Assembly (NCBI GenBank): GCA_963971405.1
Contig: OZ020487.1
Coordinates: 41,637,039-41,701,038 of the forward strand
DNA from: Psococerastis gibbosa
Lineage: Eukaryota; Arthropoda; Insecta; Psocodea; Psocidae
Direction of reading: 5' to 3'
Length of the DNA: 64,000 bases
A program made the position numbers and the translations under genes. Below are positions 1 to 64,000 of this stretch, piece by piece; position 1 is the stretch's first letter; the number at the start of each line of letters is the position of its first letter. Below the pieces are notes generated by a model. That model saw only the letters and a list, made by a program, of their open reading frames with translations. It did no database searches and was not told the DNA's origin.

Positions 1-1493
1 GGAGACTTTTTCTCCCCGTTTGCATCTCTAGTATTTTGTACTTCTATATCACAAGTAGGTAACATACTGTACATTCATACATTGTTATATGGATGGGGTA
101 AAACATTATATTAATCGGGTATACGAATGATAGGAATTTATGTGATGTGATGTATTTGAAAAAAAGGTTAATCGCGTTCTAACTTCTAACAATTTTTAAT
201 GAATGTATCCGATTCTACTACTTTAATTGCACTGTTCTTTCATATTTAAATAGACCACAAACCATTGACTTACCAATTTCTAACAAGTCACAAAAAATAT
301 TTCCTGCAAATGTTTGCAAAATGCATACAAAAACATGCTCCCCGCCAATCAAAAAAGGTCCACACTTTTCAATTTTGACTAAATTATCAAATTATTTGTT
401 ATACATTGTGACTTGGCGACTTATTCTATTTGTAAAAGTATCCGAATTCTTTGGCTTTCCCCTCCTAAATCACAACCTGTTAAGTTATTGACAGGCCAAT
501 ACTCATAACTTCACGTAAATTATAATAGGCTAACAGTGAACGGTACCTACATATTTAATATTACAAGTACCGATTTCTGAATAAATGGTTCTACATTCCA
601 TAGGCCTAGGCTTCATCTACCTCACACCGGTAAGTCGTCCGTGTATACGGTGTTCCTGGCTTTAATCTGTAGTAACACGATTTAGCCATGTCGTAGTGCA
701 GTGGTCGACACCTTTTAGCCTAAGAACCAAATATGAACATTTCAACAATTAAAAAAAGAAATCCCTTTCGGCTCTATCCGATCAGGTGTAGGGAGATTCC
801 GCAGACCCTGCTTTTCCTCTACGCTACCTACGCTATGTAGGCTATGTAATAAAAATTAAAAAAAATACTTCATTATTTTCCCGACCTCAACTTCAACACA
901 CAAAACACTCTTGACTTGTGTTCCAAATTTCAAACCACAATGCCGACTATGAACTTTTATTTATCAAATTATTTTCAATTTGACTGGACGCCATCTGAAA
1001 ATGGTTAATTTGTCGTAAAAATTGTTAATCACCATTATCGTAGACAATAATACGGGCTTTCAGTCAGATTTTATTTCATTCCTCTGCGACCAATATTAAC
1101 TGAGATATTAATTATATAAGGTTTTAATCGGCCGCCATCTTGTAACTAAATAGTGGATCTAGCTGGTTAACGAACCCGATCAAGACATTTGTATGATCAC
1201 TTTTTGGGCCAAGTTTCATCAAAATCGGATAATATTTACTTAAGTTAGAGTGTTTCCTAAAATCAATGTATATACAATATAATACCGTATTTATATATAT
1301 ATAATTTTGAACGGAGGGTGGTTTTAGGCTCAGGGGGTCATGAAATGAAAAGTTGTGAAGACATTTTCCGGAAGTCGAACATTGGTCGCCGTCTCAATAG
1401 GTAGATGAATCTGGAGCCGCACTTTGCCGACCACTGTCGTAGACTCGTAGGGGGCAAGTGCAAGTGACCATTCCCTTATTGCAGTGCGTTTGA
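1..1493. other. Intergenic, no gene seen
   Basis: AT-rich sequence upstream of the lectin gene. About 165-225 carries a diverged copy of the A-rich SINE-like repeat also seen at 5038, 8900, 30388 and 57425. No convincing exon or conserved protein is visible. The lectin promoter should lie near the 3' end of this stretch, but I cannot place it. Confidence 0.5.
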
Positions 1494-1629
1494 ATGAACG
1501 CGAAAGGGCTAATTAAGATTCCGGTGACGGTGCTGTCCTTTTACTTCTCCATGTGCCCATGCAGATGCAGTTTTCTGCTGATCATTATTTTATCCACAAT
1601 CTCCCTTCTACCTGGCAATGTTGTCGATG
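1494..1629 (+). CDS. Lectin exon 1 (signal peptide)
   Basis: Codes for a Cys-containing start and a leucine/isoleucine-rich core typical of a secretion signal. The reading frame hits a stop 45 bases beyond the proposed donor at 1630. That donor leaves one base of a Gly codon, exactly the phase exon 2 needs. The 2.2 kb distance and weak donor keep confidence moderate. Confidence 0.55.
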
Positions 1630-4600
1630 GTGACGACCACTTGTTACCTAAGCCTGGACTGCTTGACCCAGACTAATCGTGTTTCACTTGCTACCTTCTT
1701 CACAGGACACTCCTTAATTACCTGTCTTTTATTTGTCTTACTTCATTTCAGTTTGAAGTAAAGCGGCAATTCCACCGACCTCGTTTTGCACCGTGAGCGT
1801 GACATTAACGTGGTAGCAGACATTTTTAGACTGTCTTTAATGTCTGCTACCATGTCAGTGTCACGCTCACGGTGCAAAACGAGGTCGGTGGAATTGCCGC
1901 CTTAGTGTATTTATACTCTGAAAGTTGTGCATCCTGATTAAATCAATCTCCCCTGTAGCTTCAGCTGTTAGGCTGGAGGGAGCATGGAGACAACAGCAGC
2001 CCTATTAGGCGGCTATTCCACCGACGTCGTTTTTCATTGTGCTTGTGCATGACGTGGTAGCAGACATCATTAATAAGTCTCTGCCATATTATAACTTAAT
2101 TCATAATAGATAAGTTAAGTATCTACATTATAGTCTCCTTAAAATATGGCAGAGACTTATTAATGATGTCAGCTACCACGTCATGCACATGCACAATGAC
2201 AATGGAATAGCCGCCTAATGGCGATTTGGGATTAACGCAACACCGGCGTTTATGCAATTGTTTTAAGCAAATGAGTGCAAAATGCGCGGCAAATTCAAAT
2301 TGACAAATTAATCCTAGGCTATATTTTTGGTGAGTTATCAATTTTTTTTCTCCCTTAGCTGTAGACACATTAATTAAAATTCTTATAATTTTCTTGTTAA
2401 TTGTTTAATGCCGCATTAGTGAAGTGTCACGTGACTGTGTTAAAATATGCGCGGAAAATTCAAATTAATAAATTATTAAAATTACAGGTAGAATTTTGAA
2501 ATATAATAAGAATTGTAATTAATGTGTCTACATCGAAGGAAAAAAAATTGAAAACTCACAAAAAAATATAGCCGATGATTAATTTATTAATTTGAATTTC
2601 CCGCGCATTTTGCTCTCATTTGAATAAACCCCGGTGTTACGTTAATCCCAAATCGCTATAACAGGTAGGGTTTCAGGTATACGGGAATTTTTTTAGAGCG
2701 CGGGACCTTCCCTTACGTATACTAACGTACAATAGGTAGTTTCCCATTATTCTTTATGTAAGCCATAAGGATAGCAATGCATGAATAACTGCAACGAAAT
2801 TATCGAAACAATACAGCCCTTTCACATCCGCATTGTTTTCCACAAAATGTATTACTGGCGCTATAATAAAATATTTTCAAGGCTGCAATGGCAATAAAAA
2901 TCAGTAACAAAAGCTACCATGTGAAAAAAATGTGGTGTGCATATATTATACTGGAGTGTAGACCACAAATCGCGTCGACCCCCTGCAGTTTTAACTTCAA
3001 ATTTATAGCCTGCTGCACATTAATTCTAAAATGATGGCCAAGTTCTCAAACTGAGATCGTATACAAGCCAAACAGCGGCCTTGTGCCCAACTAATGAACT
3101 GTACCAGGGGTTCCCCAACTTTTTTGTCCGTTGTCCACTAGATTATTTTATGATTTTCCGTGGACCCCCATGGCTGTGATAGGAAAATCGTTCAATTCTA
3201 GGGTCAAATTATATATTGTAGTATTATATGGTATATATAACACTGACATTAAATTAACTTTGGTTGAAGAGGTAACCTCCTCGTTGTAACCGAAATTAGA
3301 GGATATGGAACGCCAAGCCCAGTTTTTTTCATATCCTCTAATTTCAAGATTAAGTAGCTTGTGCCTAAGACTACGAGCTAATATTTGGTTAAATGTTTAG
3401 AACTGGTATCGGGCGGATTTTGTAATTCAGACTTACTGTATTTTATTTCAAATTTCCAATAACTCAGCTGTTTTATTTTCTTACTTTGGCCCATGGACCA
3501 CCTGATGTGTCTGTGAACCACAGTTTGGGAACCCCTGATCTGTACTGCACAAAAAAGTCAAATTGCAGTGATTTGCGATGATTTAGTTGGCTACCTATCA
3601 AAGAACCTGTTTGAGTAAACCCATGAATGCCTTCCTATTTATCAATTCTGTAATAGTTCTTTTGTAAATAATTGTCCTATGGTTAAATTCCTTATGCCAC
3701 GAGTATTAATAATATATTTATTTAGTATTATGGTAGTGGAATATTCGTGTAAATGTATATAAGACTTTTCTGCTCGAGAAAGTGCCCCCACACAATTGCG
3801 GCCGAGTGGCCCCCAAAGGCCGAACCCGGCACTGAAGCCTGAAGGTACTTACCTAAATGTTTTTTTCTATATTCTTTCAGGCGAATGTACTAGCAGTAAT
3901 TGTATTGAAGAAAGTGATGGTGTGTCTTCGCCAACACCCAACCGATGGAGCATGCCGCTGTTGAAATTAGGAGAGAAGAGGTACTATCTAGGCATATTTT
4001 TTAAGGTAAGCAAACACATTTTTTCTACACCATTGACAGTCAGGTCATGTAGAGGAGTGGTACAGACTCCGACTTTCACCCGAAAGGTTGTTGGTTCGAG
4101 TCCCACACTTGCTACATTTTCTCGCCATGCTTCGGAAGGCATGTAAAGCGTGCAGTCCCGGGCTTTCCTAGTTGAGTGTAATAAAAGCTCTAATGCCGCT
4201 AGTTTGGTTTAGTAATAATTGAACAAAAAGTCAATATTTATTTATTTTATTTAGACAGTGGCGTAGCCAGAATATTTTTTTTTTGTCCGGTTTTCCTTGA
4301 AATGAATAGGTACACCAGTTTATCCACTTACGAGTACCACGGACGGCACGAATTCCCCTTATAAATCTAATGGAATGTTACTTTGTCCCAAGAGCTAGTG
4401 TCTTAAATATGACTTAGTCCGTTTCAACGATGGAAATGTTTTGAAATATTTTTTGTTTTGCTAAATTTGGACCAGACCTAGCAGACCCCTCTGGCTACGT
4501 GACTGACCATAGCACATAACATATAAAAAGGGTTAAGAGTGTACGTCAGTAGGAAATGGGTACCCCAAAATCTGTTATTTTTGTAGACTTCTTATTTTTT

Positions 4601-7600
4601 ATTTAATCCACAAAGCAAGACACCAAATACTTGGCTCATTTAAGTTGTAGAAGACTACTTCTTGAATCATATAGTAGGCTATTTTCAATTTTTGGTACCG
4701 CAGATTTTTCATAAAAATGATTGAGGGCTAAAATTTCACGTACAATCTAAATACCATGAAAAAAACTACAAAACCAAAAATTAATAATAGGTACCCTATC
4801 ATATGCTGTCTTCTGCAACTTTAATGAACCAATTTTTTAACAACTCTCTTATTCAATTAGATAAAAAAATAAGAAATATTAAATTTCGGGCTGCCAATTT
4901 GCTACGGGACTTAAAAGATTTTGTACGCTTCTTTAGACTATTTGCTAGTTGTTTTGGTTGATGATGATGATGTTGTTGTTCTGTTCTTAGCAACTAGCAA
5001 AGGCTATTGTTTTTTTTTTTTTTTTTTTTTTTAATATAAAGGTTAATCGCATACAAACAATTCAATGAATGTATTCAATTGACCTCTTCAGTCGCCTCAC
5101 TAAGTTACCTAATAGGTACTTGTTTATTGCTGACACGGTCTCAAATAGGCAGAAAGGTTTCTAAGGTGCCCATTCCATTGACCGGCTAGGGCTATTTCCA
5201 AAACCGGTGACGTGGTAGCAGACATTCAAGACTTAGGTGGCGTTTCCACCGACCTCGCATTGCAGAATTGACGGAAATGTTTATTTTCCTCTATGCCATA
5301 GTTAAAATTGATCAATGATCATACAGTAAAATCACAAACAAACAAACTAAAATTAAAAAATGGCGTCATGGGATATGTTAAGTTCAAACATTTTAATGGA
5401 TTTCTATAAAAAGAAAAATTCTAATTTCCGTCAATGTCATTTGCATTCTGCAATGCGAGATCGGTGGAAACGCTACCTAAGTCTTGAATGTCTGCTACCA
5501 CGTGTCTGTTTTTGGAAATAGCCCTAGCCGGTCAATGGAATGGGCGCCTAAGTAACGAATCGTCTGGGTATGAAACCTGCCTTGTGGTCCTTTGATTAGA
5601 TTAGGCAATGTTTCATAAATAATACGGTTATTTAAAATGTGGCCTTACATTGCACTAAACATTTCTATAAAAAGAAAAATTCTAATTTCCGTCAATGTCA
5701 TTTGCATTCTGCAATGCGAGATCGATGGAAACCCCGCCTAAGTCTTGAATGTCTGCTACCACGTGTCTGTTTTTGGAAATAGCCCTAGCCGGTCAATGGA
5801 ATGGGCGCCTAAGTAACGAATCGTCTGGGTATGAAACCTGCCTTGTGGTCCTTTGATTAGATTAGGCAATGTTTCATAAATAATACGGTTATTTAAAATG
5901 TGGCCTTACATTGCACTAAACATTTTTACGCTATTAATGAACTTATGTAGGGGGCCTTGGTGTTTAGGCAGCACCCAGACAAGGATATTATGAAGGTGAC
6001 ATTATAATGTCTTATAGGTCATTTATCCCGACCCGGTCACTTTCGTAATCAGGCGGATAAGGCGGGCATCCATAGCGTGTGCAATGAAGTGGCAAAAAGT
6101 TGTGACTGAGAGTAAGCTTGGAGGTTATAAATAAATAAATAAATATTGACTTTTTTTGTTCTATTACTAAGCCAAACTGGCTACAAAGCCGTCACTTACT
6201 CTTAACCAAGGCCGTAGCCAAGGGGGGTTACACCCCCCCCCCCCCCATATGAAATGGCTTGATAGGTACTTTTTTGAGAGGAAAAATAAAAACTACTATG
6301 AAATATCCAATGAAATTTGAGAAAGTTGACAGTCTCAACTAGGAAGACCCGGGACCGCCTGCTTTACATAATATGCCCTCCGAAGATTGGCCAGAAAATG
6401 TAGCAAGTGTTGGACTAGAACCAACAACCTTTCGGATGAAAGTCGGAGTCTACTACTATACATGTCCTGAGGTTCTGGATATAAGCTGATCATAGTCATA
6501 ATGAAGGTGTTTAGGTTGGAACCCTTCAAACTCATTTCCATTGACCACCTTTTGCTTTTTCCTTTGACATTTCCCCTTACGTTTCACCGCTATCGGCCTT
6601 ACTTAGCTTATGGCTAGGCGCCAGCTACTCCCTTTTATATCTTATTTCATATCATTCCAGAGGTGACGTCTAAGTTCCACATCCTCGTAAATCGGAGGGG
6701 GGGGGCTAGTAAGTGTAAAAATGAAATATGTCATAATATCATCTCATATCCATCGTATAAGAGCTGTTAAAAATATCAAAGAAAGAAAGAAAAATGTCTT
6801 TATTTTCCATATGGGCGAATTTTGGGCCTTTCGGCCCACTCTTACAATGAGGTTCTGTAGGGACAGTTTTGGTCACTAGGTTCGCTGACCACAAACCGAT
6901 ATCCATATTATTCAAAATGGCCGCCGTTTGCATGTGAAAACTAAGCTCCTTAGCATCTAATTAATTCTTTTAATATTTTTTATAATATTTTTACTATGCC
7001 TGGACCTTATTTCGCTGCATATAATTTAATATATATACTCTCCATGATTTATAGAAAAATGTCACTTTAAAATAATACGTAATTAAAAATAGTTTTAAAA
7101 TAGTATTGAGACTTATGGAAAAATCAACGCTTTGATATCATTGCAACTGGTGCTGCCATCTACAAAATGACGTCACAAATGAACCTCATTAACCCATCAG
7201 GATTTAAACAAATAAAATCTGAGGATTTTGATATGATATGACATGATATCTTTTTAACGCAGATTGGCCACAATTAATGAATTTGAATTTGATTTGTACA
7301 TGAAACGATTTGGTGTGGTAGTCTCGAGGACGGAGTTAAAGAACTGTGCCAATTGGTGTTAATCATATATATATATGACATATCGAAGTGTAGAGGAGCA
7401 TATCTGGTAATTTAGGGGATATTTTTGACGGCTCTAAGATCGATATTTCCTGTTAAAATCGACTTTGTACAAAACCGCGAAGTGGGGGCACTCCGATTTC
7501 TCTTAATTTAATAATTTACTTGAGTTGGTGCGGTTTTTCATCTGAGGGAGAAAGCCAAAATTAGACCAGCCAACTTCCCCTCCCTAGTATTATAATTCAT

Positions 7601-10600
7601 AGCTATATGCTTTGCTGACTGAAACTTGCCAAACTAGTCCAAAGTAGGTATTATCAAGCAGGGTCATCATATCAGAACAATGCGAGCCGTATTTTAATTA
7701 GCATCAATTCAATAATAATGTCTGAGAGTAAGGTTACCATTACGAGGCCAAATTTGAGAAATGTGCCCCTGCCAGGAGGGATAGCCCCGTCAAAACAGAA
7801 CAATTAATGTAGTCCTGAGGTGAAGGGAAACTGTGATAGGTCAATTATATGCCTAGGGCGATTGCCTGAATATTCTCATAAGTCTGAATAATTAAAAGAT
7901 ACCACTGTGACATGAAATCGACCCATTTAGTTCTGTTCAGTTCTGTGGGATGGCAGAACTCTGTAGATGTTGTGGTAAGCGACATTGACAATTTAGTCAT
8001 TCATTTTTAACCGTCAAGTAGGTGCATATATATAGGGTTTCCGACGTCGTAAAAAGAAACAAGAATGCAGGTACACTTAGAAACAGATCTAATTCAAGAT
8101 CTACTATCCAATAGCATAATATAATTTACTAAATAGATGCTAACTTAAGCCGCTTTCTTCCCTACAAGTCAAAGTCAAATTTAAGAACGATAAGGCACTC
8201 AATGGGGGCATGGTGGGTCCAGGACCAATGGAAAGGGTTTTCCTACTGTATCTAGGGACTAAAATATGGCCTATCAATAGGGGCAGCCATGCACTAGAAT
8301 TTGTGAACCTTGAATGGTGGTGAATAGGGTCAAAACTTACATTTGCATTTGTTTGGTTCTAACCCTCCAAGTCGTAGGTACCCAGGAATTCTGAGTGAGG
8401 GCGGGGGTTTCAGCCGAAATTACTAATAGTTAGTTTTAGTCGTATTTTAAGTTGTTAGTGCTACCCTCGCACGCCGCACTTTTGACCCTATGCACCACCG
8501 TTCGCGGTATTCGTTATTATTTTTATTTAATGTTTTTATATGCCACTACTACAGTTATTAACATATGTTTTTTTTTTACTTGGATGTTATAAATGGTTGT
8601 AGTGTTGATGGACGGTCCAACTTTTCTTGGATACAATCATACAATCAACATCAATCAGCCATCAGGATTGATGAGGTCGTAATTATTCACAGATTTTTCT
8701 CGAGCCTGATTGGTAATTACATATTACACATGGAATGCATACGTAACCAAGCTTGATCGCTTATGCATACAAGATCCGTGACGATATCCAGCATGTCAAT
8801 GATAGGACACCACAGTCTGGGGTTTTTTAATTCAAATTTTAGGCGCTTATTCCACCTACGTCAATAGTCAATAGTAAACACGGGTAATAACCTAGCGAGG
8901 CGACTGAAGAGGTCTATCGGATACATTCATTAAATTGTTTGTATGCGATTAACCTTTTTTGTAAAAAAAAAAAAAATGTGGTATTGACTATTGACGTAGG
9001 TGGAATATGCGCCTAACAGGAATATTAAAGTCTCATTGCTGAAAGTATGTGTTCGTCAACGTTTCCATCTAGCCTACAGCATTACGACTAGGCCCATTGT
9101 CGGTTCAATATAATATTACATTTCAATTTTATTTTGTTCAATATATTTTTTATATATACTGTACTTATTTATACGCCATCTTGTTTTCTACATAAAGACA
9201 TCCATCCTAAATACATATTCAACACCCATATTGGTTACAGTTTTGGATTAGTTAACTGTAAATAAATAAATAATAACTTCTATTACTACAATAATATAAC
9301 TTATAATACCGTACTACTGTATTTATAAGCCAACCTGGCCCATAGCCTCAGCCATGGCTTCTCGTACACTCAAGCGGGGGTCGCCTGCCTTGCTTTACAT
9401 GCCAGAAAATGTACCAAGTATGTGAGGCAAGAGAAGCGCAAGCGCATCTTAGGCGCCCATTCCATTGACCGGCTAGGGCTATTTCCAAAAACAGTGACGT
9501 GGTAGCAGACATTCAAGACTTAGGTGGCGTTTCCACCGACCTCGCATTGCAGAATTGACGGAAATGTTTATTTTCCTCTATGCCATAGTTAAAATTGATC
9601 AATGATCATACAGTAAAATCACAAACAAACAAACTAAAATTAAAAATGGCTTCATGGGATACTTTAATTACAAACATTTTAATAGATTTCTATAAAAAGA
9701 AAAACAAACATTTCCGTCAATGTCATTTGCAATCTGCAATGCGAGGTCGGTGGAAACGCTACCTAAGTCTTCAATGTCTGCTACCACGTCACCGTTTTTG
9801 GAAATAGCCCTAGCCGGTCAATGGAATGGGCGCCTAACATGCCAGGAAATGTACCATAAGTGTAAGGCAAGAGAAGCGTATATCTTAAGAACCTGTACCT
9901 TATTTTACACCCAAATCTCCCTGCAGCTTATTTGCAATTAGTACATTAAATAATCCAACATTAAAAGTGCAGTCAACAAACTTGAAGGACAAAAAACTAG
10001 GAAATTAGGTAATAACCTGGCTGCATAAGTAGTCGGAACATGTGGTTTGTAATTTAGTATGAAGTTGGATGTAATTATTATTTCCCATCCTTTAATTTCA
10101 GGCCAACTGGTACCGGGCGTCGCAATATTGTCGATATCACGGTATGCATTTAGCAAGCATTGCCAGCCAAGAGGAAAATGATAAGCTGGAGAGGCATATT
10201 CGAGACTTTGGTAAGTTGGTAACAGTGATATTTATGATTTAGTTAACGACATATGGGCGGGCCAGTTGATCGCTATCACGCGAGGCTCGCCCAGCGCAGT
10301 GCTTTGAGCTTCTTACATTTAGGCCTGGTTTATAGAAAACGTCGAATCAACTTATTCCTTATAACACTTACCGATCACAATAACCTTGAACAAACCATGT
10401 GCATTTATTTAAAAATGTAAAAAACTTGTGATATACGGTATGCTATGAAACCCCTGCAATATCGTCAAAAAGTTCTGAGTAAGTAACATTCCACGAATTG
10501 GGTAAAAATGAAATAAAAATGGCATTTCAGCTCGCCATAAAACACAGATTGACTTTGAAATAAGTTGAGTAGCACGCTAGGAGGTTAGGGGCAGTTTGTC

Positions 10601-11501
10601 GAATCAGACCTTTGTAAGGTGCCCATTCCATTGGCCGGCTAGGGCAATTTCCAAAAACGGTGACGTGGTAGCAGACATTCAAGACTTAGGTGGCGTTTCC
10701 ACCGACCTCGCACTGCAGAATTGACGGAAATGTTTATTTTCCTCTATGCCATAGTTAAAATTGATCAATGATCATACAGTAAAATCACAAACAAACAAAC
10801 TAAAATTAAAAAATGGCGTCATGGGATATGTTAATTATACAAACATTTTAATAGATTTCTATAAAAAGAAAAATTCAAATTTCCGTCAATGTCATTTGCA
10901 TTCTGCAATGCGAGATCGATGGAAACCCCGCCTAAGTCTTGAATGTCTGCTACCACGTAACCGTTTTTGGAAATAGCCCTAGCCGGTCAGTGGAATGGGC
11001 GCCTTATAGTGAAGAATACCGGTAGGTATAGGTAGCACATTAGAATCCACCCTTGGCTTCAATCAGCGGGCACGCCCTGCCACGACGGTAGTCACGCTTA
11101 ATCGCTGATCTTCCTTCGAAACAATTCTTATTTTTATGTCTTTTAATAACTTTGTTACCTCGTTTTTGGGATACTTAAGAGTCACTTTACGACCAACCTG
11201 AAATTTAACAGAGGGCTGATCTTTTGGTACAGGGAGATAACATTATTTTCTTTGTGTAGGGCTCGGCCATGAACACTTCTGGACTTCAGGCACCGACCAG
11301 GCTGAAGAAGGCACATTCTTCTGGATGTCCACAGGACGGCCCATCACGTTCACCAACTGGAACACTGGCGAGCCTAACAACTTCCGATACGAGAACGGCG
11401 AAGAGGAACATTGTTTGGAATTGTGGAATAGAGACGGCAAGGGTCTCAAATGGAATGATTCCCCATGTTCCTTTGAAACATTTTTTGTTTGTGAGGTGTG
11501 A
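1494..11501 (+). CDS. Secreted C-type lectin, 4 exons (1494-1629, 3881-4005, 10102-10210, 11260-11501)
   Basis: The exons join in phase (1, 0, 1) to give 203 residues. Residues about 21-45 form a hydrophobic signal peptide; the start could be the first Met (1494) or a Met 20 codons later (1551), which gives a more typical signal peptide. A Cys pair (48, 53) lies in a short linker. A C-type lectin domain covers about 70-203, with the four canonical Cys at 97, 175, 193 and 201, the calcium/sugar motif EPN at 161-163 and WND at 188-190. In this family EPN usually predicts mannose-type rather than galactose-type binding, and single-domain insect lectins of this kind act in pathogen recognition or extracellular matrix; the role here is inference. 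Introns contain SINE and MITE copies. The gene is convergent with MsrA. The least certain part is exon 1, whose donor (GTGACG) is weak although its phase fits. Confidence 0.85.
1762..1901. repeat. Palindromic MITE, GGCG/GACGTGG superfamily
   Basis: Nearly perfect hairpin of 140 bp with arms of about 65 bp, lying in lectin intron 1. The centre carries the shared module (ACGTGGTAGCAGACAT and its complement). Flanks are TAA on the left and TTA on the right. The long AT-poor arms should fold into a strong stem in RNA. Confidence 0.85.
2008..2215. repeat. Palindromic MITE, GGCGGCTATTCC end type
   Basis: Inverted ends GGCGGCTATTCCA and TGGAATAGCCGCC, flanked by TTA and TAA. The inner arms again carry GACGTGGTAGCAGACAT. 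The middle (TTAAGTATCTACATTATAGTC) recurs almost unchanged in the copies at 22175 and 30566. Confidence 0.85.
2219..2658. repeat. Long-inverted-repeat element of about 440 bp
   Basis: Both ends carry about 150 bp of imperfect inverted repeat starting TGGCGATTTGGGATTAACG. It directly abuts the MITE ending at 2215. A half copy with the same end is at 12216-12418. No coding sequence is seen, so it is probably a non-autonomous DNA transposon. Confidence 0.75.
3105..3537. mobile_element. Non-autonomous hAT-type element
   Basis: Terminal inverted repeats begin CAGGGGTTCC and end GGAACCCCTG. The flanks are AACTGTAC and ATCTGTAC, an 8-bp target-site duplication with one mismatch, the hallmark of hAT insertion. 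Its interior (3240-3345) carries a block shared with the tRNA-like repeat near 33365-33540. Confidence 0.8.
3881..4005 (+). CDS. Lectin exon 2
   Basis: Preceded by a pyrimidine-rich tract ending TTTCAG and followed by GTAAGC. Codes for the acidic linker and the start of the lectin fold, including the YYLGIFFK strand that is well conserved in insect lectins. Ends in phase 0. Confidence 0.88.
4041..4253 (+). repeat. tRNA-derived SINE
   Basis: Has a recognisable pol III A box (TAGAGGAGTGGT at 4050-4061) and B box (GGTTCGAGTCC at 4093-4103), a tRNA-unrelated body and a (TATT)n tail. It begins 36 bases after lectin exon 2. Related copies in reverse orientation are at 6123-6475, 9255-9440, 23455-23665 and 56205-56385. 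Confidence 0.8.
4256..4505. repeat. MITE with CAGTGGCGTAGCCAG ends
   Basis: The left end CAGTGGCGTAGCCAG and right end CTGGCTACGTGACTG form an imperfect inverted repeat. It follows directly on the SINE tail. I could not find a matching 8-bp target duplication, so hAT assignment is by end sequence only. Confidence 0.5.
4534..4927. repeat. Long-inverted-repeat MITE (GTTGTAGAAGAC family)
   Basis: About 390 bp palindromic element. Both arms contain AAGTTGTAGAAGAC and its complement, and it ends with the TTTCGGGCTGCCA motif. Other copies are at 14023-14408, 13951-14880 (interrupted) and 56809-57216. Confidence 0.7.
5010..5110 (-). repeat. Poly(T) run plus A-tailed SINE-like fragment
   Basis: On the - strand this reads a short conserved body (cattcattgaattgtttg, then a gcgattaacc motif) followed by a long A run. 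The same body is at 165, 8900, 30388 and 57425, each with an A-rich end, which suggests a retroposed short element of unknown origin. Confidence 0.5.
5165..5548. repeat. MITE family A, copy 1
   Basis: 384 bp element. Outer inverted ends are GGTGCCCATTCC / GGAATGGGCGCC, and an inner inverted repeat contains GACGTGGTAGCAGACAT and GGCGTTTCCACCGACCTC. Flanked by TAA on both sides, a 3-bp duplication. The unpaired middle (about 5290-5400) is AT-rich with short ORFs judged non-coding. Full-length relatives are at 9452, 10618, 19460 and 22516. Confidence 0.85.
5401..5922 (+). repeat. 261-bp tandem duplication spanning a MITE end
   Basis: The unit 5401-5661 is repeated at 5662-5922 with very few differences. 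It contains the right third of MITE A copy 1 plus about 110 bp of flanking DNA. The differences cluster in the inner inverted repeat (GGTGGAAACGCTACC versus GATGGAAACCCCGCC). Confidence 0.85.
6123..6475 (-). repeat. tRNA-derived SINE, reverse copy
   Basis: On the - strand it reads the same head (A box and GGTT-type B box near 6415-6470), body and (ATTT)n tail as the SINE at 4041. A C-run of about 14 bases interrupts the body at 6233-6246. Confidence 0.7.
6777..6845 (-). repeat. Retroelement 3' end with (CTTT)n tail
   Basis: On the - strand this reads GCCCATATGGAAAATAAAG followed by CTTTCTTT repeats. The same end is found at 17408-17475 and 53092-53160. It looks like the 3' terminus of a LINE, with an AATAAA-like signal; the parent element is not in the window. 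Confidence 0.55.
6846..7190. repeat. MITE with AATGAGGTTC ends, copy 1
   Basis: 345 bp element with 10-bp inverted ends AATGAGGTTC / GAACCTCATT. A second copy, in opposite orientation and close to 90% alike by eye, is at 32142-32483 in an NCOA5 intron. Confidence 0.75.
7191..8841. other. Lectin intron 2 interior, no gene seen
   Basis: About 7310-7500 matches, in inverted orientation, sequence next to the palindrome at 29033-29408. Otherwise unremarkable AT-rich DNA with short chance ORFs. Confidence 0.5.
8842..9013. repeat. Palindromic MITE with SINE-like insert
   Basis: The ends GGCGCTTATTCCACC / GGTGGAATATGCGCC are followed by about 17 bp more of inverted repeat. Flanks are TTA and TAA. 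The centre (about 8890-8980) is a copy of the A-tailed SINE-like repeat, so a retroposon seems to have landed inside the hairpin. Confidence 0.75.
9452..9834. repeat. MITE family A, copy 2
   Basis: Same outer and inner inverted repeats as the copy at 5165. Flanks TTA (left) and TAA (right). It lies immediately after a degraded SINE copy (9255-9440), in lectin intron 2, and ends 267 bp before exon 3. Confidence 0.85.
10102..10210 (+). CDS. Lectin exon 3
   Basis: Starts after TTTCAG at 10101 and ends at a GTAAGT donor. Codes for the first lectin helix with the first canonical Cys, and the MHLASI strand followed by the EEND helix, a standard C-type lectin signature. Ends in phase 1. Confidence 0.9.
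10618..11003. repeat. MITE family A, copy 3
   Basis: 386 bp, in lectin intron 3. Flanks TAA and TTA. Its right inner arm has the variant GATGGAAACCCCGCC also seen in the second tandem unit at 5662-5922. Confidence 0.85.
11260..11501 (+). CDS. Lectin exon 4 (sugar-binding half and stop)
   Basis: Starts after TGTGTAG and runs to TGA at 11499-11501. Contains the FWTSGTD strand, the EPN loop, the WND motif and the last three disulfide cysteines. No clear AATAAA was noticed in the few hundred bases after the stop. Confidence 0.92.
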
Positions 11502-13171
11502 AGGCGTAACCAAAGAAAGTTTTCGTAAATATTACCATGTACTGTGAGGAAAAGTGGGTGCCCGCGACAATAAGTGAGCCTACTTTGAAGAAGGGGAAGA
11601 ATGAATTTTCTAAATCTGTCCAAAGGAATAGAAATCTCTTGATGTTATCCCCAGATTTGAGCAAAGGAATTTTTCTAGCGCAGATAATTTGAACGATCTA
11701 AGCGAGACTATACGGGTATATTTATATTCCTGTAGAGCCCGATTAATTATAATTTGTATTCTTCCCCTAAAGGCCGATATTGTGAGTTGAAGGGGGGTAA
11801 GTACTTTACATGAAGCCTGCAATACTTTGTCTAATGTATAGGTTATAATAGGTTAAAAGTTATTCGTCCTATAGTTTTATATTGTAAATTTTAATTATTT
11901 CCTTTACCTGCTAGTCTGCATTGATCGCAGTCCAGATAGTTCAATAGTCTAAAGTGTGTGCGTATGTGTATAAAAATGATACCGGTATTTCAATTATGAT
12001 AGAATACAATTCAATAGTTGACTAATGTCTGAATTTTTTATTCATTATAGCGACACAAGAAAAATACATATTTTTTATGAGTAAATCAACCGGGTAATAT
12101 GGGCGACCGCGGCTCAGTCACTCAACGATTCAACAACTCTGACCGAGAGTTGGTTCCCGCCATAAGTTAAAAACAGTCAAAATCAAGCTACTAAGATCAC
12201 TAAGCAGGCCTATTATGGCGATTTGGGACTAACGTTACAACGGGGTTTATTCAATGGTTTTAAATCAATGAGTACAAAATGCGCGGGAAATTCAAATTGA
12301 TAAATTAATCCTCGGCTATATTTTTGGTGAGTTTTCATTTTTTTTTCTCCGTTAGATGTACCGGTAGTCACATTAATTAAATTTCTTATTATATTTCAAA
12401 ATTCTACTTGTAACTTTTAAGGTTTATTAGTATTTCCTTCAATTATAAAACAACGCAACTACGATCTACGCCTATCCGGGGCGTTGTATTAACTGCTGGA
12501 CCACAAGCCCAACTAGTGTAGTGTCCTCTAAATCCTCTACTTACCCTGTATATGCTCTAATTGACAAGATTCGTATTGCTATGGGCAGGTTAGCACAGCT
12601 AGATTCCTTTGATTAAATTTTTTTGTGAAAGAGGTATCTAACTGAACTTACTTTATTGCATAAAGGCAATGCTTTATTCAATATATTGCAGTATTATATG
12701 GTATATAACACTGCAATAGATAGTCTGTTTGCATTGCTGTTGCCCATTGCATATCAGACACATTAATTTGCTGTATCAGTTACAACTTCCTTCTTGTCAA
12801 TCGAGTAGCTATATTGTTATATCAGAGGAATACCTACAGTTTTAATTTAACTGCAATAGCATAACATTTATTAAATACTTTCCGGCACATTAACAATTTT
12901 AAATAAAATAAAATTCATTAAATTAATTTTTGTAAATTTAATTAAACCATCCTAAGGCATGGAAGATTCTCAGTCGCGATTTGCCGATTTCTTTTCCATT
13001 GTAGCCATAGGCCTGGCAGAAGATTTTTGACGACCTAACAAAAGTGCACGGGTTTCCCCTAGACACGCCATATCACAGAAACCTTTTGAATAAACTCTGT
13101 GGTTTTGCACCAACCATTCACCGAGCCCTATTCCATCAATGGAAAAGATGTCGGCCAATGACGAAACCTTA
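11502..13171. other. Lectin 3' flank and intergenic DNA, no gene seen
   Basis: Contains a half copy of the long-inverted-repeat element (12216-12418) and a degraded tRNA-like repeat fragment (about 12430-12520, ACGATCTACGCCTA). No further exon recognised. Confidence 0.5.
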
Positions 13172-13313
13172 GGCGGGGTTTCCACATACGTCAATGGTCA
13201 ATGAGAAATATGAAATTGACGTGGTAGTAGACATTTTTAGTATGTCTTTAATGTCTGCTAAAACATCAATTTCATATTTCTCATTGACCATTGACGTATG
13301 TGGAAACCCCGCC
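13172..13313. repeat. Palindromic MITE, GGCGGGGTTTCC end type
   Basis: 142-bp near-perfect hairpin with TTA on both sides, a clean 3-bp duplication. It contains GACGTGGTAGTAGACAT in one arm. It lies about 320 bp beyond the MsrA stop codon, so it may be in or near the 3' UTR. Confidence 0.88.
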
Positions 13314-13635
13314 TTAACTCACCTAGGACAGGACATACAAATACGAAACGAGTAGACAAAGATACTAGTAAACAGTCATCGTACAATAATATTATGGAGT
13401 AGGCCTAAACCTGAACAGATAAAACCTATGAATATAAATGGATAAAAAACTGATTCCCCTCCGAAATAAAACTGTTGTAAAAATGTAAAAAATTGGTTTA
13501 AAAGAAAGGTGTCAGAACATCCTAAGTCGTGCTGCTTAGCCCCCATTTACTCGTGAGCAAAATCATAATTCTAAAGCCATTTCCGCCTAGTAATAGCCAA
13601 AACATAAGCATATTCCAAGTAAGTTTCCAAGACTT

Positions 13636-13876
13636 TCAACAGAAGAGTCCATGTCCCTGAAATTTGGTAACTAACTTGCGGACGTGCTCGGTAGCTTCAG
13701 CATTGAGCCCCAACTGTGCGGCCTCCTCTTCGAACTGCTTGACGCCGCCCTGGCCGACGACGTAGCCATTGAGGCGGGCTGCCACATGCGACGCCGTCAG
13801 CTGCTGCGTGTTGCGCGTCAGACCAATGGCGGACAGTAACTCCGGATACTGTTGCAGCCGATATTTCTGGTGGTAA
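13636..13876 (-). CDS. MsrA: MsrA exon 4 (C-terminal)
   Basis: Acceptor ACTTTCAG. Begins with YHQKYRLQQ and ends GHGLFC followed by the stop. Noticeably GC-richer than the surrounding AT-rich DNA, as expected for coding sequence. Confidence 0.93.
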
Positions 13877-16800
13877 CTGAAAGTTACAATCAAAACAAAT
13901 TAATAAGTAGTAGATTTATCCCTTTCAGCACTGAATTTTTTCTGCTTATGAGGACATGCTGCGTAGAAAATGAACACCCCAAAATTTGTTGTTTTTATTT
14001 ACTTTTTATTTTTTATTTCATTAAGAGTGTACAGCCCGTAGGAAATTGGCAGCCCGAAATTTAATACTTTTTATTTTTTTTTTAATGAACTAAGCATGTT
14101 ATTAAAGATTTGGCTCATTAAAGTTGTAGAAGACTACTTCATGCATCATATTATAAGATATTTATAGTTTTCGAAATTGTAGTTTTTTTTCAGAAACATG
14201 CAAATATTTTATAAGCAATAACTTTTCTCGCATTATTGATTTTATAAAAAAACTAAAGTTTCGAAAACTAAAAATACCTTATTATATGATGCATGAAGTA
14301 GCCTTCTACAACTTTGATGGGCCAAATCTTTAATAACATGCTTAGTTAATTAAATAAAAAATATTAAATTTCGGGCTGCCACTTTCCTACGGGCTGTATG
14401 TACACTTTTAGCAAAGCAAGTCATCAAAGATTTGGCTCATAAAAGTTGTAGAAGACTCCTTCATGCATCATATACAAGTAATAGGAAATATTAAATTTTC
14501 GGTAGGCCTGCCTTAGTTCTGTCATAAAGACCCAGGGACGGCTTCAGAAAACGTTTTCGGGGGGGGGGGGGCGGAAAAATATCGCGTTTCTTTTATTTGC
14601 GTTATAATTTTTCTTAATTTCCTTCAAAAGTCCAATCTATCTGGTATAAAACTTTTTCTCTCTTCGGTCGCCCCCCCCCCCCCCCCAAGGATCGGTCCCT
14701 GTAAAGACCAGACAGGACTAAAATTTCGCGTATTCGGAGATTTTTGGAAGAACCACAAAACCGAAAAGTTAAAATACCTGATTATATGATGCACGAAGTA
14801 TTCTTTTACAACTTAGATGAGCCAAATTTTTAATAACTTGATGATTTAATTAAATAAATAAAATTGTGTGTGTCAGTTCCGACTCACGACTGGAGTTTAC
14901 TCCTCAAGTACGATCGCCTAAACAGGCACAAAAAGCTTGATTGACTAAGGCGACCATTCCACCGGTGAATTTACATTTTGCACGTATTACAGTTGAGATT
15001 TTACCGACGAATAAACCTACCTTTGAGGGGGGGGGGGCCCGTCTCCCCCCTAGAAAATGTTGGAAAAAATAGGTCTGAAATATTGGGGCTTTAAGTATTT
15101 TGAGTAATCTATTTTTGTGAAAGTAATTGGTCAATATGTTGATATTTTTTCAAGATGTCTTTCATGTAAAATAATCATACCAAGAATTAATTTCCCTTTT
15201 ACATAAATAATTAGATTACTCGTGACTTCGTGGTATTTCATTTTAATAAACAAAAAATAACAAAAACTTAGAGTTTTAGAAAAACTTGTTTTAACAACCC
15301 GAATTAGTAAAACCCAAATAATCGTTAAGAAATTAACTTTGTCTAAGAAACCCACTTGTGTTAGTATAAAACCCTGAGCGCTTTCGGCAAGAACTGCCAT
15401 ATCCAGAGGGAAACCCACTAGCACAGTTACACCTTATCTGCGATTTGAGACTTGCTCAACTCGAGGAGAAGATGCAAATGTGACTAGGGAGAGGAAACCT
15501 TGGTTTATATAGGACTGGGAGCGGGAGGAGGAGGAGGGGGTGGGAGGGGGCGTGGCTGGTTACCTATTCCTAACCTGCTAGCTAGATCTATTAGAAGGGA
15601 TGATTGTGTGAATGTTATGTCGTTTGTTAATTTTTCCTTATTGTGTAAAGCTCTTTTGATTTCAACATTTTCAAAAAAATTTAAAGTGTAACTTTTCTTT
15701 ATTTTGTGTAGGGCGGTCCAATTGTGAGGATTGAATGTGTGATTTTCCGAGTTAAGGTGTTTCGCGAATGTGGTGTTGGTGTCTCGTTTACCTGTTATAT
15801 GTTCTCTGACCCTAGTTTTAAAGCTTCTGCCTGTTTGGCCTATGTAAATTGCGTTGCAATCGTTACAATTTAGACGATAAACTCCATTGCCTTTTTCCTT
15901 TTCTGGTTTGGTTTGCAGTTCATGAGTTTATTGGCTAAATTGTTGCGGTTGTACGGGGCTGGTGTTTTGTCTGTTTTAAAAGAAATGAGGTTACTTATTT
16001 TTTCTGTGATTTTTTCTATGTATTGTATCCTGAAATATGATTTATTGGTTTCCGGGTTTAAGCTCTTTGGGGGGTAAATTAGTTTACTTAAAATTTCCCT
16101 CTTTTCCCTCGCTCGCCCAATTCGCTAATATTCCTATATTTTCTAAATTTCTGGGGGGGGGGGGGGAAGTCTGCCTAGCAAATTATATGACTTTTTTATT
16201 ATTTAAATTTTATTGCTTTTTAATGTGTATGAAATACGTTATATACATTAAACTAAGTTCAGTAAAACAAAAAAAAATAAAAAGTAAACTTTTGTTTCTG
16301 GAACGCCCAGCGACCTAGCCATGGATGTCATACATGGCATATAACATACGATATACGTATAATGAAAACCAAACTTTCTTGTTTAATTCGTCATAATTGC
16401 TCATAGCACGGTCCTACACTCTTGGAGGGTACCTGGAAACTGTGATAACCGATTGCTCTATCTCAGCAATTATCAGAATCGACAGTGTTAGTGTCCCGTC
16501 CTCGTGTTCGCAATTAGTTTCCATCTTTCCCACCACCTGGAAAATCCTCACTTTAATTGTTGACTGGTTGGTTGGGATAGACTTCTTTCCCGCCATAAAT
16601 AATTGTTCAGTTGATCGTCTAAAGTGTGATGTGTAGACTCTACACATCACACTACAATGGAATCCGAGTCGCGTTGGAAAGGGCGGGAACGAGAAATCAA
16701 AACAGAGCACAACCCTTCAGCAACCAGTCTGCCCTCAATCGCAATCATACGTACATCCGCCAAATCAGCGATCAACCGAGCTTGATCGGCAATCCAATCT

Positions 16801-18951
16801 GTAATGTTTGACTTATACTCCAGTTGCATGGGTGTGTTATGTGTGCCTCCTCCTCCACGAAAAATTATTTTCTGTTGCATATTAGACTCAGGCGGCTATT
16901 CCACTTATAAATAATCCGTCATTTGTGCTTCAATAATTGAAGAGATTTTTTTTACTCTACAGGTATATAAAAACAAAAATCTCATCAATTATTGATGCAC
17001 AAATGACGGAATATTGACAAGTGGAATAGCCGCCTTAGAGGCGAACACATTAGAAAGATACAATATTAAGGATAGCTACAATAGGTACTTACTCCTCAGC
17101 GTCATAAAATATAGGAGCAGGAACTATTGTCGTAATTATGGATCCTTTCACCTTAGATTGTTGCTCCTTGAGGGTCTGCTCAGCCAATGCTTTTTGCTCA
17201 TCGTTGTGGTAAAAAATAATAGATGTATACTGTAATGTAAAAACAAAGTTTATTTACAACTAGTTAGTGTGCTTACACAAAGTCACCCATTCCAGTAACG
17301 CGGGGTGAAATCAGCCAAAAGGGTAAAACTGCAAATACAATATAATAAATGTGCCTACAAATTGCGCTGTAATTAACTAGCACTTGACCTGAGCGTATAT
17401 ATTGTAAATAGAAAGAAAGAAAGAAAATTGGCTTTATTTTCCATATGGGCGAATTTTGAGCTCACTCTTATAATTAATCAATCTGACAGTTTCCTCTTCA
17501 ATCAAATACAATTTAACAGGAAATATACATCGTAGAGCTGTAATGGCCCAAAAGGGTGTATAGGGCAGATTACTGGTTCAGCAAGCAGGTCTCCAAGAAG
17601 ACCTGATTAATAAGTTAGAGGATTCGAACTGAATGACATTTAAAATGATGGTTCAACGAACGTTTTAAATGCATAAATATCAATGTTATAAGCCAGAGGC
17701 TGGTACATAGACTAACGGTATACAGTATGACAGATTAGGATATAGTAAGCTATAGGAATATTACAGAGCTATGTAAAAAATGTCCATCTACATTTCGATT
17801 TACATTACATGGCTGTCATATGGCTACATTTTTGGAATTTCTTCAATTTGACATCCTAGTGTCGTTATCTAGTCACGTTCCAAAACTGTAGCCAATTTGT
17901 GTTAATCTTCTTTTTCTTTTAAAGCCTTTTCTATCAAAGATTGGCGATAATCATGGCAATTGACTGCTGTTCTGATAAGGGAAGTCGTACTCTTGTCATA
18001 CCACTGCCTCAGGTTTTTCAATGCAGGAAGTTCTTATTCTGTTAGTGCCACATATGTCACATAATGTACGAAAAACTTTGAAGGACATTTCAACTCGCAA
18101 TCAGACATTTTTTATAATTCGAAATTCCTTTGTAATTTGATTTTTTACACCCGTAAGGTTTTTCCAGCTCAGGTTGATTCAATGGCCCGGTGTACACCGA
18201 CGGTTCTCGCAGTCGCCATTTGCCGAGTCCTTCAAAAATAATAATAAAAGATAAGGCTAGTAGCCTACCATACCTGTTTTGTGGCTCTATCAGTTGCATC
18301 ATGGTTTGACCAAAATAGCTTCAGCAGGTCTGAATACTTGATTTCATTAGGGTCAAAATCAATCTCGATGGCTTCAGTATAATCGCCGATATTCTTGTAT
18401 GTAGGAATGCCTGTACTCCCTCCAGTGAATCCAACCCGCGTGCGAATGACACCTTTTGTGGCGCCAAAGAGAGAGTCTGGGCCCCAAAAGCAGCCCATGG
18501 CGAATGTCGCCTTTGTGGTTTCAATGTTTACTTCGTGTAGAGGAGCCATACCCTAAAAAAACGCATAATACAATAAATAGGAACCGGGGAGACCCATGCA
18601 TAGACTTGAAGGAGAGAGAATTGTCAATATAATCTGTTTAAAAGCTTCTAGTCCCTAAAGTTCGGACCGACTCCACAGTCTCACATTAACAATTCATATA
18701 ATTGTTGAATTAGATGTTCATGCTTGAAATTAAGGTGCGTTAAAAACACACTACTGCTCTTACGGCTAGTGCTTTTGAATGAGACATATTTACATGCTGC
18801 ATGTACAGTAACCTTGAAGGATATGATAACTGAAGCAGTTGGACTTGCCCGACTGCTTGGTGCTTTCACAGCTTCAATCACTCACCTTTGTTGAGATGTA
18901 GACGGAACGACCGCCTAGACGTAATACAGTCGAAAGTAGTGACTGAATCAT
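13636..18951 (-). CDS. MsrA: Peptide-methionine (S)-S-oxide reductase MsrA, 4 exons (18951-18886, 18552-18274, 17229-17093, 13876-13636)
   Basis: Reduces methionine-S-sulfoxide in proteins and free methionine. The exons join in phase (0, 0, 2) to 240 residues. Residues 1-22 are basic and hydroxylated without acidic residues, as in a mitochondrial targeting peptide, and a Met at 24 could give a cytosolic form. The MsrA catalytic motif GCFWG is at 42-46 (nucleophile Cys43), followed by the GGS/PTY region, the FYHNDEQK helix and the YHQKY motif. The protein ends GHGLFC, whose terminal Cys is probably the resolving cysteine. Length fits animal MsrA. The 3.2 kb third intron is packed with nested transposons and a Penelope-type fragment. 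Confidence 0.92.
14023..14408. repeat. Nested long-inverted-repeat MITE (inner copy)
   Basis: Ends AAGAGTGTACAGCCCGTAGG / CCTACGGGCTGTATGTACAC, with long imperfect arms. It sits inside the element starting at 13951. Confidence 0.75.
14533..14701. mobile_element. hAT MITE related to the full hAT at 43037
   Basis: 169 bp. Ends CAGGGACGGCTTCAG / GGATCGGTCCCTG, bounded by an exact 8-bp duplication TAAAGACC (14525-14532 and 14702-14709). G and C runs lie next to the ends. The right-hand block (AATTTCCTTCAAAAGTCCA and following) matches the right end of the 4.4 kb hAT at 43037-47422. Confidence 0.92.
15505..16070 (-). pseudogene. Penelope-type GIY-YIG endonuclease fragment
   Basis: On the - strand the frame from about 15915 to the TAA at 15505-15507 reads a GIY-YIG domain: GVYRLNCNDCNAIYIGQTGR and then a conserved Arg/His/Glu stretch (TRVREH). 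It ends in a Pro-rich tail. About 30-60 bases upstream the frame has a stop, and homologous sequence continues in another frame to about 16070. The C-terminal position fits Penelope-like retroelements. No reverse transcriptase is visible. It sits in MsrA intron 3. Confidence 0.75.
16891..17034. repeat. Palindromic MITE next to MsrA exon 3
   Basis: Ends GGCGGCTATTCCACTT / AAGTGGAATAGCCGCC, with inner AATCCGTCATTTGTGC shared with the copy at 22175. It ends 58 bp from exon 3, inside intron 3. Confidence 0.85.
17093..17229 (-). CDS. MsrA: MsrA exon 3
   Basis: Acceptor TACATTACAG and donor GTAAGT. Codes for YTSIIFYHNDEQ through the FYDAE stretch that precedes the conserved YHQKY motif. Ends two bases into an Asp codon completed by exon 4. 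Confidence 0.9.
18274..18552 (-). CDS. MsrA: MsrA exon 2 (catalytic core)
   Basis: Codes for the GCFWG motif and the core up to the NHDAT region. Ends at a GTATGG donor after ACAAAACAG, phase 0. Confidence 0.92.
18886..18951 (-). CDS. MsrA: MsrA exon 1 (presequence)
   Basis: A 22-codon exon, too short to stand out as an ORF. ATG at 18951-18949; it ends at a strong GTGAGT donor. The next exon has a TTTTTTAG acceptor in matching phase 0 just upstream of the second Met. The Arg-, Ser- and Thr-containing peptide with no acids suits mitochondrial import. Confidence 0.75.
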
Positions 18952-19459
18952 TTAATGCTCAAGGCCTACAAAGTTAAAAAGATAAAATGTTATCTTTGTA
19001 GATATTATGGGCTATTTACATAACTTTCATCTGATTTGAGCAGAGGCAGGGTTATAGCCAGGCCTAATAAGTAGGTACTGTATATAGCAGTCGGTATACT
19101 ATGGCGATTAGCATCCCCTTATTCTTGAGGTTAAAAATTTAAACAAAACAATTTTGAATAGTAGGCTACATTCCATTATAAAACTATCTTGCTTACATTT
19201 TTAATCCCATGGACATAAAAACATATAAAACATAGGCTATATATATTTCAAACATCCTTGATCCCCGCGGTTATGATTAGGCTAATATTAATCGCCATAG
19301 TGGGCCCGCAGGTGCAGAATGATATATTTATGTATCTTGTCATTATCAATACATACTCACTGTAGACTACCGTACTGACAATGATCTTAGGTCCATTCTT
19401 ATAATAGGTAGTTATCCTACAAAAGAAAATTTTAAAAGATATTTTGAAAGTGGCACTTA
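18952..19459. other. MsrA upstream region, no gene seen
   Basis: Presumed MsrA promoter side. Contains a palindromic repeat at about 19098-19304 (ends ACTATGGCGATTA / TAATCGCCATAGT) whose middle resembles the element at 53740-53830. Confidence 0.5.
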
Positions 19460-19844
19460 GGTGCCCATTCCACCGACCGGCTAGGGCTATTTACAAAAAC
19501 AGAGACGTGATAGCAGACATTCAAGACTTTGGCGGGGTTTCCAGCGACCTCGCATTGCAGAATTGACGGAAATGTTTATTTTCCTCTATGCCATAGTTAA
19601 AATTGATCAATGATCATACAGTAAAATCACAAACAAACAAACTAAAATTAAAAAATGGCCTCATGGGATATGTTAAGTACAAACATTATAATAGATTTCA
19701 ATAAAAAGAAAAATTCTAATTTCCGTCAATGTCATTTGCATTCTGCAATGCGAGGTCGGTGGAAACGCCACCTAAGTCTTGAATGTCTGCTACCACGTCA
19801 CCGTTTTTTTTAAATAGCCCTAGCCGGTCGGTGGAATGGGCGCC
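19460..19844. repeat. MITE family A, copy 4
   Basis: 385 bp with TTA on both sides. It lies between the MsrA start and the SSADH 3' end. Outer and inner inverted repeats are well preserved. Confidence 0.88.
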
Positions 19845-20339
19845 TTAGGGCCTATTTCTAAACATTATCTCCATATAATATATAACAAATATTTATGAAA
19901 ATGCGTTGTAAAAACTGCGATATCATCATACTCCATGTCGATATCGTAATAACTCCTTGACCCTGGCCAGTTTAGTTTCGCCCTGGAATGTCAACGATAT
20001 AATTTGGATCCTTTATGGTATGCAGAAATGGTCGAGCTGATGGTCTAGTCTGGACTAGTCTTTAGGGCACTGGTCGGGTTTCGGATCAAATGGGCAATTA
20101 TAGACAGCATTTGTTAAGTAATAACTCGTCATTACTATATTTTTTTTATAACTTCAGCAGAGTTATAAAATTTCATGGAACAAATTTGTACAATCGGTAG
20201 GCAAGGTAAAAATAAAATAATTTACAGTGGTAGTTACTGTACACAAGCACAGGTAAATGTATTAACAAGAGAGAAATGTACTGCTACATAAAACATACAA
20301 ATATAAAAATAATTAGTTGACCGAAATCATAACTATGTC

Positions 20340-21827
20340 TTACTGCAGTCCACCAAAACATAGATATTTGACATAAGTAAACTCATCTATGCCATGATGG
20401 GATCCTTCTCTACCAAACCCAGATTCTTTGACGCCTCCAAATGCAGCTTCAGCAGTTGAAATGATGCCCTCGTTAATGCCGACCATGCCAACCTCGAGCT
20501 GCCTGGCCACCCTCCAAGCCTGCTGCACACTATCCGTGTAAAAATACCCAGCAAGACCCCTGTCTGTGGAATTTGCAACTTTCACAGCCTCTGCTTCTGT
20601 TTCAAATGGAATAATTGTGACTACCGGCCCAAACACTTCTTCGGAATAAACTGCCATATCGGGCGTTATGCCAGTGAGAATAGTGGGGGCATAGAACAAT
20701 TTTCCAATTTCTGAAAGACGTTTCCCTCCACAGACCACTTTAGCACCTTTACTGATGGCGTCTTCAACGATTCTTTCAACCTTAGTTATTTGAGCGTCAT
20801 TAATGAGTGGTCCCAAAGTTGCCCCCGGTTTCAAAGCAGCCACTCTCGCTGACAATTTTTCTATGAACTGGTCAGTAACATTGTTTTGAATGAGAAACCG
20901 GTTAGCACTGACACAAGTTTGTCCACAATTACGGAATTTTGAAGCAATAGCTCCATCGGCTGCTTTCTCCAAATCAGCACTGCTGAACACAATGAATGGG
21001 GCATTTCCTCCAAGTTCTAAAGCTACTCGTTTAACCCCTGTTGCACATTGAGCGTATAAAATTTTTCCGACTTCTGTGGACCCCGTAAATGAAATCCCAG
21101 CTATGTCTTTGTGCTGACAAAGAAGTTTCCCAACGTCTGCAGCGTTAGGACGGTCGCATGTCACTACATTGAATACTCCTGGAGGAATACCTGCTTGAGA
21201 TGCGAGTTCTGCAACGGCAAGAGCCGTAAGAGGTGTGTCTTCGGCCGGCTTGACTATACATGTGCAGCCTGCAGCAAGTGCCGCTCCGGCTTTTCGAGTG
21301 ATCATTGCAATAGGAAAATTCCATGGAGTAATAAGTCCTACTACGCCAATAGGTTGCTTAATAAAAACCAGTTCTTTACCTCTGGTAGGACTGTCAATTA
21401 CCTCCCCATGAATACGCCGCGCTTCTTCCGCAAACCAATCAACAAATGAATTAGCATAGCCAACTTCTCCAAGAGCTTCAGCTTTTGGCTTCCCTGCCTC
21501 TGCAGATACAATGTCAGCTATTTCATCTGCATTTGCGACTAAAAGTTCGTGCCACTTTCTGAGGATAACACTCCTTTCTTTTCCAGTCTTCTCCTTCCAT
21601 AACAGAAAAGCCTGTGAAGCAGCATCAATGGCACCATTGACATCATCTGTGTTTAAATGTGGAACATCCCCCAGAACTTTTCCATTAGAAGGATCTGTAA
21701 CTGTAAATGTCTCCTTCTTCCGCCCTTCAACCCATCGTCCATCAATGTATGCTTTATTTCTTAATAAGCTCATATTGCGCATTTGAGCAGACATATGACA
21801 AGGGGCAATGACACTTCGCAAAAACAT
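20340..21827 (-). CDS. Ssadh: Succinate-semialdehyde dehydrogenase (ALDH5A1-like), single exon
   Basis: Intact 495-residue aldehyde dehydrogenase. The family oxidises succinate semialdehyde to succinate with NAD(P), the last step of the GABA shunt in mitochondria. A basic, Met-rich N-terminus (1-22) suits import. Visible motifs: TPWNFP (167-172, oxyanion Asn170), nucleotide-site GSTEVG (249-254), general base Glu271 in LELGG, and nucleophile Cys305 in CGQTC. The GEVGYANSF and EEARRIHGE stretches favour ALDH5 over other ALDHs. Odd points: no introns although its neighbours have several, and Ser307 where human SSADH has the second Cys of its redox switch. A paralogue with another aldehyde substrate is possible. 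Confidence 0.93.
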
Positions 21828-22174
21828 GGTAGTAAGGCTCTATTTGGAAGACAAGTTTAGATTTTATGTGTGTTAGTATTTTACCACATATTATACCGAA
21901 GGATCACTAATTTAAACTGATAATCTTACATTATCTCATCTTTTATTGATTAATTGAAATAAATTTGTTGTCTACTTACGTGGCAGAGGGAACGGGTCAA
22001 CAGGAAACTTTACTATTGACACGTTTAACTAATTTTAAATTTCCCGCCTCTGGATTTGACGGTGTTCACCATGGACATGGAGCAGAAAATGAATTCTCTT
22101 TTCGTTTATGATACAAGCCATAAAAATTCTAAAAATAAACACTAATTATTTCTACAACTTACAACTACTTGTAA
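21828..22174. other. SSADH upstream region, no gene seen
   Basis: AT-rich presumed promoter side. No recognisable TATA or initiator could be assigned with confidence. Confidence 0.4.
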
Positions 22175-22345
22175 GGCGGCTATTCCATCTGTCAATAATC
22201 CGTCATTTGTGCATCAAAAATTGATATGTTTGTTTTAAGGAGACTATTATGTAGATACTTAACTTATCTATTATAAATTAAGTACATAGTAGAGACTTAT
22301 TACTGATAAACAAATGACGGATTATTGACAGATGAAATAGCACCC
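22175..22345. repeat. Palindromic MITE, GGCGGCTATTCC end type
   Basis: 171 bp, flanked by TAA on both sides. Inner arms AATAATCCGTCATTTGTGC / AACAAATGACGGATTATTG, and the same central block (AAGTATCTACATAATAGTC reversed) as the copies at 2008 and 30566. Confidence 0.85.
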
Positions 22346-22515
22346 TAAATGTAGGCTTGATCAAGCGCCTGGAGGCAACACAGCTGGCGTTACCGGCGAT
22401 CATCTTATTAATATTCATAAATATCATTCAGATTCACTAAAACAAGTACAAGTTTAAACATTATTTTTTGCAAGTTAACAATAAATGTTATACCCTACAG
22501 ATGAAGACCTACTAA

Positions 22516-22892
22516 GGCGCCCATTCCACCGACCTGCTAGGGCTATTTAAAAAAACGGTGACGTGGTAGCAGACATTCAAGACTTAGGCGGGGTTTCCAC
22601 CGACCTCGCATTGCAGAATTGACGGAAATGTTTATTTTCCTCTATGCCATAGTTAAAATTGATCAATGATCATACAGTAAAATCACAAACAAACTAAAAT
22701 TAAAAAATGGCGTCATGGGATAGGTTTTTATAGATTTTAATAGATTTCTATAAAAAGAAAAATTCAAAGTTCCGTCAGTGTCATTTGCATTCTGCAATGC
22801 GAGGTCGGTGGAATCGCCACCTAAGTCTTGAATGTCTGCTATCACGTCACCGTTTTTGTAAATAGCCCTAGCCGGTCGGTGGAGTGGGCGCC
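22516..22892. repeat. MITE family A, copy 5
   Basis: 377 bp with TAA on both sides. The inner arms and outer ends are the best matched of the five copies (ACCGACC in the left end, GGTCGGTGGA in the right). Confidence 0.88.
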
Positions 22893-23984
22893 TAATAAAA
22901 CTTTAAGCAGGGGGGCCCTGAGGTCCCGGCCAAGCCAATTTTTTGGATTTAAATATGCGCGGAATAGTGGGTTTCCAGATACCTAAACAATGTTAGGCCA
23001 AACTGCAAGTCTTTTGTTAAAAAAACGTCTTTAAAATTCAGTGACATAAAAGTGTTCTCATTTCTATTAGAAAGAATGCGTTTACATAATACAAGATGTC
23101 AATAACCTCAGATAATGAATTTTATTCTTGTTCAAGCCTTAAAATGTTATATAACCATTACTATGCCATGGTTTTAGGCCAATTAGCGTGAAATATAAAG
23201 ACAGCTATTCAGAATAATGTATTTGTGGGGCCAAATTTATGTTTAACCACTTAGGAGGCCTTCGTCAACTAAGAGGTACTTTGTTGTTATGCTAGGTACC
23301 TGGTCACAAACTATTTATCTGTTTGTGACTTCCTTTTGTATTCTCATTCAAATTTCCGTTTAAACTATTATTGAGTTTTCACATTTGAGTAACAGTTCAG
23401 TCAGCTGGTGACATTATTTACTAGAAAACTTACTTCCAGACTGGTCTATCAAGATTAAATAAATAAATGTTGACTGTCCTATTACTAAGCCAACCTAGCG
23501 GAGTTAGGGCTATTAAGCTCTCACTCAACTAGGAAGACCCGGGGCCGCCTGCTTTAAATACCCCCTAAAGCATGGCCAGAAAATGTAGCAAGTGTGGGAC
23601 TCCAACCAACAACCTTTCATGTGAAAGTCGAAGTCTGTATCATTATTCTACATGTCCTGAAGATTCTTATGTAATGTTTTAAAAATGTACTACTTTCTAC
23701 GTTATCCCCTTGTGTAATTGTTTTGATAGAGAAAGAAGCGGATGTAAACAAGTGTTGCAAAAGTTTAAAGTGCTCTCTCACTCGAAAAAGCAAGCTAGAT
23801 GGCTAACATACAGTCCACATGGAACCTTAATTCTAGAAAAGGAAAAAAAAGTGTCTTACAAAAGTTTATAAAGTCACGGTCAATTATAATTTTTTTTTCA
23901 AAAATAATACGTTGTCTCATCAATAGCATATTAATTGAACTGTAATAAAATTGTAATTGCATGTACGTAAAGAAAAATACAAAA
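22893..23984. other. Intergenic DNA with a SINE, no gene seen
   Basis: A reverse copy of the tRNA-derived SINE occupies about 23455-23665, with (ATTT)n at its 3' end and its head at the right. The rest is AT-rich without recognisable coding sequence. Confidence 0.6.
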
Positions 23985-23990
23985 TTTATT
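23985..23990 (-). terminator. Candidate NCOA5 polyadenylation signal
   Basis: AATAAA on the - strand, about 165 bp beyond the NCOA5 stop codon. Position is plausible; usage is not proven. Confidence 0.4.
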
Positions 23991-24154
23991 ATAACAATCT
24001 TTAAATCAAGTGCACGTATCAAGTAACTGTACATTGGATGTTGCTAAATTAATAATTTAGCGATTTAACTTAAGACCTACGTAGACGTACTTTCTTTCAC
24101 TAATTCAAAAATGACAACAGCTACTTGTGGTCAGAAATAAAATGAAATAAATGA

Positions 24155-24369
24155 TTAAAGATTAGGTCGAGAATCAGTAAGCTTCCTGAGCATGGCTGGG
24201 TCCATAATGCTGCTGAGGGCCCGCTGCACGGACGGGTCGCTCAGCAGTTTGGGCGCCGGGGAGGCCGAGACCGGAGCTGCTGCCCCCGCCGATGTTTTGT
24301 TGTTAAGAATGTTCATTATTCGTGATTGAAGCTCAGTCTGCTTCTCCGTTGGTAGAGGTGTTGTACTCA
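24155..24369 (-). CDS. NCOA5: NCOA5 exon 9 (C-terminus)
   Basis: Acceptor TTATTTCAG. Ala/Pro-rich, then LLSDPSVQRALSSIM and the stop. The GC content is far above the flanking sequence. Confidence 0.88.
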
Positions 24370-27300
24370 CTGAAATAACATTAAATAATACGCATTAAGT
24401 TATTTAAACATCAGAAATTCAACCCCAGCAGCCGTAACACGAGGTAGATAACTTATAACTGGGTGAAAAAATTTAAACAAAACAATTTTAGAATAGCACT
24501 ATGCGCCAACGGCCTTACCAAGTTGAATCCACGAGAGCCGAGTGTGTTTCAAACTGCGGCAAACTTGGTAGTGTGCACAGTGTTGGCAGGGGAACATGGC
24601 GGGACATGATAACACTGAGACTATACCAGGCTGTCTACGTGCGTGGTGAGTCCTGGTCACCTCCGAATTAATCATGTTCTTATGTTCCCCAAGTGGTTCG
24701 GAATCCACTATAATTAGGAAGTCCACCCTGACAGTCAACTCCCCTTCTCCCCGTGGTGAAGGAGTCTGCCCTTAGGGTGCCTCAAGTTAATAATAGTCTC
24801 ACTCCCCCGCCAGGCTGACAGGGTTGCAGGCGTTAGTAAAAAAGAAAAGAAAAAGGAATAGCACTTTGCATTCTGAAAATATTTTGTTTTCATTTTTATC
24901 AGCAGTCTGCAGCCTGATCGGGGCGTTTATAATACCGGTATTATAATCCCCTGGATCAGGCTGCAGCAGTAGCAAGTTAACTTGGTGCAAGAGCTTCAAG
25001 GAGTTATTACTATCACGCCTTAGGTCGCTATTATTAATTTATTTCTTACAATTATTTTAAGAAGAAATGTGGGATATAAATAGAATAACTAAGGGGCCGT
25101 CCATTAATCACGTGAGGTTCAAAAGGGGGGGGGGGGTTCTGCAAACATCACGAAATATTACAAGGGGGGAGGGGGTTTCGTAAGATATCACGTGTATTTA
25201 TTTTTTGTACATTAAATATATTCAAGTACTAGTACAATACACGTGTTTTTCGCATGATTACACCATTTCTTTAATGTTATTTTTATGCCAGTCAAAACAA
25301 CCCGCAACCTTTCTGTCTAGACATTTTTATCATGGTCCTTAATTTTCTAGAATAAAATTAGATTATACTTTATACCAGTATTTAAAAATAATATTATAAA
25401 AATTTAAAGATTCTTGTAGGTACTAAAAATGCACGTGACTTTTGGTGGTGGGGGAGGGAGTGTTGGTAGTCTTAAACCGCACCACGTATCACCAAGGTGG
25501 AGGGAGGGGTCAAAAAATGTTAAATAAACAGCACGTGATTAATGGACAGCCCCAAAGAACTAAGATATGCTGTCCTGTTAAAAGAGGGAAGTATTATTTT
25601 TAAGCCAGATAATATCTGAACGCGATTCGCTTGGCTTGCATTTTTAAAGGTGCATAAATGAGAGTACAGTTAGGGCACAGTGGAAGGAACCAATAGAAGA
25701 GGGCGGTCGAAGAAGGAATTCATGAATCAACTGAAGGAGCTCGCACGTATCAAGAGCTAAGAGGAACTTCCAGGACCGAGAGAGCCGGAGGATGATATGC
25801 AGGGAGTTGCTGCCAACCAATCGTAGAGATTGTGACCTCAGCAGAAGATAAATGAGAGAATTATTATCTGCCGTCACTATTTTCTCTATACTAACTAATT
25901 TATGGGGTAATTTAACATTTATTGTCCTATGCCCTGCTGATTTTAATTATCAGAATAATGGTCACAACCGTATTGAGAGAGGGATGAGTAAATGATTACC
26001 ATACGAATTATCTCGTTCTTATAATAAAACATTCGTGAAAAATCTGTGGATACAGGAACGAGATAATTCGTGTGGTACCGGGTAATCACCTACACTCAAA
26101 ATATTTGAAAATAAGGTGAAACAAGCACTAACTACTGCAAAAAGACACAGCACTTTGAAATTTCTAAGAACATCTTTTTTGGTTTTAAAAACTGGTGCTG
26201 TTATAGTCCACGCAAAATGAGAAAAGTATGGACATGGAATGTTTTGATCCTGTGCAAGACTGTAAAAATATTCTTTGCACAATTTTTGTTATGCCTTGCA
26301 TCCAATGCAACAAGGTAACACAAAATGGGGCAAGAAATATTTTTATGGTGTTGCACAGGATCAAAACATTCCATGTCCATACTTTTCTCATTTTGTATAC
26401 CTAATGCATCTGTGCCTGTACCTATACTTACTACCTTAACTTTTTATACTGTTTTCTGCACCCTGCCTCCACGTGCAAAATGGCTGTGCAATAGCAAGGG
26501 ACCCAAAAAAAAACTTTCTATTTCTACTTATGCAACTGAATTTATTTTGGGAATTAAACTATTACTATTAACCATTTGCACATCCTTCTTAAAGCGTGGT
26601 TGCGAACATTATTCTAATCAGAAAAATCAATGGATTTTGTTCAGATTAGACTAGATTAATTTAGTACACAGGTAATGTAAGCCCGAAAAAATACACAGCT
26701 GTAGCTCACATTGACTGCAATTAAAAGCGTACTACTATTGCACTTACTTGCACTAACTGGAGGTGCGGCGTCACCCAACTCAACTTTAAGTTGCAGTTCT
26801 TTACGTCCTTGGAGGTAAGTGATAATCTTATCGTACTGAATCACCGTAAGCATCCGATTTTCAGCCAGGAGGTTCAGCAATACCTGGAAAACACAACCAA
26901 ATAACATTCATATATGAGCCACCACAAGTGACGTTAGGAAATGATGACAAAAAATTTCGATCCAAGTTTTGGCTGTTTTTTTTCTTCTTTTTTTCTGTAG
27001 GCCTATGCAACATACATGGGATTTTTATATGCTTTTTATTTTGGTTTCCACTGAAGTAGTTGACGTTGATAGGCAATTTATAAAATTTTACCAATGAATA
27101 TCATCAAATAATTAGATCTAAATTTGTTCACAGATCACCGGATATCCACGTAAGATATCCAATTTACGTAGAACTTCATCATCCGAGGAGCTTTATTGAT
27201 TTCTTTTTCATTTTAAAATGCAGATGCAGATGCGCGGAGTGGTTTTACACAGTATCTAGAAACTTTATCGCCAAAAGTAGAAGTCGCACTTCACGCCAAA

Positions 27301-30300
27301 GTTTTACAGCTTAAGTAGCAGACACTGGGCAGATGTAATGGCGACTGGATTAAAATTCCCTAGACTACAAGTAGGTCAAATTTTGTGAACTTAAGCTAAA
27401 AGAAAAGCCAAACATTGAATATTGAATAGTATATAATAGTAAAGTATACATTTGATCACACACCATCGAAGTTCAAACAACTCCAAAATTCGGCCCCTTC
27501 TCTGCATTGCCAAAAATAGAAGCTTTTGCTCTTTCATCTCCAGAATCGCTAATTTCATTTTATTTTACTTTTTCCCCACTTATGTCCCTAAGCGCTCATT
27601 TTATATACCTACTTCTTTATGAATGCCATATTACGTTCAGTATAAATTTCCGTTCAACTGAAAAGTTGAATACCGTAATCTTTTCTGCACAAAGTATACC
27701 AGTACTGCATGAAAAAACCGTCAAATAAATATCGGGTTTGACGTATCTCCAATTTCCATCTAGATTATCACTTAAGTTTTAAATTAGTACCTAACCTAAA
27801 TTGGACAAAATTCTTTATAGCTTGGGCTAACTGCAGAGAAGCGTCTCATGCATTTGGTTGTACCAAGCTACCAATTGACCTACAACTCACCTCACTGTAA
27901 CTGCTAGTTCTACGCTAGTTTTGTTGTACCGTATTCCCCAATCTAGGCAATACCTTGAGGTGGATTTGGTGCAGTCGTTAGCATACCACTCCGGCTCGGT
28001 GGAGACTCGAATTCGAATCCAATTTCCGTCCATTTTTCCATGTCCTCTTTCCTCTGATCTACTGTAGTAGTAGTAGTAGTAGTCTTACTTACCTTGTAAT
28101 TTTTTGAAGCACTTTTTATGGACCCAGGCCTACTTATAGTGGCCGATAGTTCTCTTGTCAAATGCCAACAACCCCATGGATTTCGGACATTATTTGTATT
28201 GTTTCCGTATGAGAGACAAGCTTACCATTGACGCGATGAAACAGGCGAAAGGCGCGGGGTTCCACTAACGTCAATAGTAATATTAAATGTTTTTTGACGT
28301 TGGTGGAATCCCCACCAAAGCAAGACTTAACCAAGAAAAGATACGAGTCACTGAGACTACTTACTATGACGAAAAGGATGGAGATGACATCAGCTAACAC
28401 AAAATCTTGAAAAAAGCTTCATGTGCAATGTATTTAGTTACTTACGCTCTAGTAAATAAACTTCTATCCAAAAAAGATTCATGGCCTAAACCTAGTATAT
28501 AGAACTGTACTTCATCTATTTCGGGAAGGATAACAAAAGGCAAGCTCTTGATTAACAGTAATAATATAATTGGGAGGGGAGGTTGCATACATTACTAAAA
28601 AACACATTAGTGGCAATCAGAAAGCTGTGATCCACAGACAGAAAACGCTCCAAAAATAAACTATCTAAAATTTAAATCAAGTAAATAATTATTCTATGAA
28701 TATAATAAACAAGAAACACCCCAGAATAAGTTAAAATGGTACCCTGTGGTACGGTTGCAGTCGGCTACACACCTGTGCAGGGCTGGTGCTGTGTGTAAAT
28801 TTTAATTCTATGGAGTCATCTTACTCTTGTCCAACATTTATCATAGTACACACCGGCGAATGACTACTGTCAATAGTCCCAGACATCCATTACCGCAAGT
28901 CAAAATGACCAAAACTTTTTTTCAATAATATTCCACTTTAATTTTGTAATACTTGGTCAAAGTAAATTAAAAGAATATATTACAACTTTGTTAAGTATTA
29001 CTACTGTAAAATTGTTTTGAAATGCAACTTATCTTAAGGGCAAATCGCAGTCGCCGATATTCAATTTCTGTGCAAACTTTAATATCTCATGAAATATGGA
29101 ACGCAGAACATTGAAAAACTGCTGAATGGCAAGAATTTTTCCTCCTAATTTTGATATATAGTTTGTTGCAATCATCAATACCGATCGGCTATAGTTAGTG
29201 AACTTATACGCAAAAAATAACGGTCACTCAGGAGTTCATTTACTGTGGCGAATTGGGGTTAGTTAAGGCCACATACTATGCATCAAAATCAGGAGAAAAA
29301 ATTCTTCTTGCCATTCAGCATTTTTACACTGTTCTTCGTTCTATATTTCATGAGAAATTGAAGTTTGAACAGAAAATGGAATATGGGCGACTCCGGTTGG
29401 CTCTTAAGAGCAATTTGAGTACCCCCACTACGCGTTTTTTGTACAAGGTCGATTTTCACAGGAAATATCGATCGTAAAAAATAACCGTTAAATTAGTATA
29501 AATGCTCCTTTACACACCAATTGGCCACAGTTCTTGAACTCACCAATCTTTTTAGTACAAATCAAAGTCAATAATTATGGCCAATCTGTTAGAAGAGGTT
29601 CACAAAATATCTATAAATGCCCAGAAAAATGTCATCTGTTTGCCCTGATATTTTTGGCAGCTTTATGATTGCTATATAATGAGATATTTGATGTTTACAT
29701 TTGAGTAAGGCACTATATACCCGGGTATTGTCATCCGCCATTTTGTATCCCATATTTCCTATATTATAAGTATTGTAAGAAAAGTAAAAGATTGAAAAAA
29801 AAAAGAGAAAAACGTTATAGTATTTTTTTATTAAACACTTCCCTAATTGGTAGTACGTTTTTAAAATAATAATAAATAAACAGCGATGAGTTTCTAAAAA
29901 TAAATAGGTAAACACCCAATGCTTGGCTTATACACCAGACTTATAATGGATACAATATGGCGGATGACAATACCTGTCTAATATAGAGCCCTACATTTGA
30001 GGCTTTCACCCTCGAATTGTTTCCTAATATTATTAATTATTTTAATAAATTTTATGGTAATTCTTAACAAAGCAATAATTGTTCCTCTTTTAATCGACCA
30101 AAACATTCCTTAGCATTGCACTCAAACAGGTAATGTATGTCTTGAACTGTTTCTACCTTTAAAAATTTCTAGAGCATTTCCTACTGACCAGAAGAGTTTC
30201 AAATTTATTTCTGTTAGTAAATTCTTGGAAGACACCATTACTGGCTCTCTAAGGGTAGCTACGACCACTCATGGCAAATTTTACAGGTATTGCCAATGCT

Positions 30301-33300
30301 TGCTACAACGTTTCTAGGAAACGTTTGGGCAACTGAAACTAAATTTAATTTTTACGCAATTATTTTCTTTCTTCTTTGTTTTCTTAAAAAAAGGTTAAAT
30401 CGCGTACAAACAATTTAATGAATGGATCCGATAAACCTCTTCAATCGCCTCACTAAGTCACCTAATAGGTACTTGTGTCGATTTAAGACACGCCTCCGTC
30501 CGCAAGGTGTGTAGAGACTCGCACAAGTACAAGCATGCTACCACTTTGCCACCGAAGTCGCTTATGGCGGCTATTCCACCGACGTGGATTTTCACTTGTG
30601 ACTGTGTCATGACGTGGAAGCAGACAGCATTAATAAGTCTCTGCCATATTTTAAGGAGACTATTATGTAGATACTTAACTTATCGATTATAAATTAAGTT
30701 ATAATATGGTAGTAGACGTCAAATGTGAGTCTGCTACCACGTCGGCACGACGATTAGTGCAGGAAATGGTCGGTGGAATAGCCGCCTAAATTTATAGAAC
30801 AAGGAATGATCGTAGCTACCCTAATTATTTGTGACTCACCTGAATACTTTCAGGATGACGGTCGGCCAGTGTTGGAGCCCCCAGAGGAGCGGCTATGGGA
30901 ACTTCTGACGGTCGAGTAATTCCCTTCAGTTTGTACTCTTCGTAGCTTCGGGTCACGAGAGCCAGTGCGTCCTCGAGCGGCATGTTACGATGTTCTATAA
31001 TGTTATAATTGTACACGAATATCATCAACCCTAAACGTTTATTATTAAAATTCATGCAAAACTGTTACCTTGTTTATGTTTTATGGATACCTGGTTATTG
31101 GTGTGTTCAAAATGACGTGATGTGCCGGTACACTTGATTTAATGACAAACTTTAATAGTGAATTATACTCGAAGTTCTAGGGCTGTAGAGCCACAGTGGC
31201 TCGTTAAAATTGTATGCAGTTCAAGTATGTTGCCGTTAAACAAGCACGATATTTTAAAATTAATAAAATTTTCTTACCGCCGGTCTTTCGTTTTCGAAAT
31301 ACTTATACTGGTTGACTATTACTTGATTGTATAATTTAACAGAAATATACAGTATTATAGGCTACTTTTATTTATTTATTCGCGGTATTTTTTTTTAGTT
31401 TTAATTTTTTAGCTAGCCTACATTTCTTTAAATTCAAAATATTTAATATTCAAAAATTTAAAAGTAGGTGAGACAGCCTCATTTGTCTCCAATAGCGAGC
31501 CAACATTTGTAATTTATGAAATTCTTGATTGAGAAGAAAAAACTTTAACTCTGCTACTGAATCATCAACCACTTTGGTTCACGCCTGTAGATCCATTAAT
31601 TACCGGTTTTTAATATAACTAATTCTTAATATATACAGTATATATATCATATGTATATCAATGTAATCAAAATTGAATCATTTCCCCGCGAAACCGAAAA
31701 AGCCAGCAATCTTTGAGTTTTGTATTCAAGATAAAATTAATTAAATTAGTTAAATATGCAGGTTTAAATTAATTAATTAAAAAATAATAATTTAGCAGCT
31801 TTAATCAACATAAATTTAATTTCCGCGCTCCATTCCGCAGTAGAATTTAAGCCATGTAACCGCTCAAAATTCATAACAATTTATTGAATCATCAACATTT
31901 TCTCTATTCACACCTATCTTTTCACTTGCATTAATTCTGCTGTTAAGCTGGTAGAGTAGCCCTTTGGGGCTAAAGCTCGCGTACTATACAGAGGTTTTTA
32001 ATTAGTTTTTTCATTTTATTTTATTTACATGCTCCAGAAGGATTGGGTTTTTATTGGCAAACAGTAGCACGATTTTACAGTAGGCAACGTGCTACTTTAA
32101 ACATATAGTCGATGATGTCCTTATGTACTACAAGGCTAACCAATGAGGTTCATTTGTGACGTCATTTTGTAGATGGCAGCACCAGTTGCAATGATATCAA
32201 AGCGTTGATTTTTCCATAAGCCTCAATAATATTTTAAAATTATTTTATTCATGCATTATTTTAAAGTGATATTTTCCTATAAATCATGGAGAATATATAT
32301 ATTGAATTATATGCAGCGAAATAAGGTCCAGGCAGAGTAAAAATATTATAAAAAATATTAAAAGAATTAATTAGATGCTAAAAGCTTAGTTTTCACATGC
32401 AAACGGCGGCCATTTTGAATAATATGGATATCGGTTTGTCGTCAGCGAACCTAGTGACCAAAACTGTCCCTACAGAACCTCATAGCCATAAACTGCATAA
32501 TTTTGAAGGCAGTTTAGGAGTGTGTAACTGTAACTGAACATTTTTATCTGATCGTGACTTCTTACCCTGATGTAACAGATTTAACAGCACCAACCTATCG
32601 GTAAATTCACATTGATGGCTACTAAAATAATTATAATCTTCCATTTTGCAACCTTTTTTAAAAAATAAATCATAATTATTTTTGACGTAAGTTTATACAA
32701 TAAATTTTGCCATCGTTTCCGTTCACCCAGTTTAGTGTTCTAAATGCGGAAAAATGTGTCCGGAGGGGCAAATTTAAGCATGTGCTACGTCATTATATCA
32801 TATCAAATATAGCTGGTAATTTTATTTTAATTCATTTAAGTTATTTAGACTAGGATGGAAAATTTAAATTTTAAATTTTATTTTTAGGCGGCACCGCGTA
32901 AGTTATAAATAATACAGCTCCAAATATAATGAGCAGCTGAAAAAATTTAATATTTTATTAACCACGATCAGTATTGCATTATAATACGACTGCAAATAAC
33001 TCACCACCCGATTTAAATTACACATCATTATTATTGTGTATGCCCGTTAAACAGCGAAGAATGTTGCTCACAGATCAGTATAGCACATCAACTTTAATTT
33101 AGAATTAGGTTTGCCAGTAAAATATGCAAACCTTTAAGAGAAGCACTGCTGCAGCTTTGCATATAACGCGTTTTCGGCAAGAATAAAGGACACGAATCAA
33201 GAGGCATATTTAAATTTCTGCCTCTTCTTGACGCCCGTAGCAAGTAAGGCGCCAATAGAGAACTGCTGTCCTATAAAAAAACAATTCTGCAAAATGTCCT

Positions 33301-36300
33301 CCTCTGATTGGGGGGGAAAATCCCAAAAACTTTATATACTTTTCTCATTGTGTTTTCCTCGAAATACAACTGAAATTAGAGAATATAGAAAAAACCGGAC
33401 TTGGCAGGATTTGAACCCACGATCTACGCCTAACCACCGGGACGTCGTTTTAACCACGGGACCACAAGCCCCGACAAGACTCTAATTTCAGTTATAACGC
33501 GAAGGTTACCTCTTCAACCAAAGTTAATTTAATGTCAGTGCAATACTGCAATGAATAGAAATAAAAGTTTATTGCGTTGCTTCTTTGAATTATATTATGA
33601 CAAAATAGATTCTGTGAGGAAAGTACGACACTAGCTATCAACTTGGCTTGTTTTACAGTTTGGACGCAGATAAACGGAAACTGCTGTAAATTCTAATATT
33701 ATTTTCGGCGGAACAACGCTATCAAACAGCAACATCTTTAGTTGACAATTTGCATTCAAATGATGGACTAAGTCAAGTAGCTAGCTTCTTCTTCTTCTTA
33801 GGTCACACTCTCAACGATTGGTTGGCAGCAACTCCCAGAATATCATCCTCCAGCCTTCTTGGTCTTTCCTCTTCAGCTCTTGGTACGTTCGGGCTCCTGC
33901 GTCCTCCTTCAGTTGATCCATGAATTCCTTCTTCGGCGGCCCTCTTCTATTGGATCTTCTTACTGTTGATAGTTAATGTCGTACTACTTGTATACTAGCA
34001 ATTTGTTATAAGTCAGAGAAACGACGCAGTTTCCTTGTATATCTATGCGGAAAAAGTTGATACTATCTTATAATACACCAGGGACGCAATTTTTGGAATT
34101 GGCCCCACCTACCACATCGAATATTTCTATAGGAAAGTTGTACATTAACTGTCATTGCTACTAGGGCTCTATATTAGACAGGTATTGTCATCCGCCATTT
34201 TGAATCCATTTTAAGTCTGATGTATAAGCCAAGCATTGGGTGTTCACCTATTTATTTTTAGATATTTACCGTTGATTATTTATTATTATTATTTAAAAAA
34301 ACGTTCTAACAATTAGGGTAGTGTTTAATGAAAGGAATACTAAAACGTATTTTCGTACTTTTCAATCTTTTACTTTCTTACAATACTTACCATATAGGAA
34401 ATATAGAATTCAAAATGGAGTATGACAATACCCGGGTATATAGTGCCTGAAGGCTGTGTTCAAAATGTTTTGTAAACAAGAAATTTTGCTGATTTTTTTG
34501 ACGAAAATAATTTATTCCTCATTCCACAGATACAAAGATAACAAAGTGAACAGATAAAAAGCTCATAAAAAATCCAAGTTATCGCAGGAAGTTGATATTT
34601 TCAGAACTGAAATATTATTACCTTAAAAAAATTGGATAAAGAGCCTTAAACCCATTTTGTAGCACAGTTGTAAATCTGTAAGGGAAATAGACAGCTTTCA
34701 CAGAAAGCTCGTATTTTGTAAGATTTTTTCATCTGTTCCCTTTTATATCTTTGTGTCTTTTATATCTTCTGTGGAACGAGCAATTAGTTAATTTCGTCCA
34801 AAAAGTACGATAATTTCTTGTTTACAAAACATTTTGAACACTCAGCCTTAATTGCTACGTGACACATTTTTTTCAATATTTTGTAAGATTTAAAAAAGTA
34901 AACTGACCTTGAGGGGCGCCGTGTAAGATATTCAGAGTAATACTGCGATGCTCCTCATTTTGCGGCATAATGACCATCGCAAACAGACAGCCTGTGTTGG
35001 CAATGTTGCTGATGACTCGAGTCACAGGTACATCGCCGTTCGGAAATAGCAAATCGACTGCGAGACCTGATCGACGGAGCTTGCCCTCAATGTACTCGGC
35101 ATATTCACTGACCAAAGCAGGAAAATAATACATAATGATTATTTTATCAGAAGGAGGGTATCAAGATTTGATTCCCCTAATAATGTCCAAAAAATATTTT
35201 TTGAATCCTGGGGCCAGCTGGTATGTCCCGTTAATGGCTGGTCATAGGAGACGTGGCGGGTGGCCCCAGATTTAAAAAAATATATATTTTTTGCGGGCAG
35301 TCCCATCTCTCATGTAGAATCCTACTGCGAACTTTCTTAAAGCGGCAGAGTAGTTTTAATAGTGAACTTATATTACGCTTACATAATCCATGTAACGCTA
35401 CCCAAAAGATCACTTCTGTCATTTACTTATTTTCTTGTTTCATTCAAATTCGCAAACATTATGTTTATAGTCAATTAGAATGTCGCCATTGCATGCAGAG
35501 AAGTTTATTTTTTAGTAGTAACTATCGTCTATCATCGCGTGGCTGTAGACCGTTATCAATATGGCAACTAGTGGGCCTGCACAAGATAAGTACGCGATTT
35601 CGCTGGGTGAATAGCCTGCACAAGTTAAGTACAGAGTTTTGACCGTGTCTATGCATCCGTTCTGCTACGTTGCAATGTCTAAGCCTGCGATATTTTGACG
35701 TGACAACGTCTAATATATCAATGAGCGCTAGCTGGAATACTAGGTGCATGTAACAAAAAGGGTGTAGCTGACGAGGATCGGGAACACGGGTCAGTAACGC
35801 TGGTCTCAAGCAACATTTTGGGCAGAAGAAGGTCTATCTCAATTTAAATTATATCCATGTCTTCGTCTATTCTTCCTCTTTCAGGCCATGCTATATTTGT
35901 CATGATGGAGCAAGGGGTCCGACTTTGGGGAGAGGAAACGTGAGGAGGTAAAAAAATTCCACAGCCTGCAATTTTCAACCGAAATTAATGTTTAATGTCT
36001 CATTAGAAGCAGTATGAATTACAATTTCAAAGGAGTATGAATACATATTTTCAAATTCACCTCTTTACCCCTTAAACACGAGTGGAACACAAAATTTGTA
36101 AAATAAAAAAATAAAAATGTCGCATTTCCAGCAATCCCATTTGAATTGCATGGGCAGGTTTAAAGCAACTTTTTGGGCTGATGTGGAAGGTCTATCTCAA
36201 TTAAATTATACCCATGTCTTCGTCTATTCTTCTTCATTTAGGCCAAACTATATTTGTCTGAAACGTCAGGGGGTGTGAAACGTCAGGGAGTGCGGACGAT

Positions 36301-39300
36301 TTTCAACAAAAATAGGCCTCTTTTGGCCGCGTTATTATCTATTTAAAAAATGCAAACTACGGTACTTAAGGGCTTTTCTTTCTCTTTCCAGCCATACATT
36401 ATTTAAGTTAATTAGTTAATTAAGTTAAGTTAATTTAGGCGTTGTCACGTAAAACTATCGTCCGTAAACCGACTTTACAACCGACTTACAGATAACCAAT
36501 TTTTATTGCGTTGGCTTATAGTTAACGGGTACCCTGTAAGGAATATTATGGCTCCTGTCATTCCAGTTAATATCTTTCTATGGTAACTAATGGGGGCAGG
36601 TGCAAAAGTTCGATTAAATCGATTGGATTTCGCGGGTTTAATTTAAAAAAAAATTGGAATATAAACAATAAAATCGTATTCATTACATCTCGTTTAAATT
36701 CCCCGCACATTTTTATATTGTGTAAATTCATCCAAGAAAACTCAATTCTATCACAAGTGTCAGCTCGTCAAATCTTTAGGGGGAGGGGAGGGGAGTGTCC
36801 CCCCTGCACCTCTTTGGCTACGCCCATGGTTGTTTGTACTTACGTTTGACTCTTATTCACCACGATGATCTCAATATCATTGGCAGAGCGTTCGTTTACT
36901 GATGGCGCGGGAGGAATATAATGTGGTCCTTTGTTCATAAAGTGATGAGCCATTCTGAAAATGGTATATTCATAATAAGAAAAGGGTTTAGGCCCGGTAC
37001 TCACGCCATAGTAACAGAACAAAAAAGCAAGTAAAGTAAGAAGGCTAAATGCTGTAAATAGCTTAGAGACAGCTTTGTACTCTGTCACTGAGGCACAATG
37101 ACAAAGGAAGACCTACCGGATTTTATTTTAAACTTACTTGTTAATTACTTGACTGTATAATTTAACAGAAATATATATTTATTATTTATGTTTTTATACT
37201 TACCGACGATCTGTTGGAAATCGGGAAGGTTCTCTTCCTCGATCTTTGATATCGGCGAGTCCAATTGGGGAGCGATCTCTCACCATATCACCTTGCATCA
37301 CAGGCTTGGGTGCTATTGGACGGGCAGGTTTGATCTCTAAAACAAGCAAAGCCTACAATTGATGACAATTATTGGTGGTGTTATTATACGGAAACGTCTA
37401 AGCCCTAAAGTGACCCCAAAAAGAACAAAAACATATTAGTTGGTATACTCATGCACGCCACGAAATTAAGAGGAAAATGATCCACCCTATGTGCCGTTTT
37501 GTTTTTTGCACTAAGTCAATACTTTTACTTTTACGTCGCCTTTGTCCACAAGGATGGTCGGCGGCACAGCAGTGGATCCGCTTTAATAAGAACATTTCAT
37601 CTGCCCATAGGGCAACTGTTTTTTATATTGTCTATATAATGTATATAATAATATACATATAATATATATATGTATATTGTCTTTGTAAAGATGGAAATAA
37701 ACTATTAATTAATTCATTCATTCCCCCTTTGGATGAGACCCCACCAGCCGAGTCTTCCTCTCATATTCAGAGAGACATCAGCAGTTTTCATGTCTTCATT
37801 TCGGTGGTGATTGTAGAGTCGTAAATTAATGAATATATCGCTCATGCACGAGAAAAGTGACACATTTCTAAATATTGACTTTTGAGATAATGCAAATTTT
37901 AGTTCTAACCATTTTTTAGTTTTGTGACAGTTTACTTGAAAGAGAAGTGTAATTACCACGTCAACACCTGGAGCACATTCCGAATTATGTTAGTATTGCC
38001 AAACCCGAGGTAGTCAAACTTGACAATGGATCAGTGACAAAACGCAATCTTATGGAAACAAATTAAACTAGACATGTGACACTACATTCATACAATTCGC
38101 TATATTTTCCTCGACATTTTTGTATAAATAACTCAATTTTGCAAATTTTTGAAATGTGTCACTTTTCTCGTTCATGAGCGATATATTTAATAAGATGTTA
38201 CAAAGTAGGAGAAATGTTCCTGTTCATTTTGATAGTATGCGCCCGTGGATTAATGCAAATGAGACTCAGGTTGGCACTCCTTCGACCTCACAACCTCAGC
38301 GACCGCTATTTTTAAGTGACAATAACCTACCAATAAGTATAAAAAACAGCCCTACCTTAAAAATATTTATCAAAAGAATTAAAAGGCATCTAAGCAAGTA
38401 AACGTAAATGATTTAAAAACTAAAACTTAAAACGCGCACCCTGAAACACAACATCACCAACCTTTAACGTACCCTATCCTAACTAACATTAACCTGTCAC
38501 TTACAGACTAACTTAATTATACTAATAACGATTCCCTGTAATTAAGCCACACACGGCACTGCCTGTGGCTAAAGGAAGATAAAATAAAAAATTGGGATAA
38601 ATATATTACTTACTTACTATAATGCACAGCAAAACGTAAAGGAATATATTTTATGGTTTGTGACACCTTATGTATTGTTCTACGATCATATTTAATAAGA
38701 AATTTGACTTTGCGCAAAAAATGGAAAATGAAGAGCTGCGTTGGCCCTTAAACCACTAGATTTTAAAAGTTACAAACTGAAAATCCAATATAATTCGAAA
38801 AACAACTTACGAATTCTTTTCCCATCAATTGAGAGAGAAGACCCACCATCGGCCACGGCCAACCGAGCACTCGCCTCATCTTGATATTGGACGAAACCAA
38901 ATCCCTTGTTTAAAACAACGCCTGAAAGAAAAACTGCTTTAAGGAAGTGTTGTGCTGACTTATCTTGTCTTATCTTATCTTATCTTGACTTGTCCTTAAT
39001 TGCTTAATAATGATTCACTCTTGACAGCTAGGTCTAAAGCTAATGCACGTGTGTACCAGTGTACCTAAGGCCTGTTGCCATAATTGTGCGTCATTGCTAG
39101 CATTAGGGGGGGGGGGGGGACATGCGATTAAGCGTATTTATGATTAATTTAAGTAATTGTAATTATATTGTGTGTATGAATTTAGTTTAAACATAACAGA
39201 ACATTAAAAATGTAGGCTAATGGGTATTTTTTGTTTTAAAATATGTTATTAATATAGGCCTAGGCTACAAAATGATATTGTAGCTTATGTACTGGACTCC

Positions 39301-41410
39301 ATGTATGATAAAGATTTATTCCTAGAAATAACATCTAAGGTGACTCTGACCAACTACTAGACTGTTAAATTCGACTGAAAAATTGTCAGCTGCCACGTTT
39401 TTCACTGTCCGAAAACATTAAATAATATTTCCGGTACATGGCCGTAATGCAATAGCAAGTGTGTAACCACATCAAACAGCGCAAATATCCGCAAGAATCG
39501 CGCGCCTTTTCAATTAAAAAAAAAGTGCATTAAACAGACTTTATAGAATAGTAGTACCGTAAATCAGTAGGTGAAAGAGGCAGCATGAAGTGAAATCTTT
39601 CACCTGGCCACTTTAATGTCTTTGAGGCTGTAGAGCGAGAAATTAATTAATTTTTATCAAAAATACAATCCTCCTTTACAAAATATTTTACAATGTGTCC
39701 CACAAAACTGACTTCTTCACTCTAAAGCCAAATTGAACCGAATTCCGTAATAATTGATACGCGGAAATCTGTCTTGGATTATTATTATCTGCCGTTTACC
39801 TATGGCGAGGTTTCCACCGACCTCTCATTGCAGAATGCAAAGACATTGACGTGGTAGCAAACATTCAAGACTTAGGCGGGTATTCCAGAATGCAAATGAC
39901 AATTTTTGTTTTACTCTATGCCACAGTTAAAATTGATCAATGATCATAGGGTAAAATCACAAACAAACTAAAATTAAAAAATGGCGCCATGGGATATGTT
40001 AAGTACAAATATTTTAATAGATTTCTTTAAAAAGAAAAATTCATTTTTCCGTCAATGTCATTTGCATTCTGCAATAAGAGGTCGGTGGAAAACCCGCCCA
40101 AGTCTTGAATGTCTGCCACTTCGTCAATGTCTAGGCATTCTGCAATGAGAGGTCGGTGGAAACCCCGCCTATGCATTTTGATGAATACTCACCCACGACG
40201 GTACCAAATTTCTCCAGCAGAGTAATTACTTCTTCCCTCGTCATGATATCAGTGTGTAATCCTCCAACAAATATACGAGAGCTGACTTTAGAGGGATCTG
40301 TCATCATTTCTCGCTCTTCAGGCGAACTCCAGTGTTGCTGACTAAACCGAGGGCTCGTGTTCATCATTTCTAAAAACAATACATAATCATTTTAAAAGTT
40401 GCTATCATGGTTTACTTTTTTGTTCTCGGCAGGCCAGGATGAGGCTGCTGAAATTCGATCGAATCGTAATTATGTTCTTTCCTATTAATTTATAAAATAT
40501 TCCTGCAGTACCCCAGCAAATAATAAAAGCCACTCCAAATTACACCGTTTAAAATTCCCTTGGATAGCAGTAATACTCAAAAAATATAACTTATATATAT
40601 ATTTTAAGGCTTGATAAAATTTCCGTGTGGATATCCGGCAGTGTATTAGTTGCAATATAAAATAAATAGTAACGAACTAATCCACCTTTTTTTAAAACTC
40701 ACTGGGTGTCATCAATGTGAGACATAAGAATCGTTGGTCAAGAATTAATGATATGTTGTTTTGTAGAAACCCTAGAAGTGGAAGACTTATTTGTTTTTAC
40801 AACGCTTAATCTGTCTCCGGCATAGCCCATTTTTCATGTCGATAAGTAGCCTTGGAAGGTATACTGTTGGTGCATGTAATTGTGTTCATGAAATAGGTGG
40901 TTATTGCATGCAAAAAATTTTATGGAAAGGCGTGTCAGAGGCATCCTAATAAAACAATCCTTGCTTTTTAACATAAATTGTTTTGCAAATTTGTCGGAAT
41001 CCATTTTTATCTGACTTTGTGTACAGCTTAAGTTAACCTTAAGACCAAACTATTTCTTTGCTGTGGTCTTGAGTGTTTTCTTTCATTATTTTGGTAATCA
41101 CAAATCAGGATCATCTGATCATTTTACTCCCGTCTTCATTTTAACTAAAATTGTAGCTGCAATACCATACCTAACGGCGGGGGATTTCAGTATTCAGTAA
41201 ATAAGTTTGAATAGACACAAAAATGCAAAATATAGTACTGAGCAAAAAGGTGGATAGGGATGGGGAGCCCTGCTTGACTACCCCTCCTCCAAATCGAGTG
41301 CTGGATCTGCCCTGAATTCTAACATAATTCTGAAATAAAAACTACCAACCGTTAATTTCGTTCTTTTGCCTGTCGTAGAACGCTTTATTTGGATTAGCCC
41401 ACGACGCCAT
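24155..41410 (-). CDS. NCOA5: Nuclear receptor coactivator 5 orthologue, 9 exons
   Basis: Exons 41410-41350, 40369-40193, 38921-38811, 37336-37204, 36954-36844, 35107-34908, 30994-30840, 26883-26748 and 24369-24155 join in consistent phase to 432 residues. Residues 52-115 form an RRM (RNP2 IFVGGL at 53-58, RNP1 KGFGFVQY at 85-92). A basic/acidic linker follows, then the NCOA5 core (EIIVVNKSQT, EYAEYIE, NEEHRS, EHRNMPLEDA, about 190-300) and the LXXLL motif LLNLL (318-322), which in this family contacts nuclear receptors; an AENRMLT/YDKII helix follows. The C-terminal tail is Ala/Pro-rich. In mammals NCOA5 is a nuclear cofactor tied to transcription. Introns contribute about 16 kb and are full of MITEs. 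Confidence 0.93.
24501..24854 (+). repeat. SINE with 5S-rRNA-like head, copy 1
   Basis: An exact 10-bp target duplication GAATAGCACT bounds it (24491-24500 and 24855-24864), and it ends in an A-rich tail (AAAAAAGAAAAGAAAAAG). The head at 24505 begins GCCAACGGCCTTACCAAG, like the start of arthropod 5S rRNA. Position 24582-24587 (GTTGGC) can pair with the first six bases as in 5S helix I. Further copies are at 62832-63502 (reverse, interrupted) and 63828-64000 (cut by the window end). Confidence 0.7.
24904..24967. repeat. Short palindrome, CTGCAGCCTGATCG family
   Basis: Almost complete palindrome with ends CTGCAGCCTGATCGGGG / CCCCTGGATCAGGCTGCAG around TAATACCGGTATTA. The same ends bound 53700-53876 and 59996-60069. 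Confidence 0.8.
25093..25553. repeat. MITE with GGGGCCGTCCATTAATCACGTG ends
   Basis: 461 bp. Left end GGGGCCGTCCATTAATCACG and right end CGTGATTAATGGACAGCCCC are inverted repeats. G-rich blocks flank the middle. Elements with this kind of end are widespread in arthropod genomes; I could not identify the target duplication or superfamily. Confidence 0.7.
25665..25860 (+). repeat. RTE-type LINE 3' fragment
   Basis: Degraded copy of the extreme C-terminus of an RTE-like polyprotein (a GGRRRNS and CCQPIV-type remnant of the better copy at 33786-33966), ending near AGCAGAAGATAAA. Confidence 0.55.
25994..26087. repeat. Short palindromic element
   Basis: Ends GATTACCATACGAATTATCT / GATAATTCGTGTGGTACCGGG form an imperfect hairpin of about 94 bp. 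Only copy seen here. Confidence 0.6.
26213..26395. repeat. Long near-perfect hairpin
   Basis: 183 bp. About 65-bp arms starting CAAAATGAGAAAAGTATGG pair with their complement almost without mismatch, around a loop of about 50 bases. Located in NCOA5 intron 8, roughly 350 bp from the LXXLL exon. No flanking duplication identified. Confidence 0.8.
26748..26883 (-). CDS. NCOA5: NCOA5 exon 8 (LXXLL motif)
   Basis: Acceptor TTTTCCAG, donor GTAAGT. Starts with LLNLL, the receptor-binding type motif, then AENRMLT and a helix ending in a charged stretch. Confidence 0.92.
28251..28316. repeat. Deleted palindromic MITE
   Basis: Only 66 bp. Ends GCGGGGTTCCACTAACGTC / GACGTTGGTGGAATCCCC correspond to the hairpin at 47952-48090 with the module lost. 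Confidence 0.7.
29033..29408. repeat. Long-inverted-repeat element, about 376 bp
   Basis: Arms of about 135 bp (start CTTAAGGGCAAATCGCAG, end CTCTTAAG) with scattered mismatches, in NCOA5 intron 7. A half copy lies near 38660-38760. Confidence 0.75.
29711..29989. repeat. MITE with GTATTGTCATCCGCCATT ends, copy 1
   Basis: Inverted ends containing GGTATTGTCATCCGCCATTT. A second copy in opposite orientation is at 34163-34447, in the next intron of NCOA5. Confidence 0.8.
30388..30475 (-). repeat. A-tailed SINE-like fragment
   Basis: Same body as at 5038-5110 and 8900-8985. It stands about 90 bp before the palindromic MITE at 30566. Confidence 0.55.
30566..30786. repeat. Palindromic MITE next to NCOA5 exon 7
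   Basis: 221 bp; ends GGCGGCTATTCCACCGACGT / GGTGGAATAGCCGCC. Left arm has GACGTGGAAGCAGACA; the right has two TGCTACCAC-type blocks. It ends 54 bp from the exon 7 donor. Confidence 0.85.
30840..30994 (-). CDS. NCOA5: NCOA5 exon 7 (core)
   Basis: Acceptor CATTATAG, donor GTGAGT. Codes for EHRNMPLEDALALVTRSYEE and ends in phase 0 at HPESIQ, directly before the LXXLL exon. Confidence 0.95.
31056..32141. other. NCOA5 intron 6 interior, no gene seen
   Basis: Very AT-rich DNA with short simple repeats (ATATAT near 31620-31660, TTAATTAATTA near 31770). No repeat family with a second copy in the window was recognised. Confidence 0.4.
32142..32483. repeat. MITE with AATGAGGTTC ends, copy 2
   Basis: Inverted copy of the element at 6846-7190. 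Same 10-bp ends. Confidence 0.75.
33365..33545 (-). repeat. tRNA-like SINE of a second family
   Basis: On the - strand GGTGGTTAGGCGTAGATCG is followed by GGGTTCAAATCCTGCC, a good tRNA B box, and two CTGAAATTAGAG arms bracket the tRNA-like part. The flanking block ACATTAAATTAACTTTGGTT also occurs at 3245. Could be a degenerate true tRNA, but the bracketing repeat argues for a SINE. Confidence 0.6.
33786..33966 (-). repeat. RTE-type LINE 3' end, 5'-truncated
   Basis: On the - strand one frame reads RRGPPKKEFMDQLKED, then ARTYQELKR and FWELLPTNR before a stop, typical of RTE polyprotein ends. It finishes in an AAGAAGAAGAAG tail like that of the RTE at 50380-52736. Confidence 0.7.
34163..34447. 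repeat. MITE with GTATTGTCATCCGCCATT ends, copy 2
   Basis: Inverted relative to the copy at 29711. It directly abuts the next element. Confidence 0.8.
34450..34849. repeat. MITE with AAGGCTG ends next to NCOA5 exon 6
   Basis: 400 bp; left AAGGCTGTGTTCAAAATG and right CATTTTGAACACTCAGCCTT are inverted repeats extending about 35 bp through TTGTAAACAAGAAATT. It ends 59 bp before the exon 6 end. Confidence 0.8.
34908..35107 (-). CDS. NCOA5: NCOA5 exon 6 (core)
   Basis: Acceptor TTTGGTCAG, donor GTCAGT. Codes for EYAEYIEGKLRRSGLAVDLL and the NEEHRSITLNILHG region, the most conserved part of the family. Confidence 0.95.
35520..35715. repeat. Interspersed repeat shared with 52758-52935
   Basis: Starts near GTAGACCGTTATCAATATGG and includes ACAGAGTTTTGACCG; about 190 bp. 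The second copy follows the RTE insertion site at 52758. Type unknown. Confidence 0.6.
36844..36954 (-). CDS. NCOA5: NCOA5 exon 5
   Basis: Acceptor ATTTTCAG, donor GTAAGT. Ends with the conserved EIIVVNKSQ stretch at the start of the NCOA5 core domain. Confidence 0.92.
37204..37336 (-). CDS. NCOA5: NCOA5 exon 4 (linker)
   Basis: Acceptor TGTTTTAG, donor GTAAGT. Arg/Asp/Pro-rich linker (RDRSPIG, DRGREPSR), reminiscent of the RD-rich N-terminal part of vertebrate NCOA5. Confidence 0.88.
37337..38810. other. NCOA5 intron 3, no gene seen
   Basis: Contains an AT microsatellite near 37630-37680 and a half copy (38660-38760) of the palindrome at 29033. A motif around ATGAGCGATATAT recurs in inverted orientation at 37835 and 38170, suggesting another diverged inverted-repeat element of about 330 bp. 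Confidence 0.45.
38811..38921 (-). CDS. NCOA5: NCOA5 exon 3 (second half of RRM)
   Basis: Acceptor TCTTTCAG, donor GTAAGT. Carries RNP1 KGFGFVQY and the last RRM strand. Confidence 0.93.
39804..40169. repeat. MITE family A relative ending 23 bp from NCOA5 exon 2
   Basis: 366 bp; its ends GGCGAGGTTTCCACCGACCT / AGGTCGGTGGAAACCCCGCC correspond to the inner repeat of family A, here used as the terminus. Flanked by TAT on both sides. Inside is a second nested set of the same repeat. Confidence 0.8.
40193..40369 (-). CDS. NCOA5: NCOA5 exon 2 (first half of RRM)
   Basis: Acceptor TTTTTAG, donor GTGAGT. Carries the RNP2 motif IFVGGL. The MITE at 39804-40169 ends only 23 bp past the donor. Confidence 0.92.
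41350..41410 (-). CDS. NCOA5: NCOA5 exon 1 (start)
   Basis: ATG at 41410. Codes for MASWANPNKAFYDRQ and ends one base into a Glu codon that exon 2 completes. Donor GTTGGT is non-consensus but the phase fits. I saw no ATG further upstream in frame with a better context. Confidence 0.8.
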
Positions 41411-41734
41411 CGCCCATCAGTAAATGAAAAACACTTTCTATAGAGTAATGAGTAGCACGGTACCTAATGGTTGTTTGGCAAGCCCAGCCTCAATGTGACT
41501 GTGACTTGTGAGGTCTGCCTTGTGTCTTGCGATATTTTCACAATTGTCGGAGAAGTCACAGTGCAAAGTGCAAACCGATTAACCGAATTTAAAATGTAAT
41601 AACTTGAACTCCGAAAATCAAAATTGAAAATAAGAATATTTCAGATTCAGAGTTTAAAGTCTCTAACATATAGCATTATAGCATAGACAAAAGACAACAG
41701 ACAATAGACATAGACATATGAAGTATGAACGGAG

Positions 41735-42945
41735 ATTTCCGTCTTCTGCCACCGCACTATTAGCTGTCCCGCTAAAATTAAAAATACTTTTTTTTTTACA
41801 AATTAATCTTAAAATAGTAATAAACCATTTCATACTGCTTGAAATTAGATTTCTAGTTAGTTTTAACCACATGATTTGTAGGTTAGGTTATTCGGGACTA
41901 CATGCCAAAGTTATATGTTCCGATAAATGCCTCATAAATTATATTATATGTTATATAGATAATGAAAAAGTTGCTTCTTTCTGGCCCTAACTTAACTAAC
42001 TCTGTAACTCTGTTAACGTTGTAATGACCCTTTGGTTGTAATTATAATATAAAAAAATAATTAAAAGTTTGCACTAAAACTGCGAGTGCTTCTATTATTA
42101 TGTGGAGGATCTTCACAGCTCTATTATTTGGAAAGAGAAATGTATGATAATTTGAAAAATGGAGGGGAAATGGCACAAAGGATTATTGACTATTTTTGGT
42201 TGTTCCATTTATGACTTTTAAACACTGATGGTAAATTAATAACTTAAATAAAATTATACCATTAACGCTGAGATTTTAATTACCTAAAAATTAGAAACCT
42301 TTTTAAATTTTGAAGAAAAAGAAAATTTTCGACTTCTTTGTCAAGTAGTACGAGTACACCTACACCGCGGCGCTGGTGTTAAATAGTCACGTGACTGACT
42401 CTGGACTTCTATACAGCGGACGCCCGTATGGGATGAATGGCATCGACTAGAGCAATAGACACAGCAGTTCATTATTATTTACCAACTTTCGCCAAAGTTC
42501 CGTCTTCTGCTAGTAGCGAAAATGTAGATCCCACCACCGCGCCCTAGCAGCTTTCCCGCTGAAATTCAAAAGGTATTAGTTAAAGTGTTAACTACCGTAT
42601 GCCTATGATTCTATGGTCCAATAAAATGCTAAATAATTATGCAATCGAATTGATATTAGATATAAAAAATCGATGATACAGTAATGTTGCCTCTTTCTGG
42701 CCCTTATAACTAAAAGTTGGTACTAAAACTGCGAATACAATCAGTAATGGAGGTAAAATGGCACCGAGGACTATTTTTGGACGTTTCATTTATAATTTTA
42801 AAACACCGATGGTAAAATTAATGACTTAAATAAAATTATAACCTTAATTCTGAGATTTTAATTCACTTCATTTTAGAAGCACTTTTTAAATTTTGAACAA
42901 AACGAAAAATGCTGGACTTCATCATAGAAATATATTAACTGGAGC
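41735..42945 (+). repeat. Diverged tandem duplication upstream of NCOA5
   Basis: The block from TTTCCGTCTTCTGCCA (about 41735) to about 42350 reappears from about 42490 to 42945, with TTTCTGGCCCTTA-like, ACTAAAACTGCGA and ACTTAAATAAAATTAT in the same order. The copies differ by many substitutions and indels, so the event is old. Confidence 0.7.
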
Positions 42946-43200
42946 GGCGAGAGCCATAATCTATTCAATAAAGTATCGGGACTGGTTCGAAAAATGTATT
43001 GCAGCCATCATTGCCATTACTTAATACTCTTCAAAACGGGACGGTTTCAGAAATTTTTTTTCGGGGGGGGGGGGGGGGGGGCGGTGGCGGTCAATGACGG
43101 AGTAGAATAATCATACAAAAACGTAGTGGTAGGCCTACAGTTACATAACTACCTACCAGTAGTACCTACTACATGAAACGTCGTTTTAAATATTACCAAA

Positions 43201-45470
43201 TTATATTGCAAAGTCAAGTTGGTGTTTGAACTTAGCAAACTCATCTACGACCTCCACTGCCGTCGGGGTCAGATCTCTATGAATATTAAGCAAACAAAGA
43301 CCAGTCAATCTTTCATTTCCCATTCGCTGTCTCAGCCAAGTCTTTGTTCGCCTAAGGGTGGAAAACGTCCTCTCTGCGGTGAATACAGAAATAGGCATAG
43401 CTAATAAAATGTTGAAAAGGCACTCCACTGTTGGAAAAAAATGAGTGAACGGCATTGTGCTGTCAACTGTAGCTGGTACTGGTTGTTTCTCCTTCTGTGC
43501 TAGACTCCACCGCATTTTCCAGCTTCCAAACTCCCCCTCCCAACGGTATAGTCACTGCCAGCCGGGAGAATGGGGGATAATTTTGTAATTACTTCCTTCA
43601 TACGCATTAAAAGGGATTTTAGCTCGGTGTGAATTACAATATTTGGAATGAGAAGTCTAATATCGAAGCAATTCATTGAATCCTTTGAAAACCGGTCTGT
43701 CATATCATTAATGATCTCATCGTACAGAGGGAAAAAAATATTTATCTTGAAGTAGTTTCTATGGTTCTCGGTGTCATCACTACTAGTACTGCAGTCACTG
43801 CTTCCCCTGAGAGTTTGCCGTCCGCATACTCTAGGCTTGAGGATTTCCACTCCGAGTGCTTTCCCAATTTCCGTTGCCTCTGCGAAAATAATTTTGAAAT
43901 TTTCGTCGGTTCTACAATCCTGGAGTAAAATGGCTTCTTCAACCATATTGGAGGCGTTAACCATATCTAATTCTTCAGTTTGAAGTTTCTCACTCAATCG
44001 CACGGTTTGCTTCAACACGTCTACAGGCAGACCAAAGCTACGATGAACTGGCTGTTAGTAATAGCGCCTAGTAATCCCAAAGCAGTGCTTGCAGAGTCAC
44101 TGTCAGTCCATTGCGAAATGGAAGACAATGATCTGGAAATGTCTTCAATATTCTTGGCAAAACTTATAACTGCGTCATGTCTTTGGACCCACCGGGTTTC
44201 GCAGAGGGATGGAATTTTATTAGCCAATTCACGGTTACGTTTTGCTGACTGATTGAAGAAGGCAGTAACATTTTTGATTATCCCTACGGCATTTCGCACG
44301 GGCGCAATTTTCGATGATTTGGATATTGAAAGATTAAGAGCGTGACTATAGCAAGGAGTGCGCACTCCACATTTCGCTTTCTTCAAGATTTCGGTTACCG
44401 CACCCTTCACTTCAGATACCATGACACTACATCCATCTGTTCCCACCCCGACGCAGTTCATAATATCCAGATCGAGCGATGACACTGCTGACAACACAAT
44501 TTCCCCAAGTCGAATTCCTGTGAATCGTACTTCACATTTCCCAGTTGTAGTTACGGATCCAGATTTGTCTTCATAGCAATCAATGAATTTAATAAAGTCT
44601 TCCCTGACATTTCCGTCATGAAGGTACCTCAAGTTTAAGCTTAGTTGCTCTACCTTCAATATATCAGTAGTTTCGTCAAAAATAACTGAAAAATATCGCG
44701 ATTCTTTTACTTGAGTAATAATTTTTTGTGTTATTAACGTTGCACAACAGCCAATTAGAATATTTTGTGTATCTTTACTAATGTAGGTTGCTCTTGATGA
44801 GGCAATCTTGAGGTGGCTCTCGAAAGCACTGTCTCCGGCATCAACCATGAATTTCAACAACTCCCGAAAATTGCCTTGGTTATTGCTGTCTTCAATGTCC
44901 ATCATCACGTCGACCTCGCAGAGGGATATTTTGTTTGCCAAGGAATATAATTGTTTTTATTATATGAATAATCCTTTCACGGTTTTCCATTATTTTCATC
45001 ATCCTAGAGGTTTCGAATTGGTTCACTATGTCGTACTTCGGTTCCGCCGCAACTTTCAGGAAATTTGATGCCTGAACTGCACACTCTTTGTGGTATATGT
45101 TATTGTCATGTTTAGACAGACAGCCGTCCTTCCCCGTTAGTTTATTGTATTTTTTGAGAGGAGTTCTTACTAAATTCCCCAAAGGGGCTCCTTTATTGTG
45201 TCCTCCTGACTCCCCGGCAAAAAGAGCACAAAATTTGCAGAACAGGCCCTTTGCAAACGGCGAATAAACTACCCAAGGAAAAAGATCCATGTGTTTTTGA
45301 GACAAATAGCGTTTCACGACCTTGCCCTTTTCATTTTTTTCGGAGAAAGGTCATTCGAAAGAATCCGAAGGCTTCCAGTGAGCTTGAAGAAGTTTCAGCT
45401 TGATGTGCTCCTCAATGGGTTGGCTTCCGCTAATAAATCTGCCCACGTCTGCGCTTTGAAGGTTTTCCAC
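43201..45470 (-). pseudogene. hAT transposase, main exon, frameshifted
   Basis: Reads, in order, a TTF/zf-MYM-type zinc finger ([10 protein letters not shown]), a DUF4371-like core (ESRYFSVIFDETTD, YSHALNLS, ETRW) and the hATC dimerisation end (TAERTFSTLRRTKTWLRQRM). Single-base shifts near 44940, 44020 and 43530, and an in-frame TGA about 45350, break it into at least four pieces. It starts at a CAG acceptor (45470). The closest host-protein relatives are ZMYM/THAP12-like genes, but the flanking inverted repeats and duplication show this is the transposon. Confidence 0.85.
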
Positions 45471-45973
45471 CTGAAATATTTATAAAATGAGTGACAATTT
45501 ATTTAGATTACTTTTTTTTAATTATTTAAAATACATGGAGCGGACCATCTCAACAGTAGTAACTAAAACAGTAAAATAGACAGAGGATAGACTAAACAGA
45601 TTTCTCAATGTTACATCATAACGTATAAGCTGTCTCGTGGTCAGTAAAAAACTTAGATTGGCCATAGATTTTTGAAAATTACATCAACTTAAGTGATTCA
45701 GCTAAGTGTCTAGGCTATAGACGAGAAAGTAAAAAATTCTATTGCTTGTTTGTCTCTTCTGTTGTTTGTGTTTATCACCCTAAAATTTTCTTGTGGTTCA
45801 TTATTTCGGCGACTACTTCGGAGAGCATGTAAAGCTGGCGGTCTCGGCAGTCTGAACCAACTGTAGTAAGGTTATGCAGGCGGCTGCAGATGGAACCTAA
45901 AAACATGGGAGTACGGTACTACCACGACACGAAATTTATTCATTCATGTATTTTTGGATAAACGTACACTCAC

Positions 45974-46102
45974 CACTGGGTTAATTACAGTGGGCCTAGT
46001 AGAAATATCAGGCGATGTATCGGTCACTGGTTGGGAGTCCGTGCAAACGTAACTTCCTATTCCACTTGATGACGGCGTTGCAAAGGATTCCAGGGTCATA
46101 TC
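45974..46102 (-). pseudogene. hAT transposase, upstream exon B
   Basis: 43 codons between a TTTTACAG acceptor and a GTGAGT donor, phase 0 at both ends, ready to join the main exon. Low-complexity Ser/Thr-rich, ending RPTVINPV. Confidence 0.6.
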
Positions 46103-46366
46103 CTGTAAAAATATTCAAAATATCAAATCGAAGCTGGCATTAGCTGGCAGTTGGCGTAGGCATACTGTAACTACTGACTACTGTAAGTTACCTATACTCA
46201 AAACTTCTGAAACTCTGCACAGGCCTAATGTCTAGCGTCATAATATGAAATATTATGTCAACAATCGACATCAAATTATATTGGTTATTTAACAATTAAG
46301 GGGCTAGGCTCTATAGCATTTTGACTTTACAATAGGCTATGGCTATAAATATTTATATATACTCAC

Positions 46367-46460
46367 CATTGAGGTCGGGTTAATTACAGTAGTAGAAGCA
46401 TCAGGTGCAGTGGTCACTGATTGTGCATCTGTGGCTAATTCCGCTAAATCAGATTTTTCA
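46367..46460 (-). pseudogene. hAT transposase, upstream exon A
   Basis: Ends in a GTGAGT donor in phase 0. It reads a Thr/Ser-rich peptide (TDAQSVT, STTVINP) similar to exon B, so the two look duplicated. The 5' boundary is unclear because all frames meet stops near 46465. Confidence 0.45.
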
Positions 46461-47444
46461 ATTTACTGAAGTATGACATAATTGTCCTTTCACCTGATCG
46501 TTTCATGGTTGTTGTAATAGTTCATATATTTATCAAGAAAATTAAATATTAACAAACTCTCTAAAGCGGCAAGCTCCCGCAAACAGTGCGATTGCCGATT
46601 GGGATTTTGGGAATCAGAAATCAATACAAAATTCAATAAAAAAAAATGGCTGCTTGCCAGTGCTTGCTCTTGCCCTCATAGACATAGTAAAACTATAGAC
46701 TCATCGTAAACATTCGGATTGAAACCTCTTGACTTCGGCTATTTCCGTAGCATAGGAGCAGATTGAGCCTTTTGCCATTTGATACCGTGGTAACATTTTA
46801 TTTTTTATTAGATTATTTAAAGATTATTTACAACGGAAAATCATGCCAGGTAACCAGCAATATTTTTATGCACAACTTGGAGTACTTTTAATTTATATTT
46901 TAAACAATATTTTAAGCAAAGTTTTCCCTACTTTTAGATAAAAATAAAAAATTTTAATGCAGATCTTTCAGTACTTTTAATTTAAATTTAAATAATTTAT
47001 ATAATAAATGTAAATAATAAATATAATTATATATGAAACAACAAAGAAAACTATAAAGAAAACATATAATAAAACTATTAAAATGCACCTATGAGGGGGC
47101 GTGGTCGTGGCTTCAGTCCTCCAGCACAGCCGAAATACGACATGGCGGCTCCATAGTTTTATTAGCTCCATGCTTGCCCTGCTCGTGCCCCTGCAAACTT
47201 CCGATTCTGTCTTCTGACACGTCCAAGGTTGGTTCAAAATTTAGGCGCCTTTTTTCTTTAGAAAAAAACCAACATTTAATTTTTTATTTTTTTATTTAAT
47301 ATGTTATTATTATTTTTTAATTTCCTTTAAAAGTCCATTCTATCTAGTGTAAAGCTATTTTTCTCGGGGGGGGGGGGGGGCGACCGCCCCCACCGCCCCC
47401 CCCCCCCAAGGATCCATGCCTGCTTCAAAACACATTCTTCCTCC

Positions 47445-47935
47445 TTCGATACTCTTAGTTTAGTGCGTCCACCAGTTGTCAAAAGCCCGCTGGAAGTCGG
47501 TCTCTATGGAATACTCTTGAGAGCCGCTGTCGCTGCCGCTTGAACCGCCTCGATGGAGTCAAACCACTGTCCTTTTAGCAGCCTTTCTACTCGTTAAAAT
47601 ATGAAAAAGTGTGATGAAGCCAGATCTGGGCTGTAGGGGGAGTGAGGTAACGTGGCAACACCGAATTTCGCCAGTAGCTGGCGCACGCAACAATCGCACC
47701 TTGGCCCGACGCGCTGTCGTGGTGAAGTTGGCATCCAATTCTTCGCGATGGCTAGTCACACCCACATTATGCGATTTGAAAGGCCGGTCTTATCACTGAT
47801 GAGAGTGATGGTTAAACACTTGTCAGAGTCCAAAACTTCTTCCACTTTGGCCACCTGAGGGCTGAGCCTCGGTTCGAGCGGTGGTCGGGCGCCTGACGCG
47901 GTGCTCGTCATCGAAGAGTTCCCGGCGTTCCTTAA
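47445..47935 (-). pseudogene. Mariner-family transposase relic
   Basis: On the - strand a helix-turn-helix-like part (VAKVEEVLDSDK, LISDKTGLSN) is followed after an internal deletion by the C-terminal part (LLAKFGVATLPHSPYSPDL, FDSIEAVQAA). Several stops and frame changes. The SPYSPDL motif is characteristic of mariner transposases. Confidence 0.8.
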
Positions 47936-47951
47936 ACATTTTACGCCATCG

Positions 47952-48090
47952 GGCGGGGATTACATCAACGTCAATAGTGATATTAAATGTTTTTTGACGT
48001 GGTAGCAGACAGTTTTAGACTGTCTAAAAATGTCTGCTAACACGTCAAAAAACATTTAATATCACTATTGACGTTGGTGGAATCCCCGCC
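47952..48090. repeat. Palindromic MITE, GGCGGGGATT end type
   Basis: 139 bp near-perfect hairpin with the module GACGTGGTAGCAGACA. Its arm AACGTCAATAGTGATATTAA matches the deleted copy at 28251-28316. Confidence 0.88.
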
Positions 48091-48613
48091 CATTCAAAAA
48101 CTCTTGTGCGGCTTAAGGCATCATCGCAATAACCCTGTTAAATGAGGGCAAGGGTGGTAGTAGACAGTAGTACATAGTAGTAGTACGTGTACACCTTCAC
48201 GGCAGCGCTGGTGTCAAATGGTCACGTGACCAACTCTGGACTTATATACTAATATAATACAGTTGAGACCATGGAGCTAATAAAACTACTATGTCTATGG
48301 TTGAGACGTATGAGGTGAATCAGTAGGGGGATTCACTCTGTTGATAGAAAAGGGAATAGAAAAATCGAAAAAAAGCTCAGAGTGAAGATACCTCCGTCAA
48401 CGGTAGAAATAGAGAAAGTTTTTAAGGCGCATTCTGTGAGGTAAAAATTGAAATTGTATACTACAAGGAACTACCAACAGGTGTGGGCGCTACGTTCTTG
48501 TCTTTTTGTCAGTTTGTTTTTGTTTTTGTTTTTAGCCGTGTAATTTGTTTTTGATTTTAGCAGGTGTTTTTTTCACTTTAAGTTTAAACTTATTTTTCAT
48601 TACCTACCTACCT

Positions 48614-49023
48614 ATGCCTAAATTAGGAAATACGTTGAAAGCCATCAACTTCCTCGCGGAAAAATGCAATGCAATGATGTGCGAGAATTTTGAAGAGGAG
48701 GAAGAAATACTAAGTTAAGCCATCGACGATATTTCTGTGGTCATGTCATTACGGTAGGCCTATAGCGTACGCTTTTGCATTGGGTCTGTCCCTAAATCTA
48801 AGGAGTGGTGGACCAACGTGCTTCCGAGCCACGAGTCCACGACGAAATGTGCGGTTTAACATTTTCATGAGAGTTTTGCATTGGCCAATTGAAGAGGAAA
48901 GAAGAGAAATCGTCAATGCAAAAATTCACGAGCTGCCTCATTGTATTGGCTACTTAGACGGTTGTGGAGAGTTCCTACTCACGCAAACAAAATTATGCCA
49001 TCAAAGCGCAAGATGTACAAGAT
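48614..49023 (+). pseudogene. Harbinger-type nuclease fragments
   Basis: A 34-codon start (48614-48718, MPKLGNTLKAINFL) and, further on, a frame reading WPIEEERREIV and then ELPHCIGYLDGC, which matches the LPNCIGYIDG-type box of Harbinger transposases. The catalytic triad region after it is missing, so this copy cannot encode a working nuclease unless introns hide more. Confidence 0.65.
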
Positions 49024-50064
49024 AATACAGCCGGTACCAGAAAAAAGGAAGGCGCTCATGGAAACAGTTTTAAAGCTATGATGCAGCCTCTGTCAATTAT
49101 AAGTATTTTATAGCTAGACCGTTTGTTCTCTTTCAATGATTGACTTACGCCAGCAGCAATAACAATTCGTATAAATACGTATAAAATACGTATAAATTCA
49201 TATAAATAACTAATGTAATCAAATTAAATAATTAATGTATTAAGGCCTATATACAAAGGAAATATGGTTCAATGTTTTATTGATTTGACAGTAGAATAAT
49301 AAATTAACACTTAAATTGTATCGAACGACACATTTTGAATTCAATATAATAACGAAGGCTTTCACGGTTGGAGTCTAATAAGGGGACAGAAGAATCCGGG
49401 CTAATAGGCCTTGGTCGATTTCAAAGTAGGCTTCCAAACGTTTCGTCAACAACTGCTTACGACATCTTCAGTGGTGTTACGTACACCTATACTTCTAAGG
49501 TTGTATCGCGGAGGTATCGTAGCAACTGACTGACTGGTGCTGTCGTGCAGGAATGGTTCAGTGCGCAGGCGCTCTCGTTTCTGATTGGGCCGTTGGCGTC
49601 ATTCTTTTTGTTGTTGTCTGGGCGGTTGGTTTCTGAAACAGAAAGAAAAACCGGAGATGTGTAGACCTAACTGCATTCAATAATGTAGAATCCATGCACC
49701 ACACCAATATTATTATTCGTAGCAAAATTACTGAACGCCGTATTCCAATGTAGGCTACAGTAACTCCAAATTTCCTGCAGAATAGCCCTAAGGAATAATT
49801 TACCTAAATACCCGAACAAATGCAAAAAAACACAGGCCATAAGGCATAAGTACAGTACCTACGTACTTCAAAGGAACGAAGTAGTTGTGTCTGCGGCTTT
49901 TTTAAGCGTAAAACTTACGTGTTAATAACAATCAATTGTAATCCTAATTCCTAGCATGTTTTGGCGATTTTCAGATGGGTATCAACAGCAAATAACGTAA
50001 GCAGCATATTTAATTTTGATATAAACACAAGCAACTTACCTCCAAATTAAGTTTCTTGTACTTT

Positions 50065-50172
50065 GGCTATTAATATCTCGAGGAACTTAATAACAGCTTC
50101 CGCAGTCCACCTCTTGCTACATATTTCCTTCTGTTTTTTGTCGTTTATTTGTCTGGTACAATTCATTTTTAA
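50065..50172 (-). pseudogene. Myb/SANT-like ORF of the Harbinger element
   Basis: On the - strand ATG near 50172 reads MNCTRQINDKKQ, then KRWTAEAVIKFLEILIAKV before a stop, with a GTAAGT just beyond. The tryptophan-helix pattern resembles Myb/SANT DNA-binding proteins of PIF/Harbinger elements. Confidence 0.5.
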
Positions 50173-50379
50173 AATTAAATAATTAAATATGAGCAATAAA
50201 AACAACAAATATGGTCGACCATTTGCTTTGTTTTTGATTCCCCAAGTAGTAGAAAGCCGTAGAAAGACACGATTAACACATGTCCTTATGGCATTATTTC
50301 TACCGTAGAAAAACTGTAGTTCTATTTCTACTTTCTATCAACAGAGTGAATCCCCCTAGTAAATAGCATAGACTAGAGC

Positions 50380-52736
50380 GCTGGATTGGGCTGAAGCACA
50401 TGAACTAACTATCTGTAACACACAATTCACAAAGAGAACTGAACACCTGCTCACGTATAAAAGTGGACCGCACCAGTCACAGATAGACTATGTTCTCCTA
50501 CGCCAAAGAGACAGGAACGCATGTGTCGACTGCAAGGTCATCCCTGGCATCTGCACCTTCTCTCAACACAGACTGCTTGTCTGCGATCTCCAAGTCAAAG
50601 GGGCCAGGCGAGGAGACAACAGAATTTCTGAACCCAGAATTAAATGGCACCAGCTATCTGAAGAGCAGAAAAGGATCGCTTTTAGGGATAAGTTGTCCAA
50701 CAGTCGGACAGTAGTACAGGAAAATTGGGATAACCTATCCATTAATGACATATGGAACTACATTGAGAAAGAAATAATAGCGAAGGGGACAGAAATACTG
50801 GGAATGACTAAAGGGGGAAAGAACATTAAGAAGGAGACATGGTGGTGGAACGAAGACGTGCAAAATGCCCTCAAGGCAAAGAAAAAGGCATACAAGGACT
50901 GGCAGAAATCACGAACCAGTGTGGGCAAAGATATATATAAGACCGAAAAGCGCAGAGCCAAGCGAGCCGTTGCGGCCGCAAGAGATGTTGCAACCGACGG
51001 GTGGTACAGAAATCTCAACACCAGAGAGGGAGAACAACAAATCTTTAAAATTGCTAAAAGGCGACAAAAAGCGTCTCAAGACCTAGGTGCTGTACTATGC
51101 ATAAAGAATGAACAGGGCCAAGTGCTCACCGATAACGCTGACATCAAGGCCAGATGGAGAGAATACTTCAGTGAAATAATGAACGTCGGCCATCCAAGAA
51201 TCGCAGAGATACAAGCTAACCCTAACTGGGACGACGTGGAGGCATTCTCGGAAGACGAAGTCAACGGTGCCCTTAGGAACATGGCCGCGGGGAAAGCCAC
51301 TGGACCTGATGGAGTGCCAATCGAAGTATTTAAGGCGCTGGACGACAGTGGTGTGACTACCATGACTAAACTGATAAATCGAATCTTGGAGGAAGCAACT
51401 ATCCCAGACAGATGGAGGGAAAGTATCGTCACGCCCATTTACAAACGCAAAGGCGACGTCCAAAGCTGCGGTAACTACCGACCGATAAAACTCATGAGCC
51501 ATGCAATGAAATGGACCGAGAGGGTAGTGGAACGTAGGCTGAGGGACAAACTTGAACGTGTAATTTCCGAAAACCAGCTTGGGTTTATGAAGGGGCGAGG
51601 AACCACTGATGGTATACACATTGTGAGAACATTACAAGAAAAGTTTAGGGAAAAGAACCAGCCATTGCACCTGGGATTTGTTGACCTTGAAAAAGCATAC
51701 GACCGAGTGCCAAGGAATCTTATCAGGGACTGTCTTAGGCAGATGAACGTGGAAGAAAAGTACATCCAACTAGTAATGAATATGTACGAAAATTCGACAA
51801 CCAGTGTGCGAACCGTGGTAGGACTCAGCGAACCGTTCAATGTTACTTATGGACTCCACCAAGGCTCAGCCTTAAGCCCGTTCCTCTTTATCGTCATCAT
51901 GGACACTATTACCCGCCACACCCACGGAATAGCCCCTGAGAGTATTCTATTTGCCGACGACATCCTCATCACCGCCAAAACACGAAATGACCTGCAACTG
52001 AAGCTGACAAACTGGGTCCAGGCAATAGAAAACCACGGTCTCAAAGTCAACCGTGACAAAACCAAGTACATGGAATGTTTCCAACAATCACCGGAAACCA
52101 TTGTAGTTGACGGAGTTTACATTGAGAAAGTGGAGAAATTCAAATACCTTGGAGCAACCCTAACACAAAGAGGGGGTTGTGAGGAGGATGTAAGGGGTAG
52201 GATAGCCTCCGGTTGGGCAAAGTGGCGTGATATGACGGGAGTACTCAAGGATAAGAAAATGCCTAAAAAATTAAAAGGTCGCATCTACAAACAAGTCGTA
52301 CGGCCGTGCATAATTTATGGATCGGAATGCTGGGCCCCACGCGTTAAAGAAGAGCAAATGCTACACACGGCAGAGATGAGAATGCTTAGATGGTCTCTTG
52401 GTCTAACCCTAGCGGACAGACGGAGGAATGACGATATCCGGGCAGATATGCAAACGGCGAGTATCGTTGACAAAATACGTGAGCGTCGGCTGGCTTGGTG
52501 GGGTCATGTTGAGAGACGAAACCCCGAAGAACTTATACAGAGAGTGCGGCGGGTTCAAGTGGAGGGCAGAAGAAATGTTGGTCGCCCAAAGATCACAGTA
52601 GAGTGGAAGATTCGAGCTGACATGGGAGCGTGTGGGATCTCAGCCGCAACAGCTCAAGATAGAAAAGCCTGGAAAATCGCCTGTCGTGTCGCTGACCCCA
52701 AACCGGGATAAAGCGAAGAAAAAGAAGAAAAAGAAA
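50380..52736 (+). mobile_element. RTE-type LINE, 5'-truncated, with target duplication
   Basis: Flanked by an exact 10-bp duplication AGACTAGAGC (50370-50379 and 52737-52746). It starts inside the endonuclease domain and ends with a GAAGAAAAAGAAGAAAAAG tail typical of RTE elements. Confidence 0.9.
50381..52711 (+). CDS. RTE endonuclease (C-terminal part) and reverse transcriptase
   Basis: One open frame of 776 codons plus stop, missing the N-terminus. The endonuclease end reads SQIDYVLLRQRDRNACVDCK and SQHRLLV (final catalytic His). The reverse transcriptase has palm motif A VDLEKAYDR, the HQGSALSPFLF motif and the catalytic FADD box, then a GRPKITVEWK-type C-terminal domain. It copies its RNA at nicked target DNA in intact relatives. 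The absence of stops over 2.3 kb means a recent insertion, although without its own start and most of the nuclease this copy cannot move by itself. Confidence 0.92.
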   Translation: MDWAEAHELTICNTQFTKRTEHLLTYKSGPHQSQIDYVLLRQRDRNACVDCKVIPGICTFSQHRLLVCDLQVKGARRGDNRISEPRIKWHQLSEEQKRIAFRDKLSNSRTVVQENWDNLSINDIWNYIEKEIIAKGTEILGMTKGGKNIKKETWWWNEDVQNALKAKKKAYKDWQKSRTSVGKDIYKTEKRRAKRAVAAARDVATDGWYRNLNTREGEQQIFKIAKRRQKASQDLGAVLCIKNEQGQVLTDNADIKARWREYFSEIMNVGHPRIAEIQANPNWDDVEAFSEDEVNGALRNMAAGKATGPDGVPIEVFKALDDSGVTTMTKLINRILEEATIPDRWRESIVTPIYKRKGDVQSCGNYRPIKLMSHAMKWTERVVERRLRDKLERVISENQLGFMKGRGTTDGIHIVRTLQEKFREKNQPLHLGFVDLEKAYDRVPRNLIRDCLRQMNVEEKYIQLVMNMYENSTTSVRTVVGLSEPFNVTYGLHQGSALSPFLFIVIMDTITRHTHGIAPESILFADDILITAKTRNDLQLKLTNWVQAIENHGLKVNRDKTKYMECFQQSPETIVVDGVYIEKVEKFKYLGATLTQRGGCEEDVRGRIASGWAKWRDMTGVLKDKKMPKKLKGRIYKQVVRPCIIYGSECWAPRVKEEQMLHTAEMRMLRWSLGLTLADRRRNDDIRADMQTASIVDKIRERRLAWWGHVERRNPEELIQRVRRVQVEGRRNVGRPKITVEWKIRADMGACGISAATAQDRKAWKIACRVADPKPG

Positions 52737-52757
52737 AGACTAGAGCAATAGACATAG

Positions 52758-52935
52758 CCATCCCGGGGCTTTGGACCGTTATCAATATGGCGGCTAGTGT
52801 GGCCTGCTCAAGATATCGTAAGTAGGCAAATGTACTTGTTGAATAGCTTGCACAAGCAATGAAGCAAAGTACCGAGTTTTGACCGGGTCCAGGTATCCGC
52901 TCTGCTAAGCTGCAAGCTTCGATATTTTTTACATT
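52758..52935. repeat. Interspersed repeat shared with 35520-35715
   Basis: Second copy, directly following the RTE insertion. GGACCGTTATCAATATGGCG start, then GTACCGAGTTTTGACCGGG. Confidence 0.6.
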
Positions 52936-53091
52936 GGTATGCCAATGTAAAAAATATCATAAGTATCTCTCTTAGTTAGCTTATGACTTATATGACTTAT
53001 GAAAATAGCATGGTTTTTATCAAACCAAACACCAAGCTGTTTGTGTGGGTTACATTACTCGAAGGAAAGTCTTCTGGATATTTTGGGAAGG

Positions 53092-53160
53092 AAAGAAAGA
53101 AAAAATGAAAATTGCCTTTATTTTCCATATGGGTGAATTTTGGGCACTCTTACAATTAAC
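53092..53160 (-). repeat. Retroelement 3' end with (CTTT)n tail
   Basis: Third copy of the end described at 6777. Confidence 0.55.
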
Positions 53161-53699
53161 CCTAAATAGGGCCCTAAATATATTGGAAGACGTTGTAAGA
53201 CCCCTTTATATCGTTTAGGAAAGGGATGAACCCGCAAGAATATCTCCCAGCAAAAGCACTTGAAAGGCCATCAATCACGACAAAAAAAAAAACAGGGTGC
53301 ACGTGTACACGTGGCCAAGTTTTGCGTTATACGCATGTGGGGGGTTCAAGGTCAACTGACAGCAGATCATGACGAATGATTTCGACGTCAGATGTGTGAC
53401 TGTGGTTTTCATTTCTCATTCATAGGCCAGCATTATTCATTATTCATAGATTCACATTCATATTTTACCACATGACCTACCAAGAGCTGCTTTTGTCGCC
53501 CGTTTTCGCTGCATAACTGGCCATAACTACCTGCGTCCTGCAGGCTCACCTGTTTCGCCTAGCCCTGGCTGCTTCACACCAATGCCCACTCTGCCTCAGC
53601 GCAGCGGACGCATGGATATGCTGCCGTCTATAACGTGTCAATCAATCCAGAGCCCTAACAAAGACATATCATCACTATACTGGTAGGTGCGGCACCTGC

Positions 53700-53876
53700 A
53701 GCCTGATCGAGGCGATTATAATACCGGGGTTAAATAAATACCCTAGGATTATAACTGTAAACAAACAAATTTTGAATAACACTTTCCAGTTTCCATTACA
53801 AAATTATCTTGTTTACATTTTTACTACCAGGGGATTAAATAAATACCGGTATTATAATCGCCTCGATCAGGCTGCA
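53700..53876. repeat. MITE with CAGCCTGATCGAGGCG ends
   Basis: 177 bp; ends GCAGCCTGATCGAGGCGATT / AATCGCCTCGATCAGGCTGC, then TATAATACCGG arms. The fullest member of the family at 24904 and 59996. Confidence 0.82.
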
Positions 53877-56808
53877 GATGGTGGTAAAGTCATGAGTGGG
53901 CGTTGGATAAAATAAAGTAAAGTAAGTGCATTCATATTCACATTGGGTGGCCAGGTTTCCAAAACGAAAAAAGAGTATATATGCAAGATATATAATTATA
54001 TACATTTACAATACAAGATCTATACAGGTAAGAGCCAAGCGCGAAGGGGGGGGGGGATGTGTTTCGAACTCTTCTCCTTAAATCACTGATTGATGGGGTA
54101 TAGTAGGCTACACCTATTTCTTGACAAAAAAATCCAAGGATAACAAGATTAATTATTCGCATACATAACCCTCCCCATAAAATTTTACAAATATAATATT
54201 AAAACTGTTAATCCTTGTGTAGCCTATTTTTATCCGACCTAAGTTATACTTGTATATTTAGCTGAAGAGTGCACTTCCTCTTCTCCTTCTCTACAAAATT
54301 CTGTAAAAGAGTAAAAGAGTAAGATCTGATTTAAAAAAGAGTATATTTGCATCAAAAGCACAAAAAGAAAGAGTATGACGAATTTGGAACACAAAATAGT
54401 ATAAATACTCTTGAGAAAAGTATATCTGGCCACCCTATATTCACACCCATTTATAGTTTCCTAGATTTTTCTTGTTGACTTGATTTTTTTTTTTTTTTTT
54501 TTTTTGTCCATGGAATAGTGCCGGATTAACCCACGCGCACTTGGGGCACGGGCCACGCCCCCCTCCCAAATTCCGGCCCCCACAAACAAGATTTTTTTTT
54601 AAAATTAAAATAAATAAAATTAAAAGTAGAAAACTATTTGCCAAACAAACATTTGAAATTGGCGGGAAATTAAACATTTCTTTTGCTGCAATGTTGACAG
54701 AGAGTTTGCACGGTTGCACCTACAGCCCCCTCATATCTTGTGCCCCCCCCCCTAGGGGTTATCTGGCACTGTCATGGAGGAAGAAGAGCTCCCTAAAGGT
54801 GGATGAACATGGATTCTGGCAACAGTTGACTTTCTTGACTATCAACGTCACTCGACGGCCTAGGATGCGGAAAGCAAGGGGAATCTAGCATACTACATAT
54901 AAGGTCCACATTGGCATCCCAAGAACCCACAACCCATGAATATTTTGTTTGAAAAAACCGCGAAGATTGGAGACATTACGGTGAAGGTTTGCTGCCGGCC
55001 AGCCGTCGTCCGGCTGTGACCTGAAGAAGAGGTGTAATATCGACTGAAAACCTCCCTTTCAAAATTGCCTAATTGTACTGAGTTCAGTGCGGGGTTTGGC
55101 CTTGTGGTCTGGAATTGTGTGGGGGCCCTTCCTGGGGCAGGAAAGTCGAATCTCCACTAATCCATTAATAAATTATGCGTAAAAAAAATTGTTGGACCCC
55201 CCCCCCTCGGAATCAAAAACCTGGGCACATAAAATGGAGACACAGAAACAGGATGCAAAATAGAATAAGGCGATTAATCATTAATGTCATGGCACGTTCC
55301 AATTTCCCGCCAAATATTTCGACAAGTTTATTCCTTTTAAGTTAGTCTTTTGTTTTGTTTTCTTAATCTCTTGTAATTTTGTATTTTGTGACTTTATGTG
55401 GGGGCCCCTTTCTTGTGGGGGCCCTGGCTAAAAAAATTCGTGTTGTCAATGCAGCAGACCAAGTCGGCAGCTCCAGGTTTTTTGCTGGGACAGAAAACAT
55501 AACAACCGGGTGCTATGTATGAGGATGAGATAGTTTTATGAGGGGCGCTCTGATTGGCTGATGAGTTAGCGCGCATTGTGGGAGCGTGGGTGTGAGGAGA
55601 TGGCGCGGATATAAATAATTAAATGACTCTGAGATTTTGAATTTATATAATAAACGTTCTAATCTGATGTCTTCATGTAACTTCTAACCTACCTTAATAA
55701 TCCACACATAATACCGGGTTGTACAATTTGCTTACGATCCTATCTGAGCAGACCAAACTGTATACAACCAAGTTGGATCGTCTGTTTACAACTTAACGAA
55801 AGCATCAATTAAAAAGTTTGATAAAAAATATTTCGTACCGCTGTACTAACGAGGTTCCACCAACTCCTTAAATAAATGAGACGAAAAAAGCAATAAATTC
55901 AAATAATGAGAAAGGAGGCTGGTTGGGTCCTTTAATTTGAACCGAAAGGTTAAAGGTTGGGTAAACCGTAAATTCCCGCAGCTGAGCATTGGGTTTGCCC
56001 ACACAAGGTTATTCCTTTGATATGTGATCGTCTTGCCAACAGGATCTGAGGATTTCTCCACCACCTGAGTCAAATTTTACTTATTTTAACATTTGACGAT
56101 GGGGACTCCTCAAACTTTATATATAATATATAAAATATAAAATATATATATATATAAATATACAAATAAATATATAATATATAATTTATACATAATTTAT
56201 ATAAATAATGACTTTTTTGTTCTATTACTAAGGTAACCTTAGGGCTATAAAGCCAACCAAGGCCGTAGCCAAGGGGGGGTTCATGGGGGTTTCCGCCTAC
56301 TTTACATGCCCTCCGAAGCATGGCCAGAAAATCCGGGTGAAAGTCAGAGTCCGTACCACTACTCTACATGTCCTGGCAATTATATGTAGGCCTATGTAAT
56401 CGCGAATTTCGAAAATGGAAAATATGTACGGGGAAATGGGGAATGCGCCTTATCCACGTGTACGAACTTTTCCGGGGCTGAGATTCTGTGAGTTAAAATT
56501 GTTGCTAAATAAAATAGGTGTGCTTGTGACCAATCAATTACCCCCCCCCCCCCCCCAATTGAGTTAGTCCGAAAACATAAAAACGTCCCGGGAAACAATA
56601 ATTGCCGAATTTAATAGAAATCCATGTACCTATACCTATGACCTATCTATAGAATGGATGCATTGATTTCCCTACCCACTACACAGAAAAACTGTATTAA
56701 ACGTACTGCAGCTATAAATCATAAGGAGTTATGTTGATGAATCCAACTAAAAGAGTAAGATTAAGAGGGCAGATTAATCTTGCCGAGTTAAAAAACGAAA
56801 GTTATTAC
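53877..56808. other. Repeat-rich DNA, no gene seen
   Basis: Contains an AT microsatellite (56120-56200), several homopolymer G/C runs, a degraded RTE-associated SINE (about 54770-55035) and a reverse tRNA-derived SINE (about 56205-56385). No conserved protein recognised. Confidence 0.55.
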
Positions 56809-57216
56809 AAGGACATGCTACGTAGAAAATGAGCACTCCCAAAGTTGTTGTTTTTATTGACTTTTTTTTAAATTAACAAAGCAAGTCATTAAAGATTTGG
56901 CTCATGGCAGTTGTAGAAGACTTAAACTACTTCATGCATCATACAATAGGAAATATTAAGTGTTTGGTACCTTAGTTCTTCCATAAATACCAGAACAGAC
57001 AAGACAGGACTAAATTTCCGCGTATTCTGAGATTTTTGGAAGAACTAAAAAGCCGAAAAGTAAAAATACCCGATTATATGATGCACAAAGTAGTCTTCTA
57101 CAGTTATACAACTTACATGAGCCAAATTTTAAATAACTTGCTGAGTTAATTAAATAAAAAATGAAAAGTATTTAATTTTGAGGTGCCAATTTTCTACGTT
57201 TTCTTCATGTCCTCTT
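56809..57216. repeat. Long-inverted-repeat MITE, uninterrupted copy
   Basis: 408 bp; ends AAGGACATGCTACGTAGAAA / TTTCTACGTTTTCTTCATGTC. Serves as reference for the interrupted copy at 13951. Confidence 0.78.
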
Positions 57217-58123
57217 AAGCAAATAAACTTGTCGAAATATTTGGACCGTACCGGGGGATTAATGATTAATCGCCTTACTATGTTCTATTCTATTCTAATT
57301 TATTTTGCATTTTTGCAAAATACGTCTCCATTTTATAAAATTGATAGTGGAATATTCGTCTGAGGGTATTAGACGTTTCCGCCCGAGAAAGGGCCCCCAG
57401 ACAATTTAGGCCCACGACACTGATTAGGTTATTAGTGAGGCGACGGAAGAGATCAATCGGATGCATTCATTAAATTGTTTGTATGCGATGAATTTATCTA
57501 TAAAACAATACAATGCCTCATTCGCCTCCAGGCTCCAATAGTGAGTCGCCACTAACTCTTATAGTAGGCATAGAACAAGAGGATAGCCTCGCAGTAGTTC
57601 CAAAACCGAAGCTAATTGGTATCAGTGACGGCTACGTAGTACAGTACATATCCAATTATAGATAATGCATTATTAAGTCAATACACCCAAACTTCTTAAA
57701 TCTGCGGCATTTCTGTTAAAAATGACTGCCTAGTTCGCCTGCAATGGTGACTCGCCACTGACTCTTATAGTGGGCACATAGAACAAGTTGATAACCGCAC
57801 TGTGGGCTGTATGTATGCATCAATGTTTACCCAAAGAGCTTTCTAGAGCTTTCAAAAAAGCATTAGAGTCGGAGCTGGAACCCAGTAATGATTTCAAGGG
57901 GTTAGGGCGTATCAGGTATCAGGTGGGGGATTCCCCCCATCATCCCCATAGCAACGCAACAGCCAAAGTCTCCGTTGTCGTCAGCAGCAATTCCGCCATC
58001 TGCAATATTTCTGAATTTTCTTGTCAACTGTCTTACCGTATTGAGGAGGTGACATTTTTGAAGGTCGTTTGGCGCACTGTATGAAAAATTACATTATTTT
58101 CTTGTTATATCCATTACCTACGG
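57217..58123. other. Repeat-rich DNA with a local duplication
   Basis: An A-tail SINE-like fragment is at about 57425-57495. The block GCCTCATTCGCCTCCA through AGAACAAG (57512-57590) recurs diverged at 57725-57805 (GAGTCGCCACTAACTC versus GACTCGCCACTGACTC). A 98-codon frame at 57788-58084 shows no recognisable family. Confidence 0.5.
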
Positions 58124-59634
58124 CAGTGGCGGATTCACGGAGGGGGTAGCGGGGTCATGCCCCCATCAGGGCGCCAAAATGAGACAAATTTAGTAAGAAC
58201 CGGTCCGAGTTTAATCGAACATGCTTTCCAATTTATAAATTAGTATAGATATAGACATGTGTAATATCATAGGAAATAATTTCCCTATGGTAAAATTTCA
58301 GACCCCTCGAGGGGGGGGGGGGTCCATCTCAATATATATTAAAAACCCCTTAAAACTCAATTGCATATTCTGGAACGAATAGACCAATACATTGCAACAG
58401 TAGTAACAATGACACATGGCACGTAATGTATTGGAGCGGGAATTTTCTACAATTTCTCAAAAAATAATTTTTTGCACAGAAGCAAATATTTTTTGGGAAT
58501 GCAACCTGTCCGTTTTTGTTACCCTATTGAACACCTAAAACATACCTGAAGGTAGAAATCATCGATAGAAAGGTTCCACAGAAAATATATTTTTTAGTCA
58601 TTTTTCATTAAAATTGAGTTATATTTATTTTTTTACCTCCAGAAGCAAACTATCAAGCGGCAAGCGACCCCACACATTTTGTTAACATTGATAACGACTA
58701 TAATATATATATATATGCTAGGGCTGAACTGCAGGCTACTAGTGGGGTCACAGGTGGCGGATAGTGAACGGCCATCAGATATGATGGTTAGCTGCGAATA
58801 AGATGAATAAGCAGTCCCCGACCAAGCAGTACCGAGTGGGGTCCGGTTAAAGATCCCCCACCTAGCTCCTTGGAGCTAGGGCATGGGCACCCTTTTGTCC
58901 ATGGGAGAGAAAAAGCTCCCTAAAGGCGGAAGAATTCAACAGAGGAGTCAACGGCATAAGGATGCAGAAGGCAACGGGAAACCACTGCATTAAAGGTCCT
59001 TCGGGGCATCCCTTGTACAATCATCATGAGCGTCGCTCAAATGATCGCCAATCTTCAACGTTGAAGGGGCACGAGAAGAAGAAGAAGATAATATATGTGA
59101 ATTTAAAAGAAATCGTTGCAGCCGTTTTTGAGAAATAATTTTTTTAGACGTTTTTTTTGGAGTTTTTTGAAAATAAACCCCCCCCCCCCCAAATTGAGTT
59201 AGCCCAAAATAAAAAAAATTGTCTCGAGGTATGATTTTTGTGAACCTATCTGCAAAATTTCATCAAAATCGACCGAGTAGTTTGCCCGGAGATCGATGAA
59301 CAGACAGACAGACAGACATACAGACAGACATACAGACAGACATACAGAAATGCAGACAGAACGACAGACAGACATTTCGTAAAAACCACTTTTTTTTAGG
59401 TTCCTGGGACCTCAAAACGTGTAAATCCGTTGAAATCTCGGAATCGAAAATTTGGACCATCACAAAGCTTTCCTTATACTACGTATAAATTGGAAAGCAA
59501 AACTAATATTACAGTATCTAATTAACAAAAAATATGTAATACAAAAATAAGCCACAGTAAACAGGTCTAATTTGGTGAGGAGAGGACGCCAATTTCAGCC
59601 CCCCTTCTGTGAGAAAAGTCTGGATCCGCCACTA
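58124..59634. mobile_element. hAT-like non-autonomous element, 1.5 kb
   Basis: Ends CAGTGGCGGATTCAC / CTGGATCCGCCACTA. Flanks ACCTACGG (58116-58123) and ACCTACAG (59635-59642) form an 8-bp duplication with one mismatch. A SINE is nested at 58735-59088, and a (CAGA)n-type microsatellite is at 59306-59372. No transposase seen. Confidence 0.75.
58735..59088 (+). repeat. SINE with RTE-type GAAGAAG tail
   Basis: About 350 bp ending in GAAGAAGAAGAAG, the same kind of tail as the RTE LINE at 50380 and the fragment at 33786. Body includes GATGCAGAAGGCAACGGGAA. ATAATATAT is present on both sides as a likely target duplication. A degraded relative is at 54770-55035. Confidence 0.65.
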
Positions 59635-59995
59635 ACCTACAGCAGAAGTATCCAAGTTGTTACATGTACTATATCCTCAATGACCAAAAAAGGACTACAT
59701 ACAAGATACTACAATAGAACCACCACGGCCAATCATCCCGGATTCTACTGCTTCGTCACGAAACTCCGGCCGTGGTAGCCTTTGTAATTATTATACAACA
59801 TCTACTGTTCTACATAAAGACGCCCCAATAAACTTTGGTATGTGTTATTGTAATCATCTTGCCTAAAGGTATACATTCAGTGAATTGTTTTTATGCGAAT
59901 AAATTTTAATCTTCTTATAAAAAAATAAAAAATAAAAAAATAAAAAATAATTATACGTCATAACGTACGAAACTTAGCGACCAGCCCAACCAGCA

Positions 59996-60069
59996 GCCTG
60001 ATCGAGGCGATTATAATACCGGGGTTAAATAAATACCGGTATTATATAATCGCTTGGATCAGGCTGCAG
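59996..60069. repeat. Short palindrome, CAGCCTGATCG family
   Basis: Ends CAGCCTGATCGAGGCGATT and CGCTTGGATCAGGCTG around a short ATAAATACCGG centre. A deletion form of 53700-53876. Confidence 0.8.
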
Positions 60070-61030
60070 GAACATATCTAAGCTGTAATGGTATAAACAC
60101 GTAGCACCTAATTCATGTTCATGGTTCCCGCCTTTTACTGGGCGCACCCCCCCCCCCCCCCCCCCCAACAAGAAGGCATCTGTGGGAGTGTGCTCAGTAA
60201 ACGTTAATAAACGGTAAACAATAGTAACTATCTGTCAAATTACGTATTATTTGTGTTTATAAGTTTAAGTTTAAAGATTAAGACTCTTGTCATTTGCAAG
60301 TCGTTGAGATGTTATGCAATTATTATAGTGTCTGATTTCCGATTTCAACGCTTGCCTGCATGCTAGGATATCGGTAAGTTATGTACTTTATTATTTACTT
60401 AAAATAATGCCGAAATATACAATTCCTACTATGAATTATGGAACCTAGTTAATATCGTCCAGACTAAAAAAACATAAGGGTTTTGAGTTTTGCAAGTTTT
60501 GAGGTGTTGATGGATGGTATCGGACAAAAGTGGTATGACGATGGGCAAGCTGTTTTAGACGGTCCCTGGGCAACCTCGTTGTCCAGTACGCTCCCGATAG
60601 CAATTTTGCACCCGTCTTGGAATGGGAGTATAGGGAATACAATAAGGCATGATTTGAGGGGGAGTTTACTATTTTGCCAACTCAAAAAACTTACTTAAAA
60701 TAGATCTACCAAAATAATAACTGGGATGATTAGGTAAGTATTGTATTATATTGTATTACAATTACATTATTATATAGGTGGCCAGGTGGGCAAATTCATG
60801 TTTTGCCTGGGGCGGGTCCAGGGCAGATTTTCGGAGGGGGCCACTCCGGGAAAAGTGGGTGTAGCCTACCAAACCAAAATTAATTCTTAGCGCATGTGCA
60901 ATTGGTGTGTTTGTTAGCGAAACTAAGCATGGCATGGCAACGAACAATAATGTTATAAGCAGTAAATTAGAATCCACCCTTAGACATGCAGAGACGGATC
61001 CAGCCCATTTGGGGAGGGGGAGGGGTAGTT
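60070..61030. other. No gene seen
   Basis: Low-complexity and AT-rich with one C run (60147-60166). Overlapping short frames at 60445-60698 on both strands show no recognisable domain. Confidence 0.45.
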
Positions 61031-61485
61031 ATATATATGGTGGTGAAGCATGGGCCCTGACAAAGAAAGAATCAAGAGCGTTGGCTGTTTTCGAGAACAA
61101 GATGTTACGGAGAATATTCGGAAGAGTTTTTGAAAACAACAGTTGGAGAATCCGAACGAACGAAGAAATCCACCAACTCTTCGGCTCGCCAGACGTCACA
61201 CAAATACTACGAAGCAGAAGGCTCCAGTGGATGGGACACGTCGTCCGTATGCCAGCGGATAGAACAGCACAAGCAGTATGGATGGCATGTCCCAACAGAA
61301 GAAGACCTTTGGGGCGTCCGAGATGACGCTATGGCGACCAGCTAAACGAAGATATACAGGAAGTTGGCCTTCGGGCCGATAATTGGTGTGATCTGGCGAA
61401 GGACAGGATCCGGTGGCGTAGTGTTGTGAATGCGGCCAAAAGTCCCCCAGGGCTGACAGCGCCAACTTAAGTCAAAGTAAGTCAA
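61031..61485 (+). mobile_element. LINE 3' fragment with 12-bp target duplication
   Basis: Flanked by exact GGAGGGGTAGTT (61019-61030 and 61486-61497). Codes for the post-RT C-terminal domain (GGEAWALTKKESRAL, ENKMLRRIFG, RRLQWMGHVVRM, GRPR), with a TGA in frame at 61324 and then continued homology (QLNEDIQEVGL) to a TAA near 61470. Tail GTCAAAGTAAGTCAA. Confidence 0.85.
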
Positions 61486-62160
61486 GGAGGGGTAGTTGTG
61501 GGTCAAAATAGGAAAAACATACTAGTATGTAGGATCGATTAAATCAGAGCGTAATAAATTAATTTACAATAGATTTACCAAATTTTTTTTTTGGGGGGGG
61601 GGGACAGTTACCCCTATGACGCGTGTTCGGTGTGGGTCGAGGGGAAATACGTGCACTTTTGTACCGTACTTTTCCATTTTGTTTTTTTAACTGACTAGGG
61701 GGGGGGGTTGTCCCATTGTTTCATAATTTAGGTAGGTGATAAGATTAAGTTACTAGTTGGACCCATATAGGGTTCTTCACATTTTTGAACAGTTGGCAAT
61801 CGAAAGAATACTGGGCCACCCGCGAGAGATTAAGCTGCGTGACGACATTTCAGGTTGCATGCGCCTGGCCAGGTTTGGCCCGTGTCACTACAGCATCGCC
61901 CATCATTTCACACTGCTTCTTTGACATTTAGTTTGTGTTATTCTTTATTACGGTACCTGAGAACTTCTAATGTGACTCGTTCAGACACGCAACATGGTAT
62001 CAACTTGGCCGAAATAGGTATATTTACATTCCGAATTTTTGACTCGACTTCAATATTTATTAACTTGCTGTTAGGTTCTTTAGACATGAGGCTCAGCTAC
62101 TTGCATAGCTTATAGAAACACAGTACTTCTTATTTTAGTATTTAGTTTAGTATTTAGTTA

Positions 62161-62670
62161 GTGCACTGCAGACACCTATTTAAATCAAATTGTATCCTAA
62201 CACTGCCATCGCTATACATACTAACCTGCATTTCAATGTTATTGTCTTCCGATGGGGTTTCGTTTTTAGAGGGCCGCAACACGAGGAACAACAGAACCAT
62301 CTCAATACCTCAACATAGATTATCCCTATATGAGAAAGATGTTCTTTACTCTGGTGCTAGGCTTTACAATGCTTTGCCACGTAAAATGAGAGAAGGCTCC
62401 CCCGAAGTATGTACAAGCAATTTAAAAAAGTATCTAATAACCAAAGCTTTTTATAATGTTGCCGAGTTTTTGGAGGATTGTTCACTCATCTCACGTGGCA
62501 TGCCTGGCCTTGAGCTAAGGTAGACCAGTTTTAGTTTTAGTTTTAGTTTAGATTAATTCATTGATTATTGTCTTTGTTGTATTGTGCTATACTAATGACT
62601 TGTTCCATGTATTCATTAATACCTGATGGAATATACGATTATTTATTTATTTATTTATTTATTATTTATT
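62161..62670 (+). mobile_element. Jockey/CR1-type LINE 3' fragment
   Basis: A 120-codon frame (62161-62523) reads the C-terminal domain of a non-LTR reverse transcriptase: ILTLPSLYILTC, then NTRNN, PQHRLSLYEKDVLYSGARLY and AFYNVAEFL. It ends with (ATTT)n at 62639-62670, the usual 3' tail of this group. The catalytic part is absent. Confidence 0.8.
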
Positions 62671-62831
62671 GGAAATATTAACTTAAAGCAGCCACCAGGA
62701 ACCTACTGACCGCCATGTCATGCCCCCTAACTTTAAAACAAATAAATAACATAAGAGTCATGTAGGCTAGGTACTCTATAAAATGTTATTGTTGTTATTT
62801 CCAAGGCCTATGCTTTTAGCATTTCTGCTTT

Positions 62832-63502
62832 TAAGCAACCCTGTCAGTCTGGCGGGGGGAGTGAGTTTGTTTGTTAACTTGAGGCACCCTAATGGCAAAC
62901 TCCTTCACCTCGGGGGAACGGGAGTTGACTGACAGGGTGGACCTCCTGATTATAGTGCATTCCGAACCACTTGGGGAACATGGTAAAGTCACACGATTAA
63001 ATCGGAGGTGACCAAGACTCGACAAGCACGTAGACTGACTGGTTTAGTCTCAGCGCGTTATCAGTATGCCCCACCACCTTTGGAAGGCAGTTATATTCTT
63101 TGCCTCTAAAATACAAGTGTTAACTGCTCTGAAAATGCGTAAAACCCCAATGTTTCAGCCGTATTTTTCAAAAACATTTACCCAGGGGAGACCCCCGGAC
63201 TCCCCTTCATATCCTCCGAACCCTGTGGCTCATGCGCAAAGGACACTAAAGTCTTTAATGTAAAAGCTGCGTACGTCCATGTGAACGTCTTCCCCCATTT
63301 TAAACACTTTATGACAACGAGGGGCGCCAAATTATACACTGCCCCCTTCGAAAACCTATCGTTACGTTACTGAAAAGTGCCTCCCCCTTGGCCCCTTTTA
63401 TGAGGTCTGAGACCGCCTTTTCAACGCTGTGCACACTACCAAGTTTGCCGCAGTTTGAAACATGCTCTGCTTTCATGCAATCAACATGGTAAGCTCGTTG
63501 GC
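62832..63502 (-). repeat. SINE with 5S-rRNA-like head, copy 2 (interrupted)
   Basis: Reverse copy. The head is at 63502-63420 (on the - strand GCCAACGAGCTTACCATGTT), the body and 3' part at about 63074-62832. Roughly 345 bp of unrelated DNA separates them. Confidence 0.65.
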
Positions 63503-63827
63503 GAAAGACGAAAGTTGTACTCTAAAATAAATTTGCAATATAGCCTACAAGTCTACAATGGCCGGGCCTACTATGGTGATCATTATTAACCTTAAAGAAG
63601 AGATAAAAAATGGGGACAAGATAATTTTAGAATGGAAAGTATTTTGTGTACATTTTCAAGCCGTAGAATAATTTAATACTAAACGGCATAGTTGGCTCGC
63701 GGGAAGTTGACGTTATCAATTCTGGAGTGTTTTTTCAGTTATAGGACATAGCCTATGTTTTATTTTATATTATTATAGATATATTACATATTTCATTTAT
63801 ATTATGTTATATTTTAAATTGGGCCAA

Positions 63828-64000
63828 CGGCCTTACAATGTTGATTCCATTAGAGCAGAGCATGTTTCAAACTGCGGCAAACTTGGTAGTGCGCACAGCG
63901 TTGGCAGGGGAACCTGGTGGGACATGATAACACGCTTAGGCAGTATAAGTCGAGTCCTGGTCACCTGCGATTTAATCGTGTGACTTTACCATGTTCCCCA
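63828..64000 (+). repeat. SINE with 5S-rRNA-like head, copy 3 (cut by window edge)
   Basis: Begins GCCAACGGCCTTACAATGTT and keeps the pairing GTTGGC about 80 bases on. It continues past the window end. Confidence 0.65.

Follow-up and report, generated by a model that had tools for sequence, protein, structure and literature searches.

The window analyzed here, a stretch of 64,000 nucleotides from Psococerastis gibbosa, carries a set of small palindromic MITEs, which are named below by their start positions (Table 1). The initial annotation had counted about 15 elements with common ends, and inverted ends of the type GG(C/T)G...TTCCA are indeed found at all 15 sites, some of them mutated. Single mutated ends occur for example in elements 1762, 22175 and 47952, and the end pairing of the 67-bp copy 28251 is weak, with 6 mismatches in 16. 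An automatic end-pair search recovered 13 of the 15 right ends, and that of element 2008 was recovered by separate reading. The class A copy 5165 has a duplicated right arm and flank, so that its end can be placed at 5548 or 5809. A 17-bp module had also been claimed for most elements. Allowing mismatches it is present in 11/15, with seven exact 17-mers in the window; it was not found in 8842, 16891 and 22175 and, by eye, not in 28251 either.

Table 1. Coordinates and flanking triplets (left/right) of the elements in the window.
Element	Position	Features	Flanks
Short hairpin MITE, 140 bp	1762..1901	module in both arms	TAA/TTA
Mid-size MITE, 208 bp	2008..2215	AT-rich centre C and module	TTA/TAA
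Class A composite MITE	5165..5809	inner element starts at 5236	TAA/TAA
Module-less MITE, 172 bp	8842..9013		TTA/TAA
Class A composite MITE, 383 bp	9452..9834		TTA/TAA
Inner element of class A copy 9452	9523..9763	truncated MADF start, tblastn match 9646-9702
Class A composite MITE, 386 bp	10618..11003		TAA/TTA
Short hairpin MITE, 142 bp	13172..13313		TTA/TTA
Short module-less MITE, 144 bp	16891..17034		TCA/TTA
Class A composite MITE, 385 bp	19460..19844		TTA/TTA
Module-less MITE, 171 bp	22175..22345	part of centre C (by eye)	TAA/TAA
Class A composite MITE, 377 bp	22516..22892		TAA/TAA
Decayed short copy, ~67 bp	28251..28317	without module	AAA/AAA (by eye)
Mid-size MITE, 221 bp	30566..30786	centre C and module	TAT/TAA
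Class A copy, 366 bp	39804..40169	outer arms of inner-element type	TAT/TAT
Short hairpin MITE, 139 bp	47952..48090		TCG/CAT

The commonest form of this group is class A, in which one element is inserted in the palindromic centre of another at one fixed site, and which has been amplified as a nested unit thousands of times. A 26-mer taken from its centre is present genome-wide in 6,308 exact copies. Our set of 38 copies used for arm comparisons was retrieved with a consensus containing the inner element and is therefore nested by construction. An independent test of the nesting is provided by searching for outer arms with the spacer alone, which gave 85 matches, three of them module-less and taken as chance. 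Among the remaining 82 outer arms, 81 enter the inner element at the identical position; the exception, L033, is a deletion. Family A had been proposed to wrap one repeat set in another within a free mixing of blocks: the wrapping stands, while the mixing gives way to one fixed nested arrangement. It also holds true that the block found at the termini of 39804 lies in the interior in class A. A genome-wide search for the outer element without the inner one, covering substitutions only (up to 3) in a guessed and possibly wrong empty site, returned no match, a weak negative.

The inner element of class A contains a truncated MADF-gene start and a leader hairpin, both matching genes that lie beside PIF/Harbinger transposases. 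Its MADF start MASWDMLSTNILIDFYKKK aligns to MASWSRTTTTYLIQFYERR of L086 with a score of 53, which no shuffle out of 2000 reached; for the remaining 19 MADF starts that were read, the score is at most 20. The leader DNA with the hairpin arm CAYAGAGTAAA yields an alignment of ~90 nt in L061 (0/500 shuffles), and for window copy 39804 the leader similarity is not significant (14/500 shuffles). L086 sits in a transposase/MADF locus, and the matches to its leader at C56:42660 and C2:18435029 are in such loci as well; at two of the five leader-plus-start sites (C20:15211387 and C12:48256457) no transposase match is found nearby. Short MASW peptides gave no match in Pfam. This coding link is confined to the inner element, as the outer arms and the short hairpins have no direct one.

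Both a DDE_Tnp_4 transposase and a MADF partner are present in this genome. The transposase search produced 95 rows, merged into 66 loci, and the MADF search 113 rows. At 33 of the 66 loci a MADF match lies within 6.5 kb, and at 31 of these 33 all nearby MADF matches are downstream on the opposite strand, i.e. convergent, the other two being not cleanly so. The protein of L066 matches DDE_Tnp_4 and Plant_tran. MADF matches are often observed as tandem pairs. At L078 a class A 14-mer end is located 5' of a MADF gene. A guessed end pattern for its sister copies had nine matches, none at those MADF genes, and the end was dropped as evidence for the source because the pattern is absent there.

The search for an autonomous element covered eleven 5-kb stretches around DDE_Tnp_4 matches, of which L018-L022 appear ISL2EU-like by eye, and L023 and L064-L068 PIF/Harbinger-like. 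Within these 5 kb, none has the MITE ends as its own TIR. L023 has a TIR different from that of the MITEs, and in the flanks of L066-L068, the three stretches subjected to a shuffle test, no end stood clearly above shuffles. MITE copies are located inside or adjoining L018, L023 and L066. The proposal of a PIF/Harbinger-type source finds its support in the TWA targets and in the MADF leader, which points to the transposase lineage; an autonomous element with the same ends was not found in the stretches covered. A lineage bearing a PIF/Harbinger transposase is the probable source.

Target duplications were compared in 54 copies, excluding rows L062 and L063 as inner boundaries. The flanking triplets are identical over 3 bp in 29 pairs, among them ATA, TAT, AAA, CAA and TAC, and non-identical in 25. 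As predicted, the targets are largely TWA: both flanks are TWA in 36/54 copies, and the 3-bp duplications are mostly TTA/TAA. Fourteen of these 36 are discordant (TTA/TAA or TAA/TTA), and in 17 of the 25 non-identical pairs the middle base is the sole difference. Such mismatches are much commoner than mutation would produce. Inheritance of a mismatched duplication with the element was rejected, as nearest neighbours share their state in 9/27 cases (null mean 13.9).

Could another mover have been at work? The candidates are ISL2EU with its AT target, piggyBac or Kolobok with TTAA, and Stowaway/mariner, whose target duplication is TA. ISL2EU-like DDE_Tnp_4 loci, as judged by eye, are abundant, one of them with a YqaJ frame. 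Nevertheless, this origin is improbable, since the duplication is 3 bp long, the non-TWA examples being identical over three bases, and MADF is the second gene of insect PIF elements (PMC9710019). ISL2EU would lead to a 2-bp AT duplication where 3-bp ones are observed, piggyBac and CMITE would give TTAA, which these duplications are not, and Stowaway, with a duplication of 2 bp (PMC4561436), does not agree with the identical ATA, AAA, CAA and TAC triplets.

It is still less probable that the window holds decayed copies of a single simple family. Class A copies do form one, with 1.3-7.2% divergence from the consensus (26 copies), but length, centre and spacer all set the short hairpins, the centre-C elements and class A apart, and within each element one arm matches the other. 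That unrelated families have the module in common by chance is hardly conceivable: outside the end motif and the module, no similarity is seen by eye between the spacers of some families (e.g. 1762 and 9452), and three window elements lack the module, yet the 17-mer has 26,272 exact copies (13,052 + 13,220) in the 409-Mb genome against none for the reversed control, and of 108 arm ends examined 102 carry it, at a distance from the common end motif of 43-46 bp in 99 arms, of 51-54 in two and of 67 in one. For the 14-mer core of the module, on either strand, we found no mention in the literature searched.

Ends, module and TWA targets bear out the view of one related group of palindromic MITEs. 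Of the module swapping or nesting suggested for it, nesting is confirmed, while swapping is not supported as a general process. Much of the mosaic can be read as having three sources: spacers that vary where a terminal and a subterminal motif lie at near-fixed distance, centres held in common, and a single nesting event with later amplification of the unit. Copy 39804 does look like an arm exchange.

Most likely, and with considerable confidence, the elements are non-autonomous Tourist-like PIF/Harbinger MITEs, with an inner element derived by deletion, that are moved in trans by a two-gene lineage. Such an element would express its transposase from one end and MADF from the other, and internal deletion could have produced the inner element of class A. 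End motif and module are putative binding sites of the transposase or the MADF protein, and may persist while the spacer between them drifts. Occasional arm-to-arm copying would keep the families palindromic. Elements of the transposase/MADF lineage presumably mobilize the MITEs in trans.

Tourist-like MITEs such as mPing and its kin, whose autonomous PIF/Harbinger partners have two genes (PMC4482050, PMC4561436), likewise have 3-bp TTA/TAA targets, and they originate by internal deletion, the probable origin of the class A inner element too. Unlike them, the present MITEs have long palindromic arms, a subterminal module common to several families and non-identical TWA pairs, and they include a nested composite that has multiplied as one unit. 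A further parallel is found in the Acropora CMITE, whose internal region is better conserved across families than its TIRs, and in CMITE-IN, a new mobile unit made by MITE insertion into another sequence (PMC2872659): here, too, an internal region is conserved over the TIRs and an insertion created a mobile unit. In contrast to the present MITEs, CMITE is piggyBac-related with TTAA targets, and CMITE-IN, unlike class A, is a CMITE between direct repeats, with ~70 copies estimated in A. millepora (PMC2872659). Insect PIF elements share the pairing of a transposase gene with a MADF gene (PMC9710019), but here MADF is often in tandem pairs, and the MITE retains the first MADF codons alone. A route for MITE radiation is conceivable: if the transposase accepts whatever spacer lies between two fixed motifs, arms may differ, centres can be common, and a nested element can turn into a highly successful mobile unit.

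How do the mismatched TWA duplications arise? One tentative possibility is the chemistry of transposition itself: the 3-nt TWA of the donor would be carried as a 5' overhang and annealed into the target gap, in which T and A at the outer positions would pair, a mismatch could form at the middle base, and repair would keep either base. At a simple equilibrium, which we derived by hand, about one third discordant is expected against 14/36 seen. This carry-over fits, though mPing data oppose it, as mPing with TCA duplications produced 45/46 new insertions in TTA/TAA (PMC4561436). If true, such elements would be flanked by hybrids of donor and target sequence in place of pure duplications. Non-identical duplications, if confirmed genome-wide, would offer thousands of natural records to test PIF/Harbinger cutting and joining.

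Two other explanations fit poorly, and we consider each unlikely. Firstly, the palindrome could fold after insertion, so that the two TWA copies pair and their W:W mismatch is repaired. In favour of this, the palindrome is extended by precisely the states TTA/TAA and TAA/TTA, and non-consensus arm states are alike on both arms in 67 cases versus 271 unlike. Three rare states are alike as well, and the two arms thus do come to match each other in founder lineages. However, folding predicts symmetric private arm mutations, of which we find none against 67 asymmetric ones (38 copies), and discordance is independent of age, discordant class A copies being no more diverged than concordant ones. Secondly, copies could have exchanged flanks, in line with the 8/54 copies in which a non-TNA triplet stands opposite a different triplet. 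Such an exchange should scramble the non-TNA pairs as well, yet in 7 of the 15 copies with a non-TNA end the two triplets are identical, where ~2 are expected (P ~0.001, in a post hoc test).

Inverted-repeat elements lie at all 15 places named in the initial annotation, with ends leading from GG(C/T)G to TTCCA, some of them mutated. Lengths range from 67 to 386 bp, except in element 5165 (named, as the others, by its start position), where a duplicated right arm and flank extend the length to as much as 645 bp. The 17-bp subterminal module GACGTGGTAGCAGACAT occurs seven times exactly in the window and, with mismatches allowed, in 11 of the 15 elements, in line with the earlier impression that most share it. 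Across the whole 409-Mb genome it is matched exactly 13,052 times in forward and 13,220 times in reverse orientation, and the reversed control not once. These elements are a single very large kin group.

Their anatomy was read at both ends of 54 elements, 13 from the window and 41 from loci fetched elsewhere; rows L062 and L063 were left out, as the search had caught inner boundaries there. The module is present in 102 of the 108 arm ends, at 43-46 bp from the end in 99, 51-54 bp in two and 67 bp in one; the six lacking it all belong to 8842, 16891 and 22175. Between end motif and module lies a spacer of ~28 bp that varies among families, and the arms of one element are mostly alike. Judged by eye, the spacers of 13172, L058, L056 and 47952 intergrade; those of 9452, 1762 and 39804 do not. 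Three kinds of centre were seen: a short loop in the hairpins of ~140 bp; centre C, which is rich in AT (2008, 30566, L034, L048, and partially 22175); and the nested class A.

In class A, a composite in which one element sits inside the palindromic centre of another, the inner element measures ~242 bp and has ends of its own. The 38 full-length copies were gathered with a consensus and are biased as a test of nesting, which was therefore repeated free of this bias by searching outer arms through the spacer alone. This gave 85 matches, of which three lack the module and seem to be chance. In 81 of the 82 module-bearing arms the inner element joins at the identical place (AAGACTTA, then inner element), the sole exception, L033, being a deletion. 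Divergence from the consensus runs from 1.3 to 7.2% (26 copies). The class A nested unit multiplied as one whole, since a 26-mer of its centre has 3,104 + 3,204 exact copies genome-wide and, as a weak second argument, an empty outer palindrome has no genome match, the query being a guessed sequence matched with up to three substitutions. The outer arms of 39804 are of the inner-element type, which bears out the annotated observation that a block forming the terminus of one copy can lie inside another.

Where might such elements come from? The class A centre includes ATGGCGTCATGGGATATG..., translated MASWDMLSTNILIDFYKKK, and this peptide matches the start MASWSRTTTTYLIQFYERR of a MADF gene, the second gene beside PIF/Harbinger transposases, at locus L086 (C12:2374.0k, on a genome contig) with a score of 53 that 0 of 2000 shuffles reached; the remaining 19 of the 20 MADF-gene starts read score 20 or less. 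The DNA leader of the gene can also be aligned to class A, including one hairpin arm (CATAGAGTAAA in MITE L061 vs CACAGAGTAAA in L086). Its alignment score was reached by 0 of 500 shuffles for both L061 and 9452, and by 14 of 500 for 39804. At eight places the leader is adjoined by an inverted copy of its own outer portion, up to 41 bases long, with a gap of 4-6 bp in six and an overlap in two; this inverted repeat might serve as a promoter or binding site. The MITE retains a hairpin whose arms are related to it.

L086 lies about 1.4-2.2 kb from an L066-type transposase match. After merging 95 transposase match rows into 66 loci, a MADF match was found within 6.5 kb at 33 of them, and in 31 of these 33 all such matches are downstream on the opposite strand. 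Leader and gene start occur together at five places, three at transposase/MADF loci (C12:2373989, C56:42660, C2:18435029) and two with no transposase match nearby (C20:15211387, C12:48256457). The start and leader matches, together with the convergent loci, point to a source lineage that was probably a convergent two-gene PIF/Harbinger element. By shuffle comparison, no MITE-like end stands out in the flanks read of the transposase loci L066-L068. A 14-bp class A end lies directly 5' of the MADF gene start in L078 (C15:11073041-11073191); at sister copies of this gene a guessed pattern found none.

The kind of target, the coding remnant and the content of the genome place the elements with the Tourist-like PIF/Harbinger MITEs, following the target-duplication (TSD) rules in PMC4482050. 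Coral CMITEs, as described in PMC2872659, likewise have conserved inner blocks and became a new mobile unit through nesting, but are piggyBac-related. Unusual here are the large scale reached by the nested unit, an arm built of two motifs around a free spacer, and mismatched duplications.

Identical 3-bp flanks occur in 29 of the 54 copies, 38 of which were selected via an exact 17-mer list. The duplication is truly 3 bp, as the identical pairs include ATA, TAT, AAA, CAA and TAC. TTA or TAA stands on both sides in 36 copies, 22 identical and 14 not (nine TAA/TTA, five TTA/TAA). Among all 25 non-identical pairs, the middle base alone differs in 17 and the mismatch is of another kind in eight; tests on these mismatches were designed after the data were seen.

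One tentative explanation, which we keep as a minority reading, is carry-over of the donor overhang. Gilbert et al. (PMC4561436) propose that staggered cuts at the TSD release mPing and leave 5' overhangs. Ordinary geometry would then give the excised element the complementary strand of the donor overhang, which could anneal in the target gap with its outer bases paired and its middle base free to differ. Such freedom fits the pattern mostly observed, but not the eight pairs mismatched outside the middle base. Moreover, the same paper reports 46 new insertions of an mPing with TCA duplications, 45 of them in TTA or TAA; donor bases thus seem not to travel with that element. Repair of the folded palindrome is disfavoured, since arms grow alike in founder lineages and not measurably after insertion: private arm changes in 38 copies are 0 symmetric and 67 asymmetric, whereas non-consensus arm states taken together agree between the two arms in 67 cases and disagree in 271, with three rare ones in agreement. 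Flank exchange between copies, if frequent enough for the 14, would leave ~2 identical pairs among the 15 copies with non-TNA ends, yet seven are identical. Point mutation is expected to change a T/A middle base in 2-5%. Divergence is not higher in the discordant class A copies (mean 3.4%, 10 copies) than in concordant ones (3.7%, 17 copies). Nor is the state of discordance common to nearest neighbours (9/27 vs a null of 13.9).

Features located in the window and on genome contigs
Feature	Location	Strand	Basis or remark
Leader inverted repeat 5' of MADF start	C12:2374139-2374183		copy listed at C12:2374144
Leader inverted repeat 5' of MADF start	C56:42810-42854		copy listed at C56:42815
Aldehyde dehydrogenase frame, 495 aa, uninterrupted	window 20340-21827	-	Pfam Aldedh, E 4e-163
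Three adjacent frames	window 43500-45317	-	reading frames
Open 672-aa frame, non-LTR reverse transcriptase-like	window 50693-52711	+	by eye
Transposase frame and adjoining YqaJ nuclease frame, as in ISL2EU	L018 (C2:19671000-19676000)		

Within the three-frame stretch lies a match (44021-44941) to DUF4371, a domain found in hAT-type transposases; as far as seen, these frames bear no relation to the MITE ends. Many equal-score matches and open frames suggest that ISL2EU-like elements of the L018 type were recently active. Two clusters of PIF/Harbinger transposases, one with five matches of equal score (C3:25540480-25842276) and one with at least six of similar score (C14:20360646-20848827), each span about 0.3-0.5 Mb and suggest local duplication.
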